Shown in pieces: positions 1-64,000 of a DNA stretch of 64,000 nt. How positions within the stretch are numbered: position 1 is the first letter of the stretch; the number at the start of each line of letters is the position of its first letter. The translations under genes and the position numbers were made by a program. The stretch is from Alistipes sp. (GTDB taxonomy: Bacteria; Bacteroidota; Bacteroidia; Bacteroidales; Rikenellaceae): positions 1 to 64,000 of the forward strand of contig JAFQHI010000005.1 in the NCBI GenBank assembly GCA_017398045.1, in the 5' to 3' direction. The notes beneath the pieces were generated by a model. That model made no database searches. It was not told where the DNA came from and saw only the letters and a program-made list of their open reading frames with translations.

Positions 1-93
1 AAAGAGTTATTTGAAAAGCATGAGGAATATAGTGTAATAAAACAAGTTAGCAATTTCTTATCCATTGCCCATTCTCATGCAAGTTCTTCTTAA
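1..93 (+). CDS. 3' end of an unidentified AT-rich gene (partial)
   Basis: Frame 1 is open from the window edge to a TAA at 91-93 and gives 30 residues beginning KELFEKHEEYSVIKQ and ending SIAHSHASSS. The base composition is clearly more AT-rich than the rest of the window, and the codons (AAA, TTA, AAT, GTA) differ from the C/G-ending codons used elsewhere, which suggests recently acquired DNA (inference). I do not recognise the family from this tail. It could also be a chance open frame, since the 5' part lies outside the window. Confidence 0.5.
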   Translation, partial: KELFEKHEEYSVIKQVSNFLSIAHSHASSS

Positions 94-136
94 TGGTTTG
101 ATACTCAAAGAATCTTAATCAAACTACATCAAATAT

Positions 137-230
137 ACAAAAAAAAGAGCAAAGAGCCAAGAGCCAAGAGGAAAGAGAAAGCGCAAAAACCCCTTAAGAA
201 ACCTTAAGCACCCTTAAGCACCCTTAAGGA
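137..230. repeat. Purine tract plus 10-bp phased CTTAAG array (array A)
   Basis: A purine-rich tract of AAAGAG/CCAAGAG type at about 139-180 is followed by four copies of CTTAAG that begin at 193, 203, 213 and 223, an exact 10-bp period. The bases between the cores vary. The same combination of purine tract and decamer array recurs at 11578-11753. It lies in the 211-bp space between the partial gene and recQ. Function is unknown. Confidence 0.8.
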
Positions 231-265
231 ACTTTATAAAAGCCCTTCTCGCCCTTCCCGCCTTT

Positions 266-297
266 TTTGTTTCTTAATTCCAAAAATCGTATCTTTG
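266..297 (+). promoter_or_regulatory. Promoter of recQ
   Basis: TTTG at 266-269, 20 bp, then TATCTTTG at 290-297 matches the Bacteroidota primary-sigma consensus. The recQ ATG is only 7 nt beyond the -7 box, which predicts a leaderless or nearly leaderless mRNA. Confidence 0.75.
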
Positions 298-304
298 TCT
301 AACG

Positions 305-2233
305 ATGAGCGAAAAACGACTATACGACACCCTCGAACGCTATTGGGGATACAAGGAGTTTCGCCCGCTGCAAAAGGAGATTATCGACTCCATTTTGGCG
401 GGGCGCGACACGTTGGCCCTGATGCCGACCGGTGGCGGTAAGTCGCTCACCTACCAGCTCCCGACGCTCATGCGCGAGGGGTTGTGCATCGTCGTTACGC
501 CCCTCATTGCCCTGATGAAGGACCAGGTGGATAACCTCCGCCGACGGGGTATTCAGGCCGTAGCCATCCACTCCGGCCTATCACACAGCGAGATAGACCG
601 CCTGCTCGACAATTGCGTCTATGGCACCGTAAAATTCCTCTACATTGCCCCCGAGCGTATCGACACGGAGCTGTTTCTGATGCGCGTTGCAAAGATGAAT
701 CTTTCGCTCATTGCCGTCGATGAGGCGCACTGCATCTCACAATGGGGCTACGATTTCCGCCCCTCCTACCTCCACATTGCCGAATTGCGTCGCGCCCAAC
801 CCGATGTGCCGATTTTGGCACTCACGGCCTCGGCCACCGAGCTGGTGACGCGCGACATCATGGAGAACCTCCGCTTCCCCGCCCCCAACCTGATGCGCAG
901 CTCGTTCCTACGCCCCAACCTCTCGTACAGCGTCCGCCACACGGAGGACAAAGAGGGGCAACTCCTGCGCCTGATTCACAACGTCCCCGGCACGGGCATC
1001 GTCTATGTACGCAAACGCGAAACGACCGAGAAGTTAGCCGAATGGTTGCGCTCGGAGGGTATCACGGCCGAGGCCTACCACGGCGGATTGGCCCATGCCG
1101 AGCGGTCGATACGCCAAGAGGAGTGGATTGAAAATCGCGTGCGCGTGATGGTCGCCACCAACGCCTTTGGCATGGGCATCGACAAGCCCGATGTGCGATT
1201 CGTGGTTCACTACACGATGTGCGACTCGCTCGAGAGCTACTACCAAGAGGCGGGGCGTGCCGGACGCGACGGGAAACGCGCCTACGCACTGCTGCTTGTC
1301 GCCCCCGACGATTCGCAACGCCTGACCACCCGTTTCGCACAGGAGTTTCCGCCGCTGGAGCAGGTCAAAGAGCTGTACGACCAACTCTGCTCCTACCTCC
1401 AGGTCGCCATCGGTGAGGGCAAGGGGCAATCGTTTCTGTTCAACCTCTTCGATTTCTGCGCCCGCTACCACCACTACGAGGGGAAGGTGAAGTGCGCCCT
1501 GAAGCTCCTGCAACTCAACGGCTACCTGACGCTGACCGACGTCCAGGAGAACCCCTCGCGGCTGATGTTCACCGTCCGCCGCGACGACCTCTACCGCCTG
1601 CGGCTCAACCGCGAGGAGCTGGACCCCTTTATTCGCGTGCTGCTGCGTCTCTATTCGGGCATCTTCCAGGATTTCAAGCCCATCGACGAGCGCGAAATCG
1701 CCACCTGGAGCGGCTACACCGTAGAGCGTGTCCACCAATTTTTACAGACGCTGTGGCGGTTGCGCGTGATTCGCTACATCCCCTCTGCTCGCGCCCCGAT
1801 GCTCTACCTGCACGAGGAACGACTGCCGAAAAGCGACCTCTACATCGCTCCCGAGACCTACCTCCGTCGCCGCGAACTGATGGAGGAGCGGTTCGAACAG
1901 ATGGACCTCTACGCCCAGAACGAGGAGGAGTGCCGTAGTTCGGTCCTCGACCGCTACTTTGGTGCGGGGAGCGCACACCGTTGCGGCATCTGCGACATCT
2001 GCCTGAAACACAAGCGCGAAGAGAAGGCACGACAAGGCTTTCGGCAACAGGACGAGGAGGCCCTGCGTCACGAGGTGCTACGCCTGATAGGCGAACAACC
2101 CCTCGACCCGCGGGCATTGGTGCTTCAGCTGCACGGCTCGCCCGAACGGCTATCCGAGTTGCTTCGGGCGATGCAAAGCGAGGGGCTGATTCACCTCTCG
2201 GCCGAAGGTCTGCTGAAAATTAGCCGCCCATAG
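305..2233 (+). CDS. recQ: ATP-dependent DNA helicase, RecQ family
   Basis: A 642-residue superfamily 2 helicase. Walker A is MPTGGGKS near residue 40, the motif II region reads DEAHCISQWGYDFRP near residue 140, and motif VI is QEAGRAGRDG near residue 317. The RecQ zinc-binding region is visible as a Cys cluster (C...CGICDIC) near residues 545-567, followed by a short winged-helix-like tail. There is no C-terminal HRDC domain. RecQ enzymes unwind 3'-5' in recombination repair and replication-fork processing. The ATG at 305 fits the start of RecQ homologues and the upstream promoter. It is followed after 51 bp by an RNase D-like exonuclease gene with its own -7 box. Confidence 0.95.
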   Translation: MSEKRLYDTLERYWGYKEFRPLQKEIIDSILAGRDTLALMPTGGGKSLTYQLPTLMREGLCIVVTPLIALMKDQVDNLRRRGIQAVAIHSGLSHSEIDRLLDNCVYGTVKFLYIAPERIDTELFLMRVAKMNLSLIAVDEAHCISQWGYDFRPSYLHIAELRRAQPDVPILALTASATELVTRDIMENLRFPAPNLMRSSFLRPNLSYSVRHTEDKEGQLLRLIHNVPGTGIVYVRKRETTEKLAEWLRSEGITAEAYHGGLAHAERSIRQEEWIENRVRVMVATNAFGMGIDKPDVRFVVHYTMCDSLESYYQEAGRAGRDGKRAYALLLVAPDDSQRLTTRFAQEFPPLEQVKELYDQLCSYLQVAIGEGKGQSFLFNLFDFCARYHHYEGKVKCALKLLQLNGYLTLTDVQENPSRLMFTVRRDDLYRLRLNREELDPFIRVLLRLYSGIFQDFKPIDEREIATWSGYTVERVHQFLQTLWRLRVIRYIPSARAPMLYLHEERLPKSDLYIAPETYLRRRELMEERFEQMDLYAQNEEECRSSVLDRYFGAGSAHRCGICDICLKHKREEKARQGFRQQDEEALRHEVLRLIGEQPLDPRALVLQLHGSPERLSELLRAMQSEGLIHLSAEGLLKISRP

Positions 2234-2258
2234 TCGCCCTTTTCCCGATTTTATTGCG

Positions 2259-2266
2259 TACCTTTG
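2259..2266 (+). promoter_or_regulatory. -7 promoter box for the exonuclease/methyltransferase pair
   Basis: TACCTTTG lies 18 nt before the ATG at 2285 and matches TAnnTTTG. I see no convincing -33 TTTG at the right distance, so the call rests on the -7 box and its position. Confidence 0.5.
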
Positions 2267-2284
2267 TCGCGTTATCGAGCAACC

Positions 2285-2881
2285 ATGGAACAGGAACACT
2301 TTCTCCATAAGATAGACAACGAGCAGACGGCTCAACTGCCGGCCATCGAATTTCGGGGCGAGATACGCATCATCGACCGCGAAGAGTTGGTCGAGGAGGC
2401 CTGCCGCGACTTGGCCGCCTCGCCTATCATCGGATTCGACACCGAGACCCGTCCTTCGTTCAAGGCGGGGGTCAGCTATCGCGTATCGCTCCTGCAACTC
2501 TCGACCAAGAGTCGTTGTTACCTCTTCCGCCTCAACAAGATTGCCCTTTCGAAGCCCATCCTGCGGCTGTTGGAGAATCCCCTTCTTCCGAAAATCGGTG
2601 CCGACGTGGCGGGCGATTTACGCTCCCTGCGCGCCTTGCGCCATTTCCGCGACGGAGGATTCATCGACCTGCAAACCATCGCATCGGAGTGGGGCATCGA
2701 GGAGAAGAGCCTCAGAAAACTCTCGGCCATCGTCCTCGGTCGTCGCGTCTCGAAGGCGCAACGCCTGAGCAATTGGGAGGGTTCGACCCTCACGGACAAA
2801 CAGCAGCTCTACGCCGCTACCGATGCCTGGGTCTGCATCCGCATCTATGAAAAGTTGCTCCACACGCCGAAAATAAAATAG
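2285..2881 (+). CDS. 3'-5' exonuclease, RNase D-type DEDDy domain
   Basis: A 198-residue protein made of a single DEDD exonuclease domain. Motif I is GFDTETRP, motif II is in KIGADVAGDL, and motif III is YAATDAW with the tyrosine of the DEDDy subgroup. It lacks the HRDC domains of full RNase D, so it is the short, stand-alone form found in Bacteroidota. It probably trims structured RNA or DNA 3' ends, but the substrate cannot be read from the sequence. I use the ATG at 2285 because the only in-frame start further upstream is a TTG inside the -7 box. The rRNA methyltransferase gene begins 7 bp after the stop, so the two are probably one transcript. Confidence 0.88.
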   Translation: MEQEHFLHKIDNEQTAQLPAIEFRGEIRIIDREELVEEACRDLAASPIIGFDTETRPSFKAGVSYRVSLLQLSTKSRCYLFRLNKIALSKPILRLLENPLLPKIGADVAGDLRSLRALRHFRDGGFIDLQTIASEWGIEEKSLRKLSAIVLGRRVSKAQRLSNWEGSTLTDKQQLYAATDAWVCIRIYEKLLHTPKIK

Positions 2882-2888
2882 ACTGTAC

Positions 2889-4088
2889 ATGATACCGCAA
2901 GTTGTTCTACGCCGTGGCAAGGAGGAGTCTCTCCTGCGCCGTCACCCCTGGATTTTCTCGGGTGCCATCGACCATATCAAAGCCGAAAAAGAGGAGCAGA
3001 TACGCGAAGGCGCGTTGGTCGAGGTCTATACCCGTAGCGGGGAGTTTATCGCCCAAGGTCACTACCAAATCGGCTCGATTGCCGTGCGTGTACTCTCCTT
3101 CGAAAAGGAGGAGATTGACCAAACGTGGTGGAATAACCGCATTGCCATAGCCTACGACGTGCGTCGCACGTTGGGCCTTACGGATTGCGCAGATACGACC
3201 TGCTACCGTCTCATCCATGGCGAGGGTGACTCGTTGCCGGGGCTGGTGGTCGATATCTACGCCTCGACAGCCGTCGTGCAGTGCCACTCGGTGGGTATGT
3301 ACCGCTCGCGCCAACTCATTGCCGAGGCCATTCGCGCCACCTTTGGCGAGCGCATCACGGCCATCTACGACAAATCCTCGCAGACGCTCCCCTACAAAGC
3401 CGACCTCGGAGCCGTGGATGGCTATTTGTGGGGCAGCTCCGAGCAGCCCTCGCAGGTCGTCTTGGAGCATGGCTTGCAGTTTGCCGTGAATTGGGAGGAG
3501 GGGCAAAAGACCGGTTTCTTCCTCGACCAACGAGAGAACCGCGAATTGGTAAAACGCTACGCCAAGGGGCGCACCGTACTGAACACCTTCTGCTACACGG
3601 GCGGTTTCTCGGTCTATGCGGCCGAGGGTGGTGCCGTAGAGGTCTGCTCGGTCGATTCGTCGGAGCGTGCCGTACATCTGGCTGCCGAGAATATGCGCCT
3701 GAACTTTGGCGACAAGATTCCCCACTCGGAGGTGGCAGCCGATGCCGTAGAGTATCTGCGCAACATCGGTTCGAAGTATGACCTGATTATTCTCGACCCG
3801 CCCGCCTTTGCCAAGCACCACAAGGTCCTCGGCAACGCCATGCAGGGCTACAAGCGACTCAACGCCCGCGCCATTTCGCAAATCAAGCCGGGCGGTATTC
3901 TCTTCACCTTCTCCTGCTCGCAGGCCGTCTCGAAGGAGCTGTTCCGCACGACGGTCTTTTCGGCTGCCGCCATCGCAGGCCGCAAGGTGAGAATCCTCCA
4001 CCAGCTCACCCAGCCCGCCGACCACCCGATTAACATCTACCACCCCGAGGGCGAGTATTTGAAGGGATTGGTACTCTACGTTGAGTAG
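2889..4088 (+). CDS. Class I rRNA large subunit methyltransferase, RlmI-like
   Basis: A 399-residue SAM-dependent methyltransferase. The N-terminal ~80 residues form a PUA-type RNA-binding domain (RHPWIFSGAI). The Rossmann methyltransferase has the SAM motif NTFCYTGGFSVYAA near residue 217 and the catalytic-loop motif ILDPPAFAK near residue 305. RlmI-family enzymes make 5-methylcytosine in 23S rRNA, and the sequence order and length fit. The exact target base is inferred. The gene is 7 bp downstream of the exonuclease gene. Its stop is followed almost at once by a heptamer array and a hairpin shared with the convergent yidC gene. Confidence 0.9.
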   Translation: MIPQVVLRRGKEESLLRRHPWIFSGAIDHIKAEKEEQIREGALVEVYTRSGEFIAQGHYQIGSIAVRVLSFEKEEIDQTWWNNRIAIAYDVRRTLGLTDCADTTCYRLIHGEGDSLPGLVVDIYASTAVVQCHSVGMYRSRQLIAEAIRATFGERITAIYDKSSQTLPYKADLGAVDGYLWGSSEQPSQVVLEHGLQFAVNWEEGQKTGFFLDQRENRELVKRYAKGRTVLNTFCYTGGFSVYAAEGGAVEVCSVDSSERAVHLAAENMRLNFGDKIPHSEVAADAVEYLRNIGSKYDLIILDPPAFAKHHKVLGNAMQGYKRLNARAISQIKPGGILFTFSCSQAVSKELFRTTVFSAAAIAGRKVRILHQLTQPADHPINIYHPEGEYLKGLVLYVE

Positions 4089-4095
4089 AATTGAA

Positions 4096-4145
<50 letters not shown>

Positions 4146-4165
4146 GTTTTTTCGTGCTTTTATCC

Positions 4166-4224
4166 GCTCAACAAAAAAAATGGGAGATAGCCTGAACCGT
4201 TGGCTATCTCCCTTTTTGTTGAGC
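4166..4224. terminator. Bidirectional terminator hairpin between convergent genes
   Basis: The imperfect palindrome starts GCTCAAC and ends GTTGAGC. Its core stem is GGGAGATAGCC (4182-4192) paired with GGCTATCTCCC (4202-4212). A and T runs flank the core, giving a U-tract in either direction, for the + strand methyltransferase and for yidC on the - strand. A near-copy sits at 32258-32316. Confidence 0.8.
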
Positions 4225-4249
4225 TAACTCTCAACTTTCAACTCGGAAC

Positions 4250-6202
4250 TTACTTGCGCTGTTTCTGTTGCATCTCCTGCATACGCATAAGCTCCTCGTA
4301 ACGCTGCTGGAACTTCGACTTCTTGCCCTTCGACTTCTTGGCGGCATTGGCCTCCATAGCCAGGCGAATCTTGTCGTCATCGACCATGCGACGCACGATG
4401 TAGGTCTGGGCGATGGTCAAGAGGTTCGACAGCAGGTAGTAGTAGCAAAGACCGCTGGCGTAGCTGTTGAACCAGAAGACGAGCATGAGGGGCATCATAT
4501 AGACCATCATAAACTTCATACCCGGCATCTGGGGCTGCGACGAGGCTGTCTGCTTGTAGTTGATGTAGGAGAAGGCGAAGGTCGATGCAGCCATCAAGAG
4601 CGTGAAGAGCGACACATGGTCCCCATAGAAGGGAATCGAGAAGGGCAGGTTCAACACGCTGTCGTACGACGAGAGGTCGTGCGCCCAGAGGAACGACTCG
4701 CCACGCAACTCAATCGAAGCGGGGAAGAAGCGGAACATCGCAATCAGAATCGGCATCTGAATCAGCATCGGAATACAACCGCCCATGGGGTTGATACCCG
4801 CCTTCTTGTACAGCTCCATCGTCGCCTGCTGACGCTTCATGGCATCCTCCTGCTTGGGATACTTCGCAGCCAACGCATCCATCTCGGGCTTCACCAGACG
4901 CATCTTGGCCATCGAGACGTAGCTCTTATAGGTCAAAGGCGAGATGATAAGGCGAATCAGCACGGCCAGAATCAGGATAATGATACCGAACGAGGCGATG
5001 TGGTTGCGCAACAGGTCAAAGACCGGAATCACAAACCAACGGTTAATCCAACCGAAGATACCCCAACCCAACGGAATCACACGCTCCAGGCAGAGGTCGT
5101 CGTCCTCCGTTACGCTCACCTTACGCAACACCGAATAGCGGTTCGGGCCGAAATAGAGGGCCATATCGTACCCCTCGGTGGTCGAATTGTAACCGAGCGA
5201 GGACTGCAACATATACTCCTTCATATAACCCGACCCCTCTTCGGCCGTATCGAAGGCCATCTCGGCACCCTGCAACCCTGCGGGGACAATCAGCACCGAA
5301 GAGAAGAACTGCTGTTTGAAATCGACCCAATCCAGCTCGGTCGAGGTGTCGTCATCCTTGAAACCCTCGCTCATACCCAGCTCCTCAATCGAATCCTCTC
5401 CCACGTGGTGGTAGGCAATCGTCGTGTAGAGGTTCTCGTTCGTGAAGCCACGCTCGTTCTGGTAGCTCTTGCTCGACCACTCTACCCCAATCGAAGTCTG
5501 GTTCGAGAGGAAGGGCGACATACCATTCAGGCGCACGTCGAAATCGACAAGGTAGTCGCGCTCGGGCGTGGCCGAATTATATATAAGGTAACTATACGCG
5601 AGGTTGGCACCCGGGGCCACCGGCAACTGCATCGTCACACGCTGCACACCCTCGGCATCGCGCTCCACGGCCACCTTTTGGAAGGTGTAGTCGGACGTCT
5701 GAATCTTCAGGTCGTTGAAGCCGCGACGCACGAAGAACGAGAGGTTGAAACGCTCAAATTCGGGGTCGAACAGCTGCACCGGCTCCGTGCGCTCATCGCG
5801 CGGGCCATACTTCGTGTACTCCTTCAACTCCACGGCCTTCACCTGACCACCACGGGTCGAGAAGGTGAGCTTCATCACCTCATTCTCAACCGTAAACTCC
5901 TCGGCCTCGGCCACCTCGGCGGCAGCCAACTCTGCGCCCAGCATCTCTACGCGGCGGGCATACGCGCTTTCGGCTTCGTTCATCGGAGCATCGGTCAGCT
6001 CGGCAACCGAATCGCCTGCGGTGGCTACAGCCGTCGTATCGACCACCACCTCGGGCATCGTTGCGGCCTTCACCGAATCCTGGTAGGCATTATAAATTGC
6101 CAGCTCCTCCTGATAACGCTTCTGCTCCTTGCCGTTGAGGTAGGCAAAGCCTACAAAGACCAACGCCAGGACGACAAAGCCTAAAAGTGTCTTCTTATCC
6201 AT
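4250..6202 (-). CDS. yidC: Membrane protein insertase YidC
   Basis: A 650-residue Oxa1/YidC/Alb3 family insertase of the Gram-negative type. An N-terminal membrane anchor is followed by a large periplasmic domain (about residues 60-370) and a C-terminal five-helix insertase core (about 390-610) with the cytosolic segment SMAKMRLVKPEMDALAAKYP. The lysine-rich tail (KKSKGKKSKFQQRYEEL) is typical. YidC inserts and folds inner-membrane proteins with or without SecYEG. It lies 48 bp downstream of the DUF349 gene on the same strand, a pairing I take as one operon. It ends facing the rRNA methyltransferase gene with a shared terminator. Confidence 0.97.
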   Translation of the reverse strand: MDKKTLLGFVVLALVFVGFAYLNGKEQKRYQEELAIYNAYQDSVKAATMPEVVVDTTAVATAGDSVAELTDAPMNEAESAYARRVEMLGAELAAAEVAEAEEFTVENEVMKLTFSTRGGQVKAVELKEYTKYGPRDERTEPVQLFDPEFERFNLSFFVRRGFNDLKIQTSDYTFQKVAVERDAEGVQRVTMQLPVAPGANLAYSYLIYNSATPERDYLVDFDVRLNGMSPFLSNQTSIGVEWSSKSYQNERGFTNENLYTTIAYHHVGEDSIEELGMSEGFKDDDTSTELDWVDFKQQFFSSVLIVPAGLQGAEMAFDTAEEGSGYMKEYMLQSSLGYNSTTEGYDMALYFGPNRYSVLRKVSVTEDDDLCLERVIPLGWGIFGWINRWFVIPVFDLLRNHIASFGIIILILAVLIRLIISPLTYKSYVSMAKMRLVKPEMDALAAKYPKQEDAMKRQQATMELYKKAGINPMGGCIPMLIQMPILIAMFRFFPASIELRGESFLWAHDLSSYDSVLNLPFSIPFYGDHVSLFTLLMAASTFAFSYINYKQTASSQPQMPGMKFMMVYMMPLMLVFWFNSYASGLCYYYLLSNLLTIAQTYIVRRMVDDDKIRLAMEANAAKKSKGKKSKFQQRYEELMRMQEMQQKQRK

Positions 6203-6250
6203 CTTACTGTTACTTACTGCAAACTCTGTTTAGCGGTTAAACTTCCCTTA

Positions 6251-8206
6251 CTACTCGGCCTCGGCATCAATCAGACGAATCTTCTCGATGGCATCCTGCA
6301 TCTGCGCCTTGGCCTTATCAATGTTTTGTTTCACATCGGCGATGAGCGACTCGGCATTCTTCGACTTGGCGAAGAAACCGATGTTGTTCTCCAACAGGGC
6401 AATCTCCTGCTCCAGCTGACGCACCTTGTTGTAGAGCTTCTCACGCTCGGAGAGCATACGACGCTCGCCACCACCCTTCATCGACGAGAGCTTCTCCTTG
6501 AAGCGGCCCATCTGACGGTCACGCTCCGTGCCGCGCAACGTCTCGAAGAGCTTATCCACGGCCTGCTTGTAGCGTTTCTGAATCTGGTCCTTCTGCTTGA
6601 TAGGCACGAAACCGATTTCGCCCCAACGACGCTGGAAGTCACGAATCACCTCATAACCACCCTTCTTCACGTCGGCTGCGGCCATCTCCTCCAAAAGGGC
6701 CAACTTCTTTTCGAGGTTTGCCGTATGCTCGTCATCGACCGACGAGAAGTGAGCCGCCTTGCGCTCGAAGAACTTATCGCAAGCCGAGCGGAAACGCTTC
6801 CACACCTGGTCCGAGTGGCGACGCGACACGGCACCCACCTCTTTCCAACGGGCCTGAAGGGCAATCAACTCCTCGGTCGTCTTCTTCCAATCCTCGCTCA
6901 TCTGCAACGCCTCGGCAGCCTCGCACAACTCCATCTTCAGTTGCAGGTTCTGCTCCATCTCGCTCTTCACGTCGGCATAGTAGCCACGCTTGAGTTCGAA
7001 GAACCTATCGCAAGCCGAGCGGAAACGCTCATAGATGCGCGTGTTATCCTTTTTCGGTGCAAAGCCGATGGTCTTCCACGTCTTCTGAATCTCGAGCAGA
7101 CGCTCCGACGCCTTGTTCCACTCCTTGCGCGTGGTGAAGGGTTCGCCTGCGAGGGCCTCCACCTGGGCGCACAACGCCGACTTCAACTCCAGGTTCTTCA
7201 CCTGCTCGGCCTTGAGGTTCTCGAAATGCTCCTGATGTTGCTTGTTGATACGGCTCGAGGCGGCCTTGAAACGCTCCCAAAGCGACTCCTTGAACTCCAT
7301 CGGCACGGGACCCGTCTCACGCCACTCGTCGTGCAACTTCTGCAACTTGTGGAAGGCCTCGACAATCGACGGCTCCATGACGAGCGTTTCGGCCTGCTCG
7401 CAAAGCGAGAGCTTCTGCTCGTAGTTCTTCTTCAGGTCCAAATCGCGCAGCTCCTTGTTGATTTTGATGAACGAGTAGAAATGCTCGACGTGCAGGTTAT
7501 AGGTCTCCCACAAATCCTTCACGTTGGCCTGCGGCACCAGCCCCGTCTCCTTCCAGCGGGTCTGCAACTCGCGGAATTTGGTGAAGGTGTGGTTCAGCGT
7601 CTCGTCCGAAGAAATCAGCTCCTTCAGCTCCTCGATAATCTGAAGTTTGATTTTCAGGTTGGCCTCCTTCTCGGCATCGAGATTGGCGATATAGCTGTCA
7701 CGACGCTGACGATACTCCTTGAACAGCTCCTTCAGACGGCTCTCGGCCTCATCGGTCGGCACCACAAAATTTTCGGCCTCACCCCCGCCCTCGATGAATT
7801 GACGACGTGCCGTCTCGACCTCCGAACGACGAATGCGATAGAAGGCCACCTTGAGGGCCTCTACGGTGCGACGAAGCGCAGGTACGGGTTTCTCCTCGAG
7901 TTGCGTGGCGAAGTAGTCGAGCAGTTCGCTCTTCGTCTTGCCGGCAAACAGGTCATCAGCCACGGGAGATTCGTGAGCAGCCTCCTCGGCCGTCTCGTCA
8001 CCCACCTCCAGGCCCGCCTCATCGGCAGCCAGGGCGGCCTCCTCGTCCGCAAAATCCACCTCGGGAGCGCATTCCTCCTCGCTTTGGGTCGTCTGATCGG
8101 TTACGGCAACCGTTTCGGTTGTCTCTTGTCGCTGCACATCTTCAGCCGCAATGGTCGGGCTGACTTGCTCCTCGGGAGCAGAAAGGGTCAGGTTTTCAGT
8201 AGCCAT
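6251..8206 (-). CDS. DUF349 repeat protein
   Basis: A 651-residue, highly charged, almost wholly helical protein. After an acidic, low-complexity N-terminus (about residues 1-95) it contains repeated DUF349 units of roughly 70-80 residues, recognisable by recurring W(K/R)E(T/V)G and (K/R)RF(R/K)SA(C/S)D(K/R)FFE motifs. I count about five units. The last ~60 residues form a coiled coil (YNKVRQLEQEIALLENNIGF). The biochemical function of DUF349 is not established. The long helical repeats suggest a scaffold or nucleic-acid-associated protein. It is the first gene of the yidC transcript, with a -7 box at 8307-8314. Confidence 0.88.
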   Translation of the reverse strand: MATENLTLSAPEEQVSPTIAAEDVQRQETTETVAVTDQTTQSEEECAPEVDFADEEAALAADEAGLEVGDETAEEAAHESPVADDLFAGKTKSELLDYFATQLEEKPVPALRRTVEALKVAFYRIRRSEVETARRQFIEGGGEAENFVVPTDEAESRLKELFKEYRQRRDSYIANLDAEKEANLKIKLQIIEELKELISSDETLNHTFTKFRELQTRWKETGLVPQANVKDLWETYNLHVEHFYSFIKINKELRDLDLKKNYEQKLSLCEQAETLVMEPSIVEAFHKLQKLHDEWRETGPVPMEFKESLWERFKAASSRINKQHQEHFENLKAEQVKNLELKSALCAQVEALAGEPFTTRKEWNKASERLLEIQKTWKTIGFAPKKDNTRIYERFRSACDRFFELKRGYYADVKSEMEQNLQLKMELCEAAEALQMSEDWKKTTEELIALQARWKEVGAVSRRHSDQVWKRFRSACDKFFERKAAHFSSVDDEHTANLEKKLALLEEMAAADVKKGGYEVIRDFQRRWGEIGFVPIKQKDQIQKRYKQAVDKLFETLRGTERDRQMGRFKEKLSSMKGGGERRMLSEREKLYNKVRQLEQEIALLENNIGFFAKSKNAESLIADVKQNIDKAKAQMQDAIEKIRLIDAEAE

Positions 8207-8306
8207 GTTCGTAACAGCCCCTCGAAGGGGCGTGATTTTAAGTGGTTAAAGGTTTTAGGAACATCACATACGCGACGCGCACCCACGCGCGAACGCATAA
8301 TTGCGA

Positions 8307-8314
8307 CAAATATA
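8307..8314 (-). promoter_or_regulatory. -7 box for the DUF349-yidC operon
   Basis: On the - strand this reads TATATTTG, about 100 nt before the DUF349 start codon. A TTTG further upstream (8331-8334) is 16 bp away instead of 19-20, so the -33 element is uncertain. Confidence 0.5.
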
Positions 8315-8358
8315 GCGAAAATTCCCTATCCAAAGAAAGCTTTTTCGCCATTTTTTTG

Positions 8359-8366
8359 TATCTTCG
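8359..8366 (+). promoter_or_regulatory. Possible -7 box for the response regulator
   Basis: TATCTTCG, one base from the consensus, lies 57 nt upstream of the ATG at 8424, in the divergent region shared with the DUF349 gene. Confidence 0.4.
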
Positions 8367-8423
8367 CCTCTGTTGTCCAACTTTTAAGCGGGATACTGTC
8401 CTGCACAAGAGCCGAAACAAACT

Positions 8424-9092
8424 ATGAGTCACCGCATTTTACTTGTCGATGATGAGCCGGATATTTTGGAATTTATCCGCTACAACCTCCAGCGCGAGGG
8501 CCACGAAATCTACACCGCTTCGGAGGGTGCAGAGGCGTTGCGCATCGCCGAGCAGGTGCATCCGCATCTGATTCTTTTGGATAGGATGATGCCCGTCATG
8601 GATGGTGTGGAGACCTGTCGGGCCATCCGCAACAACCCCTCACTCAAACATACGCACATTGTCTTTCTGTCGGCGTTGGGTGCAGAGGAGGAGCAGCTCA
8701 CGGGCTTCGATGCGGGGGCGGACGACTACCTCTCGAAACCGATTCCGATGAAGCTCCTGGTAAGCCGCGTGCAGGCCATTCTGAAACGCATCAGCACCGA
8801 GCAGCAACCCACTAAAAACGAGTCAATTATCAAACTCGACCCGCACCGTCACACGGTTCTTTGCCAAGGCACCGAAACGCAACTTCCGCGCAAGGAATTT
8901 GCCCTGCTCGAACTGCTTATTCAGCACGCCGGACAACTGCTTACGCGCGAGGAAATCTACACCCAAATCTGGGGACACGAAGTGGTTGTGGGCGACCGCA
9001 CCATCGATGTCCATATCCGCAAATTGCGCCAAAAAATCGGCGAAGAACATATCCAGACCATCAAGGGCGTCGGGTATATGTTTGTCAAGTAA
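8424..9092 (+). CDS. Response regulator, OmpR/PhoB family (orphan)
   Basis: A 222-residue two-domain regulator. The receiver domain (residues 1-120) has the acidic pair D9/D10, the phospho-acceptor D53 in LLDRMMP, and the conserved K in YLSKPI. The C-terminal winged-helix DNA-binding domain (about 130-222) has the signature RTIDVHIRKLRQKIG. There is no histidine kinase gene on either side, so the partner kinase must be elsewhere or unknown. The sequence resembles PhoB-type regulators, but no phosphate genes are nearby, so no target is assigned. A clear terminator follows at 9130-9160. Confidence 0.93.
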   Translation: MSHRILLVDDEPDILEFIRYNLQREGHEIYTASEGAEALRIAEQVHPHLILLDRMMPVMDGVETCRAIRNNPSLKHTHIVFLSALGAEEEQLTGFDAGADDYLSKPIPMKLLVSRVQAILKRISTEQQPTKNESIIKLDPHRHTVLCQGTETQLPRKEFALLELLIQHAGQLLTREEIYTQIWGHEVVVGDRTIDVHIRKLRQKIGEEHIQTIKGVGYMFVK

Positions 9093-9110
9093 GGCAAGTT
9101 GAAAAAAAGG

Positions 9111-9230
9111 AGATTAAAGGAAACTAAAGGCGACTAAGGAAATCTTGGTCGCTTTTTTTTAATCACCCTTAATTTCCTTTAGTAACCCTTAGCACCCTTT
9201 AGCATCCTTTAGTAACCTTTAGCAGCCCTT
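9111..9230. repeat. Palindromic 10-bp phased array (array B)
   Basis: Three units ending in CTAAAGG/CTAAGGA with 10-bp spacing (9111-9140) are followed by seven units of the opposite orientation, AGnAnCCTTT-like, also at exactly 10-bp spacing (9161-9230). The third left-arm unit forms one side of the response-regulator terminator. It occupies most of the 288-bp gap before ackA. Confidence 0.85.
9130..9160 (+). terminator. Intrinsic terminator of the response regulator
   Basis: GCGACTAAG (9130-9138) pairs with CTTGGTCGC (9144-9152) with one G-U pair around a GAAAT loop. Eight T residues follow (9153-9160). Confidence 0.85.
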
Positions 9231-9252
9231 CACCGCCCCTCAAACCCTCCCA

Positions 9253-9287
9253 TTTTAAATTTTGAATTCTAAATTTTGAATTAAAAT
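9253..9287. repeat. AT-rich heptamer array abutting the ackA promoter
   Basis: Five successive 7-bp units are TTTTAAA, TTTTGAA, TTCTAAA, TTTTGAA and TTAAAAT. The last runs directly into the -33 TTTG. The same unit types occur at the sulP promoter. Confidence 0.8.
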
Positions 9288-9318
9288 TTGCCCGACCGCA
9301 AAATTTTGCCTATCTTTA
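9287..9318 (+). promoter_or_regulatory. Promoter of ackA and the phosphate acyltransferase
   Basis: TTTG (9287-9290), 20 bp, then TATCTTTA (9311-9318), one base off consensus. It is 62 nt upstream of the ackA ATG. Confidence 0.75.
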
Positions 9319-9380
9319 AGGGATGATTTGCGCTTAAACGGAAAATTCACAAAAAATCACAAATAAAAACTTCAAAAGCA

Positions 9381-10583
9381 ATGGTTATTCTTGTATTGAA
9401 TTGCGGCTCCTCGTCGATTAAGTATCAGGTAATCGATATGCAGGATGCATCGAGCAAGCTGCTCGCCAAGGGTTTGGTAGAGCGCATCGGCCTCGCGGAG
9501 GGCGACCTGACGCACAAGCCGGTAGGTAAGGAGAACTTCCACATTCAGCAGCCCATCCCCAACCACACGACGGGTATCAGCCTCGTAATGGAGGCCCTCA
9601 CCAGCCCCGAGCATGGCGTGATTTCGTCGCTCGACGAGGTGAAGGCTGTCGGTCACCGCGTTGCTCACGGAGGCGAGTTCTTCCCCGCAAGCTGCATCGT
9701 CACGGAGGATGTAAAGCAGAAGATTGAGTCGCTTTGCGTGATTGCCCCGCTGCACAACCCCGCATCGTTGCAGGGTATCGAGGCCATCGAGACCGTCCTG
9801 CCGGGTGTTCCGCAGGTGACCGTATTCGACACCTCGTTCCACCAGACGATTCCCGCCACGAACTATATGTACGCTCTGCCCTACGAGTACTACGAGAAGT
9901 ATCGCGTGCGTAAGTACGGTTTCCACGGCACGAGCCACAAGTATGTAGCTCGCACGGGTGCCAAGCTGGCCGGTCTGGATTTCGAGACGGCAAAAATCGT
10001 CACCTGCCACATCGGTAACGGTGGTTCAATCACGGCCGTCAAGGAGGGTAAGTCGTTCGATACGTCGATGGGCTTCTCGCCGCTCGATGGTCTGGTGATG
10101 GGTACGCGCTGCGGCTCGGTGGATGCCAGTGCCGTGACCTACATCGGCAGCAAGGAGGGCATGAGCTATGCCGAGCTGGATGCTATGATGAACAAGAAGT
10201 CGGGCGTGCAGGGTCTGACGGGCATTTCGAGCGATATGCGCGACATCGATGCCGCCTACCATGCCGGTAACGAGCGTGCCATCATGGCCCGCGATATGTA
10301 CTACAACCGTATCAAGAAGTTTATCGGTGAGTACGCTGCCGAGATGGGCGGTCTGGACCTGATTGTCTTCACGGGCGGTGTAGGCGAGAACTCGTGCGAG
10401 ATGCGCGAGTGGGTATGCTCGGGTCTGGAGTTCATGGGCGTCGAGTTCGACCCCAAGAAGAACGAGGGCGCACGCGGTGTGGATAAGATTCTTTCGGCCG
10501 ACGAGTCGAAGGTCAAGGTGGCCGTAATCGCCACCGACGAGGAGCTGATGATTGCTACCGACACCTACAATTTGGTTAAATAA
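9381..10583 (+). CDS. ackA: Acetate kinase
   Basis: A 400-residue ASKHA-fold kinase converting acetyl phosphate and ADP to acetate and ATP. Family signatures are the N-terminal NCGSSSIKYQV, HRVAHGGE, FHGTSHKYV, the phosphate-binding GNGGSITAV and GTRCGSVD, and a late FTGGVGENS. Length matches the family. It is followed after 24 bp by a phosphate acyltransferase gene, so acyl-CoA to acyl phosphate to acid plus ATP is encoded in one unit. This fits fermentative energy conservation downstream of the pyruvate:ferredoxin oxidoreductase encoded at 20815-24339. Codon use is strongly biased, as expected of a highly expressed gene. Confidence 0.97.
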   Translation: MVILVLNCGSSSIKYQVIDMQDASSKLLAKGLVERIGLAEGDLTHKPVGKENFHIQQPIPNHTTGISLVMEALTSPEHGVISSLDEVKAVGHRVAHGGEFFPASCIVTEDVKQKIESLCVIAPLHNPASLQGIEAIETVLPGVPQVTVFDTSFHQTIPATNYMYALPYEYYEKYRVRKYGFHGTSHKYVARTGAKLAGLDFETAKIVTCHIGNGGSITAVKEGKSFDTSMGFSPLDGLVMGTRCGSVDASAVTYIGSKEGMSYAELDAMMNKKSGVQGLTGISSDMRDIDAAYHAGNERAIMARDMYYNRIKKFIGEYAAEMGGLDLIVFTGGVGENSCEMREWVCSGLEFMGVEFDPKKNEGARGVDKILSADESKVKVAVIATDEELMIATDTYNLVK

Positions 10584-10607
10584 TCACTTAAAAACTGAAA
10601 TACAACA

Positions 10608-11519
10608 ATGGGAGAGATTAAGAAGCTTGCCGACATCGTTGTCGAGGCAAGAGCAAAGGGCCGCAAGAAGATGGCCGTAGCTTATGGTCAGGATTCGCAC
10701 ACGCTGGAGGCTGTTTATGCCGCCTATAAGGAGGGTCTGGTAGAGCCGATTCTCTACGGTGAGAAGGCCGTTATCGAGCAGGTATGCGCCGAGCATGGTA
10801 TCGACGTTTCGGTCTTCACGATTGTGGACGAGAAGAGCGACGTGAAGTGCGTGGCACAGGCCGTGAAGGCTGTAGCCGAGGGTGAGGCCGACGTGCTGAT
10901 GAAGGGTCTGGTGACGACCGAGAAGTATATGCGCGGCATCCTGAACAAGGAGGCCGGTCTGTTCCCCCCGAAAGCTACGTTGAGCCACGTTTCGGTTATC
11001 GAGATGCCGGTATATCCGAAGCTGCTCATCGTGTCGGATATCGCCATCATTCCGCTGCCGGACATGAAGCAGAAGATGCAGATGATTGGCTACCTGGCAC
11101 AGACGGCCAACGCACTGGGTATCAAGACCCCGAAGATTGCCTGCATCGCTCCGGCCGAGACGCTCAACCCGAACATTCCGTCGGCAGTCGAGGGCGCACT
11201 GCTCTCGAAGATGGCCGACCGTGGCCAGCTGGGCAACGTGATGGTGGATGGTCCGCTGTCGCTCGACGTAGCTCTGTTCAAGGAGGTTGCCGAGCATAAG
11301 AAGGTAAAGGGCGCACCGTTTGCCGGTGACCCCGACTGTCTGCTCTTCCCCAACCTGGAGGCAGGTAACGTCTTCTTCAAGGCCTCGTCGCACCTCTGCC
11401 ACGGCGAAATCGCCGCTATGCTGGTGGGTGCCAAGAAGCCTTGCGTGCTGACTTCGCGTGGCGATAGCAGCCAGAGCAAGCTCTACTCGATTGCCTTGGC
11501 TTGCCTCTCGTGCAAATAA
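10608..11519 (+). CDS. Phosphate acetyl/butyryltransferase (Ptb-type)
   Basis: A 303-residue acyltransferase of the phosphate acetyl/butyryltransferase family. Family-like segments include DVLMKGLVTTEKYMRGIL and SDIAIIPLPD, with the C-terminal GDPDCLLFPNLEAGN. The short length and sequence type resemble phosphate butyryltransferases more than the longer Pta enzymes. Next to a clear acetate kinase, the likely in vivo role is interconversion of acetyl-CoA (or another short acyl-CoA) and acyl phosphate. Substrate preference cannot be decided from sequence. A strong terminator begins 25 bp after the stop. Confidence 0.88.
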   Translation: MGEIKKLADIVVEARAKGRKKMAVAYGQDSHTLEAVYAAYKEGLVEPILYGEKAVIEQVCAEHGIDVSVFTIVDEKSDVKCVAQAVKAVAEGEADVLMKGLVTTEKYMRGILNKEAGLFPPKATLSHVSVIEMPVYPKLLIVSDIAIIPLPDMKQKMQMIGYLAQTANALGIKTPKIACIAPAETLNPNIPSAVEGALLSKMADRGQLGNVMVDGPLSLDVALFKEVAEHKKVKGAPFAGDPDCLLFPNLEAGNVFFKASSHLCHGEIAAMLVGAKKPCVLTSRGDSSQSKLYSIALACLSCK

Positions 11520-11544
11520 TCACGAAAAGCAGCGCAACAAAAAC

Positions 11545-11575
11545 ATGGAGTGGTTTCGGCCACTCCATTTTTTTT
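11545..11575 (+). terminator. Terminator of the ackA operon
   Basis: ATGGAGTGG (11545-11553) pairs with CCACTCCAT (11560-11568) around a TTTCGG loop, followed by a run of T to 11575. Confidence 0.9.
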
Positions 11576-11577
11576 GT

Positions 11578-11753
11578 AAGAGGAAAGAGGAGAGAGCGAA
11601 GAGCAAAGAGGAAAGAGGAAAGGGGAAAAAGGTGATTAAGGGTGATTAAGGGAGATTAAGGTTTTTGGAAGTAACCTTAAGGCACCTTAAGTAACTTTAA
11701 GTAACCTTAAGAAACCTTACCCCCTCTCTTCGCTCTCGCCTCTCTCCTCTTGG
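11578..11753. repeat. Nested palindrome with 10-bp phased arrays (array C)
   Basis: The outer layer is a purine-rich arm (11578-11630, AGAGGAAAGAG type) mirrored by a pyrimidine-rich arm (about 11719-11753). The inner layer is three GGnGATTAAG units at 10-bp spacing (11631-11660) opposed by CCTTAAG/CTTTAAG units, also at 10-bp spacing (about 11673-11719). It fills the gap between the convergent ackA operon and the GNAT gene. Confidence 0.85.
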
Positions 11754-11759
11754 ATGATG

Positions 11760-12281
11760 CTACAACATTTTTTGTAACATCATCTCATCTTTCCACCCCT
11801 CGGGCGACCACATCCAGGCGCGTTTGCGACCGCACACCTCGTAACCGGCCGCGAGAAACAGAGCGATACTCGCCTCGTTCTCCGCCCCGACATTGCACCA
11901 GAGTTGCTTCAGCCCCAACACCTCACGCGCATAGCGTGCCACGGCAGCAAGGGCATCCGCAGCATACCCCTTACCGCGATTTTCCGCCTCGGCAATGAGG
12001 ATACCGATACCCGCCCGACGATGCAGCAGGTCCAACTCGAAAAGGTCCAACGCACCGACCGCACACCCCTCGTCGAGGGTCTGGATTATCAATCGTTGTT
12101 GCCGTGTTTGTTGAAGGTCGAACTGCTGTTCATCGATAAAGCGTTGCAGTTGATGGCGCGAGAAGGGCGCAATGGTACCGCTCACGGCCCACACGGAGGC
12201 ATCGTTTTCCCAGCGATACATCCGCTCCACATCCTCCGGCTCCATGGCACGCAGGCAGACCTTCTCCCCCTCGATATGCAT
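11760..12281 (-). CDS. GNAT family N-acetyltransferase
   Basis: A 173-residue protein of the RimJ/RimL-like GNAT class. It opens with MHIEGEKVCLRAMEPED, the typical first strand and helix. It carries the acetyl-CoA binding region IGILIAEAENRGKGYA (Q/R-x-x-G-x-G/A type) near residue 100 and the later NVGAENEASIALFLAAGY. It transfers acetyl from acetyl-CoA to an unknown amine. I chose the ATG at 12281, 2 bp after the ROK stop codon, over an upstream in-frame start inside the ROK gene. The spacing shows translational coupling with the ROK gene. Confidence 0.85.
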   Translation of the reverse strand: MHIEGEKVCLRAMEPEDVERMYRWENDASVWAVSGTIAPFSRHQLQRFIDEQQFDLQQTRQQRLIIQTLDEGCAVGALDLFELDLLHRRAGIGILIAEAENRGKGYAADALAAVARYAREVLGLKQLWCNVGAENEASIALFLAAGYEVCGRKRAWMWSPEGWKDEMMLQKML

Positions 12282-12283
12282 CG

Positions 12284-13513
12284 TTACAGACCGATAATCT
12301 TGTTGCGAATCAACATCGCCACACCCCACGCACCGGCATTTTCGGACATCTTCGAGAGGCGGAATTTGGTATCTTTATAGACCAGGTTGAGCGAATATTT
12401 GTTCGTGGCCGACTTCAGGGGCAACATGATGTAGTCGCCCGCCATGGCGAGGTTACCACCCACAATCACCGTCTCGGGGTTGAAGGTGTTAATCAGGAAG
12501 GCCACGGCCTTACCCACCTTCTCACCGGCCTCCTCAATCAGCTCAATCGAGAGGTTATCATCGTTCTTGGCCGCCGCGATAATATCGTCAATGTGAATCG
12601 ACTTACGCTGGGCATACTGCTCGCGCAGAATCGTATTGACGCCCTTTTCGATTTCGCGGCACATCTTATCCTCGATGGCGATACCCGAAACCTCGGTCTC
12701 CAGGCAACCCTTCTTACCGCACGAGCAGATAATCTCATTATCGAAGAAGGGAATATGACCAAACTCGCCCGCAAAACCACTCTTACCGTAGTACAATTTG
12801 CCATCCATCACAATACCGATGGCCACACCACGACCCATGTGGAGGTAGAGGACGTTGCTTTCGTTCTTCGATTTGCCGGTGGTGTACTCGGCATAGCAAC
12901 GAGCGCGTGTATCGTTCTCAACCAGCACGTGAAGGCCGATACGCTCCTCCAAAATCTCGCGCAGCGAGCTATCGAGCGAGGTGAAATATTTGTAACTACG
13001 GCCCGTATCGGGGTTCACACGACCCACAATGCAGAGGCCCATGCCGAGAATCTTATCACGGTCGATACCGCACGTATTGATAAACTGCTCGGTCGAGGAG
13101 CAAATCTTCTCGAAACATTGCGGACGGTCCTGCAACTCGAAGGTGGGGTCGGTATGCTCGACGATGATGTTGTTTTGCAGGTCGGTAATCACGAAGCGCA
13201 TATTATCACGCCCGACATAGACACCGGCAAAGTAGATGGCCGAGTTGGCCAAACCGAAGATGTTGGGACGACGACCACCCGGGGTCTCCACCTTGCCCAA
13301 GTCGGTAACGATATTCTCTTCGACCAACTCCTGCACCAATTTTGTAATGGTCGGCACGCTGATATGCAACTCCTTGGTCAATTCGGAGAGCGTACATTCG
13401 CCATTGACGGCCATGTGGGCAATGATGTTGCGTTTAATAACGCTGTTCTTATGGGTTACACCCTTTACGGTTTCGTCATCGTGTTTGACGAAAAATTCAG
13501 TAAGCGAGGTCAT
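12284..13513 (-). CDS. ROK family transcriptional regulator/sugar kinase-like protein
   Basis: A 409-residue ROK protein. An N-terminal winged helix (about residues 15-75, with SELTKELHISVPTITKLVQEL) is joined to an ASKHA sugar-kinase fold. The ROK zinc motif is visible as CSCGKKGCLE near residue 265, and GFAGEFGHIPF precedes it. The layout is that of NagC/XylR-type sugar-responsive repressors. The ligand is not predictable. A -7 box at 13546-13553 lies just upstream. Its partner is the GNAT gene immediately downstream. No sugar-catabolic operon is adjacent, so its regulon is unknown. Confidence 0.9.
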   Translation of the reverse strand: MTSLTEFFVKHDDETVKGVTHKNSVIKRNIIAHMAVNGECTLSELTKELHISVPTITKLVQELVEENIVTDLGKVETPGGRRPNIFGLANSAIYFAGVYVGRDNMRFVITDLQNNIIVEHTDPTFELQDRPQCFEKICSSTEQFINTCGIDRDKILGMGLCIVGRVNPDTGRSYKYFTSLDSSLREILEERIGLHVLVENDTRARCYAEYTTGKSKNESNVLYLHMGRGVAIGIVMDGKLYYGKSGFAGEFGHIPFFDNEIICSCGKKGCLETEVSGIAIEDKMCREIEKGVNTILREQYAQRKSIHIDDIIAAAKNDDNLSIELIEEAGEKVGKAVAFLINTFNPETVIVGGNLAMAGDYIMLPLKSATNKYSLNLVYKDTKFRLSKMSENAGAWGVAMLIRNKIIGL

Positions 13514-13545
13514 GTTTCAAGGGGTTCTTTTCTTAACTAACCACG

Positions 13546-13553
13546 CAAATATA
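13546..13553 (-). promoter_or_regulatory. -7 box of the ROK-GNAT operon
   Basis: On the - strand this reads TATATTTG, 32 nt before the ROK start codon. No clear -33 TTTG is seen. Confidence 0.55.
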
Positions 13554-13631
13554 AAAAGTATAATTAAAAATTACAAGATTTTATTAAATTTATTTAATAT
13601 GGAGGCATCGTACATCCGACCGAATAAAAAG

Positions 13632-13658
13632 AAAACTCGCTGAAATACAGCGAGTTTT
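13632..13658 (-). terminator. Terminator of fabD
   Basis: AAAACTCGCTG (13632-13642) pairs with CAGCGAGTTTT (13648-13658) around AAATA. On the - strand the stem runs into a T-rich stretch (TTTTCTTTTTATT). It lies 36 bp past the fabD stop. Confidence 0.8.
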
Positions 13659-13693
13659 AACACTTTTATCCTAAAAGTCGGCACGCCTGAACA

Positions 13694-14578
13694 TTAGTCG
13701 AGATTCCATTTCGATTCGACAGGGAGCGTCGGGGCAATCTTCTTCACCAACCCCTGCAAAACGGTTCCGGGACCCAATTCGGTCACCTGCTCCACGCCAT
13801 CCTCGACCATACGACGCACGATTTGAGTCCAACGCACGGGGGCGGTAAGTTGGGCGATGAGGTTCTTTTGAATCGTTTCAGGGTCGGTATGCGGTTCGGC
13901 ATCGACATTTTGATAGATGGGACAACGGGGCGCACGGAACGAAGCCTCGGCAATGGCACGCGCCAACTCCTCACGGGCAGGCTCCATCAGGGGCGAGTGG
14001 AAGGCACCACCCACGGGCAGGGGCAAGGCGCGACGCGCTCCGGCCTCCTTGGCCTTCAGGCAGGCAGCCTCAATGGCCGACTTCTCACCCGAGATAACCA
14101 GCTGACCCGGACAGTTGTAGTTAGCCGCCACGACCACGCCATCGACCTCGGCACAAAGCTGCTCGACCTGCTCATCGGTCAGCGACAGGATAGCCGCCAT
14201 ACCTCCGGGCTGCTGCTCACAGCAAGCCTGCATAGCCAGCGCACGCTTCGAAACGAGCTTCAGGCCCTCCTCAAACGAGAGCGCACCGGCCACCACCAAA
14301 GCCGAAAACTCACCGAGCGAGTGACCGGCCACGGCCGACGGCTCAACACCAAGTGCCATCGCCATCGCCACCGAATGTAGAAAGACGGCCGGCTGGGTCA
14401 CCTTCGTCTGTTTCAGCTCCTCGGCCGACCCTTCGAACATGATGTCCGTAAGGCGAAAACCGAGAATTTCATTGGCACGCTCCATCATGGCGCGTACCTC
14501 GGGATTGGTATCGTAAAGGTCTTTTCCCATGCCCGTATATTGGGCTCCCTGACCGGGAAACACGTAAAAATGTTTCAT
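13694..14578 (-). CDS. fabD: Malonyl-CoA:ACP transacylase
   Basis: A 294-residue transacylase that loads malonyl groups onto acyl carrier protein for fatty acid synthesis. It has the N-terminal FPGQGAQYTGMG, the nucleophile elbow GHSLGEFSAL, and the catalytic His in GGAFHSPLM. Length matches FabD. It is a single gene with its own -7 box (14608-14615) and terminator, not part of a larger fab cluster. Confidence 0.96.
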   Translation of the reverse strand: MKHFYVFPGQGAQYTGMGKDLYDTNPEVRAMMERANEILGFRLTDIMFEGSAEELKQTKVTQPAVFLHSVAMAMALGVEPSAVAGHSLGEFSALVVAGALSFEEGLKLVSKRALAMQACCEQQPGGMAAILSLTDEQVEQLCAEVDGVVVAANYNCPGQLVISGEKSAIEAACLKAKEAGARRALPLPVGGAFHSPLMEPAREELARAIAEASFRAPRCPIYQNVDAEPHTDPETIQKNLIAQLTAPVRWTQIVRRMVEDGVEQVTELGPGTVLQGLVKKIAPTLPVESKWNLD

Positions 14579-14607
14579 AATTCCTTTTTATTGGTTCAAA
14601 AACACCG

Positions 14608-14615
14608 CAAATATA
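14608..14615 (-). promoter_or_regulatory. -7 box of fabD
   Basis: On the - strand this reads TATATTTG, 29 nt upstream of the fabD ATG. No matching -33 was found. Confidence 0.55.
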
Positions 14616-14631
14616 GCATATTTTTTTTGGA

Positions 14632-15183
14632 TTAGCGAATCGCATAACTGCGCAGCTCGCGATTCAGCTCCTTCTCGCGCCCACCGACCAATTTATCCAA
14701 GAGGGCATGAAAGCGGGGCGAGTGGTTGTGATGCACCGTGTGGCAAAGTTCGTGCAGAATCACAAAATCGCGCAGATGTTCAGGCAACTGCATCAAAAAA
14801 AGGCTCAACGAGATGCCGTTCGTCGCGGAGCAACTCCCCCACTTCGTGCGGGCGGCCCGTATCGAAAGTTTCGTGTAGCGAAGTCCCGCCTGTTGCGCCA
14901 AACGCTCGATGCGCTGCGGCAGGTCGCGCTTGGCCATAAGGCGCAGCCGCTCGATTTCGGCGCGTTGCTCCTCTTCGGAGAGTGTGGGCAAGGCCCGTTG
15001 TCGCGCTCGCGCACGTGCCTGCGCCCGCTCGACCCAGGCTCGCTTCTCCTCGTAAAAGACCAACGCTCTTTCGCGCGACACGAAACGGGGATAGGTCAGC
15101 CGCACCTCGCCCGAAGGGCGCACCGTGAGGGTGATGCGACGCGCACGAGGCGAGCAGACAAGGATGGGTTCGCTGTTGCTCAC
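14632..15183 (-). CDS. YgjP-like M48 metallopeptidase domain protein (DUF45)
   Basis: A 183-residue protein of the YgjP/DUF45 group of zinc metalloproteins. The zinc motif HELCH is seen in ILHELCHTVHHNHSPRFH near residue 141, with a third candidate ligand in NHSPRFH. The N-terminal half has the usual strand-rich segment followed by basic helices (RAQARARARQR). The frame opens with GTG at 15181-15183, and I see no ATG upstream in frame. The true activity of this family is not known. A second, longer member lies at 60020-61018. A heptamer array starts 1 bp upstream of the start codon. Confidence 0.85.
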   Translation of the reverse strand: MSNSEPILVCSPRARRITLTVRPSGEVRLTYPRFVSRERALVFYEEKRAWVERAQARARARQRALPTLSEEEQRAEIERLRLMAKRDLPQRIERLAQQAGLRYTKLSIRAARTKWGSCSATNGISLSLFLMQLPEHLRDFVILHELCHTVHHNHSPRFHALLDKLVGGREKELNRELRSYAIR

Positions 15184-15184
15184 A

Positions 15185-15226
15185 ATTCAAAATTTAGAAT
15201 TTAGAATTCAAAATTAAGAATTTCGA
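15185..15226. repeat. AT-rich heptamer array upstream of the YgjP-like gene
   Basis: Six 7-bp units are ATTCAAA, ATTTAGA, ATTTAGA, ATTCAAA, ATTAAGA and ATTTCGA. It begins 1 bp from the GTG start codon of the - strand gene. The first four units recur identically at 16053-16080. Confidence 0.85.
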
Positions 15227-15313
15227 GAATAAGGAAATTAAAGATCAGAAAGAGTTTAAGGACATGTTTTCTTTAAACTCTTTAAGTTCGTTATCCTCTT
15301 TAATCTCTTTATC

Positions 15314-16045
15314 CTACTCTATTCGTTGGCGCACGACCTCAAACAACATGATTGCCGCTGCGGCTGATACGTTGAGCGACTCGATGTGGCCAATCATGGG
15401 AATGGCGAGCTGCTCGTTGCACAGTTTCAGCACTGCGGGCGAGATACCGGTATCTTCGGCACCCATCACCAGCACCGTAGGCTTCGTAAAGTCGGCATCG
15501 TAGAGGAGCTTACGGCTCTTCTCGGTGGCGGCCACGAGCTGGAAACCGGCCTGCTGGAGCTGGGCGAGGGTCATACGAATCGAACCGACGCGCGTGACGG
15601 GAATCACACTCAAAGCACCTGCCGAGGAGCGAATCGCCTCGGAATTGACGGGGGCGGAGTTCTTCAGCGGAGTAATCAGGCCGTGCGCACCGGCACACTC
15701 GGCCGAGCGGGCGATAGCTCCGAAGTTGCGCACATCGGTCACACCGTCAAAGGCAACCAAGAGGGGCGTTTCGTCCTCCGGCACACGCTCCAGGATATCC
15801 TCCAACTCGACATACTCGATAAGGGCGGTTTGCGCCACCACGCCTTGGTGGTTGCCCTTCGTCAGGCGGTTCAGCTTCTCGACCGGCACCTCCTGATAGC
15901 GCAGGCGATGGCGGGCGATGAGGTCCTTCAGCTCCTGCATCAGCGGACCTTCGGCACCCTTGCGGATGTAGAGTTTTTCAATCTGTTGACGTGCCTCGAT
16001 GGCCTCGGCCACGGGACGGATTCCAAAAATCAGGTTTTCAGCCAT
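15314..16045 (-). CDS. rlmB: 23S rRNA 2'-O-ribose methyltransferase, RlmB/TrmH family
   Basis: A 243-residue SpoU/TrmH-type methyltransferase. The small N-terminal substrate-binding domain opens with FGIRPVAEAIEA. The C-terminal SPOUT knot has motif 1 VTDVRNFGAIARSAECAG, motif 2 LVMGAEDTGISP and motif 3 IPMIGHIESLNVSAAAAI. RlmB methylates a guanosine of 23S rRNA, but the exact target is inferred. A heptamer array lies 7 bp upstream of the ATG. The gene is separate from the ABC-F gene upstream on the same strand (about 208 bp). Confidence 0.93.
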   Translation of the reverse strand: MAENLIFGIRPVAEAIEARQQIEKLYIRKGAEGPLMQELKDLIARHRLRYQEVPVEKLNRLTKGNHQGVVAQTALIEYVELEDILERVPEDETPLLVAFDGVTDVRNFGAIARSAECAGAHGLITPLKNSAPVNSEAIRSSAGALSVIPVTRVGSIRMTLAQLQQAGFQLVAATEKSRKLLYDADFTKPTVLVMGAEDTGISPAVLKLCNEQLAIPMIGHIESLNVSAAAAIMLFEVVRQRIE

Positions 16046-16052
16046 ATGGTAA

Positions 16053-16087
16053 ATTCAAAATTTAGAATTTAGAATTCAAAATTAATT
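16053..16087. repeat. AT-rich heptamer array upstream of rlmB
   Basis: The units ATTCAAA, ATTTAGA, ATTTAGA, ATTCAAA and ATTAATT are in strict 7-bp register. The first four match the array at 15185-15212. The remaining ~165 bp to the ABC-F stop codon shows no gene, only a C-run near 16121. Confidence 0.85.
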
Positions 16088-16253
16088 AAGAGAAGAGCCA
16101 ACATGTTACATGCCTCTCACCCCCCCCCATTTTTTGATTTTAGGCGAGCAGATTTTGCCTCGACCGCAGTTCGGTTCAAATGGGCTGTACATGAGGTACT
16201 GCCCATTCGGGCCGGACAAGGAGAGGTGAAATATGCCGCATAAAATCGGAAAA

Positions 16254-18182
16254 TCAGCCCTCTTCGACGATTTCCACTTCATAGGACGCCTTCTCCCACT
16301 CATGCATCAAATGGTCGTAGCGTGCTTTGAGGTCGTTATAAGCCTTGTAGTCGGCCTCGACATACTCGGTAGCTACCGCAAAGCGGGCATCGAAGGCGGC
16401 AATCTCCTCCTCGACTTTGGACAGTTCGGCCTCAATTTCGGCCACCTGCTTGCGGAGCTTACGCAGTAGTTTCTCCTGCTCCTTCTTCTGCTCGTAGCTC
16501 AACTTACCGCTGTTCTCCTTCGGAGCTGCGGCCGTAGCGGGTTTATCGCGTCGCTCAATCTCCTGCAAGGAGGCCAATTTGCGTTTTTCGAGGAAGTAGT
16601 AGATGCCACCGAGGTACTCCTGCACCCCGCCATCGCGGAATTCGTAAATCTTATCCACCATGCCGTCCAGGAACTCACGGTCGTGCGATACAACGACCAC
16701 CGTGCCGTCGTACTTCAAAATCGCCTCCTTCAGGATATCCTTTGAGCGCATATCCATGTGGTTCGTAGGCTCGTCAAGCACCAAGAGGTTGCGCGGTTCG
16801 AGCATCATGCGGGCCATGGCCAAGCGGGAACGCTCGCCACCCGAAAGGACCTTGACCTTCTTGTCGATATCCTCACCACGGAAGAGGAAGGCTCCCAGAA
16901 TATCGCGCAGACGGGTGCGGATATCGCCCACGGCCACCCTGTCGAGCGTATCAAAGACGGTAAATTCGCCATCCATCAAATCGTCCTGATTCTGGGCGTA
17001 GTAGCCGATATTGACATTCGCACCGAGGCGAATCGAACCCTCGGTGGGGGTCAGCTCCCCGACGAGCATACGGGCCAGCGTGGTTTTACCCTCGCCGTTG
17101 CGCCCCACAAGGGCAATGCGGTCGCCCTTCTCAATCGTAAAGTCGGCTCCCGAAAAGACATGCTTCGCGCCGAACGACATACCGACCTCCTTTAGCTCGG
17201 CCACCACCTGACCCGAGCGGGGGGCAGGGGGGAATTTGATATTGAGGTGTGATGCATCCTCCTCCTCAATCTCCAGGCGGTCGAGCTTTTCGAGCTGTTT
17301 GATGCGCGACTGCACCTGATTCGATTTGGTGGGCTTGTAGCGGAATTTCTCGATAAACTCTTCGGTCTTTTCAATCATGCGCTGCTGATTCTCGTAGGCC
17401 GCCTTTTGCTGCTCACGACGCTCACGACGCAACTCGACATATTTCGAATAGGGAACCTTGTAGTCGGTAACCTTACCCAGCGACAGCTCCACGGTGCGGG
17501 TCGTCACATTATCCAGGAAGGCCCTATCGTGCGAAATCAGCAACACCGCACCGCTGTAATTCTTCAGATACTCCTCCAGCCACTGAATCGACTCGATATC
17601 GAGGTGGTTCGTCGGCTCATCGAGGAGGAAAATCGAGGGGCGGCGCAGCAGGAGTTTCGCCAACTCGATGCGCATACGCCAACCGCCCGAGAACTCGGCC
17701 GTAGGACGCGCAAAATCGCTCCGTTTGAAGCCCAGACCCAAGAGGGTCTTTTCGATATCGGCCTCGCGTGTCTCGCCACCCAGCATCGCAAAGCGGTCTT
17801 GCGCCTCGTTGAGTCGATGCAGCAGGTCGCTGTAACGCTCCGTTTCATAGTCCGTGCGCTCCGCTATCTCGGCCGTGAGGCGGGCAATCTCCTTTTCCAG
17901 GCCATTGACCTCCTCGAAGGCCTTGGCCGTCTCCTCCACAAGCGACGTGGTATCATGCACACGCATCGTCTGGGGCAGGTAGCCGAGCGTACAATCCGTG
18001 CCAATGGTCACGGCTCCCGACGTGGGTTGCTGCTCACCCATGATAAGGCGCAGCAGGGTCGTCTTACCCGCGCCGTTGCGCCCCACAAGGCCGATGCGGT
18101 CCTTGGGGTTAATCAGGAACGAAATGTTATCAAAAAGCGTCCAACCGCCATACGAGACGGTGAGGTTATCGAGCGAAATCAT
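16254..18182 (-). CDS. ABC-F family ATPase
   Basis: A 642-residue soluble ABC-F protein with two ATP-binding cassettes and no membrane domain. Walker A motifs are GRNGAGKTTLLRL (near residue 35) and GRNGEGKTTLARM (near residue 365). Signature motifs are FSGGWRMRIELAK and LSGGERSRLAMAR, with LLDEPTNHLDIES and VLDEPTNHMDMRS. A C-terminal coiled coil (about 560-640, KLRKQVAEIEAELSKVEEEI) follows. This is the Uup/EttA-like arrangement, so it probably acts on ribosomes or DNA structure. Subfamily and any antibiotic protection role cannot be stated from sequence alone. It lies 7 bp downstream of rpe. Confidence 0.93.
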   Translation of the reverse strand: MISLDNLTVSYGGWTLFDNISFLINPKDRIGLVGRNGAGKTTLLRLIMGEQQPTSGAVTIGTDCTLGYLPQTMRVHDTTSLVEETAKAFEEVNGLEKEIARLTAEIAERTDYETERYSDLLHRLNEAQDRFAMLGGETREADIEKTLLGLGFKRSDFARPTAEFSGGWRMRIELAKLLLRRPSIFLLDEPTNHLDIESIQWLEEYLKNYSGAVLLISHDRAFLDNVTTRTVELSLGKVTDYKVPYSKYVELRRERREQQKAAYENQQRMIEKTEEFIEKFRYKPTKSNQVQSRIKQLEKLDRLEIEEEDASHLNIKFPPAPRSGQVVAELKEVGMSFGAKHVFSGADFTIEKGDRIALVGRNGEGKTTLARMLVGELTPTEGSIRLGANVNIGYYAQNQDDLMDGEFTVFDTLDRVAVGDIRTRLRDILGAFLFRGEDIDKKVKVLSGGERSRLAMARMMLEPRNLLVLDEPTNHMDMRSKDILKEAILKYDGTVVVVSHDREFLDGMVDKIYEFRDGGVQEYLGGIYYFLEKRKLASLQEIERRDKPATAAAPKENSGKLSYEQKKEQEKLLRKLRKQVAEIEAELSKVEEEIAAFDARFAVATEYVEADYKAYNDLKARYDHLMHEWEKASYEVEIVEEG

Positions 18183-18189
18183 ACTTCAT

Positions 18190-18840
18190 CTATGCGTGTA
18201 ACATGGCATGAATCTCGGCCGCAGGGTCCTCGGCCTTGAAGACCGACGAGCCGGCCACCAGCACATTGGCCCCCGCCTCATACAACAGGCGTGCATTCTC
18301 GGACGAGATACCGCCATCGACCTCAATCAACAGGTCGGGGTTCAACTCCTCGGCCATGAGGCGCAGTTCGCGGATGCGGTCCAACGACTCGGGGATGAAC
18401 TTCTGCCCGCCAAAGCCCGGCTCGACACTCATGATGAGAACCATATCGACCTCCTTCAGCAACGGGCGCAGGCTTTCGACCGGAGTCTTGGGTTTAATCG
18501 AAACGCCCACCTTCGCACCGCTCTCGCGGATGAGGTGGATGCAGTGCAGGGCATCCTCGGTCGCCTCCAGGTGGAAGGTAATCCAATCGGCTCCGTCGTG
18601 GGCAAAGCGAGCGATGTAACGCTCCGGCTCGGTAATCATCAGATGGACATCCAAGGGTTTTTGCGTAGCACGACGTACAGCACGCAACACGGGGAAGCCA
18701 AACGAGATGTTGGGGACAAAGACTCCATCCATCACATCGACATGAACCCACGCAGCCTCGCTACGTTCGACCATCTCCACCTCACGCGCCAAATGGCCGA
18801 AGTCGGCTGCCAACACCGAAGGGGCAATCATCCGTTTCAT
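18190..18840 (-). CDS. rpe: Ribulose-phosphate 3-epimerase
   Basis: A 216-residue TIM-barrel enzyme of the pentose phosphate pathway that interconverts ribulose 5-phosphate and xylulose 5-phosphate. Motifs are APSVLAADF, the metal-binding HVDVMDGVFVPN, VHLMI, MSVEPGFGGQ, and the late EVDGGI and GANVLVAGSSVF. I place the start at the ATG at 18838-18840, since the frame upstream to 18912 is out of family and covers the promoter. The ABC-F gene follows after 7 bp. The promoter is divergent from that of rmuC. Confidence 0.95.
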   Translation of the reverse strand: MKRMIAPSVLAADFGHLAREVEMVERSEAAWVHVDVMDGVFVPNISFGFPVLRAVRRATQKPLDVHLMITEPERYIARFAHDGADWITFHLEATEDALHCIHLIRESGAKVGVSIKPKTPVESLRPLLKEVDMVLIMSVEPGFGGQKFIPESLDRIRELRLMAEELNPDLLIEVDGGISSENARLLYEAGANVLVAGSSVFKAEDPAAEIHAMLHA

Positions 18841-18869
18841 TTTCCTTTTTTCGATAAGAGATTCTCTTG

Positions 18870-18877
18870 CAAAGATA
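18870..18877 (-). promoter_or_regulatory. -7 box of rpe
   Basis: On the - strand this reads TATCTTTG, 29 nt before the rpe ATG. It is only 22 bp from the oppositely oriented rmuC -7 box, so the two promoters overlap. Confidence 0.6.
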
Positions 18878-18899
18878 GGAATTTTCACCGAAAAACCGC

Positions 18900-18907
18900 T
18901 ATCTTTG
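18900..18907 (+). promoter_or_regulatory. -7 box of rmuC
   Basis: TATCTTTG ends 5 nt before the rmuC ATG at 18913, which predicts a leaderless message. No -33 TTTG at the usual distance is seen; that segment is shared with the rpe promoter. Confidence 0.6.
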
Positions 18908-18912
18908 CTCAT

Positions 18913-20298
18913 ATGAATAGCGGTATCCTCATTCTTTGTATCTTTTTGGCCCTTGTGGCTGTGGTGGCGATTGGCTTTGCCGTCGTCGTAAGACGTGATT
19001 TGCGCTTCACACGCGAGCAGACAAAGTCCCTCGAGGCCGATTTAGAGCAGGTGCGCAGCACCCTGCAAACCGAGCGCGGAGAGCGCAACCGAGCCGAGCA
19101 GGAGCTGGCCGTAGCGAAAGCGACTGCCGAGCAGCAGATTCAAAGCCTCGAGGCACGCAACGAGGAGCAACGCGCCGAGGCCGAGAAGCGTCGCGCGGAG
19201 GAGGCCGCCCGCTATCAACAGCGCATCGAGGAGCAGCAGCGCGAGGCCGAGCAGCGTCGCACGGAGGAGATTGAGCATCTCAAAAGCCACTTCAAGAGCC
19301 TCTCGGCCGAGATTCTCACCGAGCAATCGAAGCAGTTCCGCGAGACCAACAAGGAGTCGATGGATGTCCTGCTGAAGCCCTTCCGCGACAATATCACCGA
19401 GTTCCGCCAGCGCGTGGAGCATATCTATTCGCACGAGAACGAGCAGCGTGGCGAGCTGAAGAACGAGCTAAAACACCTCCTGGAGCTGAACCAGCGCATC
19501 ACGACCGAGACCACGAACCTCACCAACGCCCTGCGTGGCAATTCGAAGGTGCAGGGCGACTGGGGCGAGACGATGCTCGAGACGATTCTCGATAGCTCGT
19601 CGCTCGTCAAGGGGGTTCACTACCTCACGCAGCACAACCTCAAAGATGCGGAGGGCAACAACCTCCGCCCCGATGTCATTCTGCGCCTTCCGGAGGAGAA
19701 GCAAATCGTCATCGACTCGAAGGTATCGCTCACGGCCTATGTCAATTACACGGCTGCGACCGACGAGGCGGAGCGTCGCCAACACCTTGCCGACCACATC
19801 GCATCCGTGCGCAAGCACATCAAGGAGTTGGGCAACAAAGAGTACCAAAAGCTCCTCCAGTCGCCCGACTTTGTGATTCTGTTCGTGGCCAACGAACCCG
19901 CCTTCCTCGAGGCGCTGAAGGCCGACCCGCAACTCTGGAGCGAGGCCTACGAGAAGAAGGTGTTGATCTCCTCCCCCACCAACCTCTTTGCCATGCTGAA
20001 GATGGTGGCCGATATGTGGAAGTACGATGCGCAGGATAAGAACACGAAGCGCATTGCCGAGTGTGGTCTAAAGCTCTACGAGCAGGCCGTAGCCCTCACC
20101 GCCTCGTTGGAGCAGGTCGGCACAGCGTTGCAAAAGGCGCAGTCAGCCTACGACGACACCTACAAGCGGCTCCACACGGGAAATAATAATGTGGTGCGCC
20201 TGGGTCAGCAACTCAAGAAAACCGCCCGCCTGCAATCCAAGAAGGAGTTCTCCGCAGCACTCACCGAGGCTGTCGAGGAAGACAACGACCAGGAGTAA
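18913..20298 (+). CDS. rmuC: DNA recombination protein RmuC
   Basis: A 461-residue RmuC-family protein. An N-terminal transmembrane helix (about residues 3-25) is followed by a long coiled coil rich in E, Q, R and A (about 30-180). The conserved nuclease-like domain (about 200-400) includes GNSKVQGDWGETMLE, RPDVILRLPEEKQIVIDSKV and LISSPTNLFAMLKMV. RmuC limits inversions and rearrangements. The biochemical activity is inferred from its PD-(D/E)XK-like fold. I choose the ATG at 18913 because it opens the membrane helix and follows a -7 box. The last ~70 bases are repeated, diverged, at 20572-20643. Confidence 0.93.
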   Translation: MNSGILILCIFLALVAVVAIGFAVVVRRDLRFTREQTKSLEADLEQVRSTLQTERGERNRAEQELAVAKATAEQQIQSLEARNEEQRAEAEKRRAEEAARYQQRIEEQQREAEQRRTEEIEHLKSHFKSLSAEILTEQSKQFRETNKESMDVLLKPFRDNITEFRQRVEHIYSHENEQRGELKNELKHLLELNQRITTETTNLTNALRGNSKVQGDWGETMLETILDSSSLVKGVHYLTQHNLKDAEGNNLRPDVILRLPEEKQIVIDSKVSLTAYVNYTAATDEAERRQHLADHIASVRKHIKELGNKEYQKLLQSPDFVILFVANEPAFLEALKADPQLWSEAYEKKVLISSPTNLFAMLKMVADMWKYDAQDKNTKRIAECGLKLYEQAVALTASLEQVGTALQKAQSAYDDTYKRLHTGNNNVVRLGQQLKKTARLQSKKEFSAALTEAVEEDNDQE

Positions 20299-20331
20299 AT
20301 TCAAAATTAGTGCTGATGCAATCAACCACAG

Positions 20332-20449
20332 CAGCCTTTTGGTTGCCTTCGAGGCAACCTATTTGTAAAAGAGAAATCCACCTTTCCAAGCAACTCTTGG
20401 AGGTGGATTTTCTCTTTTTCAAAGCCACTTTCAGTGGCGCAAAAGGCTG
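20332..20449. repeat. 118-bp multibranched palindromic element
   Basis: Terminal inverted repeats CAGCCTTTTG (20332-20341) and CAAAAGGCTG (20440-20449) enclose three stem-loops. The first is GGTTGCC/GGCAACC (20341-20359), sharing its first base with the left terminal repeat. The second is a long stem with AAAAGAGAAATCC (20367-20379) paired to GGATTTTCTCTTTT (20405-20418) and an inner CCAAG/CTTGG. The third is GCCACT/AGTGGC (20424-20438). The whole folds as a cloverleaf-like structure in either strand. No ORF is contained. It could be a MITE-like element or a structured RNA. Confidence 0.75.
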
Positions 20450-20503
20450 AAAAATAATTAGGTTGCTTACTTTTTATATAAAAAACATATAGACAATCCC
20501 CCT

Positions 20504-20529
20504 AAATCCCCCTTTGAGAAGGGGGACTT
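20504..20529. repeat. Short C/G-rich palindrome
   Basis: ATCCCCCTT (20506-20514) pairs with AAGGGGGA (20519-20526) around a TGAG loop. It is another stem-loop in the 516-bp gene-free space between rmuC and the pyruvate oxidoreductase gene. Confidence 0.6.
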
Positions 20530-20571
20530 TGTCGCTTCGCTCCTTGGGCAATGCTAACAACCCTACCCCAT

Positions 20572-20643
20572 CGCCTGCAATCCAAAAAGGAGTTCTCCGC
20601 AGCACTCACCGAGGCCGTCGAGGAAGACAACACGGAAGAGTAA
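20572..20643 (+). pseudogene. Second, diverged copy of the rmuC 3' end
   Basis: Seventy-two bases repeat the last 72 bases of rmuC (20227-20298) with a few differences, in the same frame and ending in TAA. The encoded tails are RLQSKKEFSAALTEAVEEDN followed by DQE in rmuC and TEE here. Differences include synonymous changes (AAG/AAA, GCT/GCC). There is no start codon or upstream reading frame, so it is a gene remnant. The copies are 345 bp apart and flank the multibranched element. Confidence 0.9.
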
Positions 20644-20763
20644 TCTGCGGATTTGGACGGATAATTCGCATTATCCGAGCGACACAGCATACCATATATT
20701 ATATAATAACGGGACTTATAGGAGTGGATAGCTCCATTTTCCCATTCTCCGACTGCAACACGC

Positions 20764-20795
20764 AAAAAAGGGGCGCACCTTGCGATGCGCCCCTT
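20764..20795 (-). terminator. Terminator of the pyruvate oxidoreductase gene
   Basis: GGGGCGCA (20770-20777) pairs with TGCGCCCC (20786-20793). On the - strand the stem is followed by six T residues. It is about 20 bp beyond the stop codon. Between 20644 and 20760 I see AT-rich sequence and no gene. Confidence 0.88.
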
Positions 20796-20814
20796 CACTA
20801 TCTATCGAATCGGA

Positions 20815-23800
20815 TTAGAACTCCATCTTCGAACGACGAACGTAGCTGTTGTAACGCCACTTAGCGTTCTCCTCAGCAGCCTCGAAGAGCTCCTTGGCCT
20901 CGGTCGGGAAGGCCTTCATGAGCGACGTGTAACGTACCTCGCGCATCAGGAAGTCCTGGAACTTCGACCAATCCGGCTCCTTCGAATCCAGCACGAACGG
21001 GTTCTTGCCCTGTGCCTCCAGATCCGGGTTGTAGTGGTAGAGGTGCCAGTAACCGCAAGCTACGGCATCCTTACCGATCTGCTGCGTGCGCGTCATACCG
21101 CCCTTGATACCGTGGTTGATACACGGAGCGTAGGCGATCACGAGCGACGGACCCTGGTAAGCCTCAGCCTCCTTCAGTACGTTGAAGAGCTGCTGCTGCG
21201 AAGCACCGATCGAAACCTGAGCAACATATACATAACCGTAGGTCATGGCCATAGCACCCAGATCCTTCTTGCGGATACGCTTACCGCTCGAAGCGAACTT
21301 GGCAACGGCACCCACCGGCGTAGCCTTCGACGACTGACCACCCGTGTTCGAGTAAACCTCGGTATCGATAACGAGGATATTCACATCCATACCCGAAGCC
21401 AGGACGTGGTCAACACCACCGTAGCCGATATCGTAGCCCCAGCCGTCACCACCGATAATCCACTGCGACTTCTTAACCAGCCAATCCTTCATCTCGAGTA
21501 CCTTCTTGCAAGCATCGCAACCGCAAGCCTCCAGCAGGGGCAGCAGCTTCTCGGTAGCCGCAGCCGAAGCCGACGACGAGTAGCGACCCTCCTTCCAAGC
21601 AGCCACGGCAGCCTTCAGCTCATCCGAGCAGCAATCGGCAGCAACCACCTCGTCCATGTAGGCCTCTACACGGTCGCGGAGCTTCTCGATACCGACGTGC
21701 ATACCCAGACCATACTCGGCGTTATCCTCGAAGAGCGAGTTAGCCCAAGCGGGACCCTGACCCTTCTCGTTGGTGCAGTAAGGCGTCGAGGGAGCCGAAC
21801 CCGAGTAGATCGAGGTACAACCCGTAGCGTTGGCAACCATCATCTTGTCACCGAAGAGCTGCGTGATAGCCTTGATGTAGGGGGTCTCACCGCAACCGGC
21901 GCAAGCACCCGAGAACTCGAACAGCGGCTGTGCGAACTGCAGGTTCTTCACCGACTTGGTCTTATCAACCACGTTCTTGTAACCCACGGTCTTAATAACC
22001 TTCTCCCAATTCTCGGCCTGCTGAAGCTGCGTATCGAGCGGCTTCATAACGAGTGCCTTCGTCTTGGCGGGGCAGACATCCACACAGTTGTTGCAACCCG
22101 TACAATCGAGCGGCGACACCTGGATACGGAACTTGTAAGCCTTCGTCTCACCGAGACCCTGCTTGAACTCAAGACCCGTAGCGGCAGCCTCCTCCTCCGT
22201 AGCGAGGAACGGACGGATAGCAGCGTGGGGGCAGACATAAGCACACTGGTTACACTGGATACAGTTCTCCATCATCCACTCCGGAACATTCACGGCAATA
22301 CCGCGCTTCTCCCAAGCAGCCGTACCGTTGTCCCACGTACCGTCCTCACGACCGGCAAATGCCGATACGGGCAGGTCGTCACCCTTCAGGGCGTTAATCG
22401 GGTCAACAATCTTCTGTACGAACTCCGGACGAGCAGCATCTACCTTGGCGGCAGCAGCCTTTACCTCGATATTGGCCCACTCGGCGGGAACCTCAACCTT
22501 CTCAACGGCCGAACCACCGGCATCAACAGCGGCGTAGTTCATGTTCACGATATCCTCGCCCTTCTTACCGTAGGACTTCAGGATGGCGTGCTTCATCTCC
22601 TCAACAGCCTTCTCGAAGGGAATCACATCGGCAATCTTGAAGAAGGCCGACTGCATGATGGTATTCGTGCGCGAACCCAGACCCAGCTCGGCAGCAATCT
22701 TCGTAGCGTTGATGATATAGAAGTTGATGTTGTTCTTGGCCAGATATGCCTTCATGTGGTCAGGCAGCGTGCGGCAGGTCGTCTCGGCATCGTGCGTCGA
22801 GTTCAAGAGGAACGAACCGCCCTTCTTCAGGCCCTTCAGTACATCATACTTATCTACATACGACGGAACGTGGCAAGCCACAAAGTCGGGCGTCGTAACC
22901 AGATAAGGCGACGTGATCGGGTTATCACCGAAACGGAGGTGCGACGAGGTGTAACCACCCGACTTCTTCGAGTCATACGAGAAGTAAGCCTGGCAATACT
23001 TGTCGGTCGAACCACCGATAATCTTAATCGAGTTCTTGTTGGCACCTACCGTACCGTCGGCACCCAGACCGAAGAACAGACCCTCGAACGTACCGGGCTT
23101 GGCCATCGAAATCTCCTCACCAACGGGCAACGAGAGGTTCGTTACGTCGTCCACGATACCAACCGTGAAGTGGTCCTTCGGCTCGGCCTTCTCCATGTTC
23201 TCGAATACGGCCAGCATCTGGGCGGGCGTCGTATCCTTCGACGAGAGACCGTAGCGGCCACCGATAATCTGGGGCTGAATCTTCTTGCCGTAGAACATCG
23301 ACTTCACGTCCATATAGAGCGGCTCGCCCTCGGCACCCGGCTCCTTCGTGCGGTCCAGCACGCAAACCTTCTTCACCGAAGCGGGAACTACGTTGAAGAA
23401 ATACTTCTCCGAGAAGGGACGATAGAGGTGTACGGTGATAAGACCCACCTTCTTACCCTGCTTGCGCAGGTAGTCGATCGTCTCCTTGATGGTCTCCGTA
23501 ACCGAACCCATGGCAACAACCACGTTCTCGGCCTCGGGGTCACCGTAGTAAACGAAGGGAGCGTACTCACGACCCGTGATGGCCGAAATCTCCTTCATCG
23601 TCTCGGCTACCATGTCAGGCACTGCATCGTAGAACTTGTTGCAAGCCTCACGAGCCTGGAAATAGATATCGGGGTTCTGGGCCGTACCGCGCGTTACGGG
23701 ATGCTCGGGGTTGAGCGCGGCAGCGCGGAACTTCTTCAGTGCCTCACGGTCGAGCATGGCCGTCAGTTTAGCCTCGTCAATCAGCTCAATCTTCTGAATC

Positions 23801-24339
23801 TCATGCGAGGTGCGGAAACCGTCGAAGAAGTGCAGGAAGGGAACGCGAGCCTTCAGGGCAACGATGTGAGCCACACCGGCCAGGTCCATCACCTCCTGAA
23901 CCGACGAAGTTGCCAACATAGCAAAGCCGGTCTGACGGGCGGCCATCACGTCCTGGTGGTCACCGAAAATCGAGAGGGCGTGCGAAGCCAACGCACGAGC
24001 CGACACATGGAAGACACCCGGCAACAGCTCACCGGCAATCTTGTACATGTTGGGAATCATCAGCAGCAAACCCTGCGAAGCGGTGAAGGTCGAGGTCAAA
24101 GCACCCGACTGCAACGAGCCGTGTACGGCACCGGCAGCACCGGCCTCCGACTGCATCTCAACCACCTTTACGGTCTCACCGAAGATGTTCTTGCGACCCT
24201 GCGCAGCCCACTCGTCCACGTACTCTGCCATGGTCGACGACGGGGTGATGGGGTAAATAGCGGCAACCTCCGAGAACATATAAGCCACGTGAGCTGCTGC
24301 ATAGTTACCATCACAAGTGATAAATTTCTTTTCTGCCAT
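20815..24339 (-). CDS. nifJ: Pyruvate:ferredoxin (flavodoxin) oxidoreductase
   Basis: A 1174-residue single-chain enzyme that oxidises pyruvate with CoA to acetyl-CoA and CO2, reducing ferredoxin or flavodoxin. The domain order is complete. N-terminal pyrimidine-binding domain (YPITPSSTMAEY near residue 30), CoA/transketolase-C region, gamma domain, then a two [4Fe-4S] ferredoxin domain (CIQCNQCAYVCP near 690 and CTGCNNCVDVCP near 755). A third cluster site is CAGCGETPY near 820, and the TPP-binding region has GGDGWGYDIGYGG. It supplies acetyl-CoA for the ackA operon. It has a good promoter and terminator and is a single-gene transcript. Confidence 0.98.
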   Translation of the reverse strand: MAEKKFITCDGNYAAAHVAYMFSEVAAIYPITPSSTMAEYVDEWAAQGRKNIFGETVKVVEMQSEAGAAGAVHGSLQSGALTSTFTASQGLLLMIPNMYKIAGELLPGVFHVSARALASHALSIFGDHQDVMAARQTGFAMLATSSVQEVMDLAGVAHIVALKARVPFLHFFDGFRTSHEIQKIELIDEAKLTAMLDREALKKFRAAALNPEHPVTRGTAQNPDIYFQAREACNKFYDAVPDMVAETMKEISAITGREYAPFVYYGDPEAENVVVAMGSVTETIKETIDYLRKQGKKVGLITVHLYRPFSEKYFFNVVPASVKKVCVLDRTKEPGAEGEPLYMDVKSMFYGKKIQPQIIGGRYGLSSKDTTPAQMLAVFENMEKAEPKDHFTVGIVDDVTNLSLPVGEEISMAKPGTFEGLFFGLGADGTVGANKNSIKIIGGSTDKYCQAYFSYDSKKSGGYTSSHLRFGDNPITSPYLVTTPDFVACHVPSYVDKYDVLKGLKKGGSFLLNSTHDAETTCRTLPDHMKAYLAKNNINFYIINATKIAAELGLGSRTNTIMQSAFFKIADVIPFEKAVEEMKHAILKSYGKKGEDIVNMNYAAVDAGGSAVEKVEVPAEWANIEVKAAAAKVDAARPEFVQKIVDPINALKGDDLPVSAFAGREDGTWDNGTAAWEKRGIAVNVPEWMMENCIQCNQCAYVCPHAAIRPFLATEEEAAATGLEFKQGLGETKAYKFRIQVSPLDCTGCNNCVDVCPAKTKALVMKPLDTQLQQAENWEKVIKTVGYKNVVDKTKSVKNLQFAQPLFEFSGACAGCGETPYIKAITQLFGDKMMVANATGCTSIYSGSAPSTPYCTNEKGQGPAWANSLFEDNAEYGLGMHVGIEKLRDRVEAYMDEVVAADCCSDELKAAVAAWKEGRYSSSASAAATEKLLPLLEACGCDACKKVLEMKDWLVKKSQWIIGGDGWGYDIGYGGVDHVLASGMDVNILVIDTEVYSNTGGQSSKATPVGAVAKFASSGKRIRKKDLGAMAMTYGYVYVAQVSIGASQQQLFNVLKEAEAYQGPSLVIAYAPCINHGIKGGMTRTQQIGKDAVACGYWHLYHYNPDLEAQGKNPFVLDSKEPDWSKFQDFLMREVRYTSLMKAFPTEAKELFEAAEENAKWRYNSYVRRSKMEF

Positions 24340-24411
24340 TTTTTGTGAAAATTTTAGAGTTTTATGTGTGATTTTAAGTTGTTTGCCTGCGAAATCACAT
24401 AATAAGCGTTA

Positions 24412-24442
24412 CAAAGTTAGCAAAAAGCGGGCGAAAAAACAA
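24412..24442 (-). promoter_or_regulatory. Promoter of the pyruvate oxidoreductase gene
   Basis: On the - strand: TTG (24442-24440), 20 bp, TAACTTTG (24419-24412), then 72 nt to the ATG. The -33 sits in the T-run of the upstream fucosidase terminator. Confidence 0.7.
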
Positions 24443-24476
24443 CCCCCCAAGCCCATAAAATGTATGCTTGAGGGGG
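24434..24476 (-). terminator. Terminator of the fucosidase gene
   Basis: CCCCCCAAGC (24443-24452) pairs with GCTTGAGGGGG (24466-24476) with one bulged base. On the - strand it is followed by TTGTTTTTT. Confidence 0.75.
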
Positions 24477-24536
24477 ATATTTTTTATCTTTTTCGGATTG
24501 CGCCTATTGTGAAAAAATTCACAGTTCAAAATCGGC

Positions 24537-25973
24537 CTATTCCAACCGTAGGCGCACGACCTGTGCGGCATCCGACGGATAGCGTCCGTTGCGGGGGATG
24601 GTAAGGCGCAGCGCATCGTCTCGCTGCTCGAAGGGGCAGGTGTAGTTCTTCTTTACCGAGAGGAGCGTAGCATCAACCACCTTGCGACCGCCAAGAGACT
24701 CGGCATCAATTGCTTGCAAATCGACTACCGTCCCCTGGCCGGGCCAATCGAGGAAAATCACATAGAGCGCGTCATCGGTTTGGGTGTAGCGCACCTCGCA
24801 ACCCGCAGCCTCCTCGCCCGAGACGACATAGGGGCGCGTGCCGTAAATGGCCTCGCCATACGACCAGAGCCATACGCCCACATTCTGCACCACATCCTGC
24901 TGGTCCTGCGGAATCGTTCCGTCGGCCTTCGGAGAGAGGTTCAGCAAGAGGCGGCCGTTGTTCGACACGACACGAATAAGATGCTGGATAATAGTCTTAT
25001 CGGTCAAAAGTTTCATCCCCTTCACGTAGCCCCACGAGCGGTGATAACCGTCGCTGATGGTCAAATCCGAGAGCCACGGTTCGGGGTCGATTTCCGTGGG
25101 GGCGTGCATCTCGTGGTCGAGCATACAAATCGTGCGCGGAAGCTCCTCATATTTGTAGGTCACGACCACCTCCTTGCCGCGCTCCTCGGCACGGTTGAAG
25201 TAGTGGGCCAAAAACTCGCGCTTGAGCGAGTCGGGAATCTGGTCCATCCAGGCATCGAAATAGATGATATCGGGGCTGTATTTATCGACCACCTCGCGCC
25301 CCTTATTGAGCCACATTTCGAGCCATTCGTCGTGGTCCATCAGGCACCCGTAGAGCTTTTCGTATTTCGGATTATTGGCCGCCCAATGCTCCTTGACCTT
25401 GACGTACGTATAGTTGTTTTCGTGGTGCAGCGAGAGGAAAAATTTCATGCCGCGCGCCTTGATGGCTTCGCCCAACTCACCCACCACATCGCGCTTGGGT
25501 CCCATTTTTGCAGCCGAGAAGGGGGTGTGTTGCGAGTCCCACATCGAGAATCCATCGTGATGCTCGGCCACCATACCGGCAAATTGCGCACCACTCTCCC
25601 GAAAGAGCGTAGCCCACGCTTCGGGGTCGAACCGCTCGGCCTTGAACATCGGGATAAAGTCGTGGTAACCAAACTCTTCGAGCGGTCCCCACAATTGTTC
25701 GTGGCGACGGTGGCCCCCCATCAGGAAGTTCTCCGATGTGGAGTCGCGGTGCATGTAATAGTAGTACTGTTCGTTGCCATAGGCCGGCACCGAATAGACG
25801 CCCCAATGGACATAGATACCGAATTTTGCATCGCGCATCCAATCGGGTACGGCTTCATGTTTTTCGAGCGACGCCCATTCCGGTTCATAAGAGCCGACCG
25901 GCGGCGGATAGGCCTGATTCGTAGAGCAGGCCGCGGCACACATGGCCACAACAAAAAGGAGTAGATTTCTCAT
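24537..25973 (-). CDS. GH29 alpha-L-fucosidase, lipoprotein
   Basis: A 478-residue exported glycosidase. The lipoprotein signal ends MCAAACS, with the Cys at residue 16. The catalytic (beta/alpha)8 barrel has the GH29 hallmarks KFGIYVHWGVYSVPAYGNEQ near residue 50, EHHDGFSMWDS near 140, and the nucleophile aspartate D240 in IIYFDAWMDQIP. A C-terminal beta domain follows. It removes alpha-L-fucose from host or dietary glycans. It is a lone gene, not linked to a SusC/D pair. A -7 box lies at 25992-25999. Confidence 0.93.
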   Translation of the reverse strand: MRNLLLFVVAMCAAACSTNQAYPPPVGSYEPEWASLEKHEAVPDWMRDAKFGIYVHWGVYSVPAYGNEQYYYYMHRDSTSENFLMGGHRRHEQLWGPLEEFGYHDFIPMFKAERFDPEAWATLFRESGAQFAGMVAEHHDGFSMWDSQHTPFSAAKMGPKRDVVGELGEAIKARGMKFFLSLHHENNYTYVKVKEHWAANNPKYEKLYGCLMDHDEWLEMWLNKGREVVDKYSPDIIYFDAWMDQIPDSLKREFLAHYFNRAEERGKEVVVTYKYEELPRTICMLDHEMHAPTEIDPEPWLSDLTISDGYHRSWGYVKGMKLLTDKTIIQHLIRVVSNNGRLLLNLSPKADGTIPQDQQDVVQNVGVWLWSYGEAIYGTRPYVVSGEEAAGCEVRYTQTDDALYVIFLDWPGQGTVVDLQAIDAESLGGRKVVDATLLSVKKNYTCPFEQRDDALRLTIPRNGRYPSDAAQVVRLRLE

Positions 25974-25991
25974 TAGAAAAGGTATTTAGTA

Positions 25992-25999
25992 CAAAGATA
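25992..25999 (-). promoter_or_regulatory. -7 box of the fucosidase gene
   Basis: On the - strand this reads TATCTTTG, 18 nt before the ATG. No -33 TTTG is found at 19-20 bp. Confidence 0.55.
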
Positions 26000-26044
26000 G
26001 TAAGATTTCCGGTTTTTTTAATGGTGAATTCGTCATTCTTAACG

Positions 26045-26079
26045 CTTAATTTTTAATTCTTAATTCTCAATTCTTAATT
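26045..26079. repeat. AT-rich heptamer array in the M16 operon promoter
   Basis: Five 7-bp units are CTTAATT, TTTAATT, CTTAATT, CTCAATT and CTTAATT. The last T is the first base of the -7 box at 26079, so the array occupies the place of the -33 and spacer. Confidence 0.85.
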
Positions 26080-26086
26080 ATCTTTG
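26079..26086 (+). promoter_or_regulatory. -7 box of the M16 peptidase operon
   Basis: TATCTTTG ends 8 nt before the ATG at 26095, predicting a nearly leaderless mRNA. The usual -33 TTTG is absent and is replaced by the heptamer array. Confidence 0.6.
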
Positions 26087-26094
26087 CATCCGCT

Positions 26095-27330
26095 ATGATT
26101 CCATACCAGAAACGCATACTCAAAAACGGCCTTACGGTGGTCGTCAATCGGGACCGCTCGTCGAAGCTGGCAGCCGTGAACATCCTCTACAAGGTCGGCG
26201 CACGCAACGAGGACCCCGACCGCACGGGCTTTGCCCATCTGTTCGAACACCTCATGTTCCGAGGTACGCGCGATGTTCCCTCGTTCGACCTGCCCGTCCA
26301 GATGGCCTCGGGCGAAGATAACGCCTTCACGAACAACGACTATACGAACTTTTACCTCACCCTTCCGGTCGATAACCTCGAGACGGCTCTTTGGCTCGAG
26401 AGCGACCGTATGCAGGGGCTTTGGATTACCCCCGAGAAGCTCGAAACCGAGAAACGGGTGGTGATTGAGGAGTTCCGCCAGCGTTATCTCAACCAACCCT
26501 ACGGTGACCAGACGATGCTCCTTAGGGAGTTGGCCTACAGCGTCCATCCCTATCGTTGGGCCACCATCGGCCGCTCGACTGACCACATCGAGGGGGCTAC
26601 GCTCAAGGAGGTGGAGCATTTCTACCGCACCTTCTACCGCCCCTCGAATGCCGTGCTGGCCATCTCGGCCGATTGCGACGAGGAGGAGTTGTTTGCGCTG
26701 GCCGAAAAGTGGTTCGGGGCGTTGCAGGACACCCCCTTTACCCACTCGCCCCTACCGCAGGAGCCTCCCCAGTGTGCGCCCCGCACCAAAATCGTCGAAC
26801 GCGATGTTCCCGCCACAACCATCTCGATTGCCTACCACATGGGCGACCGTCTGTCGAAAGATTTCTGCACCGGCGACCTCGTTTCTGACCTCCTTTCGGG
26901 TGGTGACTCGTCGCGCCTGTACCAACACCTGGTGAAGGATGAGCGGCTGTTCGCCTCCGTGAATGGCTACATATCGGGCGATGTGGACCCCGGCTTGTTT
27001 ATCCTCACCGGCCAGCTGTTGCCAACCACGACCGAGGAGCAAGCCATCGAGGCTTTCCACCGCGAAACAGCGGCGTTGAAAACCATCGCACCGTCGGACT
27101 ATGAACTCGAAAAGGTCAAAAATAAGTTTGAGGCCAACACCCTCTTTGGCGAATTGAACGTCATGAACAAGGCGATGAACCTCTGCTATTACGATTTCTT
27201 GGGCGATTTGGAGCTTGTCAATCGAGAGATTGACGAATACCGCGCCATCGACGGGGAGCGCATCTTCGAATTTGCGGAGCGCATCTTCCGCCCCGAAAAC
27301 AGTTCCACCTTAACCTATCGCGCACGATGA
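26095..27330 (+). CDS. M16 family zinc metallopeptidase (catalytic subunit)
   Basis: A 411-residue pitrilysin/insulinase-like peptidase. The inverted zinc motif HxxEH is in FAHLFEHLMF (H48, E51, H52). A downstream acidic ligand is expected in EEFRQRYLNQPYGD (residues 123 on), and the second half has the C-terminal M16 domain. No signal peptide is obvious. It is paired with the next gene, which lacks the zinc motif, like heterodimeric processing peptidases in which one subunit is catalytic and the other shapes the chamber (established for bacterial M16 pairs). Stop and start overlap by 4 bp (ATGA), so they are translationally coupled. Confidence 0.92.
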   Translation: MIPYQKRILKNGLTVVVNRDRSSKLAAVNILYKVGARNEDPDRTGFAHLFEHLMFRGTRDVPSFDLPVQMASGEDNAFTNNDYTNFYLTLPVDNLETALWLESDRMQGLWITPEKLETEKRVVIEEFRQRYLNQPYGDQTMLLRELAYSVHPYRWATIGRSTDHIEGATLKEVEHFYRTFYRPSNAVLAISADCDEEELFALAEKWFGALQDTPFTHSPLPQEPPQCAPRTKIVERDVPATTISIAYHMGDRLSKDFCTGDLVSDLLSGGDSSRLYQHLVKDERLFASVNGYISGDVDPGLFILTGQLLPTTTEEQAIEAFHRETAALKTIAPSDYELEKVKNKFEANTLFGELNVMNKAMNLCYYDFLGDLELVNREIDEYRAIDGERIFEFAERIFRPENSSTLTYRAR

Positions 27331-28583
27331 AACAGTTGCCCGTACAGAACACCCAACCCGCCATCGAGATTTCGGATGCCGAACTGCTCACGCTCAAAAA
27401 CGGCATGCAACTCTACCTCTTACCGGCCAACGAGTTTGCCGTCATGCGTCTTACGTTGCTCTTCCGAGCCGGTTCATCGCGCCAAACAATCCCCTTCTCG
27501 GCCTCCGCAACAGCCAATCTGTTGGCCGAGGGAGCGGACGAGATGACCGCCCGTGAAATCTCCGAGCAGCTCGATTTCCACGGCTCCTATTTCGATGTCA
27601 ATACCGACCGCGACTATGTCTATATCAGCTTTGCGATGCTCTCGAAGTTTGTCCCCGAGACCCTGCGCGTAGCCGAGCAGTTGCTCCTCCACCCCACCTT
27701 CCCCGAAGAGGAGGTCGAGACCTACCGTCTCAAGCGCAAGCAACGGCTTAAAATCGAGCGACAAAAGGTCGATGTGCGTGCGCGTGAGGCCTTTGCCCGC
27801 GCCATGTTTGGCGAGGAGCATCCCTACGGGCAGTGTTTCGACGAGGCGGCTTACGACCACCTGACGCGCGAAGAACTGGTCGCCTTTTACCGCCAACACT
27901 ACACCGCCACGAATGGTTTTGCCGTTTGCAGCGGTCGCACCGGCGACAAGGAGCGCAAGGCCTTGTGCGCCCTTTTGGAGCAGTTCCCGACAGCCGAACC
28001 AACTCCGCGTCCCACATTCCCCGCCATCAACCAGCAACGCGAAGTGCGCCTCAAGCACGAGGGAGCCGTACAATCTTCGATTCGCATCGGCCGTCTTTTG
28101 TTCCCGCGCGAGCATCCCGATTTTGTGGGGATGCAGGTCGTAGCGGCTGCGCTGGGCGGCTATTTCGGCTCACGCCTGATGCAGAATCTCCGCGAAGAGC
28201 ATGGCTACACCTACGGTGTTATCTCGGCCATGGTCAATTTTGAGCGCGAGGGTTACCTGGCCATCGCCACACAGGTCGGCACAGAGGTTACGGAGGAGGC
28301 CCTCAAGGAGATTTACAACGAGATTGAGCGACTGCGCACCGAACCGCTCTCGGAGGAGGAGTTGCAGCTCGTGAAGAACATCATGACGGGCGAAATGATG
28401 CGTATTTTGGATGGTCCCTTCGGCATTGCCGACGTGACGATTGAAAACATCCTCTGCGGACGCACGAACCGCGTTATCTCCGAAAACGTGGAGCGCATCC
28501 GTAAAATCACCCCCGAAGAGGTTCAACGCCTTGCCGAAAAATACCTCCGCCGCGAAGATTTGGTAACGGTCGTCGTAGGATAA
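27327..28583 (+). CDS. M16 family peptidase-like protein (non-catalytic subunit)
   Basis: A 418-residue M16-fold protein. Where the catalytic partner has HxxEH, this one reads SRQTIPFSASATANLLAEGA, so it cannot bind zinc in the usual way. The C-terminal half has the GGYFGSRLMQNLREEHGYTYG signature typical of the substrate-binding subunit. It is therefore the probable inactive half of a heterodimer with the upstream gene. It overlaps the upstream stop by 4 bp. A palindromic decamer array follows. Confidence 0.9.
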   Translation: MKQLPVQNTQPAIEISDAELLTLKNGMQLYLLPANEFAVMRLTLLFRAGSSRQTIPFSASATANLLAEGADEMTAREISEQLDFHGSYFDVNTDRDYVYISFAMLSKFVPETLRVAEQLLLHPTFPEEEVETYRLKRKQRLKIERQKVDVRAREAFARAMFGEEHPYGQCFDEAAYDHLTREELVAFYRQHYTATNGFAVCSGRTGDKERKALCALLEQFPTAEPTPRPTFPAINQQREVRLKHEGAVQSSIRIGRLLFPREHPDFVGMQVVAAALGGYFGSRLMQNLREEHGYTYGVISAMVNFEREGYLAIATQVGTEVTEEALKEIYNEIERLRTEPLSEEELQLVKNIMTGEMMRILDGPFGIADVTIENILCGRTNRVISENVERIRKITPEEVQRLAEKYLRREDLVTVVVG

Positions 28584-28600
28584 GAGGGGGAAATAACAAA

Positions 28601-28690
28601 GTGCCTTAAAGTTGCTTAAAGTTGCTTAAGGAATTGGCATTTCACCCTCTCCCTTAAGTTACCTTAAGGCACTTTAAGGCACTTTTTACG
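28601..28690. repeat. Palindromic 10-bp phased array (array D)
   Basis: Three units at 10-bp spacing (GTGCCTTAAA, GTTGCTTAAA, GTTGCTTAAG; 28601-28630) are mirrored by CCTTAAGTTA, CCTTAAGGCA and CTTTAAGGCA (28652-28681) across a ~21-bp loop. It lies between two convergent genes and may act as a terminator for both, although long T-runs are absent. Confidence 0.88.
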
Positions 28691-28707
28691 CGTGGAGCGC
28701 AAGCGCG

Positions 28708-31419
28708 TTACTCCTCTTTCTTCTGCAACTTGGCAATCTGCTCTTCGGCCTTGGCCACCAGGTTATCGGCCTGCTTTTGAGCCTCCTTAACAAGTTTATC
28801 GCCCGCAGCCTGGGCAGCCACTTGGGCCAGCTTACCCTTCTTCGAGGCCTCCTCCACAAGCTTCGCACGTTGCTCCTCGGCAGCCGTCACGAGCTTCTCG
28901 CCCGCACGCTTGGCCTCGGCACGCAAATTCTCGGCCTGCTTCTCAATCTCGGCCGAGAGCGATTCACTGCCCGTGAGCTTCTTCACCTGCTCGTCCAAGA
29001 CATTCTTCACCGCCTCTTGAGCAGCCTCCTTCACACCAAGCTTAATCTGGGGCTTGGAGAAGGTTCCGCCAATGCCGACATTCACCGTACTCAACACGCC
29101 ACCGGCAGCCCCCTCGGGAAGCGACACCTTGGCCGTGTAATCAATCGTCTGGTCCAGACCCGTCGAGCCGGAGAGGGTCATCTTCGTCTTACCCATCTTC
29201 AAATCAAACGGCTCGGTCGAGATGCGACCCTCCTTAATGGCAAAGTCAATCAGCACGTTCTCGGCCTCGATAACCTTCAATTTATCGGTCTTAAGTGCCT
29301 GTGCCAGCGCATCCAACGCCTTGATGTTTTGCAGGCGGATGCTGGCCGACGAGATTTGGCCATTGGCATTCACCGAATTCAGCACGGGCGACATCTGCTC
29401 GTCAATCATCGTCTGGAGGTCCATCTTCAGCGAATAGTTTCCGCCCGTCTTCTCAAACAACGGCACCAACTTCTGGACCATCTCCAGCTGGCGGAAGGTC
29501 TCCTGGAAGGAGGCCTGACGGAGGGCCAAATCCATCGTAAAGGTGGGGTTCGAAGGCTCCTTGGTCGAATATTTACCCGAGGCCGTAGCCTGACCGCCAA
29601 AGAGACCCAGCGCGAGCTTGTCGAGCGACAGCTCCCCGCCACGCAACGACATACCTCCCTCGACATTCGTAATGGTCATCTGCTGGAAAAGTATCTGCTT
29701 CAGATGGGTCGAAAGCGAGAGGTCGAGGTTCTCGGGAACCACAATCACGCCAGCGGGAGCCTCCTCCTCGGGGGTAGTTTCCGTTACCGCAGCATCGGCC
29801 GTTTCCTCCTCCGAGGTCTCCTCCTCCGAGGTCATCGACTCCATCAGCTGATTCAGATTCAGCAGATTGGAGTTCACGTACAGACGACCCGAGAGCTTGT
29901 CGCCCCGCAGCAGATAGCCCAGATAGTTCGTCAGCTGGCCATTGGCCGCCAGGTCGCTCTCACCCACCATGACCGATAGCTCACCAAGGGTCATCGCCGA
30001 GGGCGAAATCGTAGCCGCAGCACGCGAGAGTTTCACGGGGGGCAACGAAGCCATATCGAGGCCCATCTCCTCCACAACAAACGTACCCTTGGCCTGCAAC
30101 TGCTCGTAACGCTGCTTTTCGAGGTCCGACATACGGCCACCGGCCGAGAGGTCGGCCGTAATCGAACCGGCCAACTTCATATCCTCCAACGGATAGACCT
30201 GCTCAATCATTCCCAAATCGACCTTACCATTGAGCGTGGCACGCAAAACGGGGTCGGAGATAAGGTTCGTTCCATAGAAGGTAGCCGAAACCTTATTTTC
30301 GGCCATACGCAGTCCGAATCGGGAGAGGTCAACAACCGTCTTATCCATCACACCGCCCGGATTCGTGACCTTGGCCGCAATGTTGATGTCCGTCACCGCC
30401 TTCGGCAACGAAGCGTATTGGAAGCGACCCTCCTTTACCGCGGCCTCCAGCGCAAAGGCGGGCAACGTCGCACCGCGCATCTCACCCTTGGCCCAGGCCG
30501 CAAGCGAGAGTTCACCACCGGCCGTCAGGCTGCGGAAATCTTTCGTATAGAAGGCCGGAATGAGCGACAGCAACTCCTTAAACTGCACCGCTTCGGTGTC
30601 GAGGTGCAAATCCATGGCAATCGCCTCGTCCTCCAAAAGTTGCGCCCAACCATCGAGAGTCAGCGCAATGGCATTCAGGCGCAGCGTATTCTTTTCAAAG
30701 GCAAAGCGCATCTGCTCCAAATCGGCTGCAATCGTGGCATCAAACTCCACTTCGGCATCCGAGAGCATCGTTACCACCCCCGAGCGGAAATTCATCTGCT
30801 GCATCAGCAGATTCAACTTCAGCTCGCTCTGGGCGGCCGACAAATCGCCCTTGAGGCGCAGGTTCAAAGGCGCGGTCGAAAAGGCCATGCGGGTCGAGTC
30901 GTCCTCGTAGCGAATCACGGCATCGGCAATGCGGAAATCCTTCACGGCCAACTTAAACGACGACGGGGCAGCCTCTTCGGTCGGCGCAGCAACCTCCTCA
31001 ACAACCGCTTCAGGCTCCTCCGCAGGCTTCATCACATCCCAATTCACCGCGCCATCGGCCTCCTTACGGGCATGGACAAGCGGCTCGTCGAGCAGCACTT
31101 TTTTAATCACAATTCCATCGCCCGTCAAGAGTGACAAGGGACTTACGACGGCCGAGATACGCTCGGCGGCCACAATCGTATCCCCTTCGAAACGCTCCAC
31201 ACCGACCAGCGTCAGCCCCTTCAAATCGAGCGAGGCGTTCGGGAAGTGGCGCAACAAACTGATGCCGAGCTTCTCGAAATCGAGCTTGGCCTGCAACATT
31301 TCGTTTGCCTCATGCTTCACAATCTGGGCAATCTTACCACTCAGGAACGAGGGCGCAACAAGCAGTACGGCCAGCAGTGCAGCCACACCGATAAGGATAT
31401 GCTTAACCAATTTTTTCAT
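28708..31419 (-). CDS. AsmA family protein
   Basis: A 903-residue membrane-anchored protein. One N-terminal transmembrane helix (about residues 7-28) is followed by the AsmA-type start (FEKLGISLLRHFPNASLDLKGLTL). A long beta-rich periplasmic region and the AsmA C-terminal segment (about 600-790, with GISTEPFDLKMGKTKMTLSGSTGL) come next. AsmA-like proteins are thought to bridge the envelope in lipid transport or outer membrane assembly. The odd feature is an added Ala/Lys/Glu-rich coiled coil of about 85 residues at the C-terminus (about 815-903). A Glu/Ala-rich insert lies near residues 530-560. A -7 box (31444-31451) lies upstream. Confidence 0.85.
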   Translation of the reverse strand: MKKLVKHILIGVAALLAVLLVAPSFLSGKIAQIVKHEANEMLQAKLDFEKLGISLLRHFPNASLDLKGLTLVGVERFEGDTIVAAERISAVVSPLSLLTGDGIVIKKVLLDEPLVHARKEADGAVNWDVMKPAEEPEAVVEEVAAPTEEAAPSSFKLAVKDFRIADAVIRYEDDSTRMAFSTAPLNLRLKGDLSAAQSELKLNLLMQQMNFRSGVVTMLSDAEVEFDATIAADLEQMRFAFEKNTLRLNAIALTLDGWAQLLEDEAIAMDLHLDTEAVQFKELLSLIPAFYTKDFRSLTAGGELSLAAWAKGEMRGATLPAFALEAAVKEGRFQYASLPKAVTDINIAAKVTNPGGVMDKTVVDLSRFGLRMAENKVSATFYGTNLISDPVLRATLNGKVDLGMIEQVYPLEDMKLAGSITADLSAGGRMSDLEKQRYEQLQAKGTFVVEEMGLDMASLPPVKLSRAAATISPSAMTLGELSVMVGESDLAANGQLTNYLGYLLRGDKLSGRLYVNSNLLNLNQLMESMTSEEETSEEETADAAVTETTPEEEAPAGVIVVPENLDLSLSTHLKQILFQQMTITNVEGGMSLRGGELSLDKLALGLFGGQATASGKYSTKEPSNPTFTMDLALRQASFQETFRQLEMVQKLVPLFEKTGGNYSLKMDLQTMIDEQMSPVLNSVNANGQISSASIRLQNIKALDALAQALKTDKLKVIEAENVLIDFAIKEGRISTEPFDLKMGKTKMTLSGSTGLDQTIDYTAKVSLPEGAAGGVLSTVNVGIGGTFSKPQIKLGVKEAAQEAVKNVLDEQVKKLTGSESLSAEIEKQAENLRAEAKRAGEKLVTAAEEQRAKLVEEASKKGKLAQVAAQAAGDKLVKEAQKQADNLVAKAEEQIAKLQKKEE

Positions 31420-31443
31420 GGTTTCAAAAAGGTTTATTTGTTA

Positions 31444-31451
31444 CAAAGATA
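31444..31451 (-). promoter_or_regulatory. -7 box of the AsmA-like gene
   Basis: On the - strand this reads TATCTTTG, 24 nt before the ATG. It is divergent from the glycosyltransferase -7 box. Confidence 0.55.
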
Positions 31452-31493
31452 CTATTTTTCTACAAAAAGCACGCTCCGTGTCGGGAAAAAGAT

Positions 31494-31501
31494 TATCTTT
31501 G
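31494..31501 (+). promoter_or_regulatory. -7 box of the glycosyltransferase gene
   Basis: TATCTTTG lies 23 nt upstream of the ATG at 31525. No clear -33 is seen. Confidence 0.55.
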
Positions 31502-31524
31502 CATCAAGCAGAAGGATAAAGCAG

Positions 31525-32244
31525 ATGAAAAAACTGGTTATCATACCCACCTACAACGAACGGGAGAACATCGAGGCGATGATTGAAAAGGTGATGTCGC
31601 TCAAGGGCGGTTTCGACCTCCTTGTCATCGACGACGGCTCACCCGACGGCACAGCCGAGGTGGTCGAGAGCTATCGCCAGGTCTATCACGGACGGCTCCA
31701 CCTGATTCGTCGCGCCGGCAAATTGGGACTCGGCACGGCCTATCTTGCCGGCTTCGAATGGGGATTGAAGGAGGGGTATGACTACCTCGCGGAGATGGAT
31801 TGCGACTTCTCGCACAACCCCGACGATTTGGAGCGGCTGGTAGCTGCTGCCGAGGCGGGAGCCGATGTGGTCGTCGGGTCACGCTACGTGAAGGGGGTAA
31901 ATGTGGTCAATTGGCCCATGTCGCGCCTTTTAATCTCCTACTTCGCCTCGAAATATGTCCGCATCGTAACGGGTATGCCGATTCACGATGCCACGGCCGG
32001 ATTTGTCTGCTACACAAGCGCGGCCCTTCGGAAGATTCTCCAAAACGAGATAGAGATGAAGGGCTACGGCTTCCAGATTGAGATGAAATACACTGCCTGG
32101 CGATTGGGCCTCCGCATCAAAGAGGAGTCGATTATCTTCACCGAACGCCGCGAAGGTGCATCGAAGATGTCGGGTGGCATCTTTGGCGAGGCACTCTTCG
32201 GAGTGATGAAATTACGGTTTAAGAAGTTGAAAGTTGAAAATTGA
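31525..32244 (+). CDS. Polyprenol monophosphomannose synthase-like glycosyltransferase (GT2)
   Basis: A 239-residue family 2 glycosyltransferase of the DPM1 type. It opens VIIPTYNERENIEAMIEKV. The nucleotide-sugar site is DDGSPDGTAEVV, and the metal-binding motif is EMDCDFSHNPDD. It ends without the transmembrane region or GtrA domain present in some relatives. The family transfers mannose (or another hexose) from a nucleotide sugar to a polyprenyl phosphate. The donor here is inferred. I choose the ATG at 31525 because it follows the -7 box and opens the family's first strand. It ends within a heptamer/hairpin unit shared with the sus-like operon end. Confidence 0.9.
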   Translation: MKKLVIIPTYNERENIEAMIEKVMSLKGGFDLLVIDDGSPDGTAEVVESYRQVYHGRLHLIRRAGKLGLGTAYLAGFEWGLKEGYDYLAEMDCDFSHNPDDLERLVAAAEAGADVVVGSRYVKGVNVVNWPMSRLLISYFASKYVRIVTGMPIHDATAGFVCYTSAALRKILQNEIEMKGYGFQIEMKYTAWRLGLRIKEESIIFTERREGASKMSGGIFGEALFGVMKLRFKKLKVEN

Positions 32245-32255
32245 GAGTTGAAAGT
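32225..32255. repeat. Heptamer array AGTTGAA (left arm)
   Basis: Units AGTTGAA, AGTTGAA, AATTGAG and AGTTGAA in 7-bp register start inside the last codons of the glycosyltransferase gene. They are mirrored by CTTTCAA/CTCTCAA units at 32339-32368. Confidence 0.85.
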
Positions 32256-32257
32256 TA

Positions 32258-32316
32258 GCTCAACAAAAAGGGAGATAGCCACCGGTTTGACTATCTCCCA
32301 TATTTTTTTGTTGAGC
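32258..32316. terminator. Bidirectional hairpin, near-copy of the one at 4166-4224
   Basis: It starts GCTCAAC and ends GTTGAGC, with core GGGAGATAG (32270-32278) paired with CTATCTCCC (32291-32299), flanked by A5 and T7 runs. It serves the glycosyltransferase gene, and possibly acts as a backstop for the sus-like operon. Confidence 0.8.
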
Positions 32317-32338
32317 GGCAGAAAGCACGACAAAAAAA

Positions 32339-32368
32339 CTTTCAACTTTCAACTCTCAACTTTCAACT
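32339..32368. repeat. Heptamer array CTTTCAA (right arm)
   Basis: CTTTCAA, CTTTCAA, CTCTCAA and CTTTCAA in 7-bp register form the inverted counterpart of the array at 32225-32255. Confidence 0.85.
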
Positions 32369-32370
32369 AA

Positions 32371-32408
32371 AAAAAAGGGAGACAGCCACCAATCGGCCGT
32401 CTCCCTTT
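32371..32408 (-). terminator. Terminator of the sus-like operon
   Basis: AAAGGGAGAC (32374-32383) pairs with GTCTCCCTTT (32399-32408), with an inner GCC/GGC. On the - strand it runs into a T-run (the A-run at 32369-32376). It lies 29 bp after the stop codon of the last gene. Confidence 0.85.
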
Positions 32409-32437
32409 CCCATTAACCTTACCAACTATCAATTTAT

Positions 32438-34327
32438 CTATCGTTCAAACTCGACAACAAGTACGCCACGTGCCGGAACGGTGACGCTGTCGTTCATCTC
32501 CACGGCCTCGCCCGTCATCACATCGCGGCCGGTCTTGAGCGTCGAGGCAATCTCCTCGTAGTGCGACCAAGGCACCTGCTTCTTGCCACGCGAATTGTTG
32601 GCAAAGACAAAGACCGCCTCTTTGTCCGTATAGCGGAAGAAGGCGTAGGTATTATGCTCGCGGTCCACAAAGTGGAGCGTCTTACCCTTGTGAATTACCT
32701 CCTTCGTCTTGCGCCACTGGAAGATTTTGCGCGTAAAGTCGAACAACTCCTTTACATCGCCCGTGCGACCCACCTCGCTGAAGAGGTTCACCTTATCCTC
32801 GGCCCAGCCACCCGGGGTATCGACACGCAGACCACCGTGGCCCTGCTTCAAATCCACCGAGCGAATCATCAGCTCGTCACCCGTATAGATTTGCGGATAA
32901 CCGCGCATGGTGGCCAAGAGTGCCATGGCAATCTTCATACGACCCACGTTACCGCGCAGGATGTCGGCCGTGCGGTCCGTATCGTGGTTACCCGAGAAAA
33001 TCATCATCTTCGACAGGTCGTGATAGACGAAGTCGTCCGACACGGTGTTGTAGATGCGAATCATACCGGCATCCCACTTCACCGAGTCCGTCGAGAGGGC
33101 AGCACACATCGCATCGCGCAACGGGAAGTCCATAATCGACGGGAGGTGGGTATCGAAACCATCCTTGTTGGGATTACCACCCTGCCAATAGGCCAGCTGC
33201 GGGATGTCGGCCGTCCAGCACTCGCCCACGATATTAAGGTTCGGGTACTCGGCCAGCAAAGCCTCACACCACTCACTCATCGGCTGTTTCTCGTTGTAGG
33301 GATAGGTATCGACGCGCAGACCATCCAAATCGGCCCACTCAATCCACCACACGGCCCACTGCTTGAAGTACTGCAACAGGTAGGGGTTATCGAGGTTCAT
33401 ATCGGGCATCGACGTATCGAACCAACCGCTCTCCTGCAACTGCAAATCATACTGCGAAGCGTTGGGGTCCATATTGGTCGAGAAGAGGGCATTGGTGCGC
33501 GTGAAGGTGGGGAATTGGTGAATCCAATCCTCGAACGGCAGGTCCTTCATCCACCAATGGGCAATGCCGCAATGGTTCGTCACGATATCCATGATAATCT
33601 TCAGGTCGCGCTTGTGAGCCTCGGCCACATACTCCCGATAAAGTTCGTTCGTACCCATGCGGGGGTCGATGTGGTAGTAGTCGGCACACGCATAACCGTG
33701 GTAGGAATAGACCGGCTCGTTGTCCAACAACAAGGGGGTGGACCAGATGGCCGTCATACCCAAATCGGCAATGTAGTCCAAGTGGTCAATCATACCTTGC
33801 AGGTCGCCACCGTGACGGCCATGCAGATGCTCGCGGTCGGCCTTCTCGAGCGTATCCTCCGTGCTGTCGTTCGAGGGGTCGCCATTGGCAAAACGGTCGG
33901 GCATCAAGAGATAGATGGCATCGGCCGTCGTAAAGCTCTCGCGCTCACGCGAACCCTCACGACGGGCATCCAGCTCATACGGAAGTTTAAACTGCTCCTC
34001 ACCGCGCGTAAAGACGAGGTAGCGCGTACCCGGCTCGGCATCGGCATCGATTTCGACATCGACGAAGAGGTAGTTGGGGCTATCGGCTTTGTGTATCTGC
34101 TTAACACGCACACCGCCACCCTCAATCGTTAAGTCGCACTCCGAAATCTTGTCGCCCTGCACCATCAGCTGCAACGGGGTGTTCATCCCCACCCACCACG
34201 AGAGGGGTTCGACGCGGGTTACCTGACCTTCGGCATCGGCTACCGATGCGGGGTCGAACGGCTCGGCGGCCGTACACGAAACGACTGCCAACATAACAAA
34301 AGGAATTAAAAGGTTCTTCAGTTTCAT
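32438..34327 (-). CDS. SusA-like GH13 neopullulanase/cyclomaltodextrinase
   Basis: A 629-residue alpha-amylase-family enzyme. The signal ends VVSC (Cys 18, lipoprotein-like). An N-terminal cyclomaltodextrinase-type beta domain (about 30-130) precedes the GH13 barrel, which starts at YLLMPDRFANGDPSND. The catalytic triad is D340 (GLRVDTYPY), E369 (VGECW) and D449 (SGNHD). The layout matches the SusA neopullulanase of Bacteroides, which cuts imported maltooligosaccharides in the periplasm. The lipoprotein signal leaves its exact location open. It is the last gene of the operon, 76 bp after the preceding GH13 gene. Confidence 0.92.
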   Translation of the reverse strand: MKLKNLLIPFVMLAVVSCTAAEPFDPASVADAEGQVTRVEPLSWWVGMNTPLQLMVQGDKISECDLTIEGGGVRVKQIHKADSPNYLFVDVEIDADAEPGTRYLVFTRGEEQFKLPYELDARREGSRERESFTTADAIYLLMPDRFANGDPSNDSTEDTLEKADREHLHGRHGGDLQGMIDHLDYIADLGMTAIWSTPLLLDNEPVYSYHGYACADYYHIDPRMGTNELYREYVAEAHKRDLKIIMDIVTNHCGIAHWWMKDLPFEDWIHQFPTFTRTNALFSTNMDPNASQYDLQLQESGWFDTSMPDMNLDNPYLLQYFKQWAVWWIEWADLDGLRVDTYPYNEKQPMSEWCEALLAEYPNLNIVGECWTADIPQLAYWQGGNPNKDGFDTHLPSIMDFPLRDAMCAALSTDSVKWDAGMIRIYNTVSDDFVYHDLSKMMIFSGNHDTDRTADILRGNVGRMKIAMALLATMRGYPQIYTGDELMIRSVDLKQGHGGLRVDTPGGWAEDKVNLFSEVGRTGDVKELFDFTRKIFQWRKTKEVIHKGKTLHFVDREHNTYAFFRYTDKEAVFVFANNSRGKKQVPWSHYEEIASTLKTGRDVMTGEAVEMNDSVTVPARGVLVVEFER

Positions 34328-34403
34328 CTGCTTGTCGCTTAAAAAAAGGCGTATGGAGGGGTCTTACGACGCCCTGCCATACGCACCCACCAATCCATCG
34401 GGT

Positions 34404-35759
34404 TTATTTCGTCAAAATTACATAGTCCCACGGCTCGAGCTGCATCTCCTTGCCGGCCTCCAGCGTCATCTTCTCGCCCGTCATGGCCGAGGTGTACTCA
34501 CCGGCAGCCTCTACGGTCGGAATCACCGACTGCGGCTCGGGCGAAAGGTTGAACAGGCAGACAGCCTTGCTGCCCTCGACCTCGCGCGTGAAGGCCAAGA
34601 CCTCCTCGACAACGCCCGTCATATAGACCACGTCACCGCCCTTCTCACCGGCCCAAAGGGCGGGAGTTGTATGGCGCAAAGCGTTGAGCGTGCGGTAGAA
34701 ATCGGTATATTCGTTCTCCTCCCATGCCGGGATGGGGTCCTTCTCGAAGAACTCGAAGCGGTGGTCGTAGCCCACCTCCTGACCGGTGTAAATCAGCGGC
34801 TGACCCTGCGGCAGGACATAGGTCAGAGCGGCAAAGGTCTTGGCGGCAGCACCCAGACGCTCGAACTCGGTACCCGACCACGAGTTCTCATCGTGGTTCG
34901 AGGTGAACATGAGCTGGATGGCCTCGCGCGGATACTCGGTCGTAAAATCGGCAATCCACTGCTTCAAATCACCCGTCGTCTGCTTACCCTGGGCGATGTT
35001 GTTCATCACATCCTTCAGTTTCCAGGCATAGCAGGCATCAAAGCCGTCGGCATGGAAGTTCGAACCCTCACCCTCGGCCAGGAAATAGACGTCGGGGTTG
35101 ATGGCACGAATCTCGTTCCACGACTCGGTCCAGAAATCATCGGGCATCTCACCGGCCACGTCGCAACGGAAGCCGTCCACGCCCTTCTCAATCCAGAACT
35201 TCTGCACCTCTTTCATCTCCTTGCGGACATCCTCGCAGGCGTAGTTGAGCTTGGCAATATCCCACCAATCGTACTGCACGACCGGCTCACCCACCGAGTC
35301 ACGTACATACCACTCGGCCGGCTTTTCGGTCACCCATGCGGCATCGGGCGAGGTGTGGTTGGCCACATAGTCCAGAATCACTTTGAAGCCCAGCTCGTGC
35401 GCCTTGTTCAGGAAACGCTCGAAATCGGCCATCGTACCGAACTCGGGGTTAATCTCGCGGTAGTTCTTGATGGCGTAGTACGAACCCAGCGTACCCTTGC
35501 GGCCCTTCTCGCCAATGGGGTGAATCGGCATGAGCCAAATAATATCGACACCCAGCTCCTTGAGGAACTCCAGACGCTCCTCGGCAGCAGCAAAGGTACC
35601 CTCCTGCGTCTGCTGACGCACGTTCATCTCATAGACCACCGAGTTATAGACCCAATCCGCATGACGGTCGGTCGAGGCCTCGGCCTGCGGCGCACAGCTC
35701 GAGAGGAGCAGCCCGCATACTGCGCCCAGCAGGGCAACAATGTTCCAATTACGTTTCAT
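34404..35759 (-). CDS. GH13 alpha-amylase, lipoprotein
   Basis: A 451-residue amylase with a lipoprotein signal ending LLLSSC (Cys 22). It is compact, essentially a GH13 barrel plus C-terminal beta domain without extra binding modules. The barrel begins YEMNVRQQTQEGTFA. Catalytic residues are D200 (GFRCDVAGE), E229 (LAEGE) and D290 (TSNHDENSW). It probably hydrolyses alpha-1,4-glucans at the cell envelope. The 18-bp spacing to the GH13 gene upstream shows tight coupling. Confidence 0.92.
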   Translation of the reverse strand: MKRNWNIVALLGAVCGLLLSSCAPQAEASTDRHADWVYNSVVYEMNVRQQTQEGTFAAAEERLEFLKELGVDIIWLMPIHPIGEKGRKGTLGSYYAIKNYREINPEFGTMADFERFLNKAHELGFKVILDYVANHTSPDAAWVTEKPAEWYVRDSVGEPVVQYDWWDIAKLNYACEDVRKEMKEVQKFWIEKGVDGFRCDVAGEMPDDFWTESWNEIRAINPDVYFLAEGEGSNFHADGFDACYAWKLKDVMNNIAQGKQTTGDLKQWIADFTTEYPREAIQLMFTSNHDENSWSGTEFERLGAAAKTFAALTYVLPQGQPLIYTGQEVGYDHRFEFFEKDPIPAWEENEYTDFYRTLNALRHTTPALWAGEKGGDVVYMTGVVEEVLAFTREVEGSKAVCLFNLSPEPQSVIPTVEAAGEYTSAMTGEKMTLEAGKEMQLEPWDYVILTK

Positions 35760-35777
35760 CGTGTTTTGCTTATTTTA

Positions 35778-37877
35778 TTAGTTTTTCGTCAAAATCTCAA
35801 ACGCATTACCCGGCACGGTCACCGTCAAACGGCCATCGGGCGAGAGGGTAAAGGCATGGCCGAATTGCGACTCCAGCTCCTGCGTCATATCGATACCGTT
35901 GGGCAGGATGCAATCCACCGTGGCCTGCTCATCGCCCGTATTCAGCACCACAACAACCCATTCGCCCATATAGACGCGCAGATAGGCCCACATCTTCTCC
36001 GTGAGCTGGAGCGTAAACATATCGCCATAGAGCAGCGGCATGAGGTTACGACGCAATGCGGTGAGCTGCTTGGTCGTGGCCAACTCCGCCTGCTCGGCCT
36101 CGTTGTAGCCCTCGAAGCGCATCATGCGACGGTTGTCGGGGTCGTTACCGCCCGGCTCGCCGTACTCGTCACCCTGGTAGATACACGGCACGCCCGGGAT
36201 GGTCATATTCAGCGCATTGACCAACGCCAATTTCTTGTATCCGACCGGATCGCCCACCTCAATCTTGCGCGTCCAACCGGCCAATTTATGGTCCTCGTCG
36301 GGGTCGAGCGTGCCTCCGGCCAACGAAATCAGACGGCCTTTATCGTGGTTACCCGTGATGTTACCCATCGTGTGGTGTGCGCCATAAGCGGCCAGCGACT
36401 GCTCGACCACCGCGGCCAACGCCTTGACCGAATGGCCGCGCGTCAGCACGTCGAGTGCCGTATGATAGACATTGAAATCGAACTGGGCGTTAATCATACC
36501 CGTGCGCACATAGGAGCCAATCAGCTCGGGCGAGCCATACGTTTCGCCAATCTGCCAAAGGTTCTTCTGCGGCACGGCTCGACGCATCTTTTTCGTCAGC
36601 GTGCGCCAATAGTTGAGCGGAATATGCTTGCAGGCGTCGTGGCGGAAGCCGTCGAAGTCGAAATTATTCATCCAATAGACGGCCGAGTCGGTCATCGGCT
36701 CTACCACCTCCGAACGCTCATGGTCGAGAGACGGAATATGCTCGTCGAACCAGGTCGTCAGACGCTGCTCATCCCACAGGCCAAGGTTCTTGCGTCCGTC
36801 GGGCAACATGAGCGGGGTCACCCAATCGGGGTGTTCCTGCAGCACGGGCGAATTGATATGCAGGTGGTTGGCCACATAGTCCAGCACCACGTTCAGGTTA
36901 TGCTCGTGGGCCGTGGCCAGCATCTCGCGCAGCTCCTCCTCCGTACCGAAGCGGTGGTCCACCACGGTCGTATAGATGGGCCAATAGCCGTGATAGCCCG
37001 AGAAACGGGTATAGGGATTTTGGTTCAGTCCCCAGGCATCCTCGGGGTTCTGGGTGATGGGCGAAATCCAAATCGTCGTCATACCCAGGTCGGTGAAGAA
37101 GCCCTCCTTAATTTTTTGGGTGATACCCTTCAAATCGCCACCCTGATAGTCGGCCTGCGGCAAGACATCGGGACGATTGAGCGGTTTGTTATTCTCCTTT
37201 TTGCCATCCTTAAAGCGGTCAATCATGAGCGAATAGAGAATCTGGCCCTCGTGGTCGTGACGGGTCAAATCGGCCGTCGAGGTCACCACGCTACCCTTTT
37301 CGAGCGGTACCAACACATCGTTGAAGAGGCCCTCCGACGAGACGGCATAGATGCGCAGGAACGAACGCTCCATATCGGCCGCATCGGTCGGAATCAGCAC
37401 CTCGAACGACTCCTCGCCCCACACGATACACTGCTCGGGCAGGCGGCAGTTCTGCCACATGGCCACAATCTCGAGCGGGCGCACCGAACATTCGACCGCC
37501 ACCATGCGCATCAGGTGACCGGCCGTAAAGAGGCGGGCATTCGTATTGCGCTCACCGCTCAAGGCCACAATCGAGCAGCTGCGACCCTCTTTCCAGGCCT
37601 CGATGGTGGCAACCACCGCCTTATCGGGGCAAGTCACCTCGAACTCCGACCAATCCTCCGTCAGAGGGGTCAGCGTCAGTTTATCACCCACGACCGTCAG
37701 CGAGTCGGCACCCTCCCACAAGGGCAGGTAGTCGGTCAAAAAAGCCTGCTGTGTGCCTGCCACAAGGCGCATCGGCACAATCGGCATCGACTTCGCATCG
37801 GGGGCCGATTGGGTAAACAAATCACCGTTGCAAGCCGTCATGGCCGCTGCAACGAGGAGAAGCAAAAGTTTTTTCAT
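35778..37877 (-). CDS. Large GH13 alpha-amylase-family lipoprotein
   Basis: A 699-residue enzyme. The lipoprotein signal MKKLLLLLVAAAMTAC is followed by about 210 residues without a catalytic motif, probably an Ig-like/early-set domain of unknown type. The GH13 barrel then starts at YSLMIDRFKDGKKENN. The triad is D414 (GFRHDACKH), E445 (IGETYG) and D512 (TGNHDKGR), and a C-terminal beta domain follows. MIDRF near the barrel start and the N-terminal domain resemble pullulan- or cyclodextrin-type GH13 enzymes, so branch-point or maltodextrin cleavage is possible (inference). It is 37 bp downstream of the GH53 gene. Confidence 0.88.
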   Translation of the reverse strand: MKKLLLLLVAAAMTACNGDLFTQSAPDAKSMPIVPMRLVAGTQQAFLTDYLPLWEGADSLTVVGDKLTLTPLTEDWSEFEVTCPDKAVVATIEAWKEGRSCSIVALSGERNTNARLFTAGHLMRMVAVECSVRPLEIVAMWQNCRLPEQCIVWGEESFEVLIPTDAADMERSFLRIYAVSSEGLFNDVLVPLEKGSVVTSTADLTRHDHEGQILYSLMIDRFKDGKKENNKPLNRPDVLPQADYQGGDLKGITQKIKEGFFTDLGMTTIWISPITQNPEDAWGLNQNPYTRFSGYHGYWPIYTTVVDHRFGTEEELREMLATAHEHNLNVVLDYVANHLHINSPVLQEHPDWVTPLMLPDGRKNLGLWDEQRLTTWFDEHIPSLDHERSEVVEPMTDSAVYWMNNFDFDGFRHDACKHIPLNYWRTLTKKMRRAVPQKNLWQIGETYGSPELIGSYVRTGMINAQFDFNVYHTALDVLTRGHSVKALAAVVEQSLAAYGAHHTMGNITGNHDKGRLISLAGGTLDPDEDHKLAGWTRKIEVGDPVGYKKLALVNALNMTIPGVPCIYQGDEYGEPGGNDPDNRRMMRFEGYNEAEQAELATTKQLTALRRNLMPLLYGDMFTLQLTEKMWAYLRVYMGEWVVVVLNTGDEQATVDCILPNGIDMTQELESQFGHAFTLSPDGRLTVTVPGNAFEILTKN

Positions 37878-37914
37878 ATTCGGTTTTCGTCTCTTGTTTG
37901 CTTGCTACATTCTG

Positions 37915-39237
37915 CTACTCGGCCACATCCATCATCCAATCGATGCCCTCGTGCAGGTTGTTCTTATTCGTAAAGTCCCAATAGGAGTTATTCTCCCAGG
38001 TCGAGCCGTTGGCCCAAGCCGCAGGATAGGTGTAAAAACCATACTTACGCGCACCGCTCGTGGTGTTGGTAATCACATCCGGGAGCGACTCCGTACCCCA
38101 GGTAATCACACCTGCGCCACCACCGGCCTTCACCTCCTCGGCCAAGGCCTTGAGCCAGGCACGTTGCTTGGCAGGGGTATAGTTCGTTGCGTTCAACGCA
38201 TCATCCCAATCGGGATAGTTGTAGGCATTCTGGCACCAATCGCCCATCCACGCTCCTGCGGAATTGTTACCCGTCGTAAAGGAGTAGGCCGTCTCCAGAA
38301 TCACCGCTTCGGCCTGATAGTCGCTCTTGCAGATTTGAGCCATCTGCTGAATCGACTGGAACGAGCCGAGCTTGTGGCCGATGTTCGTACCGGGGTACCA
38401 CGACACGCCAATCAGGTCGAAATCCGAACCTCCGGCCGCCACGATAGCCTTGGCATAGGTGTGAATCTTCGAGGGGTCGGCAATGTGGAGCATCGTCTTG
38501 ACATTCGGGTTGTACTTCTTGGCGTAGTCACGTACCGCCTGGAAGCCCATCTTCAGCAGTTTGCCCGTGCGCGTACCATCCGATGCGGCACTCGAAGAGG
38601 GTTTCAAAAAGCCGATATTGACCTCGTTGCCCACGGCCACCACGCGCGGATAAATCGACTCCTTGGCCAACTTTTCGAGCGTCGTATAGACCCACTCGTA
38701 GAGCTTCTCACCCAGCGCATCGTCGCCCAGCCCCTTCCAGGCCGTGGGGACGATATTGTGGTGGGTCGAACTCTCGGTATAGGTGTCGGCATCGGGTTTG
38801 AGTGTCAGCAGCACATCGAGCTTATTCGCCTGTGCGCGTTTGGCATCCTTCACCACCGCCGCATAATCGGCCCACGTAATCGACTGATTGTCGTACTTGG
38901 GGAAGGCCTCGAAATTGAGTTGCAGACGGACGATGTTGGCCCCATGGTTCTTCATCGAGAGGTAGGGGTCGGTTGCCGTACCCTGCTCCAGGTATTGCAG
39001 GCCGTACTCCTCCAAGAAGGAGACAAACGACATCGTCGAACCCTTCATAAAGCCCGTCGAGAAGTAGCTCGGCGCATCGCTCGGCCCCGGGGTGGGGTCG
39101 GGCGTCGGGTCGGGCGTCGGGGTCGGTTCGGGGGTCGGTTCGGGTTGCGGCTCCTCGCCTCCGTCATCACCACCACCGCCACAGGCCACCAGCGCGGCAG
39201 CCATCATCACCATCGAAATCCAGCGTCTGAACATCAT
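37915..39237 (-). CDS. GH53 arabinogalactan endo-beta-1,4-galactanase, surface lipoprotein
   Basis: A 440-residue enzyme. The lipoprotein signal ends LVAC, followed by GGGGDDGGEE (acidic stretch after the Cys, as in Bacteroidota surface-export signals) and a Pro/Thr linker (PEPTPTPDPTP). The GH53 clan-A barrel begins KGSTMSFVSFLEEYG. The acid/base is E205 (VAVGNEVNIGF) and the nucleophile E315 (VILETAYSF). GH53 enzymes cut beta-1,4-galactan, the side chain of pectic rhamnogalacturonan I. Its position inside a starch-type operon, 18 bp from one amylase and 37 bp from another, is unexpected. Confidence 0.9.
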   Translation of the reverse strand: MMFRRWISMVMMAAALVACGGGGDDGGEEPQPEPTPEPTPTPDPTPDPTPGPSDAPSYFSTGFMKGSTMSFVSFLEEYGLQYLEQGTATDPYLSMKNHGANIVRLQLNFEAFPKYDNQSITWADYAAVVKDAKRAQANKLDVLLTLKPDADTYTESSTHHNIVPTAWKGLGDDALGEKLYEWVYTTLEKLAKESIYPRVVAVGNEVNIGFLKPSSSAASDGTRTGKLLKMGFQAVRDYAKKYNPNVKTMLHIADPSKIHTYAKAIVAAGGSDFDLIGVSWYPGTNIGHKLGSFQSIQQMAQICKSDYQAEAVILETAYSFTTGNNSAGAWMGDWCQNAYNYPDWDDALNATNYTPAKQRAWLKALAEEVKAGGGAGVITWGTESLPDVITNTTSGARKYGFYTYPAAWANGSTWENNSYWDFTNKNNLHEGIDWMMDVAE

Positions 39238-39255
39238 ATATCGATTGTTACAGAA

Positions 39256-41571
39256 TTACTTAAGAAGGAATACCACCGTCGAGAAGCCCGGCATCTTGAC
39301 CGTCTTATCGACAAGGGCGATATCGCCACCGACAACCGCTACAGCCTTATCCACCGTATCGTTAATCTTGACCTCAATCGGCTGACCGGCCACGTTGTGC
39401 ATCACAAGCAGCTTCTGGCCCTGGTACTCACGGTAGAAGGCCGAGAGGGCGGCCGGATAGGAGGTCGAGTTGTAGCAGGGGGTGAGCGAACCCAACTCCG
39501 TCATCGCGGGATAGATGTTTCTCAACTGACCCAGCACGCGGTAGGTGTTGAGAATCGAGTTAGCCTGCTTGTCCAACCCCGCCACCGAATTCAGCTTCTC
39601 GAACGAGGGAAGAATGGCACCCGTATATTTCGGATACTCCGAATCGGACCACTTCATCGGCTGGCGGATATGGACATCGCCATTCTCCTTCACGCCCGTG
39701 TAACCCAGCTCCTCGCCGTAGTAAACCACCGGACGGCCCGACAAGGTCATCAGCAACGCACCGGCCATACGCATACGGTTGATGTTACCATCCAACCCCT
39801 GACCGGCACGGTCCTCATCGTGGTTCGTGAGCTTCACGGCATCGATGTAGGTCGATTTTGCGGCCGTGAGCTGCTGCTGGATGCTCTTCAGACCCGAAGC
39901 GATGTTGCGACCCGTACCGCTGTTCAAACCGGCCGGCAGGACATTCCACCAGAAGTCGAAGTTGAAGCACGAGAGGGGCGTATTCTTGGCAAAGCCCGCA
40001 ACCGTACCCGTGCCATCGAAAATCTCGGCTACGAGGTAGAGGTCCTTGCCGTTGTACTGCGGCTTGGTCTTGTAGTAGGCGTTCAAATCGGCATGGAAAT
40101 TCGACCAGAAGGTGTAGTCGCGCGAGTCGATGTTCCAAATGCCATAGACGTGCTTGGCGGCATCGAGGCGGAAACCATCCACACCCTTATCCAACCAACC
40201 CTTGGCCGAGGCGATGATGTGCTGATAAGGCTTGTTCTGGCGCAGGTTGCCAATCACACCATAGTTCAACTCGGGCATCCAAAGGCCGAAAATCGGCGCG
40301 AAAATCTTGAGCGACTTCATCGTCTCGAACTGAATATCGGCAGCCGTCGAGTTGTTGAGCGCATACTCTACACCCTCCTTGATGAAGGCACCATTACCGC
40401 CCCACTTCGTACCACCTTCCCACGAGGTGTTCGAGGTACGCACCAGGAAGCCCCAGGGCGAGTTGAAATCGCAAACGAGTTCATAGATGCCGTTGCCCTT
40501 GTCGTACATACGGTGGGCCGCACCCTCCGCGCCATACCACAAGAACATATTGACGCTCGTGTCCGTATTGTCGGTCTGGGCGGCCTCCTCGGTCTTCTCC
40601 ACCTTCACGGTCGAGGGCTTGCCATTCACGGTCTTCACCGTGAACTTGTAGCGCGTGGTCGTTGCCGTCGGCTCGGTGAAGCCGTCGGGCGTGTACCAAT
40701 CGGACGAGGTGTAGCTCGAAATCATCGGGAACTTACCCGCAGCCACATCGGCAGCCGGATTATACGAGAGGTTGTAGTAGTTCCAGTACGCGCTCTCCTC
40801 CCCCTTGGCCAGTGCATCGGTGTACCAGGGGTGACCCTTACCGGTGTGGTTCACAACATAGTCGAGGTAGATTTTGATGTTCTTATCGTGGGCCACCTTC
40901 ACCAGGTTCTCGAAGTCGGCCATCGTACCGAACTGGGGATTCACGGCCGTGTAGTCCGTCACGTCGTAACCGTGGTACGAATCAGCCGGATGAATCGGCG
41001 AGAGCCAAATGGCACCTGCACCGAGCGAGGCGATGTAGTCCATCTTCTGGGCAATACCGTTGAAGTCGCCCACACCGTCACCGTTGCTGTCGGAGAAGGC
41101 GTAAACCAGCACCTCGTAAATCATCTCACCGCGCGTCTTGCCATCCCACTGGTCGGGCTGTGCCGTCAGGAAATCCGACGAGGCGGCATTACCGGCCTGC
41201 GATACGGGAATCGTCTTCGAGTAGCCACCGGCAGCCGTCACAACCAGCTCGGCCGTGCGCTCCTTGCCCGCATTGGCCTTAACCAGCACCTTGGTATAGT
41301 TCTTACCCTGTCGGCCGCTCTTGCTAACAAGATAGCACCAGTCGGCACTGCTCGTCGCCTCCCAGGCAGCAGGCGCATCGATGGTCACATCCTGCTGTCC
41401 GCCCTCGGCCGTAAAGGTAAACGAGGCGGGCGTTACGACCAGGTCGGTGGGCGTTTGCGACCCATTGGGGCCATCGGGTTCCTCCGTGCCACCATCACCA
41501 CCGCAGGCCGTGGTGAAGGCCATTGCGGCTACAAGCAACGTCAGTTGCAGATAATCAAAAAATCGTTTCAT
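39256..41571 (-). CDS. BACON-GH13 outer-surface alpha-amylase (SusG-like role)
   Basis: A 771-residue lipoprotein (signal ending FTTAC, then GGDGGTEEPDG). A BACON domain (about 40-130, with FTAEGGQQDVTIDAPAAWEA) is followed by a GH13 catalytic domain with a long insertion. Catalytic residues are D470 (GFRLDAAKH), E516 (LVAEIFDG) and D585 (TNHDEDR). The insert near 290-380 (FLWYGAEGAAHRMYDKGNGIYELV) looks like a starch-binding module within the barrel, as in SusG. It is the best candidate for the surface amylase that feeds SusC/D. I use the ATG at 41571 instead of a TTG 6 bp upstream. Confidence 0.9.
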   Translation of the reverse strand: MKRFFDYLQLTLLVAAMAFTTACGGDGGTEEPDGPNGSQTPTDLVVTPASFTFTAEGGQQDVTIDAPAAWEATSSADWCYLVSKSGRQGKNYTKVLVKANAGKERTAELVVTAAGGYSKTIPVSQAGNAASSDFLTAQPDQWDGKTRGEMIYEVLVYAFSDSNGDGVGDFNGIAQKMDYIASLGAGAIWLSPIHPADSYHGYDVTDYTAVNPQFGTMADFENLVKVAHDKNIKIYLDYVVNHTGKGHPWYTDALAKGEESAYWNYYNLSYNPAADVAAGKFPMISSYTSSDWYTPDGFTEPTATTTRYKFTVKTVNGKPSTVKVEKTEEAAQTDNTDTSVNMFLWYGAEGAAHRMYDKGNGIYELVCDFNSPWGFLVRTSNTSWEGGTKWGGNGAFIKEGVEYALNNSTAADIQFETMKSLKIFAPIFGLWMPELNYGVIGNLRQNKPYQHIIASAKGWLDKGVDGFRLDAAKHVYGIWNIDSRDYTFWSNFHADLNAYYKTKPQYNGKDLYLVAEIFDGTGTVAGFAKNTPLSCFNFDFWWNVLPAGLNSGTGRNIASGLKSIQQQLTAAKSTYIDAVKLTNHDEDRAGQGLDGNINRMRMAGALLMTLSGRPVVYYGEELGYTGVKENGDVHIRQPMKWSDSEYPKYTGAILPSFEKLNSVAGLDKQANSILNTYRVLGQLRNIYPAMTELGSLTPCYNSTSYPAALSAFYREYQGQKLLVMHNVAGQPIEVKINDTVDKAVAVVGGDIALVDKTVKMPGFSTVVFLLK

Positions 41572-41610
41572 AACCAAAACTGTTTTATTCTTCTTTTTTT
41601 CACTTGGTGA

Positions 41611-41671
41611 CCGAGGTGCCGTTCAAAGCACCTCGGCCTAAACACAACCCGCAGCCTGCTTATCGGCAGGC
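41611..41671 (-). promoter_or_regulatory. Two stem-loops between the giant lipoprotein and amylase genes
   Basis: CCGAGGTGC (41611-41619) pairs with GCACCTCGG (41628-41636), and GCCTGC (41654-41659) pairs with GCAGGC (41666-41671). They fill the 119-bp gap inside the operon. No T-run adjoins either on the - strand, so they may be mRNA-stabilising or processing signals instead of full terminators (inference). Confidence 0.55.
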
Positions 41672-41690
41672 CGTGGGTCGGGAAATCAGC

Positions 41691-44600
41691 TTACTGGGCC
41701 GGCGTCCACTTTACAACGAATACGTTGATGGCACTGCCCTTGCTGTACATATTGATGACCGAACCGGCCTTGGCCGACGAGCAATCAACCTTGTAAACCT
41801 GGCGAGCCGAACTCTTGTCGGGAGCCTCCAGACCCTCGGCGGGCGTCACCTCCGTACCATCGACGGCCACGGCCAGATAACGAGCGGCATCACCACTCGA
41901 CTGGATATCGACCTCAAGCGTACCCGGGCCGGTTACATCGAGCTGAAGCGTACACTTCGTGGTGTTACCCGAACCGCCCAGCTGAATACGGTAAGCACCG
42001 CTGTTCGAGCCGAACTTGCACTTCGAGCCACCGGCAATAAACTTCAGGCCGTTGCCCAAATCTACATCAGCCTCGTAGTTGTCACCACCCAGCGAATTGT
42101 AGAACTGCTCGAAGAGCGAGCTGCTCCACTCCAGCGTCTGGGCAGGCGTCGAGGGGGTCTCCGGCTCCGAAGCAATCTTCTCTACCTTAATCTTGGCAGG
42201 CTGTGCGGGGATTACACCCTTATCGTCGGTTGCAGGGGTGAAGGTCACCTTGTAGTTGCCATCCTCGGCTACATACATATTACCCGAACCACCGTCGCAA
42301 ATCAGGTCGTTATCAACACCCGTCGTCAGCGTTCCTGCAGCGGCAAGGCCCCAATTAAAGCGGTTATCCCACTCCGTGGCAACCTTACGCACCTTGAAGC
42401 CCTGCGAGGTGGTCAGTGCCACGCTCTCGATGGTATAAACACCACCCGACTGCTTCGTGAAGATGATATCTTCTGCCCAGCTGGTCATATCGCCAATCAG
42501 ACCAATCGTGATATCCTCACCCTCGGGGGTCGGATAGGTCACCTGACCTACTGCCTCAATCAGCAACTCGCTCGTTGCAGCATAGAAGGTGATATTGAAG
42601 GTACCCGTGGCGGGCATTACGATATTGCCACCGCTGGTCGAAACGGCAAACTTCTGGTCCAGAGCCACCGTAGCGGCTGCACCATAGGCAACCGTCCAAG
42701 CGTAGTCCTCAACAATCTTGAACTCGTCATAGGCTGCCAAAGCAATGTTCGAGAAAGTATAGGTATCCGCAGCCGAAGCGGTCATCGTGTAGGTCGTATC
42801 GGTCTGATTCCAGCCGTTGAACGAACCTACGAGGCTGTAGGTGTGAGCGGCGGGAGCGGGCGTACCCGGAACCTCACCTGCGTTCATCACATAAGCCGTA
42901 GCCGTCGTGGGGTTGAAGTAGATATCAAACGTACCATCCGCAGGAACGGGGATATTGGCACCCGGCTGAATCAGCGCGATGGCCTCACCGATGGTTACCG
43001 TCGTAGCGGCATCCACACCCCAGCAGTCAGCATCGGCCCACGAGTGGTTCTTCTTGAACTTGAAGCCGTTGCCGGCAGCAATAGCCTGGTTCTTCAGCAC
43101 GAAGAAGCCATCACCGTTATCGGTCATATCCGTCTCGCCCCAGCTGTTGAAGTCACCGGCTACCGAGTAGGTATCGGTCGTCGGAACAACCGGCGTAGCA
43201 CCCGTCGGGTCATCAGCACCGGCCGTTACAGCGATTACGAGTGCCTCCGTAGCGTTGAAATAGATATCATACGAACCCTCTGCAGGCAGACCCATGTTGC
43301 CACCATTGCCATAAACAGCGGTCGGAACGCCCAACTCGAGCGTCGTACCCGAACCCCAGTTTACATCCCAGTTACCGGCCTCACGAATCTTGAAACCGTT
43401 GCTCGGCTGATCTACCTTGGTCATGGCAACGGCCTTGGCCACTACATAACCGTTATTGGCAGCCTCCATCACTACATCCGCAGCCCAATCGTTGAAGGCA
43501 CCGATCACACCATACGTTGCCGTCGGCTTCGGAAGCTCCGAACCGGCCGTCAGAGCCAGGAACTCCTTCGTCTCGGCGTTGAAGTAGAAGTCGTACGAAC
43601 CGGCAGCAATCGACATATTCTTACCGTTGGCAACCAGCGTCGAAGCCTCACCTGCGGTCAGTGCATAGGGCTCCGTGTCACCTGCGCCACCATAGTTCTC
43701 ATCCCAAGCGTTGGCGAAACGAACCTTGAACTGATCCTCGGCCGTTACCGTTACATTCTTCACAACCGTATAGGCCGAACCCTCTACGGCAACAAACTCC
43801 AGGTCGGGCGTACCACCCCACGAGTTGATCGTACCAACCAGACCATAGCTCGACGAAGGCAGCTCCGAACCGGCTGCAATAGCGATGAACTCCTTGGTCT
43901 TGGGATAGAAGTAGAAGTCATACGAACCGGCAGCCATCGACATATTCTTACCACCGGCTACGAGCGTAACCTTCGTATCAACGGCCAGCGCATAAGGCTC
44001 GGTCTCACCCTCGCCACCATAGTTCTCATTCCAATCCTGATCAACGCGGATCTTAATCTGATCCTCGGCCTTCAGCGTGACATTCTTTACAACCTTGTAA
44101 TCCTTGCCCTCAACAGCCTCGAATACCAGGTCGGCCGTCTCGCCCCAGTTGTTGATCGTACCAACCAGGCCGTAGTTCTTCGTCATCGGATCCTCGATAA
44201 CCACATCACCCGTCTTGGCAAAGGTCAAGGCGTAGTTAGCGCTCGTCGAGAGATTCATTGTAATATCGTATACACCCGGCTCCGACGGAATATCCGAGCC
44301 ACCGAAGGTCATATCGTTCGGATCGCCACCCAGGTTGTAGGCATAGGGATCCTCCCACGGGTTGCCCCAGTTGTCGTTTACGCGTACCTTGTAAGCACCC
44401 TCACCCAGCGTAATGCCCTTGAGCTCCATAGCACCGGTATCGGGGTTGTATTCAAAGTTCGTCTGGCCATCCCAGCCCTTCTCCGTAGCCGAACCGATCA
44501 GACCGATCGACGAAACGGGAGCCATCGTGAGCTGTGCGGCAGCCAAATCGAGGTAGAATACGAACGTACCCTCAACGCCACCTGCACCATCGGCAACCTG

Positions 44601-45662
44601 CATCATGTTACCTGCCGAAGCGCTGATCGAGAAGGTGTAAGGCTCGGCCTCCGAAGTAGCCGTACCACCCATCCAAACAACCGACTGGTCCTTCGGGTTG
44701 GTGTAGATCACCTTGAAGCCCCACTCCTGACCATAGATCGAAACCACACCGTGGTAAACACCCGTGTTGGCATCGCCCTTGAGGATCGGCAGTGCGCTCT
44801 CCGTGTTCCAAGCGTGGCCACCGAAGTCACCGCAAAGCTGTACGAACTCGGGATACGACGGGGTATAGGTCGTTACCGTAACCGTCACAGCCTCCGACTC
44901 GAGCTGGGGAGCACCCTCACCCTCGAGGTACGACGTAACGATGAACTGAACATCGCTGGCAGCATCCTTCGGGCAACCCAGAGCGATGAGCGTCGAGTTC
45001 AGCGTCGAAGGAGCCATCGAGAACTTCTGGGCAGCCATACCGCTGGCCAGCTCCTGACGAGCACCGTCGTTGTAAACGATCTCCACCTTGTAGAGCGGGT
45101 TCGTGCCATACTCGAAGCGGGCAGCCGTCCAGTTGATCAGCTCGATATCCTCGGTCAGGGCATCGGTCAGTACGACACCACCCTCGGCGCCCTCGGCTAC
45201 CGATACGATGGCGGGTACATAGTCGCCATAAACGAAGACATTCATCGTAATTGCCTCCGACTTCATGACCGTCAGACCGTTGTCGGCAGCGACATACATA
45301 CCAATCGAGAAGTTGTCGTTACCCGGCAGGTTGAAACCGGTCAAAAGAAGGTCGCGCAGGGCCTCTTTGCCGGCCGTAAAGAAAGTTGCATTGGTCGTGG
45401 CGAGCGTAGTCTCCTGACCATCGAGCGTAGCATAAAGCGTGTACAACACATCCTCGCCCATACCGCGGGCAGCCTTCCACGAGAAGGTCACCGTCTCGGT
45501 CGTCGAGTTCTCGGTCAACAGGATATCGGCGTGCGAATCCATCACCGGAGCCGTGGCCTCTACACCGTAGAGATCGGCGGGGTCCTTCTCACAAGCCGTG
45601 AAGGCCATCACACCCGCAACCAAGGCTACTAAATATTTGAAAACTTTCATCTTTATGTTCAT
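41691..45662 (-). CDS. Giant SusE/SusF-type starch-binding lipoprotein with eight modules
   Basis: A 1323-residue surface lipoprotein, about three times SusE or SusF length. The signal ends AFTAC. Two SusE-type Ig-like domains (about 27-265) are followed by eight binding modules of ~110 residues that start near 271, 382, 493, 600, 712, 827, 938 and 1051. The later modules open with (Y)GLVG/GVIG/VAGDFNSW-like strands. Modules 3 and 4 are very alike, including WxENYGGxGxTEPYAL and YDFYF, which points to recent tandem duplication. A distinct beta-sandwich domain (about 1175-1323) closes the protein. Conserved Trp and Asn residues suggest starch binding (inference). ATGs at 45662 and 45650 are both possible starts. 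Confidence 0.88.
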   Translation of the reverse strand: MNIKMKVFKYLVALVAGVMAFTACEKDPADLYGVEATAPVMDSHADILLTENSTTETVTFSWKAARGMGEDVLYTLYATLDGQETTLATTNATFFTAGKEALRDLLLTGFNLPGNDNFSIGMYVAADNGLTVMKSEAITMNVFVYGDYVPAIVSVAEGAEGGVVLTDALTEDIELINWTAARFEYGTNPLYKVEIVYNDGARQELASGMAAQKFSMAPSTLNSTLIALGCPKDAASDVQFIVTSYLEGEGAPQLESEAVTVTVTTYTPSYPEFVQLCGDFGGHAWNTESALPILKGDANTGVYHGVVSIYGQEWGFKVIYTNPKDQSVVWMGGTATSEAEPYTFSISASAGNMMQVADGAGGVEGTFVFYLDLAAAQLTMAPVSSIGLIGSATEKGWDGQTNFEYNPDTGAMELKGITLGEGAYKVRVNDNWGNPWEDPYAYNLGGDPNDMTFGGSDIPSEPGVYDITMNLSTSANYALTFAKTGDVVIEDPMTKNYGLVGTINNWGETADLVFEAVEGKDYKVVKNVTLKAEDQIKIRVDQDWNENYGGEGETEPYALAVDTKVTLVAGGKNMSMAAGSYDFYFYPKTKEFIAIAAGSELPSSSYGLVGTINSWGGTPDLEFVAVEGSAYTVVKNVTVTAEDQFKVRFANAWDENYGGAGDTEPYALTAGEASTLVANGKNMSIAAGSYDFYFNAETKEFLALTAGSELPKPTATYGVIGAFNDWAADVVMEAANNGYVVAKAVAMTKVDQPSNGFKIREAGNWDVNWGSGTTLELGVPTAVYGNGGNMGLPAEGSYDIYFNATEALVIAVTAGADDPTGATPVVPTTDTYSVAGDFNSWGETDMTDNGDGFFVLKNQAIAAGNGFKFKKNHSWADADCWGVDAATTVTIGEAIALIQPGANIPVPADGTFDIYFNPTTATAYVMNAGEVPGTPAPAAHTYSLVGSFNGWNQTDTTYTMTASAADTYTFSNIALAAYDEFKIVEDYAWTVAYGAAATVALDQKFAVSTSGGNIVMPATGTFNITFYAATSELLIEAVGQVTYPTPEGEDITIGLIGDMTSWAEDIIFTKQSGGVYTIESVALTTSQGFKVRKVATEWDNRFNWGLAAAGTLTTGVDNDLICDGGSGNMYVAEDGNYKVTFTPATDDKGVIPAQPAKIKVEKIASEPETPSTPAQTLEWSSSLFEQFYNSLGGDNYEADVDLGNGLKFIAGGSKCKFGSNSGAYRIQLGGSGNTTKCTLQLDVTGPGTLEVDIQSSGDAARYLAVAVDGTEVTPAEGLEAPDKSSARQVYKVDCSSAKAGSVINMYSKGSAINVFVVKWTPAQ

Positions 45663-45676
45663 TTGTTTTTGAAATT

Positions 45677-45714
45677 CGGGCGGAGCGTCCCTTCACGGGG
45701 TCATGCCCCGCCCG
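45677..45714 (-). promoter_or_regulatory. Intra-operon stem-loop between SusE-like genes
   Basis: CGGGCGG (45677-45683) pairs with CCGCCCG (45708-45714), enclosing a smaller CCC...GGG hairpin. It sits in the 72-bp gap and has no adjacent T-run. It could set the expression ratio of the flanking genes. Confidence 0.5.
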
Positions 45715-45734
45715 TATTTCGTTTTACACTTTTC

Positions 45735-46805
45735 TTACTCGGCCTCATAGGTTACAACCCACGGCGTGCAGTTGGCGTGCAGGCAAACAACACCCTTCAT
45801 CGGCGTGAGGATGTTACCGGCACCCTGTACCAACTCGAAGCCATCGGGATACAGCTCCGAAGCGTCCGTACCACCACCGTAGTTGATGTCCCAGCTGTTG
45901 TTCAGACGGAACTTGAACTCCGTACCGGCATCGAGAGCCGACGGACTCTTCCATACGTTCGCAGCGGCATCGTACTCCAGTACCATCGGGTTGGCCCAAC
46001 CATCGAAGCCACCCATGATATCCACCTGCGAGTACTGCTTGGCGTCGATAGCCATGTTGTTCAGGTCGATGGTGATGTGCCAGATACCGGCGGGCAGCAG
46101 CAGGTTACCGTCGCTCGACGACTCGAACTTCGCACCCGTCTGCGAGAAGTTGCTGAAGCCCATCTCACCACCGTCCCACTGCTGGTTCGGCAGCACCTTG
46201 AAGCCCGACATACCCGGCGTGTTGGCAGCGTCCTCGGGAAGCTCAACCAGGGCCTCGTAGATGTTCGAGCCACCCTTGTTCTCCCAAATCTCGACAGCAG
46301 CACCGGCGTTCCAGCCGTTGAACACACCGCAGAGGTGATACTTACGCATGGCAGCCTTGAAGGTCTGAATCGTGAAGGTAATGATATTCGACTTCTGGGT
46401 CGAAAACTCCGACTCACCTGCAAAAGCGATGATGTAGGCGTTAATCGAAGCCGTCGTATTGGCCTCAACACCCAAATTATTGACCACTTTACCATTCAGG
46501 TCCGATTTCTCGACCGTGATGGCGGGATAGTTCGACTCGGCGATGAAAGCCTCCGTGCCGTCCTTCTCGAAATAGAGTTTGTAGCTCACGGCTACCGGCT
46601 GGCCGAAATCGACTGCCGAGCAGGTGAAGGTTACAGCCTCCTTATCGACATTGTCACCATTGATGATGATGTCGCCCTGTGCATCCAGCGTAGGAGCCTC
46701 CACCTTATCGGCGGGCAACAGCTGAACGCGCTCCACATCCGTCTCACACGAAGCGAACGTAAAGGCCGCCATGGCGAGCGTTGCAAGATATTTCATGTAT
46801 TTCAT
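45735..46805 (-). CDS. SusE-like outer membrane starch-binding lipoprotein
   Basis: A 356-residue lipoprotein with signal ending FASC (Cys 20). An N-terminal SusE-type Ig domain (about 35-155) is followed by two carbohydrate-binding modules, one from KYHLCGVFNGWNAG (about 160) and one from VDIMGGFDGWANP (about 270). The second contains WDINYGGGTDASELYPDGF, the same motif seen in the giant lipoprotein downstream. It is predicted to bind starch at the cell surface next to SusC/D. It lies 41 bp after susD. Confidence 0.9.
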   Translation of the reverse strand: MKYMKYLATLAMAAFTFASCETDVERVQLLPADKVEAPTLDAQGDIIINGDNVDKEAVTFTCSAVDFGQPVAVSYKLYFEKDGTEAFIAESNYPAITVEKSDLNGKVVNNLGVEANTTASINAYIIAFAGESEFSTQKSNIITFTIQTFKAAMRKYHLCGVFNGWNAGAAVEIWENKGGSNIYEALVELPEDAANTPGMSGFKVLPNQQWDGGEMGFSNFSQTGAKFESSSDGNLLLPAGIWHITIDLNNMAIDAKQYSQVDIMGGFDGWANPMVLEYDAAANVWKSPSALDAGTEFKFRLNNSWDINYGGGTDASELYPDGFELVQGAGNILTPMKGVVCLHANCTPWVVTYEAE

Positions 46806-46846
46806 AATTATCTTCTTTTTAAGCGTTTACTATCTTTTCGCTTCGA

Positions 46847-48529
46847 TTAGTAACCCGGATTCTGTACCAGATTCGGGTTGGCAATCAGGTCGGTGGTGAT
46901 GATGGGGAACACCTTCAGGTGGTCCGACAGAGCCACCGTACCGGCCTCGATACCACCCTTATAGGGCCAGGGATACGATGCCGAGGTGAAGTAGCCGTAG
47001 CGAATCAGGTCCACACGACGGTGACCCTCCCAATACAGCTCGCGCGTACGCTCCTTGAGGATGTACTCCAAATCAATCGTCAGCGGCATATCGGCCTCAC
47101 CGTTAGCACGCTCACGCAGCTCGGCGATGCGGTTGTAACCGTTGCTCGTCGAGGTCAGCGTACCGCCATTGAGACGAGCCTCGGCCTCGGCCGAAATCAG
47201 GTACATCTCGGCCAGACGGAAAATCGGGAAGTCGGCCGACGAGAACTCGATATCAAGCTCGATAAGGTTCGGACGGTTGTCGCTCGTCAGCGGCACCCAC
47301 TTGATGCAGGCCCAACCGGTCGTGATGTCCGATACCTCGTTCTCGAACTGCTGGCTGAAGCCGGCGTTGGTGAACATGGCACGCTTGTCGTTGGCCTCGC
47401 GGTCATAACCCCACGAGTCGCTCTGACCCCACTCAACACCCTGAAGAGCGAAGTTCTCCTGTACGAACTCATCCGAAACGTGGTAACCGTTCCACTGGTT
47501 CTTGTAGATGTCGCTCGAGAAACCGAACATCGACGATACGGTCGTGCGCAGGTCGCTGTTCACGGCAGCATAGAGCAGGTGCGTCGTACCACCCCAGCTC
47601 TGGGTCGTCTGGGCATCGTAAATCGAGGCTACGATGAACTCCTTCTGCGCGCCATTGGTCGAGTTGTCCTGACGGAACAGGTTTGCATACTCGGGGCAAA
47701 GCTCATAACCGCCCTCCGCAATCACCTTCTCGGCAGCATCCTTGGCATCGGCCCAGCGAGCCGTACCCGTATAGACCTCGGCGTTCAGATACAGACGAGC
47801 CAACACGGCCCAGGCAGCACCCTTCGACAGACGCGGATAGGCTACGCGCTGTGCGGGCAGATACTCATCCTTCGTAAGCTCCAACAACTCGTTCTCCACC
47901 CAGGCAAACAGACCCGCACGGCCCAGCTGCTGCGGGAAGTTGGTCGAACCGATGTTCTCGGGCAACACCAGGGGCGGGTTGCCATAGAGGTCGAGCAGAA
48001 TTTCGTAGTAGATGGCACGCAGCAGACGCATCTCCGAGCGGTAAGCGCGTACATCCGAGAGCTTCGACTCGTGGCCACGGCCCGTTACGGCACCGTCACC
48101 CGAAACCGACTCGTCGAGGAACTGGTTGCAGATAGCAACACCCTTCAGACCACGCAGATAGACTGCCATTACGGCAGCATTCGTCGTCGTCCACTTGTTG
48201 TATTGCAGACCATCCACATAATCATCACCCCAGATACACTTCAGACCATCGGCCGAAAGCTCGTTGAGGAACATATACTGACGGGTAAACTCGCTCTGAC
48301 CGGCATCCGATACGGCGATATCCGACGAACCCGGGTCGCCCTGCGACACGAGCGAGAAGTAGCTGTACGCATAGTTCACGTACTGGTCGTAGCTCTCCGG
48401 CTTCTCGAAGGCCTTATCGGCCGTGATGGTCGTATCAGCCATCGGCTCGGCATCCAAATCACCCAGACACGAGGTAATCATCGAAGCCGAAGTCAAGAGC
48501 GCAACACTATATAATAAGAACTTTTTCAT
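46847..48529 (-). CDS. susD: SusD/RagB family glycan-binding lipoprotein
   Basis: A 560-residue lipoprotein with signal ending MITSC (Cys 21). It has the SusD N-terminal region, TPR-like helices in the first half (AWAVLARLYLNAEVYTG near 235), and the typical C-terminal ending YILKERTRELYWEGHRRVDLIRYG near 500. SusD forms the lid over the SusC channel and captures the glycan. It lies 19 bp downstream of susC. Starch as ligand is inferred from the surrounding amylases. Confidence 0.96.
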   Translation of the reverse strand: MKKFLLYSVALLTSASMITSCLGDLDAEPMADTTITADKAFEKPESYDQYVNYAYSYFSLVSQGDPGSSDIAVSDAGQSEFTRQYMFLNELSADGLKCIWGDDYVDGLQYNKWTTTNAAVMAVYLRGLKGVAICNQFLDESVSGDGAVTGRGHESKLSDVRAYRSEMRLLRAIYYEILLDLYGNPPLVLPENIGSTNFPQQLGRAGLFAWVENELLELTKDEYLPAQRVAYPRLSKGAAWAVLARLYLNAEVYTGTARWADAKDAAEKVIAEGGYELCPEYANLFRQDNSTNGAQKEFIVASIYDAQTTQSWGGTTHLLYAAVNSDLRTTVSSMFGFSSDIYKNQWNGYHVSDEFVQENFALQGVEWGQSDSWGYDREANDKRAMFTNAGFSQQFENEVSDITTGWACIKWVPLTSDNRPNLIELDIEFSSADFPIFRLAEMYLISAEAEARLNGGTLTSTSNGYNRIAELRERANGEADMPLTIDLEYILKERTRELYWEGHRRVDLIRYGYFTSASYPWPYKGGIEAGTVALSDHLKVFPIITTDLIANPNLVQNPGY

Positions 48530-48548
48530 AATTGCAGTCTTGTATGGT

Positions 48549-51500
48549 TTAGAAGTTAATGTTCAGACGCAGCGTGTAGAGACGCGGACGCGGAATCAGC
48601 GTGCTATATACACCGTCGGCGTTGTTCACCTCGGGGTCCAGACCCGAGTAGTCGGTAATCGTAAATACGTTCTGGCACGAAGCGGCTACACGGATGTTCA
48701 TCTTCGACTTGCCCACCTCGCGGAAGGTGTAACCAAGGTTGATGTCGTCCAGACGGAAGAACGAAGCATTCTCGATGAAGAGGTCCGAATAGGCCTGGTC
48801 GGTCGAGGGGTCGCCCGTGAAGCCCGTGCGGAAGTTGTACTCGTTCAGGTTCGAGAGGTAGTTGTAAGCCAACGTACCGATGTAGGCCGACGAGTTATCC
48901 ACAGCCAGCTTGTTGATGGCGTAGTTGCCAATCGTACCGTGACCGTTGAAGCCGAAGTCCCAGTTCTTGTAGTTGAGCTGCATCGAGATACCGTAGTAGA
49001 AGTCGGGCGTAGCCGAGCGCCCCGTGATGTACTTGTCGTCCTCGGTAATCTGACCATCCTCGTTGCGGTCGATGAAGGTGTTCATGATGGGCTTACCGGC
49101 AGCATCGTAGGCCTGCTGGTAGAGGTAGAAGGTGTAGGGCGAGAAACCCTTGTAGTGTACCGACGAGTTACCACCCGTACCCGAGAGCGACGAACCAACC
49201 TTCACGAAGTTGTCGTTCAGGTCGCCAATCTCGGTCTGCTGCCACGTACCGTTGAGGTTGATGGTCCAGTTCCAATCCTCGGTCTGGATGGGGATGAGGT
49301 TCAACGAAACCTCGACACCCTGGTTCACCATCTCACCGATGTTCGACATCAGGCGGTTCGTGAAGTTCGAGCCGGTCGGCACGTCAATCTCCGACAACAG
49401 GTCGGTCGTGTGACGATAGTAGTAATCCACGGCACCGTTGATGCGGCCCTGCAAGAAGCCGAAGTCGATACCGGCGTTGTAGGTCGTCGTGGTCTCCCAC
49501 TTGATGCCCGAGTTGTAGGCCTGCGGAGCCAGCGTACCACCGATACCCGGCATATACTGCGTGTTACCGTTATTTACATACTGGTAGAGCGGAATGTGGG
49601 GATAGTAGTTATCACCGATATCCTGCTGACCGGTCTGACCCCAACCCAGACGGAGTTTCAGAGCCGACAGGGTCTTCGAATCCTGCAAGAACTTCTCCTG
49701 GGCGATGTTCCAAGCGAAGGCAGCCGAGGGGAAGAAGCCCCAACGATTATCCTCCGAGAAGCGCGACGTAGCATCCTCACGCACGGTGAAGGTGAACAGA
49801 TAGCGCGAGTCAATCGAGTAGTTGATACGACCGAAGAACGAAATCAGGTAGTACTCCTTCGGATAGGGCTTACGCGACTCCTCGGTCGAGCTCGACGAGT
49901 GGAACTGGTCGCGGTCGGCGTTGTAGTACTTCAGGCTCTGCGTCTTCACATAGTTGCGCTGCCATGAGTAACCACCCATCACATCCAGACGGTGGATACC
50001 GAACTCCTTGTTGTAGTTGGCATAGAACTCCAAAAGGGTGTTCGAGTTGAAGGTACGCCAATTCGAAAAAGCATCCTCGGCACCCGACTTCAGGTTGGCA
50101 TACGAACCGAGCGTGTTGTAGCCCGTACCGCGCGACTCGGCCATATCGTAACCGAGGTTCAGGTTGAGGCGCAAATCCTCCAGACCATGAATCTTATAGT
50201 CGAGCTGTACGTTACCAATCGAACGCCAGGTCGAAGAGTAGTTCACGTAGTCGTTCAGGCTCGACATGGGGTTCGTGTTGGCATTCTTCTCGGGGTTGAA
50301 GTTGCCGGCATCGTCAATGATACCCCAGTTGAAGTAACCGTTGGCAATCGAGGTATTGATTGAGCCGTCCTCGTTGTAGAAATGAACGGGCTTCGTCGGG
50401 TCATACGTAAGGGCATCACCCACGGCGTTGTTCGTCCAATTCGACTTGTTGTAGAGGCCCTTCACGTTCAAATTCACCGTCAGGTGGTTGTCGAAGAAGG
50501 TGGGAGCGAGGTTTACGCTGGCATTCACGCGCGTATTGTCACCACCCTTCACCGTACCTTGGTCGTAGTTGGCACCAATCGATACGCGATAGGGGAAGTT
50601 GCCCTCCTCGTTGTTACCATACACCGACAGAGCGTGGTCGGTCGAGAAGGCCGTGCGGTAAATCAAATCCTGCCAATTCGTGTCGTAAATCTTGCCGTTG
50701 TGACCCAGCAGCGACTGAATCTTCTCGGCATCGGCAGCACTACCGGCCTGATAGACGTTGGTCAGGTAGTCGGCATACTCCTTACCCGACATCACGTCAA
50801 TCTCGTCGGCGTTGTTCTTCACCGTGTAGGACGAGTTGTAGCTTACCTGCAACTTCTGACCCTTACCCTTCTTGGTGGTGATGATAATCACACCGTTCGA
50901 AGCACGCGAACCATAGATAGCCGTTGCCGAAGCATCCTTCAGCACGGTGTAGGTGTCGATGTCGTCGGGGTTTACGGTAGCGAGCGGGTTACCCATACCG
51001 GCACCGCCGTCGCCCGTTACAGGCACACCGTCAATCACGATAAGCGGGTTGTTCGAGGCGTTGAGCGAAGCGTTACCACGGATACGAATCTGTGCGCCCG
51101 TACCCGGCTCACCCGAAGCGGGCGTCACCAACAGACCCGGCACCTTACCCAGCAGCAGCTGGTCGGGCGAGGTCACGGCACCACGGTTCACATCCTCGGC
51201 CTTGATGGCCACAACCGAACCGGTCATGTCGCTCTTCTTCACGCCACCATAACCAATCACGACTACCTCATCGAGGGTCATCAGGTCCTCCTCGAGCGTC
51301 AGATTCTTCAGCAACTCCGACGAGGCAACCAACTCAACGGTCTTGTAACCGATGAAGCTGACCGAGACCACCGAATTGGCGTCTGTTACATTCAGTACGT
51401 ACTGACCGTCGATGTCGGTCGTCGTACCGTTCACGGTACCTACCTCGATGATTGTAGCTCCAATCACGGGGATACCGGCGGCGTCCACCACGACGCCCTT

Positions 51501-51590
51501 CACCTCGTACTTACCTTGGGCAAGCGCGAGATGCGGGGTTACGATGCCCAGTAGCATCAACCCCAAGCACATTGCGAGAAATTTTCTCAT
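48549..51590 (-). CDS. susC: SusC-family TonB-dependent outer membrane transporter
   Basis: A 1013-residue outer membrane transporter. Signal peptide (about 1-24) ends ALAQG. A carboxypeptidase-D-like domain follows (KGVVVDAAGIPVIGATI). The TonB-box region is DEVVVIGYG near residue 108. The plug domain has QIRIRGNASLNASNNPLIVIDG and ATAIYGSRASNGVIII, and the 22-strand barrel ends with an aromatic (NINF). It imports oligosaccharides with SusD using TonB energy. The 78-bp gap to the MFS gene shows no convincing internal promoter, so it probably shares the promoter at 53019-53049. Confidence 0.97.
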   Translation of the reverse strand: MRKFLAMCLGLMLLGIVTPHLALAQGKYEVKGVVVDAAGIPVIGATIIEVGTVNGTTTDIDGQYVLNVTDANSVVSVSFIGYKTVELVASSELLKNLTLEEDLMTLDEVVVIGYGGVKKSDMTGSVVAIKAEDVNRGAVTSPDQLLLGKVPGLLVTPASGEPGTGAQIRIRGNASLNASNNPLIVIDGVPVTGDGGAGMGNPLATVNPDDIDTYTVLKDASATAIYGSRASNGVIIITTKKGKGQKLQVSYNSSYTVKNNADEIDVMSGKEYADYLTNVYQAGSAADAEKIQSLLGHNGKIYDTNWQDLIYRTAFSTDHALSVYGNNEEGNFPYRVSIGANYDQGTVKGGDNTRVNASVNLAPTFFDNHLTVNLNVKGLYNKSNWTNNAVGDALTYDPTKPVHFYNEDGSINTSIANGYFNWGIIDDAGNFNPEKNANTNPMSSLNDYVNYSSTWRSIGNVQLDYKIHGLEDLRLNLNLGYDMAESRGTGYNTLGSYANLKSGAEDAFSNWRTFNSNTLLEFYANYNKEFGIHRLDVMGGYSWQRNYVKTQSLKYYNADRDQFHSSSSTEESRKPYPKEYYLISFFGRINYSIDSRYLFTFTVREDATSRFSEDNRWGFFPSAAFAWNIAQEKFLQDSKTLSALKLRLGWGQTGQQDIGDNYYPHIPLYQYVNNGNTQYMPGIGGTLAPQAYNSGIKWETTTTYNAGIDFGFLQGRINGAVDYYYRHTTDLLSEIDVPTGSNFTNRLMSNIGEMVNQGVEVSLNLIPIQTEDWNWTINLNGTWQQTEIGDLNDNFVKVGSSLSGTGGNSSVHYKGFSPYTFYLYQQAYDAAGKPIMNTFIDRNEDGQITEDDKYITGRSATPDFYYGISMQLNYKNWDFGFNGHGTIGNYAINKLAVDNSSAYIGTLAYNYLSNLNEYNFRTGFTGDPSTDQAYSDLFIENASFFRLDDINLGYTFREVGKSKMNIRVAASCQNVFTITDYSGLDPEVNNADGVYSTLIPRPRLYTLRLNINF

Positions 51591-51668
51591 AGGGCTTTTT
51601 TTAGTGTTAGTTAATAATTAGTTATTGAAATTGTTTATTTAAGTTCCTTGCGGAATGAGGGTTCGCTA

Positions 51669-52979
51669 TTACGCCTTCTTGGTCTGAATACCCACCACGG
51701 CTACGGCACCCAGCAGGAGCGATACACCGGCCACGACAAGCATCATGATTTGCTCGCCACCGACCAGTTTCAGCAGCATACCGCCAATCAATGCGGCAAT
51801 AATCTGCGGCAGGCAAATCGTGCAGTTGAACAGGCCCAGGTAAGCACCCATCGAGCTACCCGAAAGCGAATTGGTCAACAGGGCAAACGGCATGGCCAGC
51901 ATGGCAGCCCAACCGCAACCAATCAGCAGGTAGGATATAAATAATAAGTATTGGTCGTGAATCATGGCCGTCGAGATAAAGCCCAGACCGCCCAGCACGA
52001 GGCTCACGGCATAGCCCACCTTGACGTTCTTAAACAGGGGCAGCACCATGGCCCAGAGAATCGAGCCTACGGCCTGCACGGCAAACAGCACACCGACCCA
52101 GTCACCGGCCGCCTGATAGCCTGCCGACGAAACATCGGTCGTACCCCAAATCGTCTCGGCGATACCGCCGTTCGTGTAGGTCCACATATAGAGGAAGGCA
52201 ACCCACGAGAAGAACTGCACCAGACCAATCTGCCAGAAGGCCTTCGGGGCGTGCAGCAACAGGGTCAACAGACCGGGCTTCTGCTCCTTGTCCGTCTCGC
52301 TCTGCTCGGACAGGCCGTGGAAAGCGGCATACTCCTTGGGGTCCATCTCCTTCACCGTGGCACCCGTGTAGAGGACGCAGAGAATCAGGATGGCGGCACC
52401 GACATAGAACGAGTAAATCACCGAGTCGGGTACCACACCGGCCGGAGCCACATTCGAAATACCAATCCAGGTAAAGATGTAGGGGAAGAGGAAGCCCACG
52501 AGCGAACCGGCGTTGCACAAGAGCGACTGAATCGAGTAGGCCTTGGCCTTCTGACGCTCATTGACCATATCGCCCACCATCATCTTGAAGGGCTGCATGG
52601 CCATGTTAATCGACGTATCGAGCAACATGAGCATCACCAGACCGAACGACATGGCCATCTTCACGGTCAGACCGAGCGAACCGGCATTCGGGAGGAAGGC
52701 CATCACGGCCACGGCCACCAGCGCACCGAGGTAGAGGTAGGGCTTGCGACGACCCCAGCGGCACCAGGTCTTATCGCTCCAGGTACCGACCAGCGGCTGG
52801 ACAATCATACCCATCAACGGGGGCAGAATCCAAAAGAAACTCAAATCGTGGGGATCGGCACCGAGGGTGGCGAAGATACGGCTGATGTTGGCACTCTGAA
52901 GTGCATAGGCAATCTGAACACCGAAGAAACCGAAGCTCAGGTTCCACATCTGCCAAAACGACAGGTCACGTTTTTGCAT
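51669..52979 (-). CDS. MFS sugar transporter (maltose/oligosaccharide type)
   Basis: A 436-residue inner membrane transporter with about 12 hydrophobic segments. It resembles the GPH/SLC45-like branch, with the N-terminal SFWQMWNLSFGFFGVQIAY and the RWGRRKPYLYLGA loop between helices 2 and 3. As first gene of the starch operon it is likely to carry maltose or maltodextrins from periplasm to cytoplasm (inference). The Bacteroides thetaiotaomicron sus operon has no transporter in this position. A promoter lies 40 nt upstream. Confidence 0.88.
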   Translation of the reverse strand: MQKRDLSFWQMWNLSFGFFGVQIAYALQSANISRIFATLGADPHDLSFFWILPPLMGMIVQPLVGTWSDKTWCRWGRRKPYLYLGALVAVAVMAFLPNAGSLGLTVKMAMSFGLVMLMLLDTSINMAMQPFKMMVGDMVNERQKAKAYSIQSLLCNAGSLVGFLFPYIFTWIGISNVAPAGVVPDSVIYSFYVGAAILILCVLYTGATVKEMDPKEYAAFHGLSEQSETDKEQKPGLLTLLLHAPKAFWQIGLVQFFSWVAFLYMWTYTNGGIAETIWGTTDVSSAGYQAAGDWVGVLFAVQAVGSILWAMVLPLFKNVKVGYAVSLVLGGLGFISTAMIHDQYLLFISYLLIGCGWAAMLAMPFALLTNSLSGSSMGAYLGLFNCTICLPQIIAALIGGMLLKLVGGEQIMMLVVAGVSLLLGAVAVVGIQTKKA

Positions 52980-53018
52980 ATTTTAGGTCTTTTTTTGTTA
53001 GTTTTCGCGGTTGGACTA

Positions 53019-53049
53019 CAAATATACACGTGCGCGACGAAAAGGCCAA
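53019..53049 (-). promoter_or_regulatory. Promoter of the sus-like operon
   Basis: On the - strand: TTG (53049-53047), 20 bp, TATATTTG (53026-53019), then 39 nt to the MFS start codon. It is divergent from the histidine kinase promoter, with about 100 bp between them. Confidence 0.65.
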
Positions 53050-53149
53050 TCCCGCTCCGACGAACGGACGAATCAAAGCGACGAACGGCCAAACGGGACG
53101 GACGAAAGAGTCTCCAAAAGGGCCGTTTTTGGCATGAACAACAAAAAAA

Positions 53150-53181
53150 TTTGCAAAAACAACAAAAAAGGCCTACCTTTA
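53150..53181 (+). promoter_or_regulatory. Promoter of the histidine kinase operon
   Basis: TTTG (53150-53153), 20 bp, TACCTTTA (53174-53181), one base off consensus, 25 nt before the ATG. Confidence 0.7.
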
Positions 53182-53206
53182 TTGGTCGGAAACGCGCAAA
53201 AGAACC

Positions 53207-54580
53207 ATGAAACACACCACCATATCGACCCCGTGGGTCATCCACCTCTTCGCGCTGGCACACGCCCTTATCGCCATCTTAAGCCGCATGGCGAACTACG
53301 TGGATGATGTCCCCCTGACGGTCCTGACGCTGGCTTTAGTGGTGGTTATCGCCATTCGCCACGGCCTTCAGGCCGAGCTGATTGCCATCCTTGCACTGGT
53401 CGGTACGTTTGCCGGCTATCTCTTCGGTTCGTTCGGTGCCACGCTCGTGGGCAAGGTGGTTCACGATGAGGTGCTGGCTCCGGCCCTCACCACGGCCCTC
53501 TTCACCGAGTTGCTCGGCTGGGGTGTCTATGCCGTTGCCCGCCTGCGCGGAGCGACCCTCGAACGTCGCCCGAGCTGGACCCCGCCCATTCCGCAGATTG
53601 TGCTGATTGTCCTGGCCATCCTCCTCTTCAGAATCTCTTACACGCTGATTTTCAATTCGGACTACTTTCTGCAATCCTCCGTCAGCACGGAGCTGAACCA
53701 CCTGCTGAAGAACACGGCAGCGATTCTCGTGTTGCTGTGCGGCAATATGCTCTTCGTGAGTTTCCGCCCCCACCTCGTGGGTCGGGCCGAGTGGCGCATG
53801 GCCGGTGGCGTGCTGCTGACCCTCGCCCTCTCGACCTTGGTCACCCTCTTGGTCTATTACAACTTCCCGCACGGCACCCTGCGTATTTTTGCCTGGCTCC
53901 CCTTCCTGCGGTTGTTTGCCGTCATCCTGTTGTGCGACATTGTGGTCTATACCCTCTTCAAACTCATTGCTTACGCCCTCATCTCGAATGCCCAGCTGCA
54001 CGCCGAGCGTGGCAAGAAGCATCAGGCCCAATTCCAATACAACAAGCTCAAGATGCAGATTAACCCCCATTTCTTGTTCAACTCGCTCAATATCTTGGAC
54101 TTTCTGGTGCAGGAGCAGGAGACCGAACGCGCCTCGGCCTTCATCCGCAAGCTGGCCGACTGCTACCGCTATATGCTCAAAAACGAGGACGAACAGCTCG
54201 TGACGCTCCGCGACGAGCTGACCTTTGCCCACAAATACAGCGAGTTGTTGCAGGAGCGTTTCTCGAACGGTTTCCGCGTCGAGTACGCCATTCCCGAAAG
54301 CTGCATGAGCCGCCACATTGTCCCGTGCGCCCTGCAACTGCTCATCGAGAACGCCACGAAGCACAACGCCGTGAATACCGAAAATCCGCTGCTGGTGAGC
54401 ATCACCGCCACGGAGCAGACCTTGCGTGTAAGCAACCCCCTCAAACCCCGCTTGAGCAAGCAACCCTCAACGGGTAAAGGGCTGAAAAACATACGCCAAC
54501 AGTACCTCGACCTGGCCAATCAGTCGATTCGGGTCGAGCAAACCGAAACCGAATTTATCGTAGAACTTCCGCTGATATGA
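53207..54580 (+). CDS. LytS/YehU-type sensor histidine kinase
   Basis: A 457-residue membrane kinase. The N-terminal half has about six to eight hydrophobic segments (to about residue 260) and no periplasmic sensor domain. The His_kinase domain follows, with phospho-acceptor H288 in QINPHFLFNSLNILDF and an HATPase region (LLIENATKHNAV, then GKGLKNIRQQY). This is the kinase class that pairs with LytTR regulators, and the regulator gene overlaps the stop by 4 bp. It is divergent from the sus-like operon, but nothing in the sequence proves it controls that operon. Confidence 0.93.
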   Translation: MKHTTISTPWVIHLFALAHALIAILSRMANYVDDVPLTVLTLALVVVIAIRHGLQAELIAILALVGTFAGYLFGSFGATLVGKVVHDEVLAPALTTALFTELLGWGVYAVARLRGATLERRPSWTPPIPQIVLIVLAILLFRISYTLIFNSDYFLQSSVSTELNHLLKNTAAILVLLCGNMLFVSFRPHLVGRAEWRMAGGVLLTLALSTLVTLLVYYNFPHGTLRIFAWLPFLRLFAVILLCDIVVYTLFKLIAYALISNAQLHAERGKKHQAQFQYNKLKMQINPHFLFNSLNILDFLVQEQETERASAFIRKLADCYRYMLKNEDEQLVTLRDELTFAHKYSELLQERFSNGFRVEYAIPESCMSRHIVPCALQLLIENATKHNAVNTENPLLVSITATEQTLRVSNPLKPRLSKQPSTGKGLKNIRQQYLDLANQSIRVEQTETEFIVELPLI

Positions 54581-55377
54581 CACCACACTACAACGTCTTG
54601 ATTGTCGAAGACGAGCTACCGGCACAAGCCAACCTGCGACGCGCACTCGAGCGTCGTTTCGATGACCTGCAAGTCGTCGGAATGCAAAGCTCCGTGCGCG
54701 GAACGCTCGAATGGCTGAACAATCCGGCCAATCATGCCGACATCATCTTCATGGATGTCGAACTCTCGGACGGTATGTGTTTCGACATCTTCAACCAATA
54801 CGAAGTTGAAGCCAAGGTGGTCATCACGACCGCCTATGATAACTATGCCGTGCGGGCCTTCCGCATCAACAGCATCGACTACCTCTTAAAGCCCATCGAC
54901 CCCGAGGAGCTGGCCGGTGCCGTGGAGCGTTGCCGACAGGCCCTGAAGAGCAACCGCACGTCCGCCAAATCCGACTCGCAGCCGATTGATATCGAAGCCC
55001 TTAAAAGTGCGCTTACGGGGGGGGGTGAGCAAACTTACCGCAAACGATTCGTGGTTCGTTTCGGTGACCGTCTGTCGGTCATCGAGACGGCACAAGTGGC
55101 CTATTTCTATGCCGAGGACAAGAGTACGCACCTGGTAACCAGCGAGGGGCGACGCTACATCCTCGACCAATCGTTGGACCAGCTCGCCGAGGAGATTTCG
55201 CCGGCCGACTTCTTCCGCATCTCGCGCAACTGCACGGTCTCGGTACGCGCCATCGGCGGCATCTCGAGACACCCATCGAATCGACTGAAAGTCAATCTGA
55301 TACCAAAGCCCGATTTCGAAGTATTCGTATCGCGTTCGCGCACCAACGACTTCATGGTCTGGCTCGAAGGCAAATAG
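54577..55377 (+). CDS. LytTR family response regulator
   Basis: A 266-residue regulator. The receiver domain (residues 1-120) has E11/D12, phospho-acceptor D60 in IIFMDVELSDG, and YLLKPID. The LytTR DNA-binding domain (about 165-262) reads KRFVVRFGDRLSVIETAQVAYFYAEDKSTHL and ends VSRSRTNDFMVWL. It starts on the ATGA overlap with the kinase gene. An esterase gene follows 24 bp later and is probably co-transcribed. Confidence 0.95.
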   Translation: MTPHYNVLIVEDELPAQANLRRALERRFDDLQVVGMQSSVRGTLEWLNNPANHADIIFMDVELSDGMCFDIFNQYEVEAKVVITTAYDNYAVRAFRINSIDYLLKPIDPEELAGAVERCRQALKSNRTSAKSDSQPIDIEALKSALTGGGEQTYRKRFVVRFGDRLSVIETAQVAYFYAEDKSTHLVTSEGRRYILDQSLDQLAEEISPADFFRISRNCTVSVRAIGGISRHPSNRLKVNLIPKPDFEVFVSRSRTNDFMVWLEGK

Positions 55378-55401
55378 ACAAACTCAACCTTTCATCGCTC
55401 C

Positions 55402-56544
55402 ATGAAACACCTTTTTCTAACCTTGTGCGCCCTCTGCGCAACCCTTTCGCTCACGGCCCAGGAGGCCCTGTGGGAAGGGCCACTGCCCCTCTCGCCCGAA
55501 CAACACGCCGACCGCTCGGTCACCTTCCGCTACACCGCCCCCGAAGCCGAAAAGGTGGAGCTTTCGGGCGACTTTGCCGCCCAGCCCCTTCCGATGACAC
55601 GCAATGCGGAGGGCATCTGGGAGGTAACGACCGAACCGCTCGAATCGGAGCTTTATACCTACTCGTTTATGGTGGACGGGGTGCGGGTCATCGACCCCTC
55701 GAACGTACACACCGTGCGCGACATCGCCACGGTGAGCAACCTCTTCATCGTTGCCGGTGAACGCGGTGACCTCTACAGCGTCCTCCAGACCCCGCACGGC
55801 ACCCTCTCGAAGGTGTGGTATCCCTCGCCCACGCTCGGCATCGAGCGACGCATGACCATCTACACCCCGCCCGGGTACGAGGAGGGCAAGGGCCGTTATC
55901 CGGTCCTCTACCTGCTGCACGGCATGGGTGGCGACGAGGAGGCATGGCCCGCCTTGGGTCGCACGGCCCAGATTTTGGACAACCTCATCGCCCAAGGCAA
56001 GGCCGAAAAGATGATTGTCGTGATGACCAACGGCAACGCCATCCAGCAGGCCGCCCCGGGCCATAGTCCGAAGGGGCTTTACAAACCGCAATTCAAACTC
56101 CCGAAGACGATGGAGGGTTCGTTCGAGAAGTCGTTTACGGATGTGGTGGCCTACGTAGATAAACACTACCGCACCATCGCCAAGCGCGAGAAACGCGCCA
56201 TTGCCGGCCTCTCGATGGGTGGGTTCCACGCCCTGCACATCTCGCGCACGATGCCCAAGACGTTCGACTACGTGGGTCTCTTCTCGGCTGCTACGATGCG
56301 TGGCGAGGGGGAGGCGTTCTACGGCGATATGGACCAAACGCTGGCCGCACAACGCGATAACGGATTGAAAATCTACTGGATAGGTTGCGGTACGGAGGAT
56401 TTTCTGTGGAAGATGAACGCCCAATTCCGCGCCAAACTCGACCAGCTGGAATTCCCCTACCACTTCCGCGAAAGCGACGGGGGTCACACCTGGCGCAACT
56501 GGCGAATCTACCTCACGGAGTTTTCGCAACTGCTCTTCAAATAG
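55402..56544 (+). CDS. Secreted esterase D/CE1-like hydrolase with N-terminal early-set domain
   Basis: A 380-residue exported protein. The signal peptide ends LSLTAQE (about residue 20). A CBM48/esterase-N-like Ig domain (about 25-110, FRYTAPEAEKVELSGDF) precedes an alpha/beta hydrolase (about 130-380). The oxyanion region is LLHGMGGDEEAWP, the nucleophile is S271 in AGLSMGG, and the His is in SDGGHTWRNW. Related proteins include feruloyl and acetyl xylan esterases, so a polysaccharide ester is a plausible substrate, but no xylanase is nearby. It follows the LytTR gene closely and ends with a terminator. Confidence 0.88.
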   Translation: MKHLFLTLCALCATLSLTAQEALWEGPLPLSPEQHADRSVTFRYTAPEAEKVELSGDFAAQPLPMTRNAEGIWEVTTEPLESELYTYSFMVDGVRVIDPSNVHTVRDIATVSNLFIVAGERGDLYSVLQTPHGTLSKVWYPSPTLGIERRMTIYTPPGYEEGKGRYPVLYLLHGMGGDEEAWPALGRTAQILDNLIAQGKAEKMIVVMTNGNAIQQAAPGHSPKGLYKPQFKLPKTMEGSFEKSFTDVVAYVDKHYRTIAKREKRAIAGLSMGGFHALHISRTMPKTFDYVGLFSAATMRGEGEAFYGDMDQTLAAQRDNGLKIYWIGCGTEDFLWKMNAQFRAKLDQLEFPYHFRESDGGHTWRNWRIYLTEFSQLLFK

Positions 56545-56572
56545 GCCGCTTTTCACCTTACTTTATACGATA

Positions 56573-56606
56573 AGAGCCTTCTTGTTTGCAGGAAGGTTCT
56601 TTTTTT
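56573..56606 (+). terminator. Terminator after the esterase gene, interleaved with the trkH promoter
   Basis: AGAGCCTTC (56573-56581) pairs with GAAGGTTCT (56592-56600) with one G-U pair, followed by six T (56601-56606). The 10-nt loop contains the -33 TTTG of trkH. Confidence 0.85.
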
Positions 56607-56615
56607 GTATCTTTG
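56585..56615 (+). promoter_or_regulatory. Promoter of trkH
   Basis: TTTG (56585-56588), 19 bp, TATCTTTG (56608-56615), a full consensus match, 24 nt before the ATG at 56640. The -33 lies in the loop of the esterase terminator. Confidence 0.85.
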
Positions 56616-56639
56616 TCCTTGTCTCCAACCAACACCACG

Positions 56640-58466
56640 ATGAAACACTTTTCCTGGAAGCCGCTGTGGCCCTCTACGCAGACCCAACGTCGCATCCGTT
56701 TTTGGGTGCAGACGCTCTCGTTTATCGTCTCGGTGGTGGTGCTGGGAGCCTTGTTTATCGATTACGGCTACACGTTGAAGCCCCACGAGACGGAATATGT
56801 CCATGCCATCTACCACTTCGGCAAACTCTTTTACCTGATTCTCTTCTCGGCCACACTGCTGTTGCAGGTGCGTCGGCTGCGACGCAAGGCTATCCTTATG
56901 ACCCTTATCACGGGGTTGGCACTCTACTCGCTCATGCTCCCCCATTGGTTCCCCCTCTCATCGGCCGAAAGTCCGCTTCGGGGGCTGTGGCACCTGTTCG
57001 AGAACACCTATTACGTCGGGGCCATCCTTGGGCTGTTTGCCACCATGGAGCTTTCGCGGGCCGTGGTCAATTTCATCAACAAACGCACGAATCCCGCCCT
57101 GATGCTGGCCGCAGGATTTGCCGTCATCATTGCAATCGGCACCCTGCTGCTGCTCGTTCCGCGCTCCACCCTGCCCCACATCCACCTCTCGGTGGTCGAT
57201 GCCCTCTTTGTGGCCACTTCGTCGGTCTGCGTCACGGGACTTTCGCCCGTTGAATTGGCCACCACCTTCACCCTCGAAGGGCAGACCGTCATCCTGCTCC
57301 TGATTCAAATCGGAGGGTTAGGCGTGATGACCATCACGAGCTTTTTCGCCCTCTTTTTCATGGGCAACACGGGCCTTTACAACCAATTTGCCCTGCGTGA
57401 TATGCTCTCCTCGGAGACCTTCTCGTCGCTCGTCTCGGCCCTGCTCTACATCCTGGGCTTCACCTTCGTTATCGAGCTGTGCGGGGCGGCTCTGATTTGG
57501 CACAGCATCCACGGCACGCTCGGCTACTCGCTCCATGAAGAGCTGTATTTTTCGCTCTTTCATGCCGTTTCGGCCTTCTGCAATGCCGGCTTCTCGACCC
57601 TCGAAGGAAATCTGGGCAATGAGCTGATTCTCACCGCCCACAACGGATTCTACCTCTGGATTTCGCTCCTTATCGTCCTGGGCGGTATCGGATTTCCGAT
57701 TCTGGTCAATTTCAAAAACATCCTCTTCTACCACCTCCGCATGGCGGCCTACCGCCTCCTCGGCGTGGGACAGAAGCCGATACGCTACCGCCACCTGACG
57801 AACATCAACACGAAAATCGTCCTCTTCATCACCGCCCTGCTGCTGGTCGGCGGCACCCTCTGGGTAGGCTGCCTGGAGTGGAACGGAGCCTTCCACGGCA
57901 TGACTACGGGCGAGAAGCTGACCCAATCGCTCTTCAATGCCGTAGCCCCGCGAACGGCCGGATTCAACAGCGTGGACCTGCGCGAATTTTCGTTTATGAC
58001 CCTGCTCGGCTACCTCTTCTTGATGTGGGTCGGTGGTGGTTCACAGTCCACGGCGGGTGGTCTGAAGGTCAACACGCTCGGTGTGGCGTGGGCCAACTTC
58101 CTCTCCGTGATACGCGGACGCGAACGGGTCACCCTCTTCGGCCGCGAGATTCCGGCCGAATCGGTACGCCGCGCCTCGGCCACCATCTTTGCCTCGATGA
58201 GCGCGATACTCACGGCCTTCGTGCTGCTCGTCGCCATCGAACCTTCGATTCACCCCACGCGACTGCTGTTCGAGACCATCTCGGCCCTCTCGACCGTCGG
58301 GTCGTCGTTGGGCGTAACCCCCGAATTGGGCGAGGCGGGCAAACTCATCCTGACGGGGTTGATGTTCATGGGTCGTGTCGGCCTGATTACCGTGCTGATG
58401 AGCCTCCTGCCTGCACGTCCCGCCCCCAAATATCGCCTCCCGAAAGACAACGTAATCATCAACTAA
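56640..58466 (+). CDS. trkH: TrkH-type potassium uptake protein
   Basis: A 608-residue Trk/Ktr channel subunit. About 150 N-terminal residues with extra membrane helices precede the four-fold channel repeat. The four pore-loop motifs are visible as SSVCVTGLS, HAVSAFCNAGFST, VAPRTAGFNS and ALSTVGSSLGV. K+ enters through this subunit, gated by a TrkA-type nucleotide-binding protein, whose gene follows 13 bp later. I start at the ATG at 56640 because it lies downstream of the promoter; the longer frame would begin inside the terminator hairpin. Confidence 0.95.
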   Translation: MKHFSWKPLWPSTQTQRRIRFWVQTLSFIVSVVVLGALFIDYGYTLKPHETEYVHAIYHFGKLFYLILFSATLLLQVRRLRRKAILMTLITGLALYSLMLPHWFPLSSAESPLRGLWHLFENTYYVGAILGLFATMELSRAVVNFINKRTNPALMLAAGFAVIIAIGTLLLLVPRSTLPHIHLSVVDALFVATSSVCVTGLSPVELATTFTLEGQTVILLLIQIGGLGVMTITSFFALFFMGNTGLYNQFALRDMLSSETFSSLVSALLYILGFTFVIELCGAALIWHSIHGTLGYSLHEELYFSLFHAVSAFCNAGFSTLEGNLGNELILTAHNGFYLWISLLIVLGGIGFPILVNFKNILFYHLRMAAYRLLGVGQKPIRYRHLTNINTKIVLFITALLLVGGTLWVGCLEWNGAFHGMTTGEKLTQSLFNAVAPRTAGFNSVDLREFSFMTLLGYLFLMWVGGGSQSTAGGLKVNTLGVAWANFLSVIRGRERVTLFGREIPAESVRRASATIFASMSAILTAFVLLVAIEPSIHPTRLLFETISALSTVGSSLGVTPELGEAGKLILTGLMFMGRVGLITVLMSLLPARPAPKYRLPKDNVIIN

Positions 58467-58479
58467 CACCCTTATAGGT

Positions 58480-58899
58480 ATGAAATATTTAGTCATTGGA
58501 TTGGGTAACTTCGGCAAAACGCTGGCCGAGGAGCTGACCGAGCAAGGCAACGATGTGATTGGCATCGACCTGAACGAACACCGCATCGAAGAGGTCAAAA
58601 ATCGCATTGCGGTGGCCTATATCCTCGATGCCACCGAGAAGGCGGCCCTCAAGGCCCTTCCGTTGGACGATATCGACTGCGCCATCGTGGCCATCGGCCA
58701 GAGCATGGATGCTTCGCTGCGTGCCGTGGCGGCACTCAAAGAGCTGGGTGTAAGACAGATTTATGCCCGCGCCCTCGACGCAACGCACCAATCCATCCTT
58801 GCCGCCATGTCGATTCGTCGCATCTTCATTCCCGAGAGCTATGCGGCCCGCGCCTTTGCCCGCAAACTCGGCAACAACGAAGAGGCCGAATTGTTATAA
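58480..58899 (+). CDS. TrkA/KtrA N-domain protein lacking the C-terminal RCK_C domain
   Basis: A 139-residue Rossmann NAD(H)/ATP-binding protein that gates TrkH. It opens VIGLGNFGKTLAEELTEQG (glycine-rich GxGxxG), with the acidic ribose-binding residue in GIDLNEHR, and ends GNNEEAELL. Typical KtrA/TrkA proteins are ~220 residues or more and carry a TrkA-C ligand domain, which is absent here. No coding continuation is visible in the ~110 bp after the stop. It may be a natural short form or a truncation. Confidence 0.9.
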   Translation: MKYLVIGLGNFGKTLAEELTEQGNDVIGIDLNEHRIEEVKNRIAVAYILDATEKAALKALPLDDIDCAIVAIGQSMDASLRAVAALKELGVRQIYARALDATHQSILAAMSIRRIFIPESYAARAFARKLGNNEEAELL

Positions 58900-58951
58900 C
58901 GCCCGCCTAAAAATTTATGCCGTGAGCGGCTCGTTGCGCCGAATTTTTCAC

Positions 58952-58959
58952 TATCTTTG
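58952..58959 (+). promoter_or_regulatory. -7 box of purC
   Basis: TATCTTTG, 51 nt upstream of the purC ATG. A TTG at 58934 is only 15 bp away, so the -33 is uncertain. Confidence 0.55.
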
Positions 58960-59010
58960 CGCGGCAACAGTCCCCAAAAAAGAACAATCAAACAAAAACA
59001 AGATACCCAA

Positions 59011-59955
59011 ATGGAAGCTATCGTAAAGACCAATTTCAACCTGCCGGGTCAGCAGGACCACTATGTAGGTAAGGTGCGTGATGTCTATTCAATCGAGGGC
59101 GACTACCTCGTGATGGTCGTTTCGGACCGCATCTCGGCCTTTGATGTTGTACTGCCGAAGGGCATCCCCTTCAAGGGTCAGGTATTGAACCAAATCGCAG
59201 CCAAATTTCTCGATGCCACGTCGGATATTCTGCCCAACTGGAAGATTGCCGTACCCGACCCGATGGTAACCGTAGGCCATAAGTGCGAGCCGTTCAAGGT
59301 CGAAATGGTGATTCGCGGCTACCTCTCGGGCCACGCATGGCGCGAGTATAAGGCCGGCAAGCGCACCATCTGCGGTGTCGAAATGCCCGAGGGCATGGTC
59401 GAGAACCAGAAGTTCCCCACCCCGATTATCACCCCGACGACGAAGGCTGCCGAGGGTCACGACGAGGATATCTCGAAGGAGGAGATTATCGCCCAGGGTA
59501 TCGTGAGCCGCGAGGATTACGAGCAGTTGGAGGCCTACACGCGCGCCATCTTCAAGCGCGGTACGGAGATTGCCGCCAAGATGGGGCTGATTCTGGTCGA
59601 TACGAAGTATGAGTTCGGCAAGAAGAACGGCGTGATTTACCTCATGGACGAGATTCACACCCCCGATTCGTCGCGCTATTTCTACGCCGAGGGCTACGAG
59701 GAGCGTCTGGCAAAGGGCGAGAAGCAGAAGCAGCTCTCGAAGGAGTTCGTGCGCGAGTGGCTGATGGCCAACGGTTTCCAGGGTCTGGAGGGCCAGCAGG
59801 TCCCCGAAATGACCCCCGAGATTGTTGAGAGCATCACCGACCGCTACATCGAGTTGTATGAAAACATCACGGGCGAGAAGTTCATGAAGGCCGAGGGTGA
59901 CAACATCGAGGAGCGCATCGAGAAGAATGTCACCGAGTGGCTCAACAAGCTCTAA
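59011..59955 (+). CDS. purC: Phosphoribosylaminoimidazole-succinocarboxamide synthase
   Basis: A 314-residue SAICAR synthase of de novo purine synthesis, joining CAIR and aspartate with ATP. Motifs are [49 protein letters not shown], and [14 protein letters not shown]. Length fits the Bacteroidota/eukaryote-like form (~310) instead of the shorter ~240-residue type. I place the start at the ATG at 59011, since an upstream in-frame start would add an out-of-family segment. It ends with a strong terminator. Confidence 0.97.
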
Positions 59956-59978
59956 ATCCGCACAAACGCAACCAGTTG

Positions 59979-60010
59979 AAAAGCCACTCCAACAATGGGG
60001 TGGCTTTTTT
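59979..60010 (+). terminator. Terminator of purC
   Basis: AAAAGCCACTCC (59979-59990) pairs with GGGGTGGCTTTT (59997-60008) around AACAAT, then T-run to 60010. It ends 9 nt before the next ATG. Confidence 0.9.
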
Positions 60011-60019
60011 GAACGCACC

Positions 60020-61018
60020 ATGAACCGCCACGACCTTTTCAAACGCGCCATCGCCCTCTTTCGAGCCGGCACGGAACACGACCGCGAGGCCGTTTCCTTG
60101 CTGCATCGGGCCATGTGCGGTTTTCAGGTACACCCCGCCATACCCGCTTGGATAGGTTGGGCGCACAAGAACGGGCGCGGTGTACCGAAAGATGCTTACA
60201 CCGCGCTGATGTGGTATCGCAGGGCGGTGAAAGCACTACGCTACAACGACCCGAACGAGGCGTGGATTAAGGAGCGCGTACAACGCCTCGAGGCGCAGAA
60301 TCCGCAGCCGCAACCCACCCCTAACGAGGTGCATGAGTGGGGATTGGGGCGCGTGAAAATCAAACGGGGCAAGCAGTACGGCTACCGCCTGCACGACACA
60401 TACGCCGAAGTTACGCTCACCGAGGTGCCGATGTACGATGAGGCCCTCGTTCGCCTATGGAAACTACTCGAAGAGCGCGAAGCGAGGCGCGAAAAGGACC
60501 TTTTACCCGCCCTCCTGGATGAAAACCTCAAGCGCGACTACCCCCTCTTCGAACTCCGCATCGAGCGCGGTCGCGGAGAGCAGTTCAGCCACCGCAAGGA
60601 GGGTATCCGCTACACGCTTATCACACCCCACGCCACCCGCTTCGAGGAGCGCATCACGCGCGAAGCAATCATCCGCCACGGCTTGCGCCTGATGAAGATG
60701 GCGGCCGAGGAGTATCTTCCCAAGCGGCTGAAGGAGCTGTCGGAGCGCGTCGGACTCGGCTACGCGCATTGCCACATCTCACACGGAAACAAAACACTCG
60801 GAAGCTTCTACTATAAAAGCAAAGATATCGACCTCTCCTATCACCTCCTAAAACGCACACCAATTCAGGTTGATGCAGTCATCATCCACGAGTTGTGCCA
60901 CGGGGTCGAGTTCAACCACTACAACGAATTTCATTACACCATGGAGCGATACGGAGGTGCGGCAATTGCTCATGCCGACCGCCACCTCTACGACCACCAC
61001 GTCCCGACCGAGATTTAA
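60020..61018 (+). CDS. YgjP-like M48 metallopeptidase domain protein with Sel1-like N-terminus
   Basis: A 332-residue protein. The N-terminal ~95 residues resemble a Sel1/TPR-like repeat (GWAHKNGRGVPKDAYTALMWYRRA). The C-terminal half is a YgjP/DUF45 metalloprotein with zinc motif HELCH in IIHELCHGVEFNHYNEFH and preceding GSFYYKSKDIDLSYHLL. Function of the family is unknown. It is a paralogue in type of the 183-residue protein at 14632-15183. I choose the ATG at 60020; the open frame continues upstream into purC but no better start is evident. There is no separate promoter visible, so it may rely on read-through of the purC terminator. Confidence 0.8.
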   Translation: MNRHDLFKRAIALFRAGTEHDREAVSLLHRAMCGFQVHPAIPAWIGWAHKNGRGVPKDAYTALMWYRRAVKALRYNDPNEAWIKERVQRLEAQNPQPQPTPNEVHEWGLGRVKIKRGKQYGYRLHDTYAEVTLTEVPMYDEALVRLWKLLEEREARREKDLLPALLDENLKRDYPLFELRIERGRGEQFSHRKEGIRYTLITPHATRFEERITREAIIRHGLRLMKMAAEEYLPKRLKELSERVGLGYAHCHISHGNKTLGSFYYKSKDIDLSYHLLKRTPIQVDAVIIHELCHGVEFNHYNEFHYTMERYGGAAIAHADRHLYDHHVPTEI

Positions 61019-61151
61019 GGGCCTCGCAACCAATGTATATCCGGGCGCATCGAGGAATAATTGAATAAAAAGAACGAAAAAGCGGAGCAAGATTTTGTTT
61101 TTTCAAAATTCGTTTCTATCTTTGCCATCCCGATTCAACGATTATCGGCCT

Positions 61152-61235
61152 GCCCGGATGGCGGAATCGGTAGACGCGTTGGTCTCAAACACCAATGTCA
61201 GCAATGACGTGCCGGTTCGACCCCGGCTCCGGGTA
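61152..61235 (+). tRNA. tRNA-Leu (anticodon CAA)
   Basis: An 84-nt class II tRNA. The acceptor GCCCGGA (61152-61158) pairs with TCCGGGT (61228-61234) with a G-U end. The anticodon arm TTGGT-CTCAAAC-ACCAA places CAA at positions 34-36. A long variable arm follows, and the T-arm is GCCGG-TTCGACC-CCGGC (61211-61227). The discriminator is A at 61235. CCA is not encoded. A terminator hairpin begins 4 nt later. Confidence 0.95.
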
Positions 61236-61271
61236 CGAAAGAGAGAAACTTTGGTTTCTCTCTTTTTTTGT
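61216..61271. repeat. Direct repeat copy 1: tRNA-Leu 3' end plus terminator
   Basis: These 56 bases (T-loop, acceptor 3' strand, terminator stem-loop and T-run) are identical to 61514-61569, 298 bp downstream. The arrangement resembles attL/attR of an element integrated at a tRNA 3' end. Confidence 0.9.
61240..61269 (+). terminator. Terminator of tRNA-Leu
   Basis: AGAGAGAAAC (61240-61249) pairs with GTTTCTCTCT (61254-61263) around TTTG, followed by a T-run. Confidence 0.9.
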
Positions 61272-61306
61272 ATTTTATGGTCGTTGGCGAGGGACTTCGT
61301 CCTCCC

Positions 61307-61362
61307 GCTGATGTGATTGGCTTCTTATGCGTGCAAGCCCGCCAGACGCCAATCACATCAGC
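61307..61362. repeat. 15-bp perfect inverted repeat
   Basis: GCTGATGTGATTGGC (61307-61321) and its exact complement GCCAATCACATCAGC (61348-61362) are separated by 26 bp. A 9-bp inverted repeat GCGCGGACA/TGTCCGCGC also lies at about 61435-61494. No gene is seen between 61236 and 61961. Confidence 0.85.
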
Positions 61363-61513
61363 GTTTGCCTACGGCAAGCTCGCCACATCCGAACTAATTC
61401 GCAAAGTCGCGGCACTCACTCAATAAGGCGGTTGCGCGGACATATAACCTTGATTGCTCGACCTTCGGTCTGCGCTTGATGGTGTCCGCGCGAGTTCGCA
61501 ACAAGTTGCGACC

Positions 61514-61569
61514 TTCGACCCCGGCTCCGGGTACGAAAGAGAGAAACTTTGGTTTCTCTCTTTTTTTGT
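61514..61569. repeat. Direct repeat copy 2 of the tRNA-Leu 3' end and terminator
   Basis: Perfect 56-bp copy of 61216-61271, not preceded by the rest of a tRNA. Its first part CGACCCCGGCTCCGG (61516-61530) is also perfectly complementary to 61572-61586, so the terminator is enclosed in a further 15-bp stem. Confidence 0.9.
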
Positions 61570-61627
61570 GTCCGGAGCCGGGGTCGCAGCTTCGGTGGCG
61601 TCTCGGCAAACAAACTGTCGCCCATGA

Positions 61628-61740
61628 AATGTGCAGCGTTGCGTTGCAACCACGGGAGATTGTTTGAGCTAAGTTGCTCAAACAAGTTTGGCATCTGACC
61701 TCAAACAATCCCCCTTAAACCTACGGTTTTGCTGCACATT
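61628..61740. repeat. Nested palindrome with mutually exclusive hairpins
   Basis: The outer arms AATGTGCAGC (61628-61637) and GCTGCACATT (61731-61740) are perfect. Inside, GATTGTTTGAG (61658-61668) can pair with CTCAAACAATC (61700-61710). Alternatively TTGTTTGAGC (61660-61669) pairs with GCTCAAACAA (61676-61685). The two pairings exclude each other, as in attenuators or switches. No reading frame of recognisable type overlaps. Confidence 0.7.
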
Positions 61741-61800
61741 CCCCGGGCTATCGTGTCTGCACTCGACTGCTGCGAACCTTCGACACCCGCTGTTTAACCA

Positions 61801-61850
61801 ATAGTCCCTTTAGTTACCTTTAGCAACCTTTAATCACCTTTAGCCCCCAT
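61801..61850. repeat. 10-bp phased CCTTTAG array (array E)
   Basis: Four to five units (ATAGTCCCTT, TAGTTACCTT, TAGCAACCTT, TAATCACCTT, TAGCCCCCAT) in strict 10-bp register. It lies about 35 bp before the AT heptamers of the sulP promoter. Confidence 0.85.
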
Positions 61851-61886
61851 AAAAAAACCTTCCCCTCCTTTAATTCGTCGGTCTTC

Positions 61887-61907
61887 TTTTGAATTTTAAA
61901 TTAAAAT
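61887..61907. repeat. AT-rich heptamers within the sulP promoter
   Basis: TTTTGAA, TTTTAAA and TTAAAAT in 7-bp register. The first supplies the -33 TTTG and the others fill the spacer. Same unit types as at ackA (9253-9287). Confidence 0.8.
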
Positions 61908-61918
61908 TCATACCTTCG
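61888..61918 (+). promoter_or_regulatory. Promoter of the SulP transporter gene
   Basis: TTTG (61888-61891), 19 bp, TACCTTCG (61911-61918), one base off consensus, 43 nt before the ATG. Confidence 0.7.
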
Positions 61919-61961
61919 CGGCTGAAAGTTAGGTTAATAAAAAATTTTAATTTCTGCATTC

Positions 61962-63656
61962 ATGAATTTGCGCAATGCTATCGACTTCCAACCCAAACTT
62001 TTGAGTTGTCTGAAACATTACAACAAAGAGACCTTTTCGCGCGATGTAATGGCCGGCATCATCGTCGGCATCGTTGCCATTCCGCTCGCCATTGCCTTCG
62101 GTATCGCCTCGGGCGTAGGTCCCACGGAGGGTCTTGTAACGGCTATCATTGCCGGCCTTTTAATCTCCATTTTCGGAGGTTCGAAGGTGCAGATTGGCGG
62201 CCCCACAGGTGCCTTTATCGTCATCATCTACGGCATCATCCAACAATTCGGACTGGGCGGCTTGGCCATTGCGACCATCATGGCGGGTATCATCCTCATT
62301 ATCATGGGTCTCTGCAAGCTCGGCACGATTATTAAGTTCATGCCCTACCCCATCATCATCGGCTTCACGGGCGGTATTGCCATCACGATTTTCTCGACCC
62401 AGATGAACGACCTCTTCGGTCTGGGGCTTTCGGACGTGCCGGCCAACTTTATCGACAAGTGGATTTGCTATTTCCAGCACCTGAACCAAATCAACTGGTG
62501 GGCCTTCGGTGTGGGTATTTTGAGTATTCTGATTATCTGCTACACCCCGAAAATCTCGAAGAAGATTCCCGGTTCGCTGGCTGCCATCGTGCTGATGACG
62601 CTTATCTGCTGGCTCTTAAAGCAGTTTGCCGGTGTCGATTCGATTAAGACGATTGGCGATTTGTACGAGTTGCCGTCGGGTCTGCCCTCGCTCACGATGC
62701 CCGATTTGAGCGCATTGACCTCCTTCGAGTCGATTCAGCAACTCCTCCCCGTTGCCTTCACGATTGCCATGCTGGGTGCCATCGAGTCGCTGCTGTCGGC
62801 CATGGTGGCCGATGGTGTGATTGGCGACCGCCACAACTCGAACACCGAGCTGATTGGTCAGGGTATTGCCAACGTGGTGGTTCCCTTCTTTGGCGGTATT
62901 CCCGCCACGGGTGCCATTGCCCGCACGATGGCCAACATCAACAACGGAGGTCGCACGCCGATTGCCGGTGTCGTACATACGGTGGTGCTGCTGATGGTGT
63001 TGCTCTTCCTGGGCGGTCTGGTGGGTGCAATTCCGATGCCCTGCCTGGCCGGTGTGCTGATTATGGTCTCCTACAACATGAGCGGCTGGCGCACGATTCG
63101 CTCGATGTGCCGTCAGGAGAAATCGAACGTGCTGGTACTCTTTACGACCCTCTTCCTGACGGTTATCTTCGACCTGACGATTGCCATCGAGGTGGGTCTG
63201 GTAATGGCCATCGTACTCTTCATGAAGCGTATCATGGAGAACACCCATATCTCGGTGCTGCACAACGAGTTGGAGGTACACCACGACGGTGAGCGCGACG
63301 AGCGTCTGACCATCCCCGCCCACACCGAGGTCTATGAGATTGACGGTCCCTTCTTCTTCGGTATTGCCACCAAGTTCGAGGAGATGGCCCGTATGCGCGA
63401 TGCCGAGCCGATTCGCATCGTGCGTATGCGCAAGGTGTCGTTCATCGATGCCACGGGTCTGCACAACCTCGAAATCTTCGTCACCGCCTCCCTGCAACAG
63501 GGCCAGAAGGTGATTCTTTCGGGCGTCAACGAGTCGGTTTATCGCGAAATCGAGCGTGGCGGCATCGTGGAGATGGTGGGCAAGGAGAATGTCTTGGACC
63601 ACATCCACAAGGCCATCAAACGTGCCGAGGAGTTGTCGAAGGAGTACGACCAATAG
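61962..63656 (+). CDS. SulP family inorganic anion transporter with STAS domain
   Basis: A 564-residue SLC26/SulP transporter. The membrane domain (about residues 25-420, 12-14 helices) has the signature VMAGIIVGIVAIPLAIAFGIASGVGP near 27 and a second repeat half with DGVIGDRHNSNTELIGQGIAN. A cytosolic STAS domain (about 450-560, with MRKVSFIDATGLHNLEIF) follows. Substrates in the family include sulfate and bicarbonate, and which one applies here is not determined. It stands alone between tRNA-Leu and uvrC. Its terminator overlaps the uvrC promoter. Confidence 0.94.
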   Translation: MNLRNAIDFQPKLLSCLKHYNKETFSRDVMAGIIVGIVAIPLAIAFGIASGVGPTEGLVTAIIAGLLISIFGGSKVQIGGPTGAFIVIIYGIIQQFGLGGLAIATIMAGIILIIMGLCKLGTIIKFMPYPIIIGFTGGIAITIFSTQMNDLFGLGLSDVPANFIDKWICYFQHLNQINWWAFGVGILSILIICYTPKISKKIPGSLAAIVLMTLICWLLKQFAGVDSIKTIGDLYELPSGLPSLTMPDLSALTSFESIQQLLPVAFTIAMLGAIESLLSAMVADGVIGDRHNSNTELIGQGIANVVVPFFGGIPATGAIARTMANINNGGRTPIAGVVHTVVLLMVLLFLGGLVGAIPMPCLAGVLIMVSYNMSGWRTIRSMCRQEKSNVLVLFTTLFLTVIFDLTIAIEVGLVMAIVLFMKRIMENTHISVLHNELEVHHDGERDERLTIPAHTEVYEIDGPFFFGIATKFEEMARMRDAEPIRIVRMRKVSFIDATGLHNLEIFVTASLQQGQKVILSGVNESVYREIERGGIVEMVGKENVLDHIHKAIKRAEELSKEYDQ

Positions 63657-63676
63657 ACACAAAACGATATTCCACG

Positions 63677-63707
63677 GCGGGGAGGATTGTTTTCTCCCCG
63701 CTTTTTT
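63677..63707 (+). terminator. Terminator of the SulP gene, interleaved with the uvrC promoter
   Basis: GCGGGGAG (63677-63684) pairs with CTCCCCGC (63694-63701), then six T. The loop holds the TTG -33 of the next promoter. Confidence 0.88.
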
Positions 63708-63716
63708 ATATCTTTG
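63687..63716 (+). promoter_or_regulatory. Promoter of uvrC
   Basis: TTG (63687-63689) in the terminator loop, 19 bp, TATCTTTG (63709-63716), then only 6 nt to the ATG at 63723. Confidence 0.75.
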
Positions 63717-63722
63717 TGGGCG

Positions 63723-64000
63723 ATGAATGCCGACAAAAAAGCGTTGAAAGAGCAGGTGGCCCTCTTGCCACTCTCGCCCGGGGTCTATCAGTTTGTGGAC
63801 CGCACCGGCACGATTATCTATGTCGGCAAAGCCAAGAGCCTCCGCAAACGTGTTTCGTCCTACTTTGTCGAGAGCCGCGAACACTCGGCCAAGGTGCGCG
63901 TGCTGGTGAAGCAGATAGTTGAAATCCGCCACATCGTGGTCGATACGGAGCAGGATGCGTTGCTTTTGGAAAATTCGCTTATCAAGAGCCTCCAACCACG
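63723..64000 (+). CDS. uvrC: Excinuclease ABC subunit C, N-terminal part (runs off the window)
   Basis: The frame from the ATG at 63723 stays open to the window edge and gives 92 residues. It begins MNADKKALKEQVALLPLSPG and contains the GIY-YIG nuclease core GVYQFVDRTGTIIYVGKAKSLRKRV, followed by EQDALLLENSLIKSLQPR. This is the N-terminal nuclease domain of UvrC, which makes the 3' incision in nucleotide excision repair. The rest of the gene lies beyond the window. The start is fixed by the -7 box 6 nt upstream. Confidence 0.95.
   Translation, partial: MNADKKALKEQVALLPLSPGVYQFVDRTGTIIYVGKAKSLRKRVSSYFVESREHSAKVRVLVKQIVEIRHIVVDTEQDALLLENSLIKSLQP

What the first reader, a model, noticed from the sequence alone, without database searches (positions are those of the whole stretch)
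137..61850. Family of intergenic arrays with an exact 10-bp repeat period
Five gene-free stretches (190-230, 9111-9230, 11631-11719, 28601-28681, 61801-61850) carry short cores CCTTAAG or CCTTTAG spaced exactly 10 bp apart while the bases between vary. Three of them (9111, 11631, 28601) have a second arm in the opposite orientation, making long phased palindromes. Ten-bp spacing puts every core on the same face of the DNA helix. Most sites follow gene ends or lie between convergent genes, and one unit builds the stem of a good terminator (9130-9160). That suggests a role in ending transcription, in DNA bending, or as a binding site for a phased protein. I know of no named element with this description, but I cannot search.
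Basis: partly seen in the sequence, partly recalled or inferred. Interest (0 to 1): 0.72.

Follow-up and report, generated by a model that had tools for sequence, protein, structure and literature searches.

The report
Layered palindromic repeats between Alistipes genes
Between its genes this gut bacterium carries many small mirror-image blocks of short DNA repeats, built in a fixed order of layers and with fixed and free letters at set positions; they are real and change quickly between related species, but what makes or keeps them is not known.

Summary
All five stretches exist and the 10-bp phase is exact: in 248 intergenic regions (61 kb) of this genome CCTTWAG cores lie 10 bp apart 91 times, 0 times at 9 and 3 at 11; 200 resamples gave none at 10. 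The arrays are genome-wide and confined to a few Alistipes species (7 of 180 genomes; only the own genome among 393 drawn from the order).

They are the inner layer of larger mosaics. Intergenic arrays in this genome have periods 7, 9 or 10 (and 14, twice 7) almost only. Purine-rich arms stand left of pyrimidine-rich arms (54 to 3). Seven-bp arrays lie outside 9/10-bp arrays (24 to 0). The 7-bp core is nearly fixed; the 3-bp spacer is highly variable.

A main role in termination is not supported: terminators are mostly separate and as common without arrays between convergent genes. Exact arm pairing is not selected. Orthologous sites gain, lose and swap arrays.

Best reading: fast-turnover non-coding satellite mosaics whose units exchange through the core. 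Phased protein binding is not excluded. New variant of a known kind.

The parts
124..192 (+). purine-rich 7-bp array (AAAGAGC type), outer layer left of the 10-bp array
192..229 (+). 10-bp array, CCTTAAG core, 4 units, spacers AAA, CAC, CAC; ends 75 bp before a recQ-like gene (305-2233)
4089..4249 (.). dispersed bidirectional terminator cassette between 7-bp AGTTGA arms (purine left, pyrimidine right); same polarity, no 10-bp array
9105..9141 (-). purine arm of 10-bp units, left half of palindrome
9126..9162 (+). intrinsic terminator whose stem is built from one unit of the purine arm; stem and T-run also in G024, G027, G165
9171..9243 (+). pyrimidine arm, 10-bp units, CCTTTAG/CCCTTAG cores
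11545..11568 (.). bidirectional intrinsic terminator after the phosphotransacetylase-like gene, outside the array block; present in G024 and G027, which lack the block
11577..11632 (+). outer left 7-bp purine array (GAGGAAA type)
11630..11661 (-). inner left 10-bp purine arm (GGTGATTAAG)
11669..11719 (+). inner right 10-bp pyrimidine arm (CCTTAAG core)
11720..11751 (-). outer right 7-bp pyrimidine array (complement of the GAGGAAA type)
28595..28631 (-). 10-bp purine arm (TTGCTTAAAG) between convergent genes
28650..28685 (+). 10-bp pyrimidine arm (CCTTAAG core); with the left arm a long hairpin that ends before TTTTT
61807..61844 (+). 10-bp array, CCTTTAG core, 4 units, no second arm; 118 bp before a sulfate-permease-like gene

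Best explanation
The 10-bp arrays are the inner layer of dispersed, layered, palindromic non-coding repeat mosaics (satellite-like elements). Shown here: periods 7/9/10, purine-left/pyrimidine-right polarity, 7-bp arrays outside 9/10-bp arrays, fixed core with variable spacer, nearly always one core type per array, rapid turnover at orthologous sites, patchy families across the genus. Inferred mechanism: units are gained, lost and exchanged by slippage or template switching that needs a match over the 7-bp core. A core mutant drops out of this exchange, so the core stays fixed, while the spacer is free and is either a copy of its neighbour or a draw from a shared pool. Whole blocks are sometimes copied to new intergenic sites. 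The mosaics persist where they do little harm, between genes and near gene ends. No cellular function is required. This mechanism does not by itself explain the fixed polarity and layer order; these are taken as inherited element architecture.
For: In 148 units between two identical cores, core columns differ from the preceding unit in 0-9.5% and spacer columns in 44-49%. Neighbouring exact cores are of one kind in 94 of 94 pairs in the 464-kb G000 sample. Adjacent CCTTTAG spacers are identical in 30 of 90; the other 60 have Hamming distances 16/28/16, the same shape as random pairs between arrays, so they do not look like point-mutated copies. Spacer strings are shared between loci above a null: pairs 48 vs 23.7 (reached in 0 of 300 null runs), triples 7 vs 2.4 (8 of 300), quadruples 0. 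Sites turn over: of 10 aligned G000/G027 regions with a strict array in G000, 4 have one in G027; at C15:198587 G000 and G165 have 10-bp arms, G027 a 9-bp array; at C8:63079 one arm is 9-bp in G000 and 10-bp in G027. A copied block: C16:69617 and C11:8104, 92% over 113 bp. Of 39 array clusters none has its middle in a called gene; one overlaps a predicted start by 2 bp and 4 at piece ends have no flanking pair. Families are patchy across 180 genomes: 10-bp in 7, AGTTGA in 14, AGAGSAA in 10.
Against: Core invariance with scrambled spacers is also what purifying selection on a binding site would give. Between G000 and G027 orthologous arrays, matched core columns differ in 2 of 154, spacers in 19 of 48, flanks in 296 of 2256; core slower than flank fits selection, though core columns were picked by near-match and unit shifts can misalign spacers. 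The CCTTAAG family fits my model less well: 12 of 33 adjacent spacers identical, the rest 10/3/8, and all 10 one-base differences are transitions, which looks like ordinary point mutation. Mixed-core neighbours do exist in G027 (C27:9607) and G165 (C4:18358). Polarity (54 to 3) and layer order (24 to 0) are not predicted by slippage or exchange. Spacer letters are restricted (position 1 pyrimidine in 147 of 155, position 2 never G in 155), which a free spacer would not need. Few arrays share spacer order, so block copying explains a minority.
Confidence: 0.45

Rival explanations
1. Phased binding sites: a lineage-specific DNA-binding protein contacts each 7-bp core on one face of the helix and polymerises along the array (nucleoid or domain-boundary role); spacers are free because they are not read.
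For: Exact 10-bp phase (91 pairs at lag 10, 0 at 9, 3 at 11); core slower than flank between species (biased as stated); one core type per array (94 of 94); Subirana and Messeguer propose a protein-polymer role for constant-size, variable-sequence repeats in Bacillus (PMC8161180, abstract and passages).
Against: Families with periods 7 and 9 share the same architecture and do not keep helical phase. Different families replace one another at the same site. A close relative, G038 (97% identical phosphotransacetylase), has no exact array pair. No candidate protein was sought or found.
Confidence: 0.25
2. Accessory terminators: the pyrimidine arm is a Rho loading site with regularly spaced C residues, or the two arms form a long terminator hairpin; the two-arm form works in both directions.
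For: Pyrimidine arms are C-rich and G-poor with C runs every 10 nt; RhoTermPredict uses C>G windows of 78 nt with C every 11-13 nt (PMC6407284, passages). Enriched between convergent genes in G000. One unit forms the stem at 9126-9156; the arms at 28601-28690 fold (z -6.5) and end before TTTTT. In tandem regions terminators are somewhat commoner with arrays (11 of 17 against 34 of 82).
Against: Intrinsic terminators are present in 11 of 12 array-bearing convergent regions and in 16 of 18 without; strict array units make the terminator in 1 of 29 array-bearing regions. Purine-then-pyrimidine order also holds in divergent regions (G000 4 RY, 0 YR; G027 3 RY, 1 YR). Single arms occur. No convergent enrichment in G027.
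Confidence: 0.1
3. Miniature inverted-repeat transposable elements carrying a minisatellite, moved by a transposase acting in trans, like BrickBuilt of Porphyromonas.
For: Site-specific presence or absence against relatives; near-copies at distant loci; inverted arms; BrickBuilt precedent in Bacteroidales (PMC4596501, abstract).
Against: No common ends or target-site duplication seen by eye at the two insertion-like sites compared (11520 and C15:177318). Most arrays do not share spacer order. A Y1 (IS200/REP-type) transposase was found in 0 of 8 genomes; other transposase families were not searched.
Confidence: 0.12
4. Selected RNA or DNA hairpins: the arms exist to pair with each other exactly.
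For: Two-arm elements of the window fold better than shuffles (28601-28690 z -6.5; 11625-11719 z -3.1; 9105-9230 z -3.0).
Against: Arm-swap test on 24 two-arm elements (16 G000, 8 G027): native -34.5, swapped -34.9 kcal/mol on average, Wilcoxon P = 0.34. Arms may use different core types, for example C15:183386.
Confidence: 0.04
5. Ordinary minisatellites: head-to-tail slippage from one seed plus random point mutation.
For: Adjacent spacers are identical more often than chance (30 of 90 and 12 of 33). One-base differences in the CCTTAAG family are all transitions (10 of 10). Of 17 non-Alistipes records with the pattern, 14 have the same spacer in the matched units, as plain slippage gives.
Against: In the CCTTTAG family differing neighbours look like random draws, and differences avoid the core. 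Polarity and layering are unexplained.
Confidence: 0.05

Closest known systems
GGGNATC heptamer repeats of Xanthomonas and Nostoc (Rehm et al. 2015, PMC4692102; abstract, introduction and passages read)
   Same: Short-period tandem arrays dispersed between genes, under-represented in genes and between divergent genes; in Xanthomonas 70 and 75 pairs in convergent orientation forming inverted repeats.
   Different: A 7-bp G-quadruplex-type unit; no 10-bp unit with a 7-bp core and 3-bp free spacer and no layered 7/9/10 order in the parts read.
TAACTGA heptamer repeats of Beggiatoaceae, Cyanobacteria and five Bacteroidetes (MacGregor 2015, PMC4679880; abstract and Bacteroidetes section read)
   Same: Intergenic; some Bacteroidetes examples have mixed heptamer assemblages and relatives with shorter, repeat-free regions at the same place.
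   Different: In the Beggiatoaceae genome most sit just upstream of start codons and are proposed as translation sites; in G000 the 10-bp arrays lie nearer gene ends (12 of 14 short tandem regions; not so in G027, 3 of 6).
Constant-size, variable-sequence tandem repeats of Bacillus (Subirana and Messeguer 2021, PMC8161180; abstract and passages read)
   Same: Fixed unit length with constant and variable parts; several families per species; species-specific.
   Different: Units of 52 or 20-21 nt; the word palindrom- does not occur in the main text.
BrickBuilt MITE of Porphyromonas gingivalis (Klein et al. 2015, PMC4596501; abstract read)
   Same: Intergenic minisatellite with small inverted-repeat ends in a Bacteroidales genome.
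   Different: One 23-bp unit, 19 copies in one strain, fixed leader and tail; fixed ends were not found here, by eye at two sites.
STRR heptanucleotide repeats of cyanobacteria (name recalled; the Calothrix case is cited in PMC4692102, introduction)
   Same: Dispersed 7-bp tandem arrays.
   Different: No 10-bp core-plus-spacer layer known to me (recall).

Membership tests
Dispersed short-period intergenic tandem repeats (heptamer SSR / STRR kind) | head-to-tail units of about 7-10 bp at many intergenic sites, rare in genes | tested here: met
Dispersed short-period intergenic tandem repeats (heptamer SSR / STRR kind) | one uniform unit per array | tested here: not met
   10-bp arrays have a fixed core but differing spacers in 60 of 90 neighbouring CCTTTAG and 21 of 33 CCTTAAG pairs
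REP / RAYT system | Y1 transposase gene in the genome | tested here: not met
   PF01797 in 0 of 8 genomes, several of them incomplete; control genomes ring in 5 of 14
MITE | conserved termini and target-site duplication | tested here: inconclusive
   not seen by eye at two insertion-like sites; no systematic search
MITE | multiple near-identical copies | tested here: inconclusive
   some copies (92% over 113 bp), but spacer order mostly private
Intrinsic terminator | GC-rich hairpin followed by a T-run formed by the repeat itself | tested here: inconclusive
   clear at 9126-9156; possible as a long two-arm hairpin at 28601-28690 though not scored by short-hairpin scans; no structure at 61795-61860 (z 0.8); made of strict units in 1 of 29 array-bearing regions
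Rho-dependent terminator | termination requires Rho at a C>G, regularly spaced C region | not testable with these tools
   composition fits; RNA 3' ends are not available; the rho gene was not searched
Phased A-tract curved DNA | A/T runs of 4 or more phased at about 10.5 bp (criterion recalled) | tested here: inconclusive
   cores CCTTTAG/CCTTAAG hold only TTT or TTAA; curvature was not computed
Known structured RNA | match to an Rfam family at the gathering score | tested here: not met
   only a tRNA in the window

The most novel reading that the evidence does not exclude
An active, lineage-specific process writes and rewrites intergenic repeat mosaics with a built-in grammar: purine arm then pyrimidine arm, 7-bp layers outside 9/10-bp layers, a fixed core, and a restricted set of letters at each free position (YHN in the CCTTTAG family; R in AGTTGA-R and S in AGAG-S-AA, as listed for patterns that allow only these letters). 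A trans-acting factor, lost in array-poor sister species, would read the core and set the period.
Probability: 0.14. Interest if true: 0.88.

Novelty: new variant of a known kind. Interest (0 to 1): 0.56.

Why it matters
Bacterial tandem repeats are usually read as slippage products of one unit. Here many arrays keep an exact period and core while the spacer varies, and several repeat families obey one order and one strand polarity. Close relatives have arrays, relics or nothing at the same site, so birth, rewriting and loss can be followed step by step. That makes a bacterial counterpart of satellite-DNA evolution testable, and would expose a hidden binding protein if one exists. For annotators it warns that Alistipes intergenic regions contain repeat mosaics that can look like terminators or regulatory RNAs.

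Tried and rejected
Terminator role: tested by co-occurrence and overlap, not supported as the main role. Hairpin co-variation: arm-swap test negative. RAYT/REP: no Y1 transposase. Known RNA family: none in the window but a tRNA. Transcription-coupled (R-loop) origin of the polarity: it would predict the opposite order in divergent regions, where RY still prevails (7 to 1). Stop-codon traps in all frames: the 10-bp cores carry TAG/TAA, but the AGAGSAA family has none, so dropped (reasoning on sequence). Recent copying as the main source of arrays: only a modest excess of shared spacer strings. Assembly artefact: arrays occur in several separately assembled species with different spacers. Viral origin: 5 viral contigs match the pattern; they were not inspected.

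Literature: 8 searches, two of them with Alistipes as a term. Among the titles and abstract starts listed I saw no description of these 10-bp arrays; most searches list only the best 6-15 of the papers found, and the library holds open-licence PMC papers only, so absence is weak evidence.

Results against or limiting my reading. G027 shows no convergent enrichment, and its tandem arrays no preference for the upstream gene end (3 of 6, against 12 of 14 in G000, where 3 of 17 regions of 700 bp or more were dropped). Sampling was not blind: C15 was taken (first 340 kb whole) after one search had listed arrays on it; the C16 pieces, L117 and the other pieces of G000 (200 kb) and most of the G027 pieces were chosen around known arrays. 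Searches use window + C15 + C16 pieces; searches use the same kind of material with L117 added; searches use all enriched material. Gene calls are my own simple codon-usage caller. Other genomes show other periods in small samples: G015 6, 8 and 13, G203 12, G165 and G169 15. Segments that were neither purine- nor pyrimidine-rich are left out of the 54 to 3 count (18 of 77 neighbour pairs in G000, 5 of 30 in G027). Of the three YR cases one lies between two tandem copies of an element, one spans an uncalled gene and one is next to a terminator. with family labels gave 61 RY and 1 YR within 60 bp. Two regions with a 10-bp array outside a 7-bp array but more than 60 bp away (G000 C8:41545, G027 L124) are not in the layer matrix, and part of the AT-rich 7-bp type near gene starts may be promoter sequence. 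The periodicity table used too broad an ORF mask and was replaced. In one search the reversed control equals the pattern and is uninformative. In one search one G027 region was cut to its first 400 bp before alignment.

Full report
What was checked. The window lies in an unnamed 2.36 Mb, 56-contig genome (G000). Relatives in the same genus are named Alistipes in public records: contig lengths identify G027 as RGIG8565 from water deer, G165 as RGIG7716 from water buffalo and G169 as RGIG8642; G020 is RGIG7325 by identical match places. So the genus is Alistipes, by inference.

In the window the exact core pairs at 10 bp number 8, with 0 in 200 resamples. In 464 kb (window plus the stretches) CCTTTAG pairs number 61 at 10 bp, 1 at 9, 2 at 11. 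In 248 intergenic regions of such material CCTTWAG pairs number 91 at lag 10, 62 at 20, 35 at 30, and 0 to 5 at every other lag from 7 to 29. Genome-wide the three-core pattern matches 82 and 103 times on the two strands; the reversed control 0 and 0.

Where it occurs. Strict pattern: 7 of 180 genomes of the genus (G000 82, G027 55, G165 28, four others 1-2) and, of 393 genomes drawn from the order, only the own one. By phosphotransacetylase identity, in 151 genomes of the genus, the close clade is G024 98, G027 98, G008 97, G038 97, G020 96, G165 95%. Two-core pattern in nine genomes: G000 263, G027 129, G165 53, G008 15, G020 12, G024 3, G038 0, G140 0, G161 0. So very close species differ up to about a hundredfold. 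In the public GTDB-based collection 49 stretches matched: 32 from Alistipes records and 17 from others (records of or near the own genome may be left out there). Of the 17, 14 have the same spacer in the matched units, two (L185, L189) differ at one base, and one, L186 in a sheep Kiritimatiellae bin, has Alistipes-type variable spacers and both arms.

Anatomy. In intergenic DNA of G000, arrays of period 7, 9, 10 and 14 cover 36.7, 12.6, 48.9 and 19.5 bp per kb; all other periods from 5 to 16 are at 0-0.8 (enriched material). The 7-bp families are AGTTGA-R, AGAG-S-AA and AT-rich AATT types; the 9-bp families GAGATTAAA, AAGGGCG and others; the 10-bp families CCTTTAG-NNN and CCTTAAG-NNN. Opposite-polarity neighbours are purine-left, pyrimidine-right 39 to 1 in G000 and 15 to 2 in G027, in convergent, tandem and divergent regions alike. 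In six genomes, among same-arm neighbours within 60 bp, 7-bp arrays lie outside 9/10-bp arrays 24 times and inside 0 times; the 10-bp and one 9-bp family are 3 to 3.

Core and spacer. In 148 units flanked by two identical cores, core columns differ from the preceding unit in 1, 14, 2, 0, 3, 0 and 8 cases and spacer columns in 73, 65 and 66. Neighbouring exact cores are of one kind in 94 of 94 pairs of the G000 sample; single mixed pairs were seen in G027 and G165. Identical adjacent spacers are in excess (30 of 90 in CCTTTAG, 12 of 33 in CCTTAAG). In CCTTTAG the rest are distributed like random pairs; in CCTTAAG 10 of the 21 others differ by one base, all transitions. Between species, matched cores differ at 2 of 154, spacers at 19 of 48, flanks at 296 of 2256 columns, with the biases noted.

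Sites in related genomes. At 11520-11759 G000 has a terminator plus a nested 7-10-10-7 block, where G024 and G027 have a 64- and 62-bp spacer with the terminator alone; the same locus in G008 and G165 shows no array either. At C15:177318 G000 has a block of about 150 bp with its own terminator that G027 lacks. At 9093 and C15:200371 arrays are shared with G027, with relics in G024 and G165. At C15:198587 and C8:63079 the array family differs between species. Strict arrays in aligned regions: G027 both 4, G000 only 6, G027 only 0 of 63; G024 0, 4, 0 of 47; G020 0, 5, 0 of 47; G038 0, 3, 0 of 25; G165 0, 3, 0 of 9; G008 none in 2.

Position. Of 39 array clusters none has its middle in a called gene; one overlaps a predicted start by 2 bp and four at piece ends have no flanking pair. 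In G000 12 of 36 convergent, 17 of 163 tandem and 1 of 36 divergent regions hold an exact pair. Of 14 tandem ones under 700 bp, 12 lie in the half next to the upstream stop. G027 shows neither trend, with small numbers.

Function tests. In regions of 100 bp or more, an intrinsic terminator is found in 11 of 12 convergent regions with arrays and 16 of 18 without, and in 11 of 17 tandem regions with arrays and 34 of 82 without; in the 29 array regions it overlaps strict array units in one. In G027 it is 1 of 1 and 5 of 5, and 2 of 6 and 11 of 30. Exceptions in the window are the unit-built stem at 9126-9156 and the long two-arm hairpin at 28601-28690 that ends before TTTTT. Two-arm elements can fold, but swapping arms among 24 elements leaves the energy unchanged. 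No Y1 transposase in 8 genomes. No Rfam match in the window but a tRNA.

Judgement. The closest published relatives I found are the heptamer arrays of Xanthomonas/Nostoc and Beggiatoaceae, the constant-size repeats of Bacillus and the BrickBuilt MITE. Core-plus-spacer units, the 7/9/10 layer order and strict polarity across families were not in the parts of those papers that I read. I file it as a new variant of a known kind. The mechanism offered (core-dependent unit exchange, tolerated in non-coding DNA) explains core, spacer, period and turnover, but not polarity and layering, so confidence is under one half and a phased binding protein is the main rival.

Noticed in passing
window 4089-4249 and 32245-32437; also G000 C15:33137, C15:133017, C15:337534 and G024: A dispersed bidirectional terminator cassette (GCTCAACAAAAA - GGGAGATAGCC...GGCTATCTCCC - TTTTTGTTGAGC) between AGTTGA arms, 84-90% identical between G000 copies; at 32245 the G024 copy is in the opposite orientation (by eye).
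   Followed up: partly
G000 C15:259284, C15:302940, C16:62790, C16:114960 region and window 16046-16253: A second dispersed palindromic element of about 125 bp (GATTTTATAGGGCATATTTGCAC ... AAATCTGCTCCTCTAAAATC), often beside 10-bp arrays; MITE-like.
   Followed up: no
G000 C15:229015, C15:274028, C15:307766, C16:69464: A third dispersed unit (TTTAACCCACCTTCGGTGGCTTGACTTTGCTCCGGCTCGGCATCACGCAAGCGTG...) next to AGAG arrays.
   Followed up: no
L186 7400-7640 (Kiritimatiellae bin RGIG6350, sheep rectum): An Alistipes-type two-arm 10-bp element with variable spacers in the last 430 bp of a contig whose rplB is only 54% identical to that of G000: horizontal transfer or a chimeric contig end.
   Followed up: partly
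G169 C25 (L149, L209, L210): A distant Alistipes has the 10-bp units behind a similar leader (GTAGACTTTA) at several places, all 11 matches in one orientation, 9 of them on one 148-kb contig: a more MITE- or cassette-like form.
   Followed up: partly
G159: The reversed control pattern matched 9 times in this one genome, so another 10-bp array with a different core probably exists there.
   Followed up: no
G000 C16:39120-39500: At least three tandem copies of a whole two-arm element (about 155-bp period).
   Followed up: no
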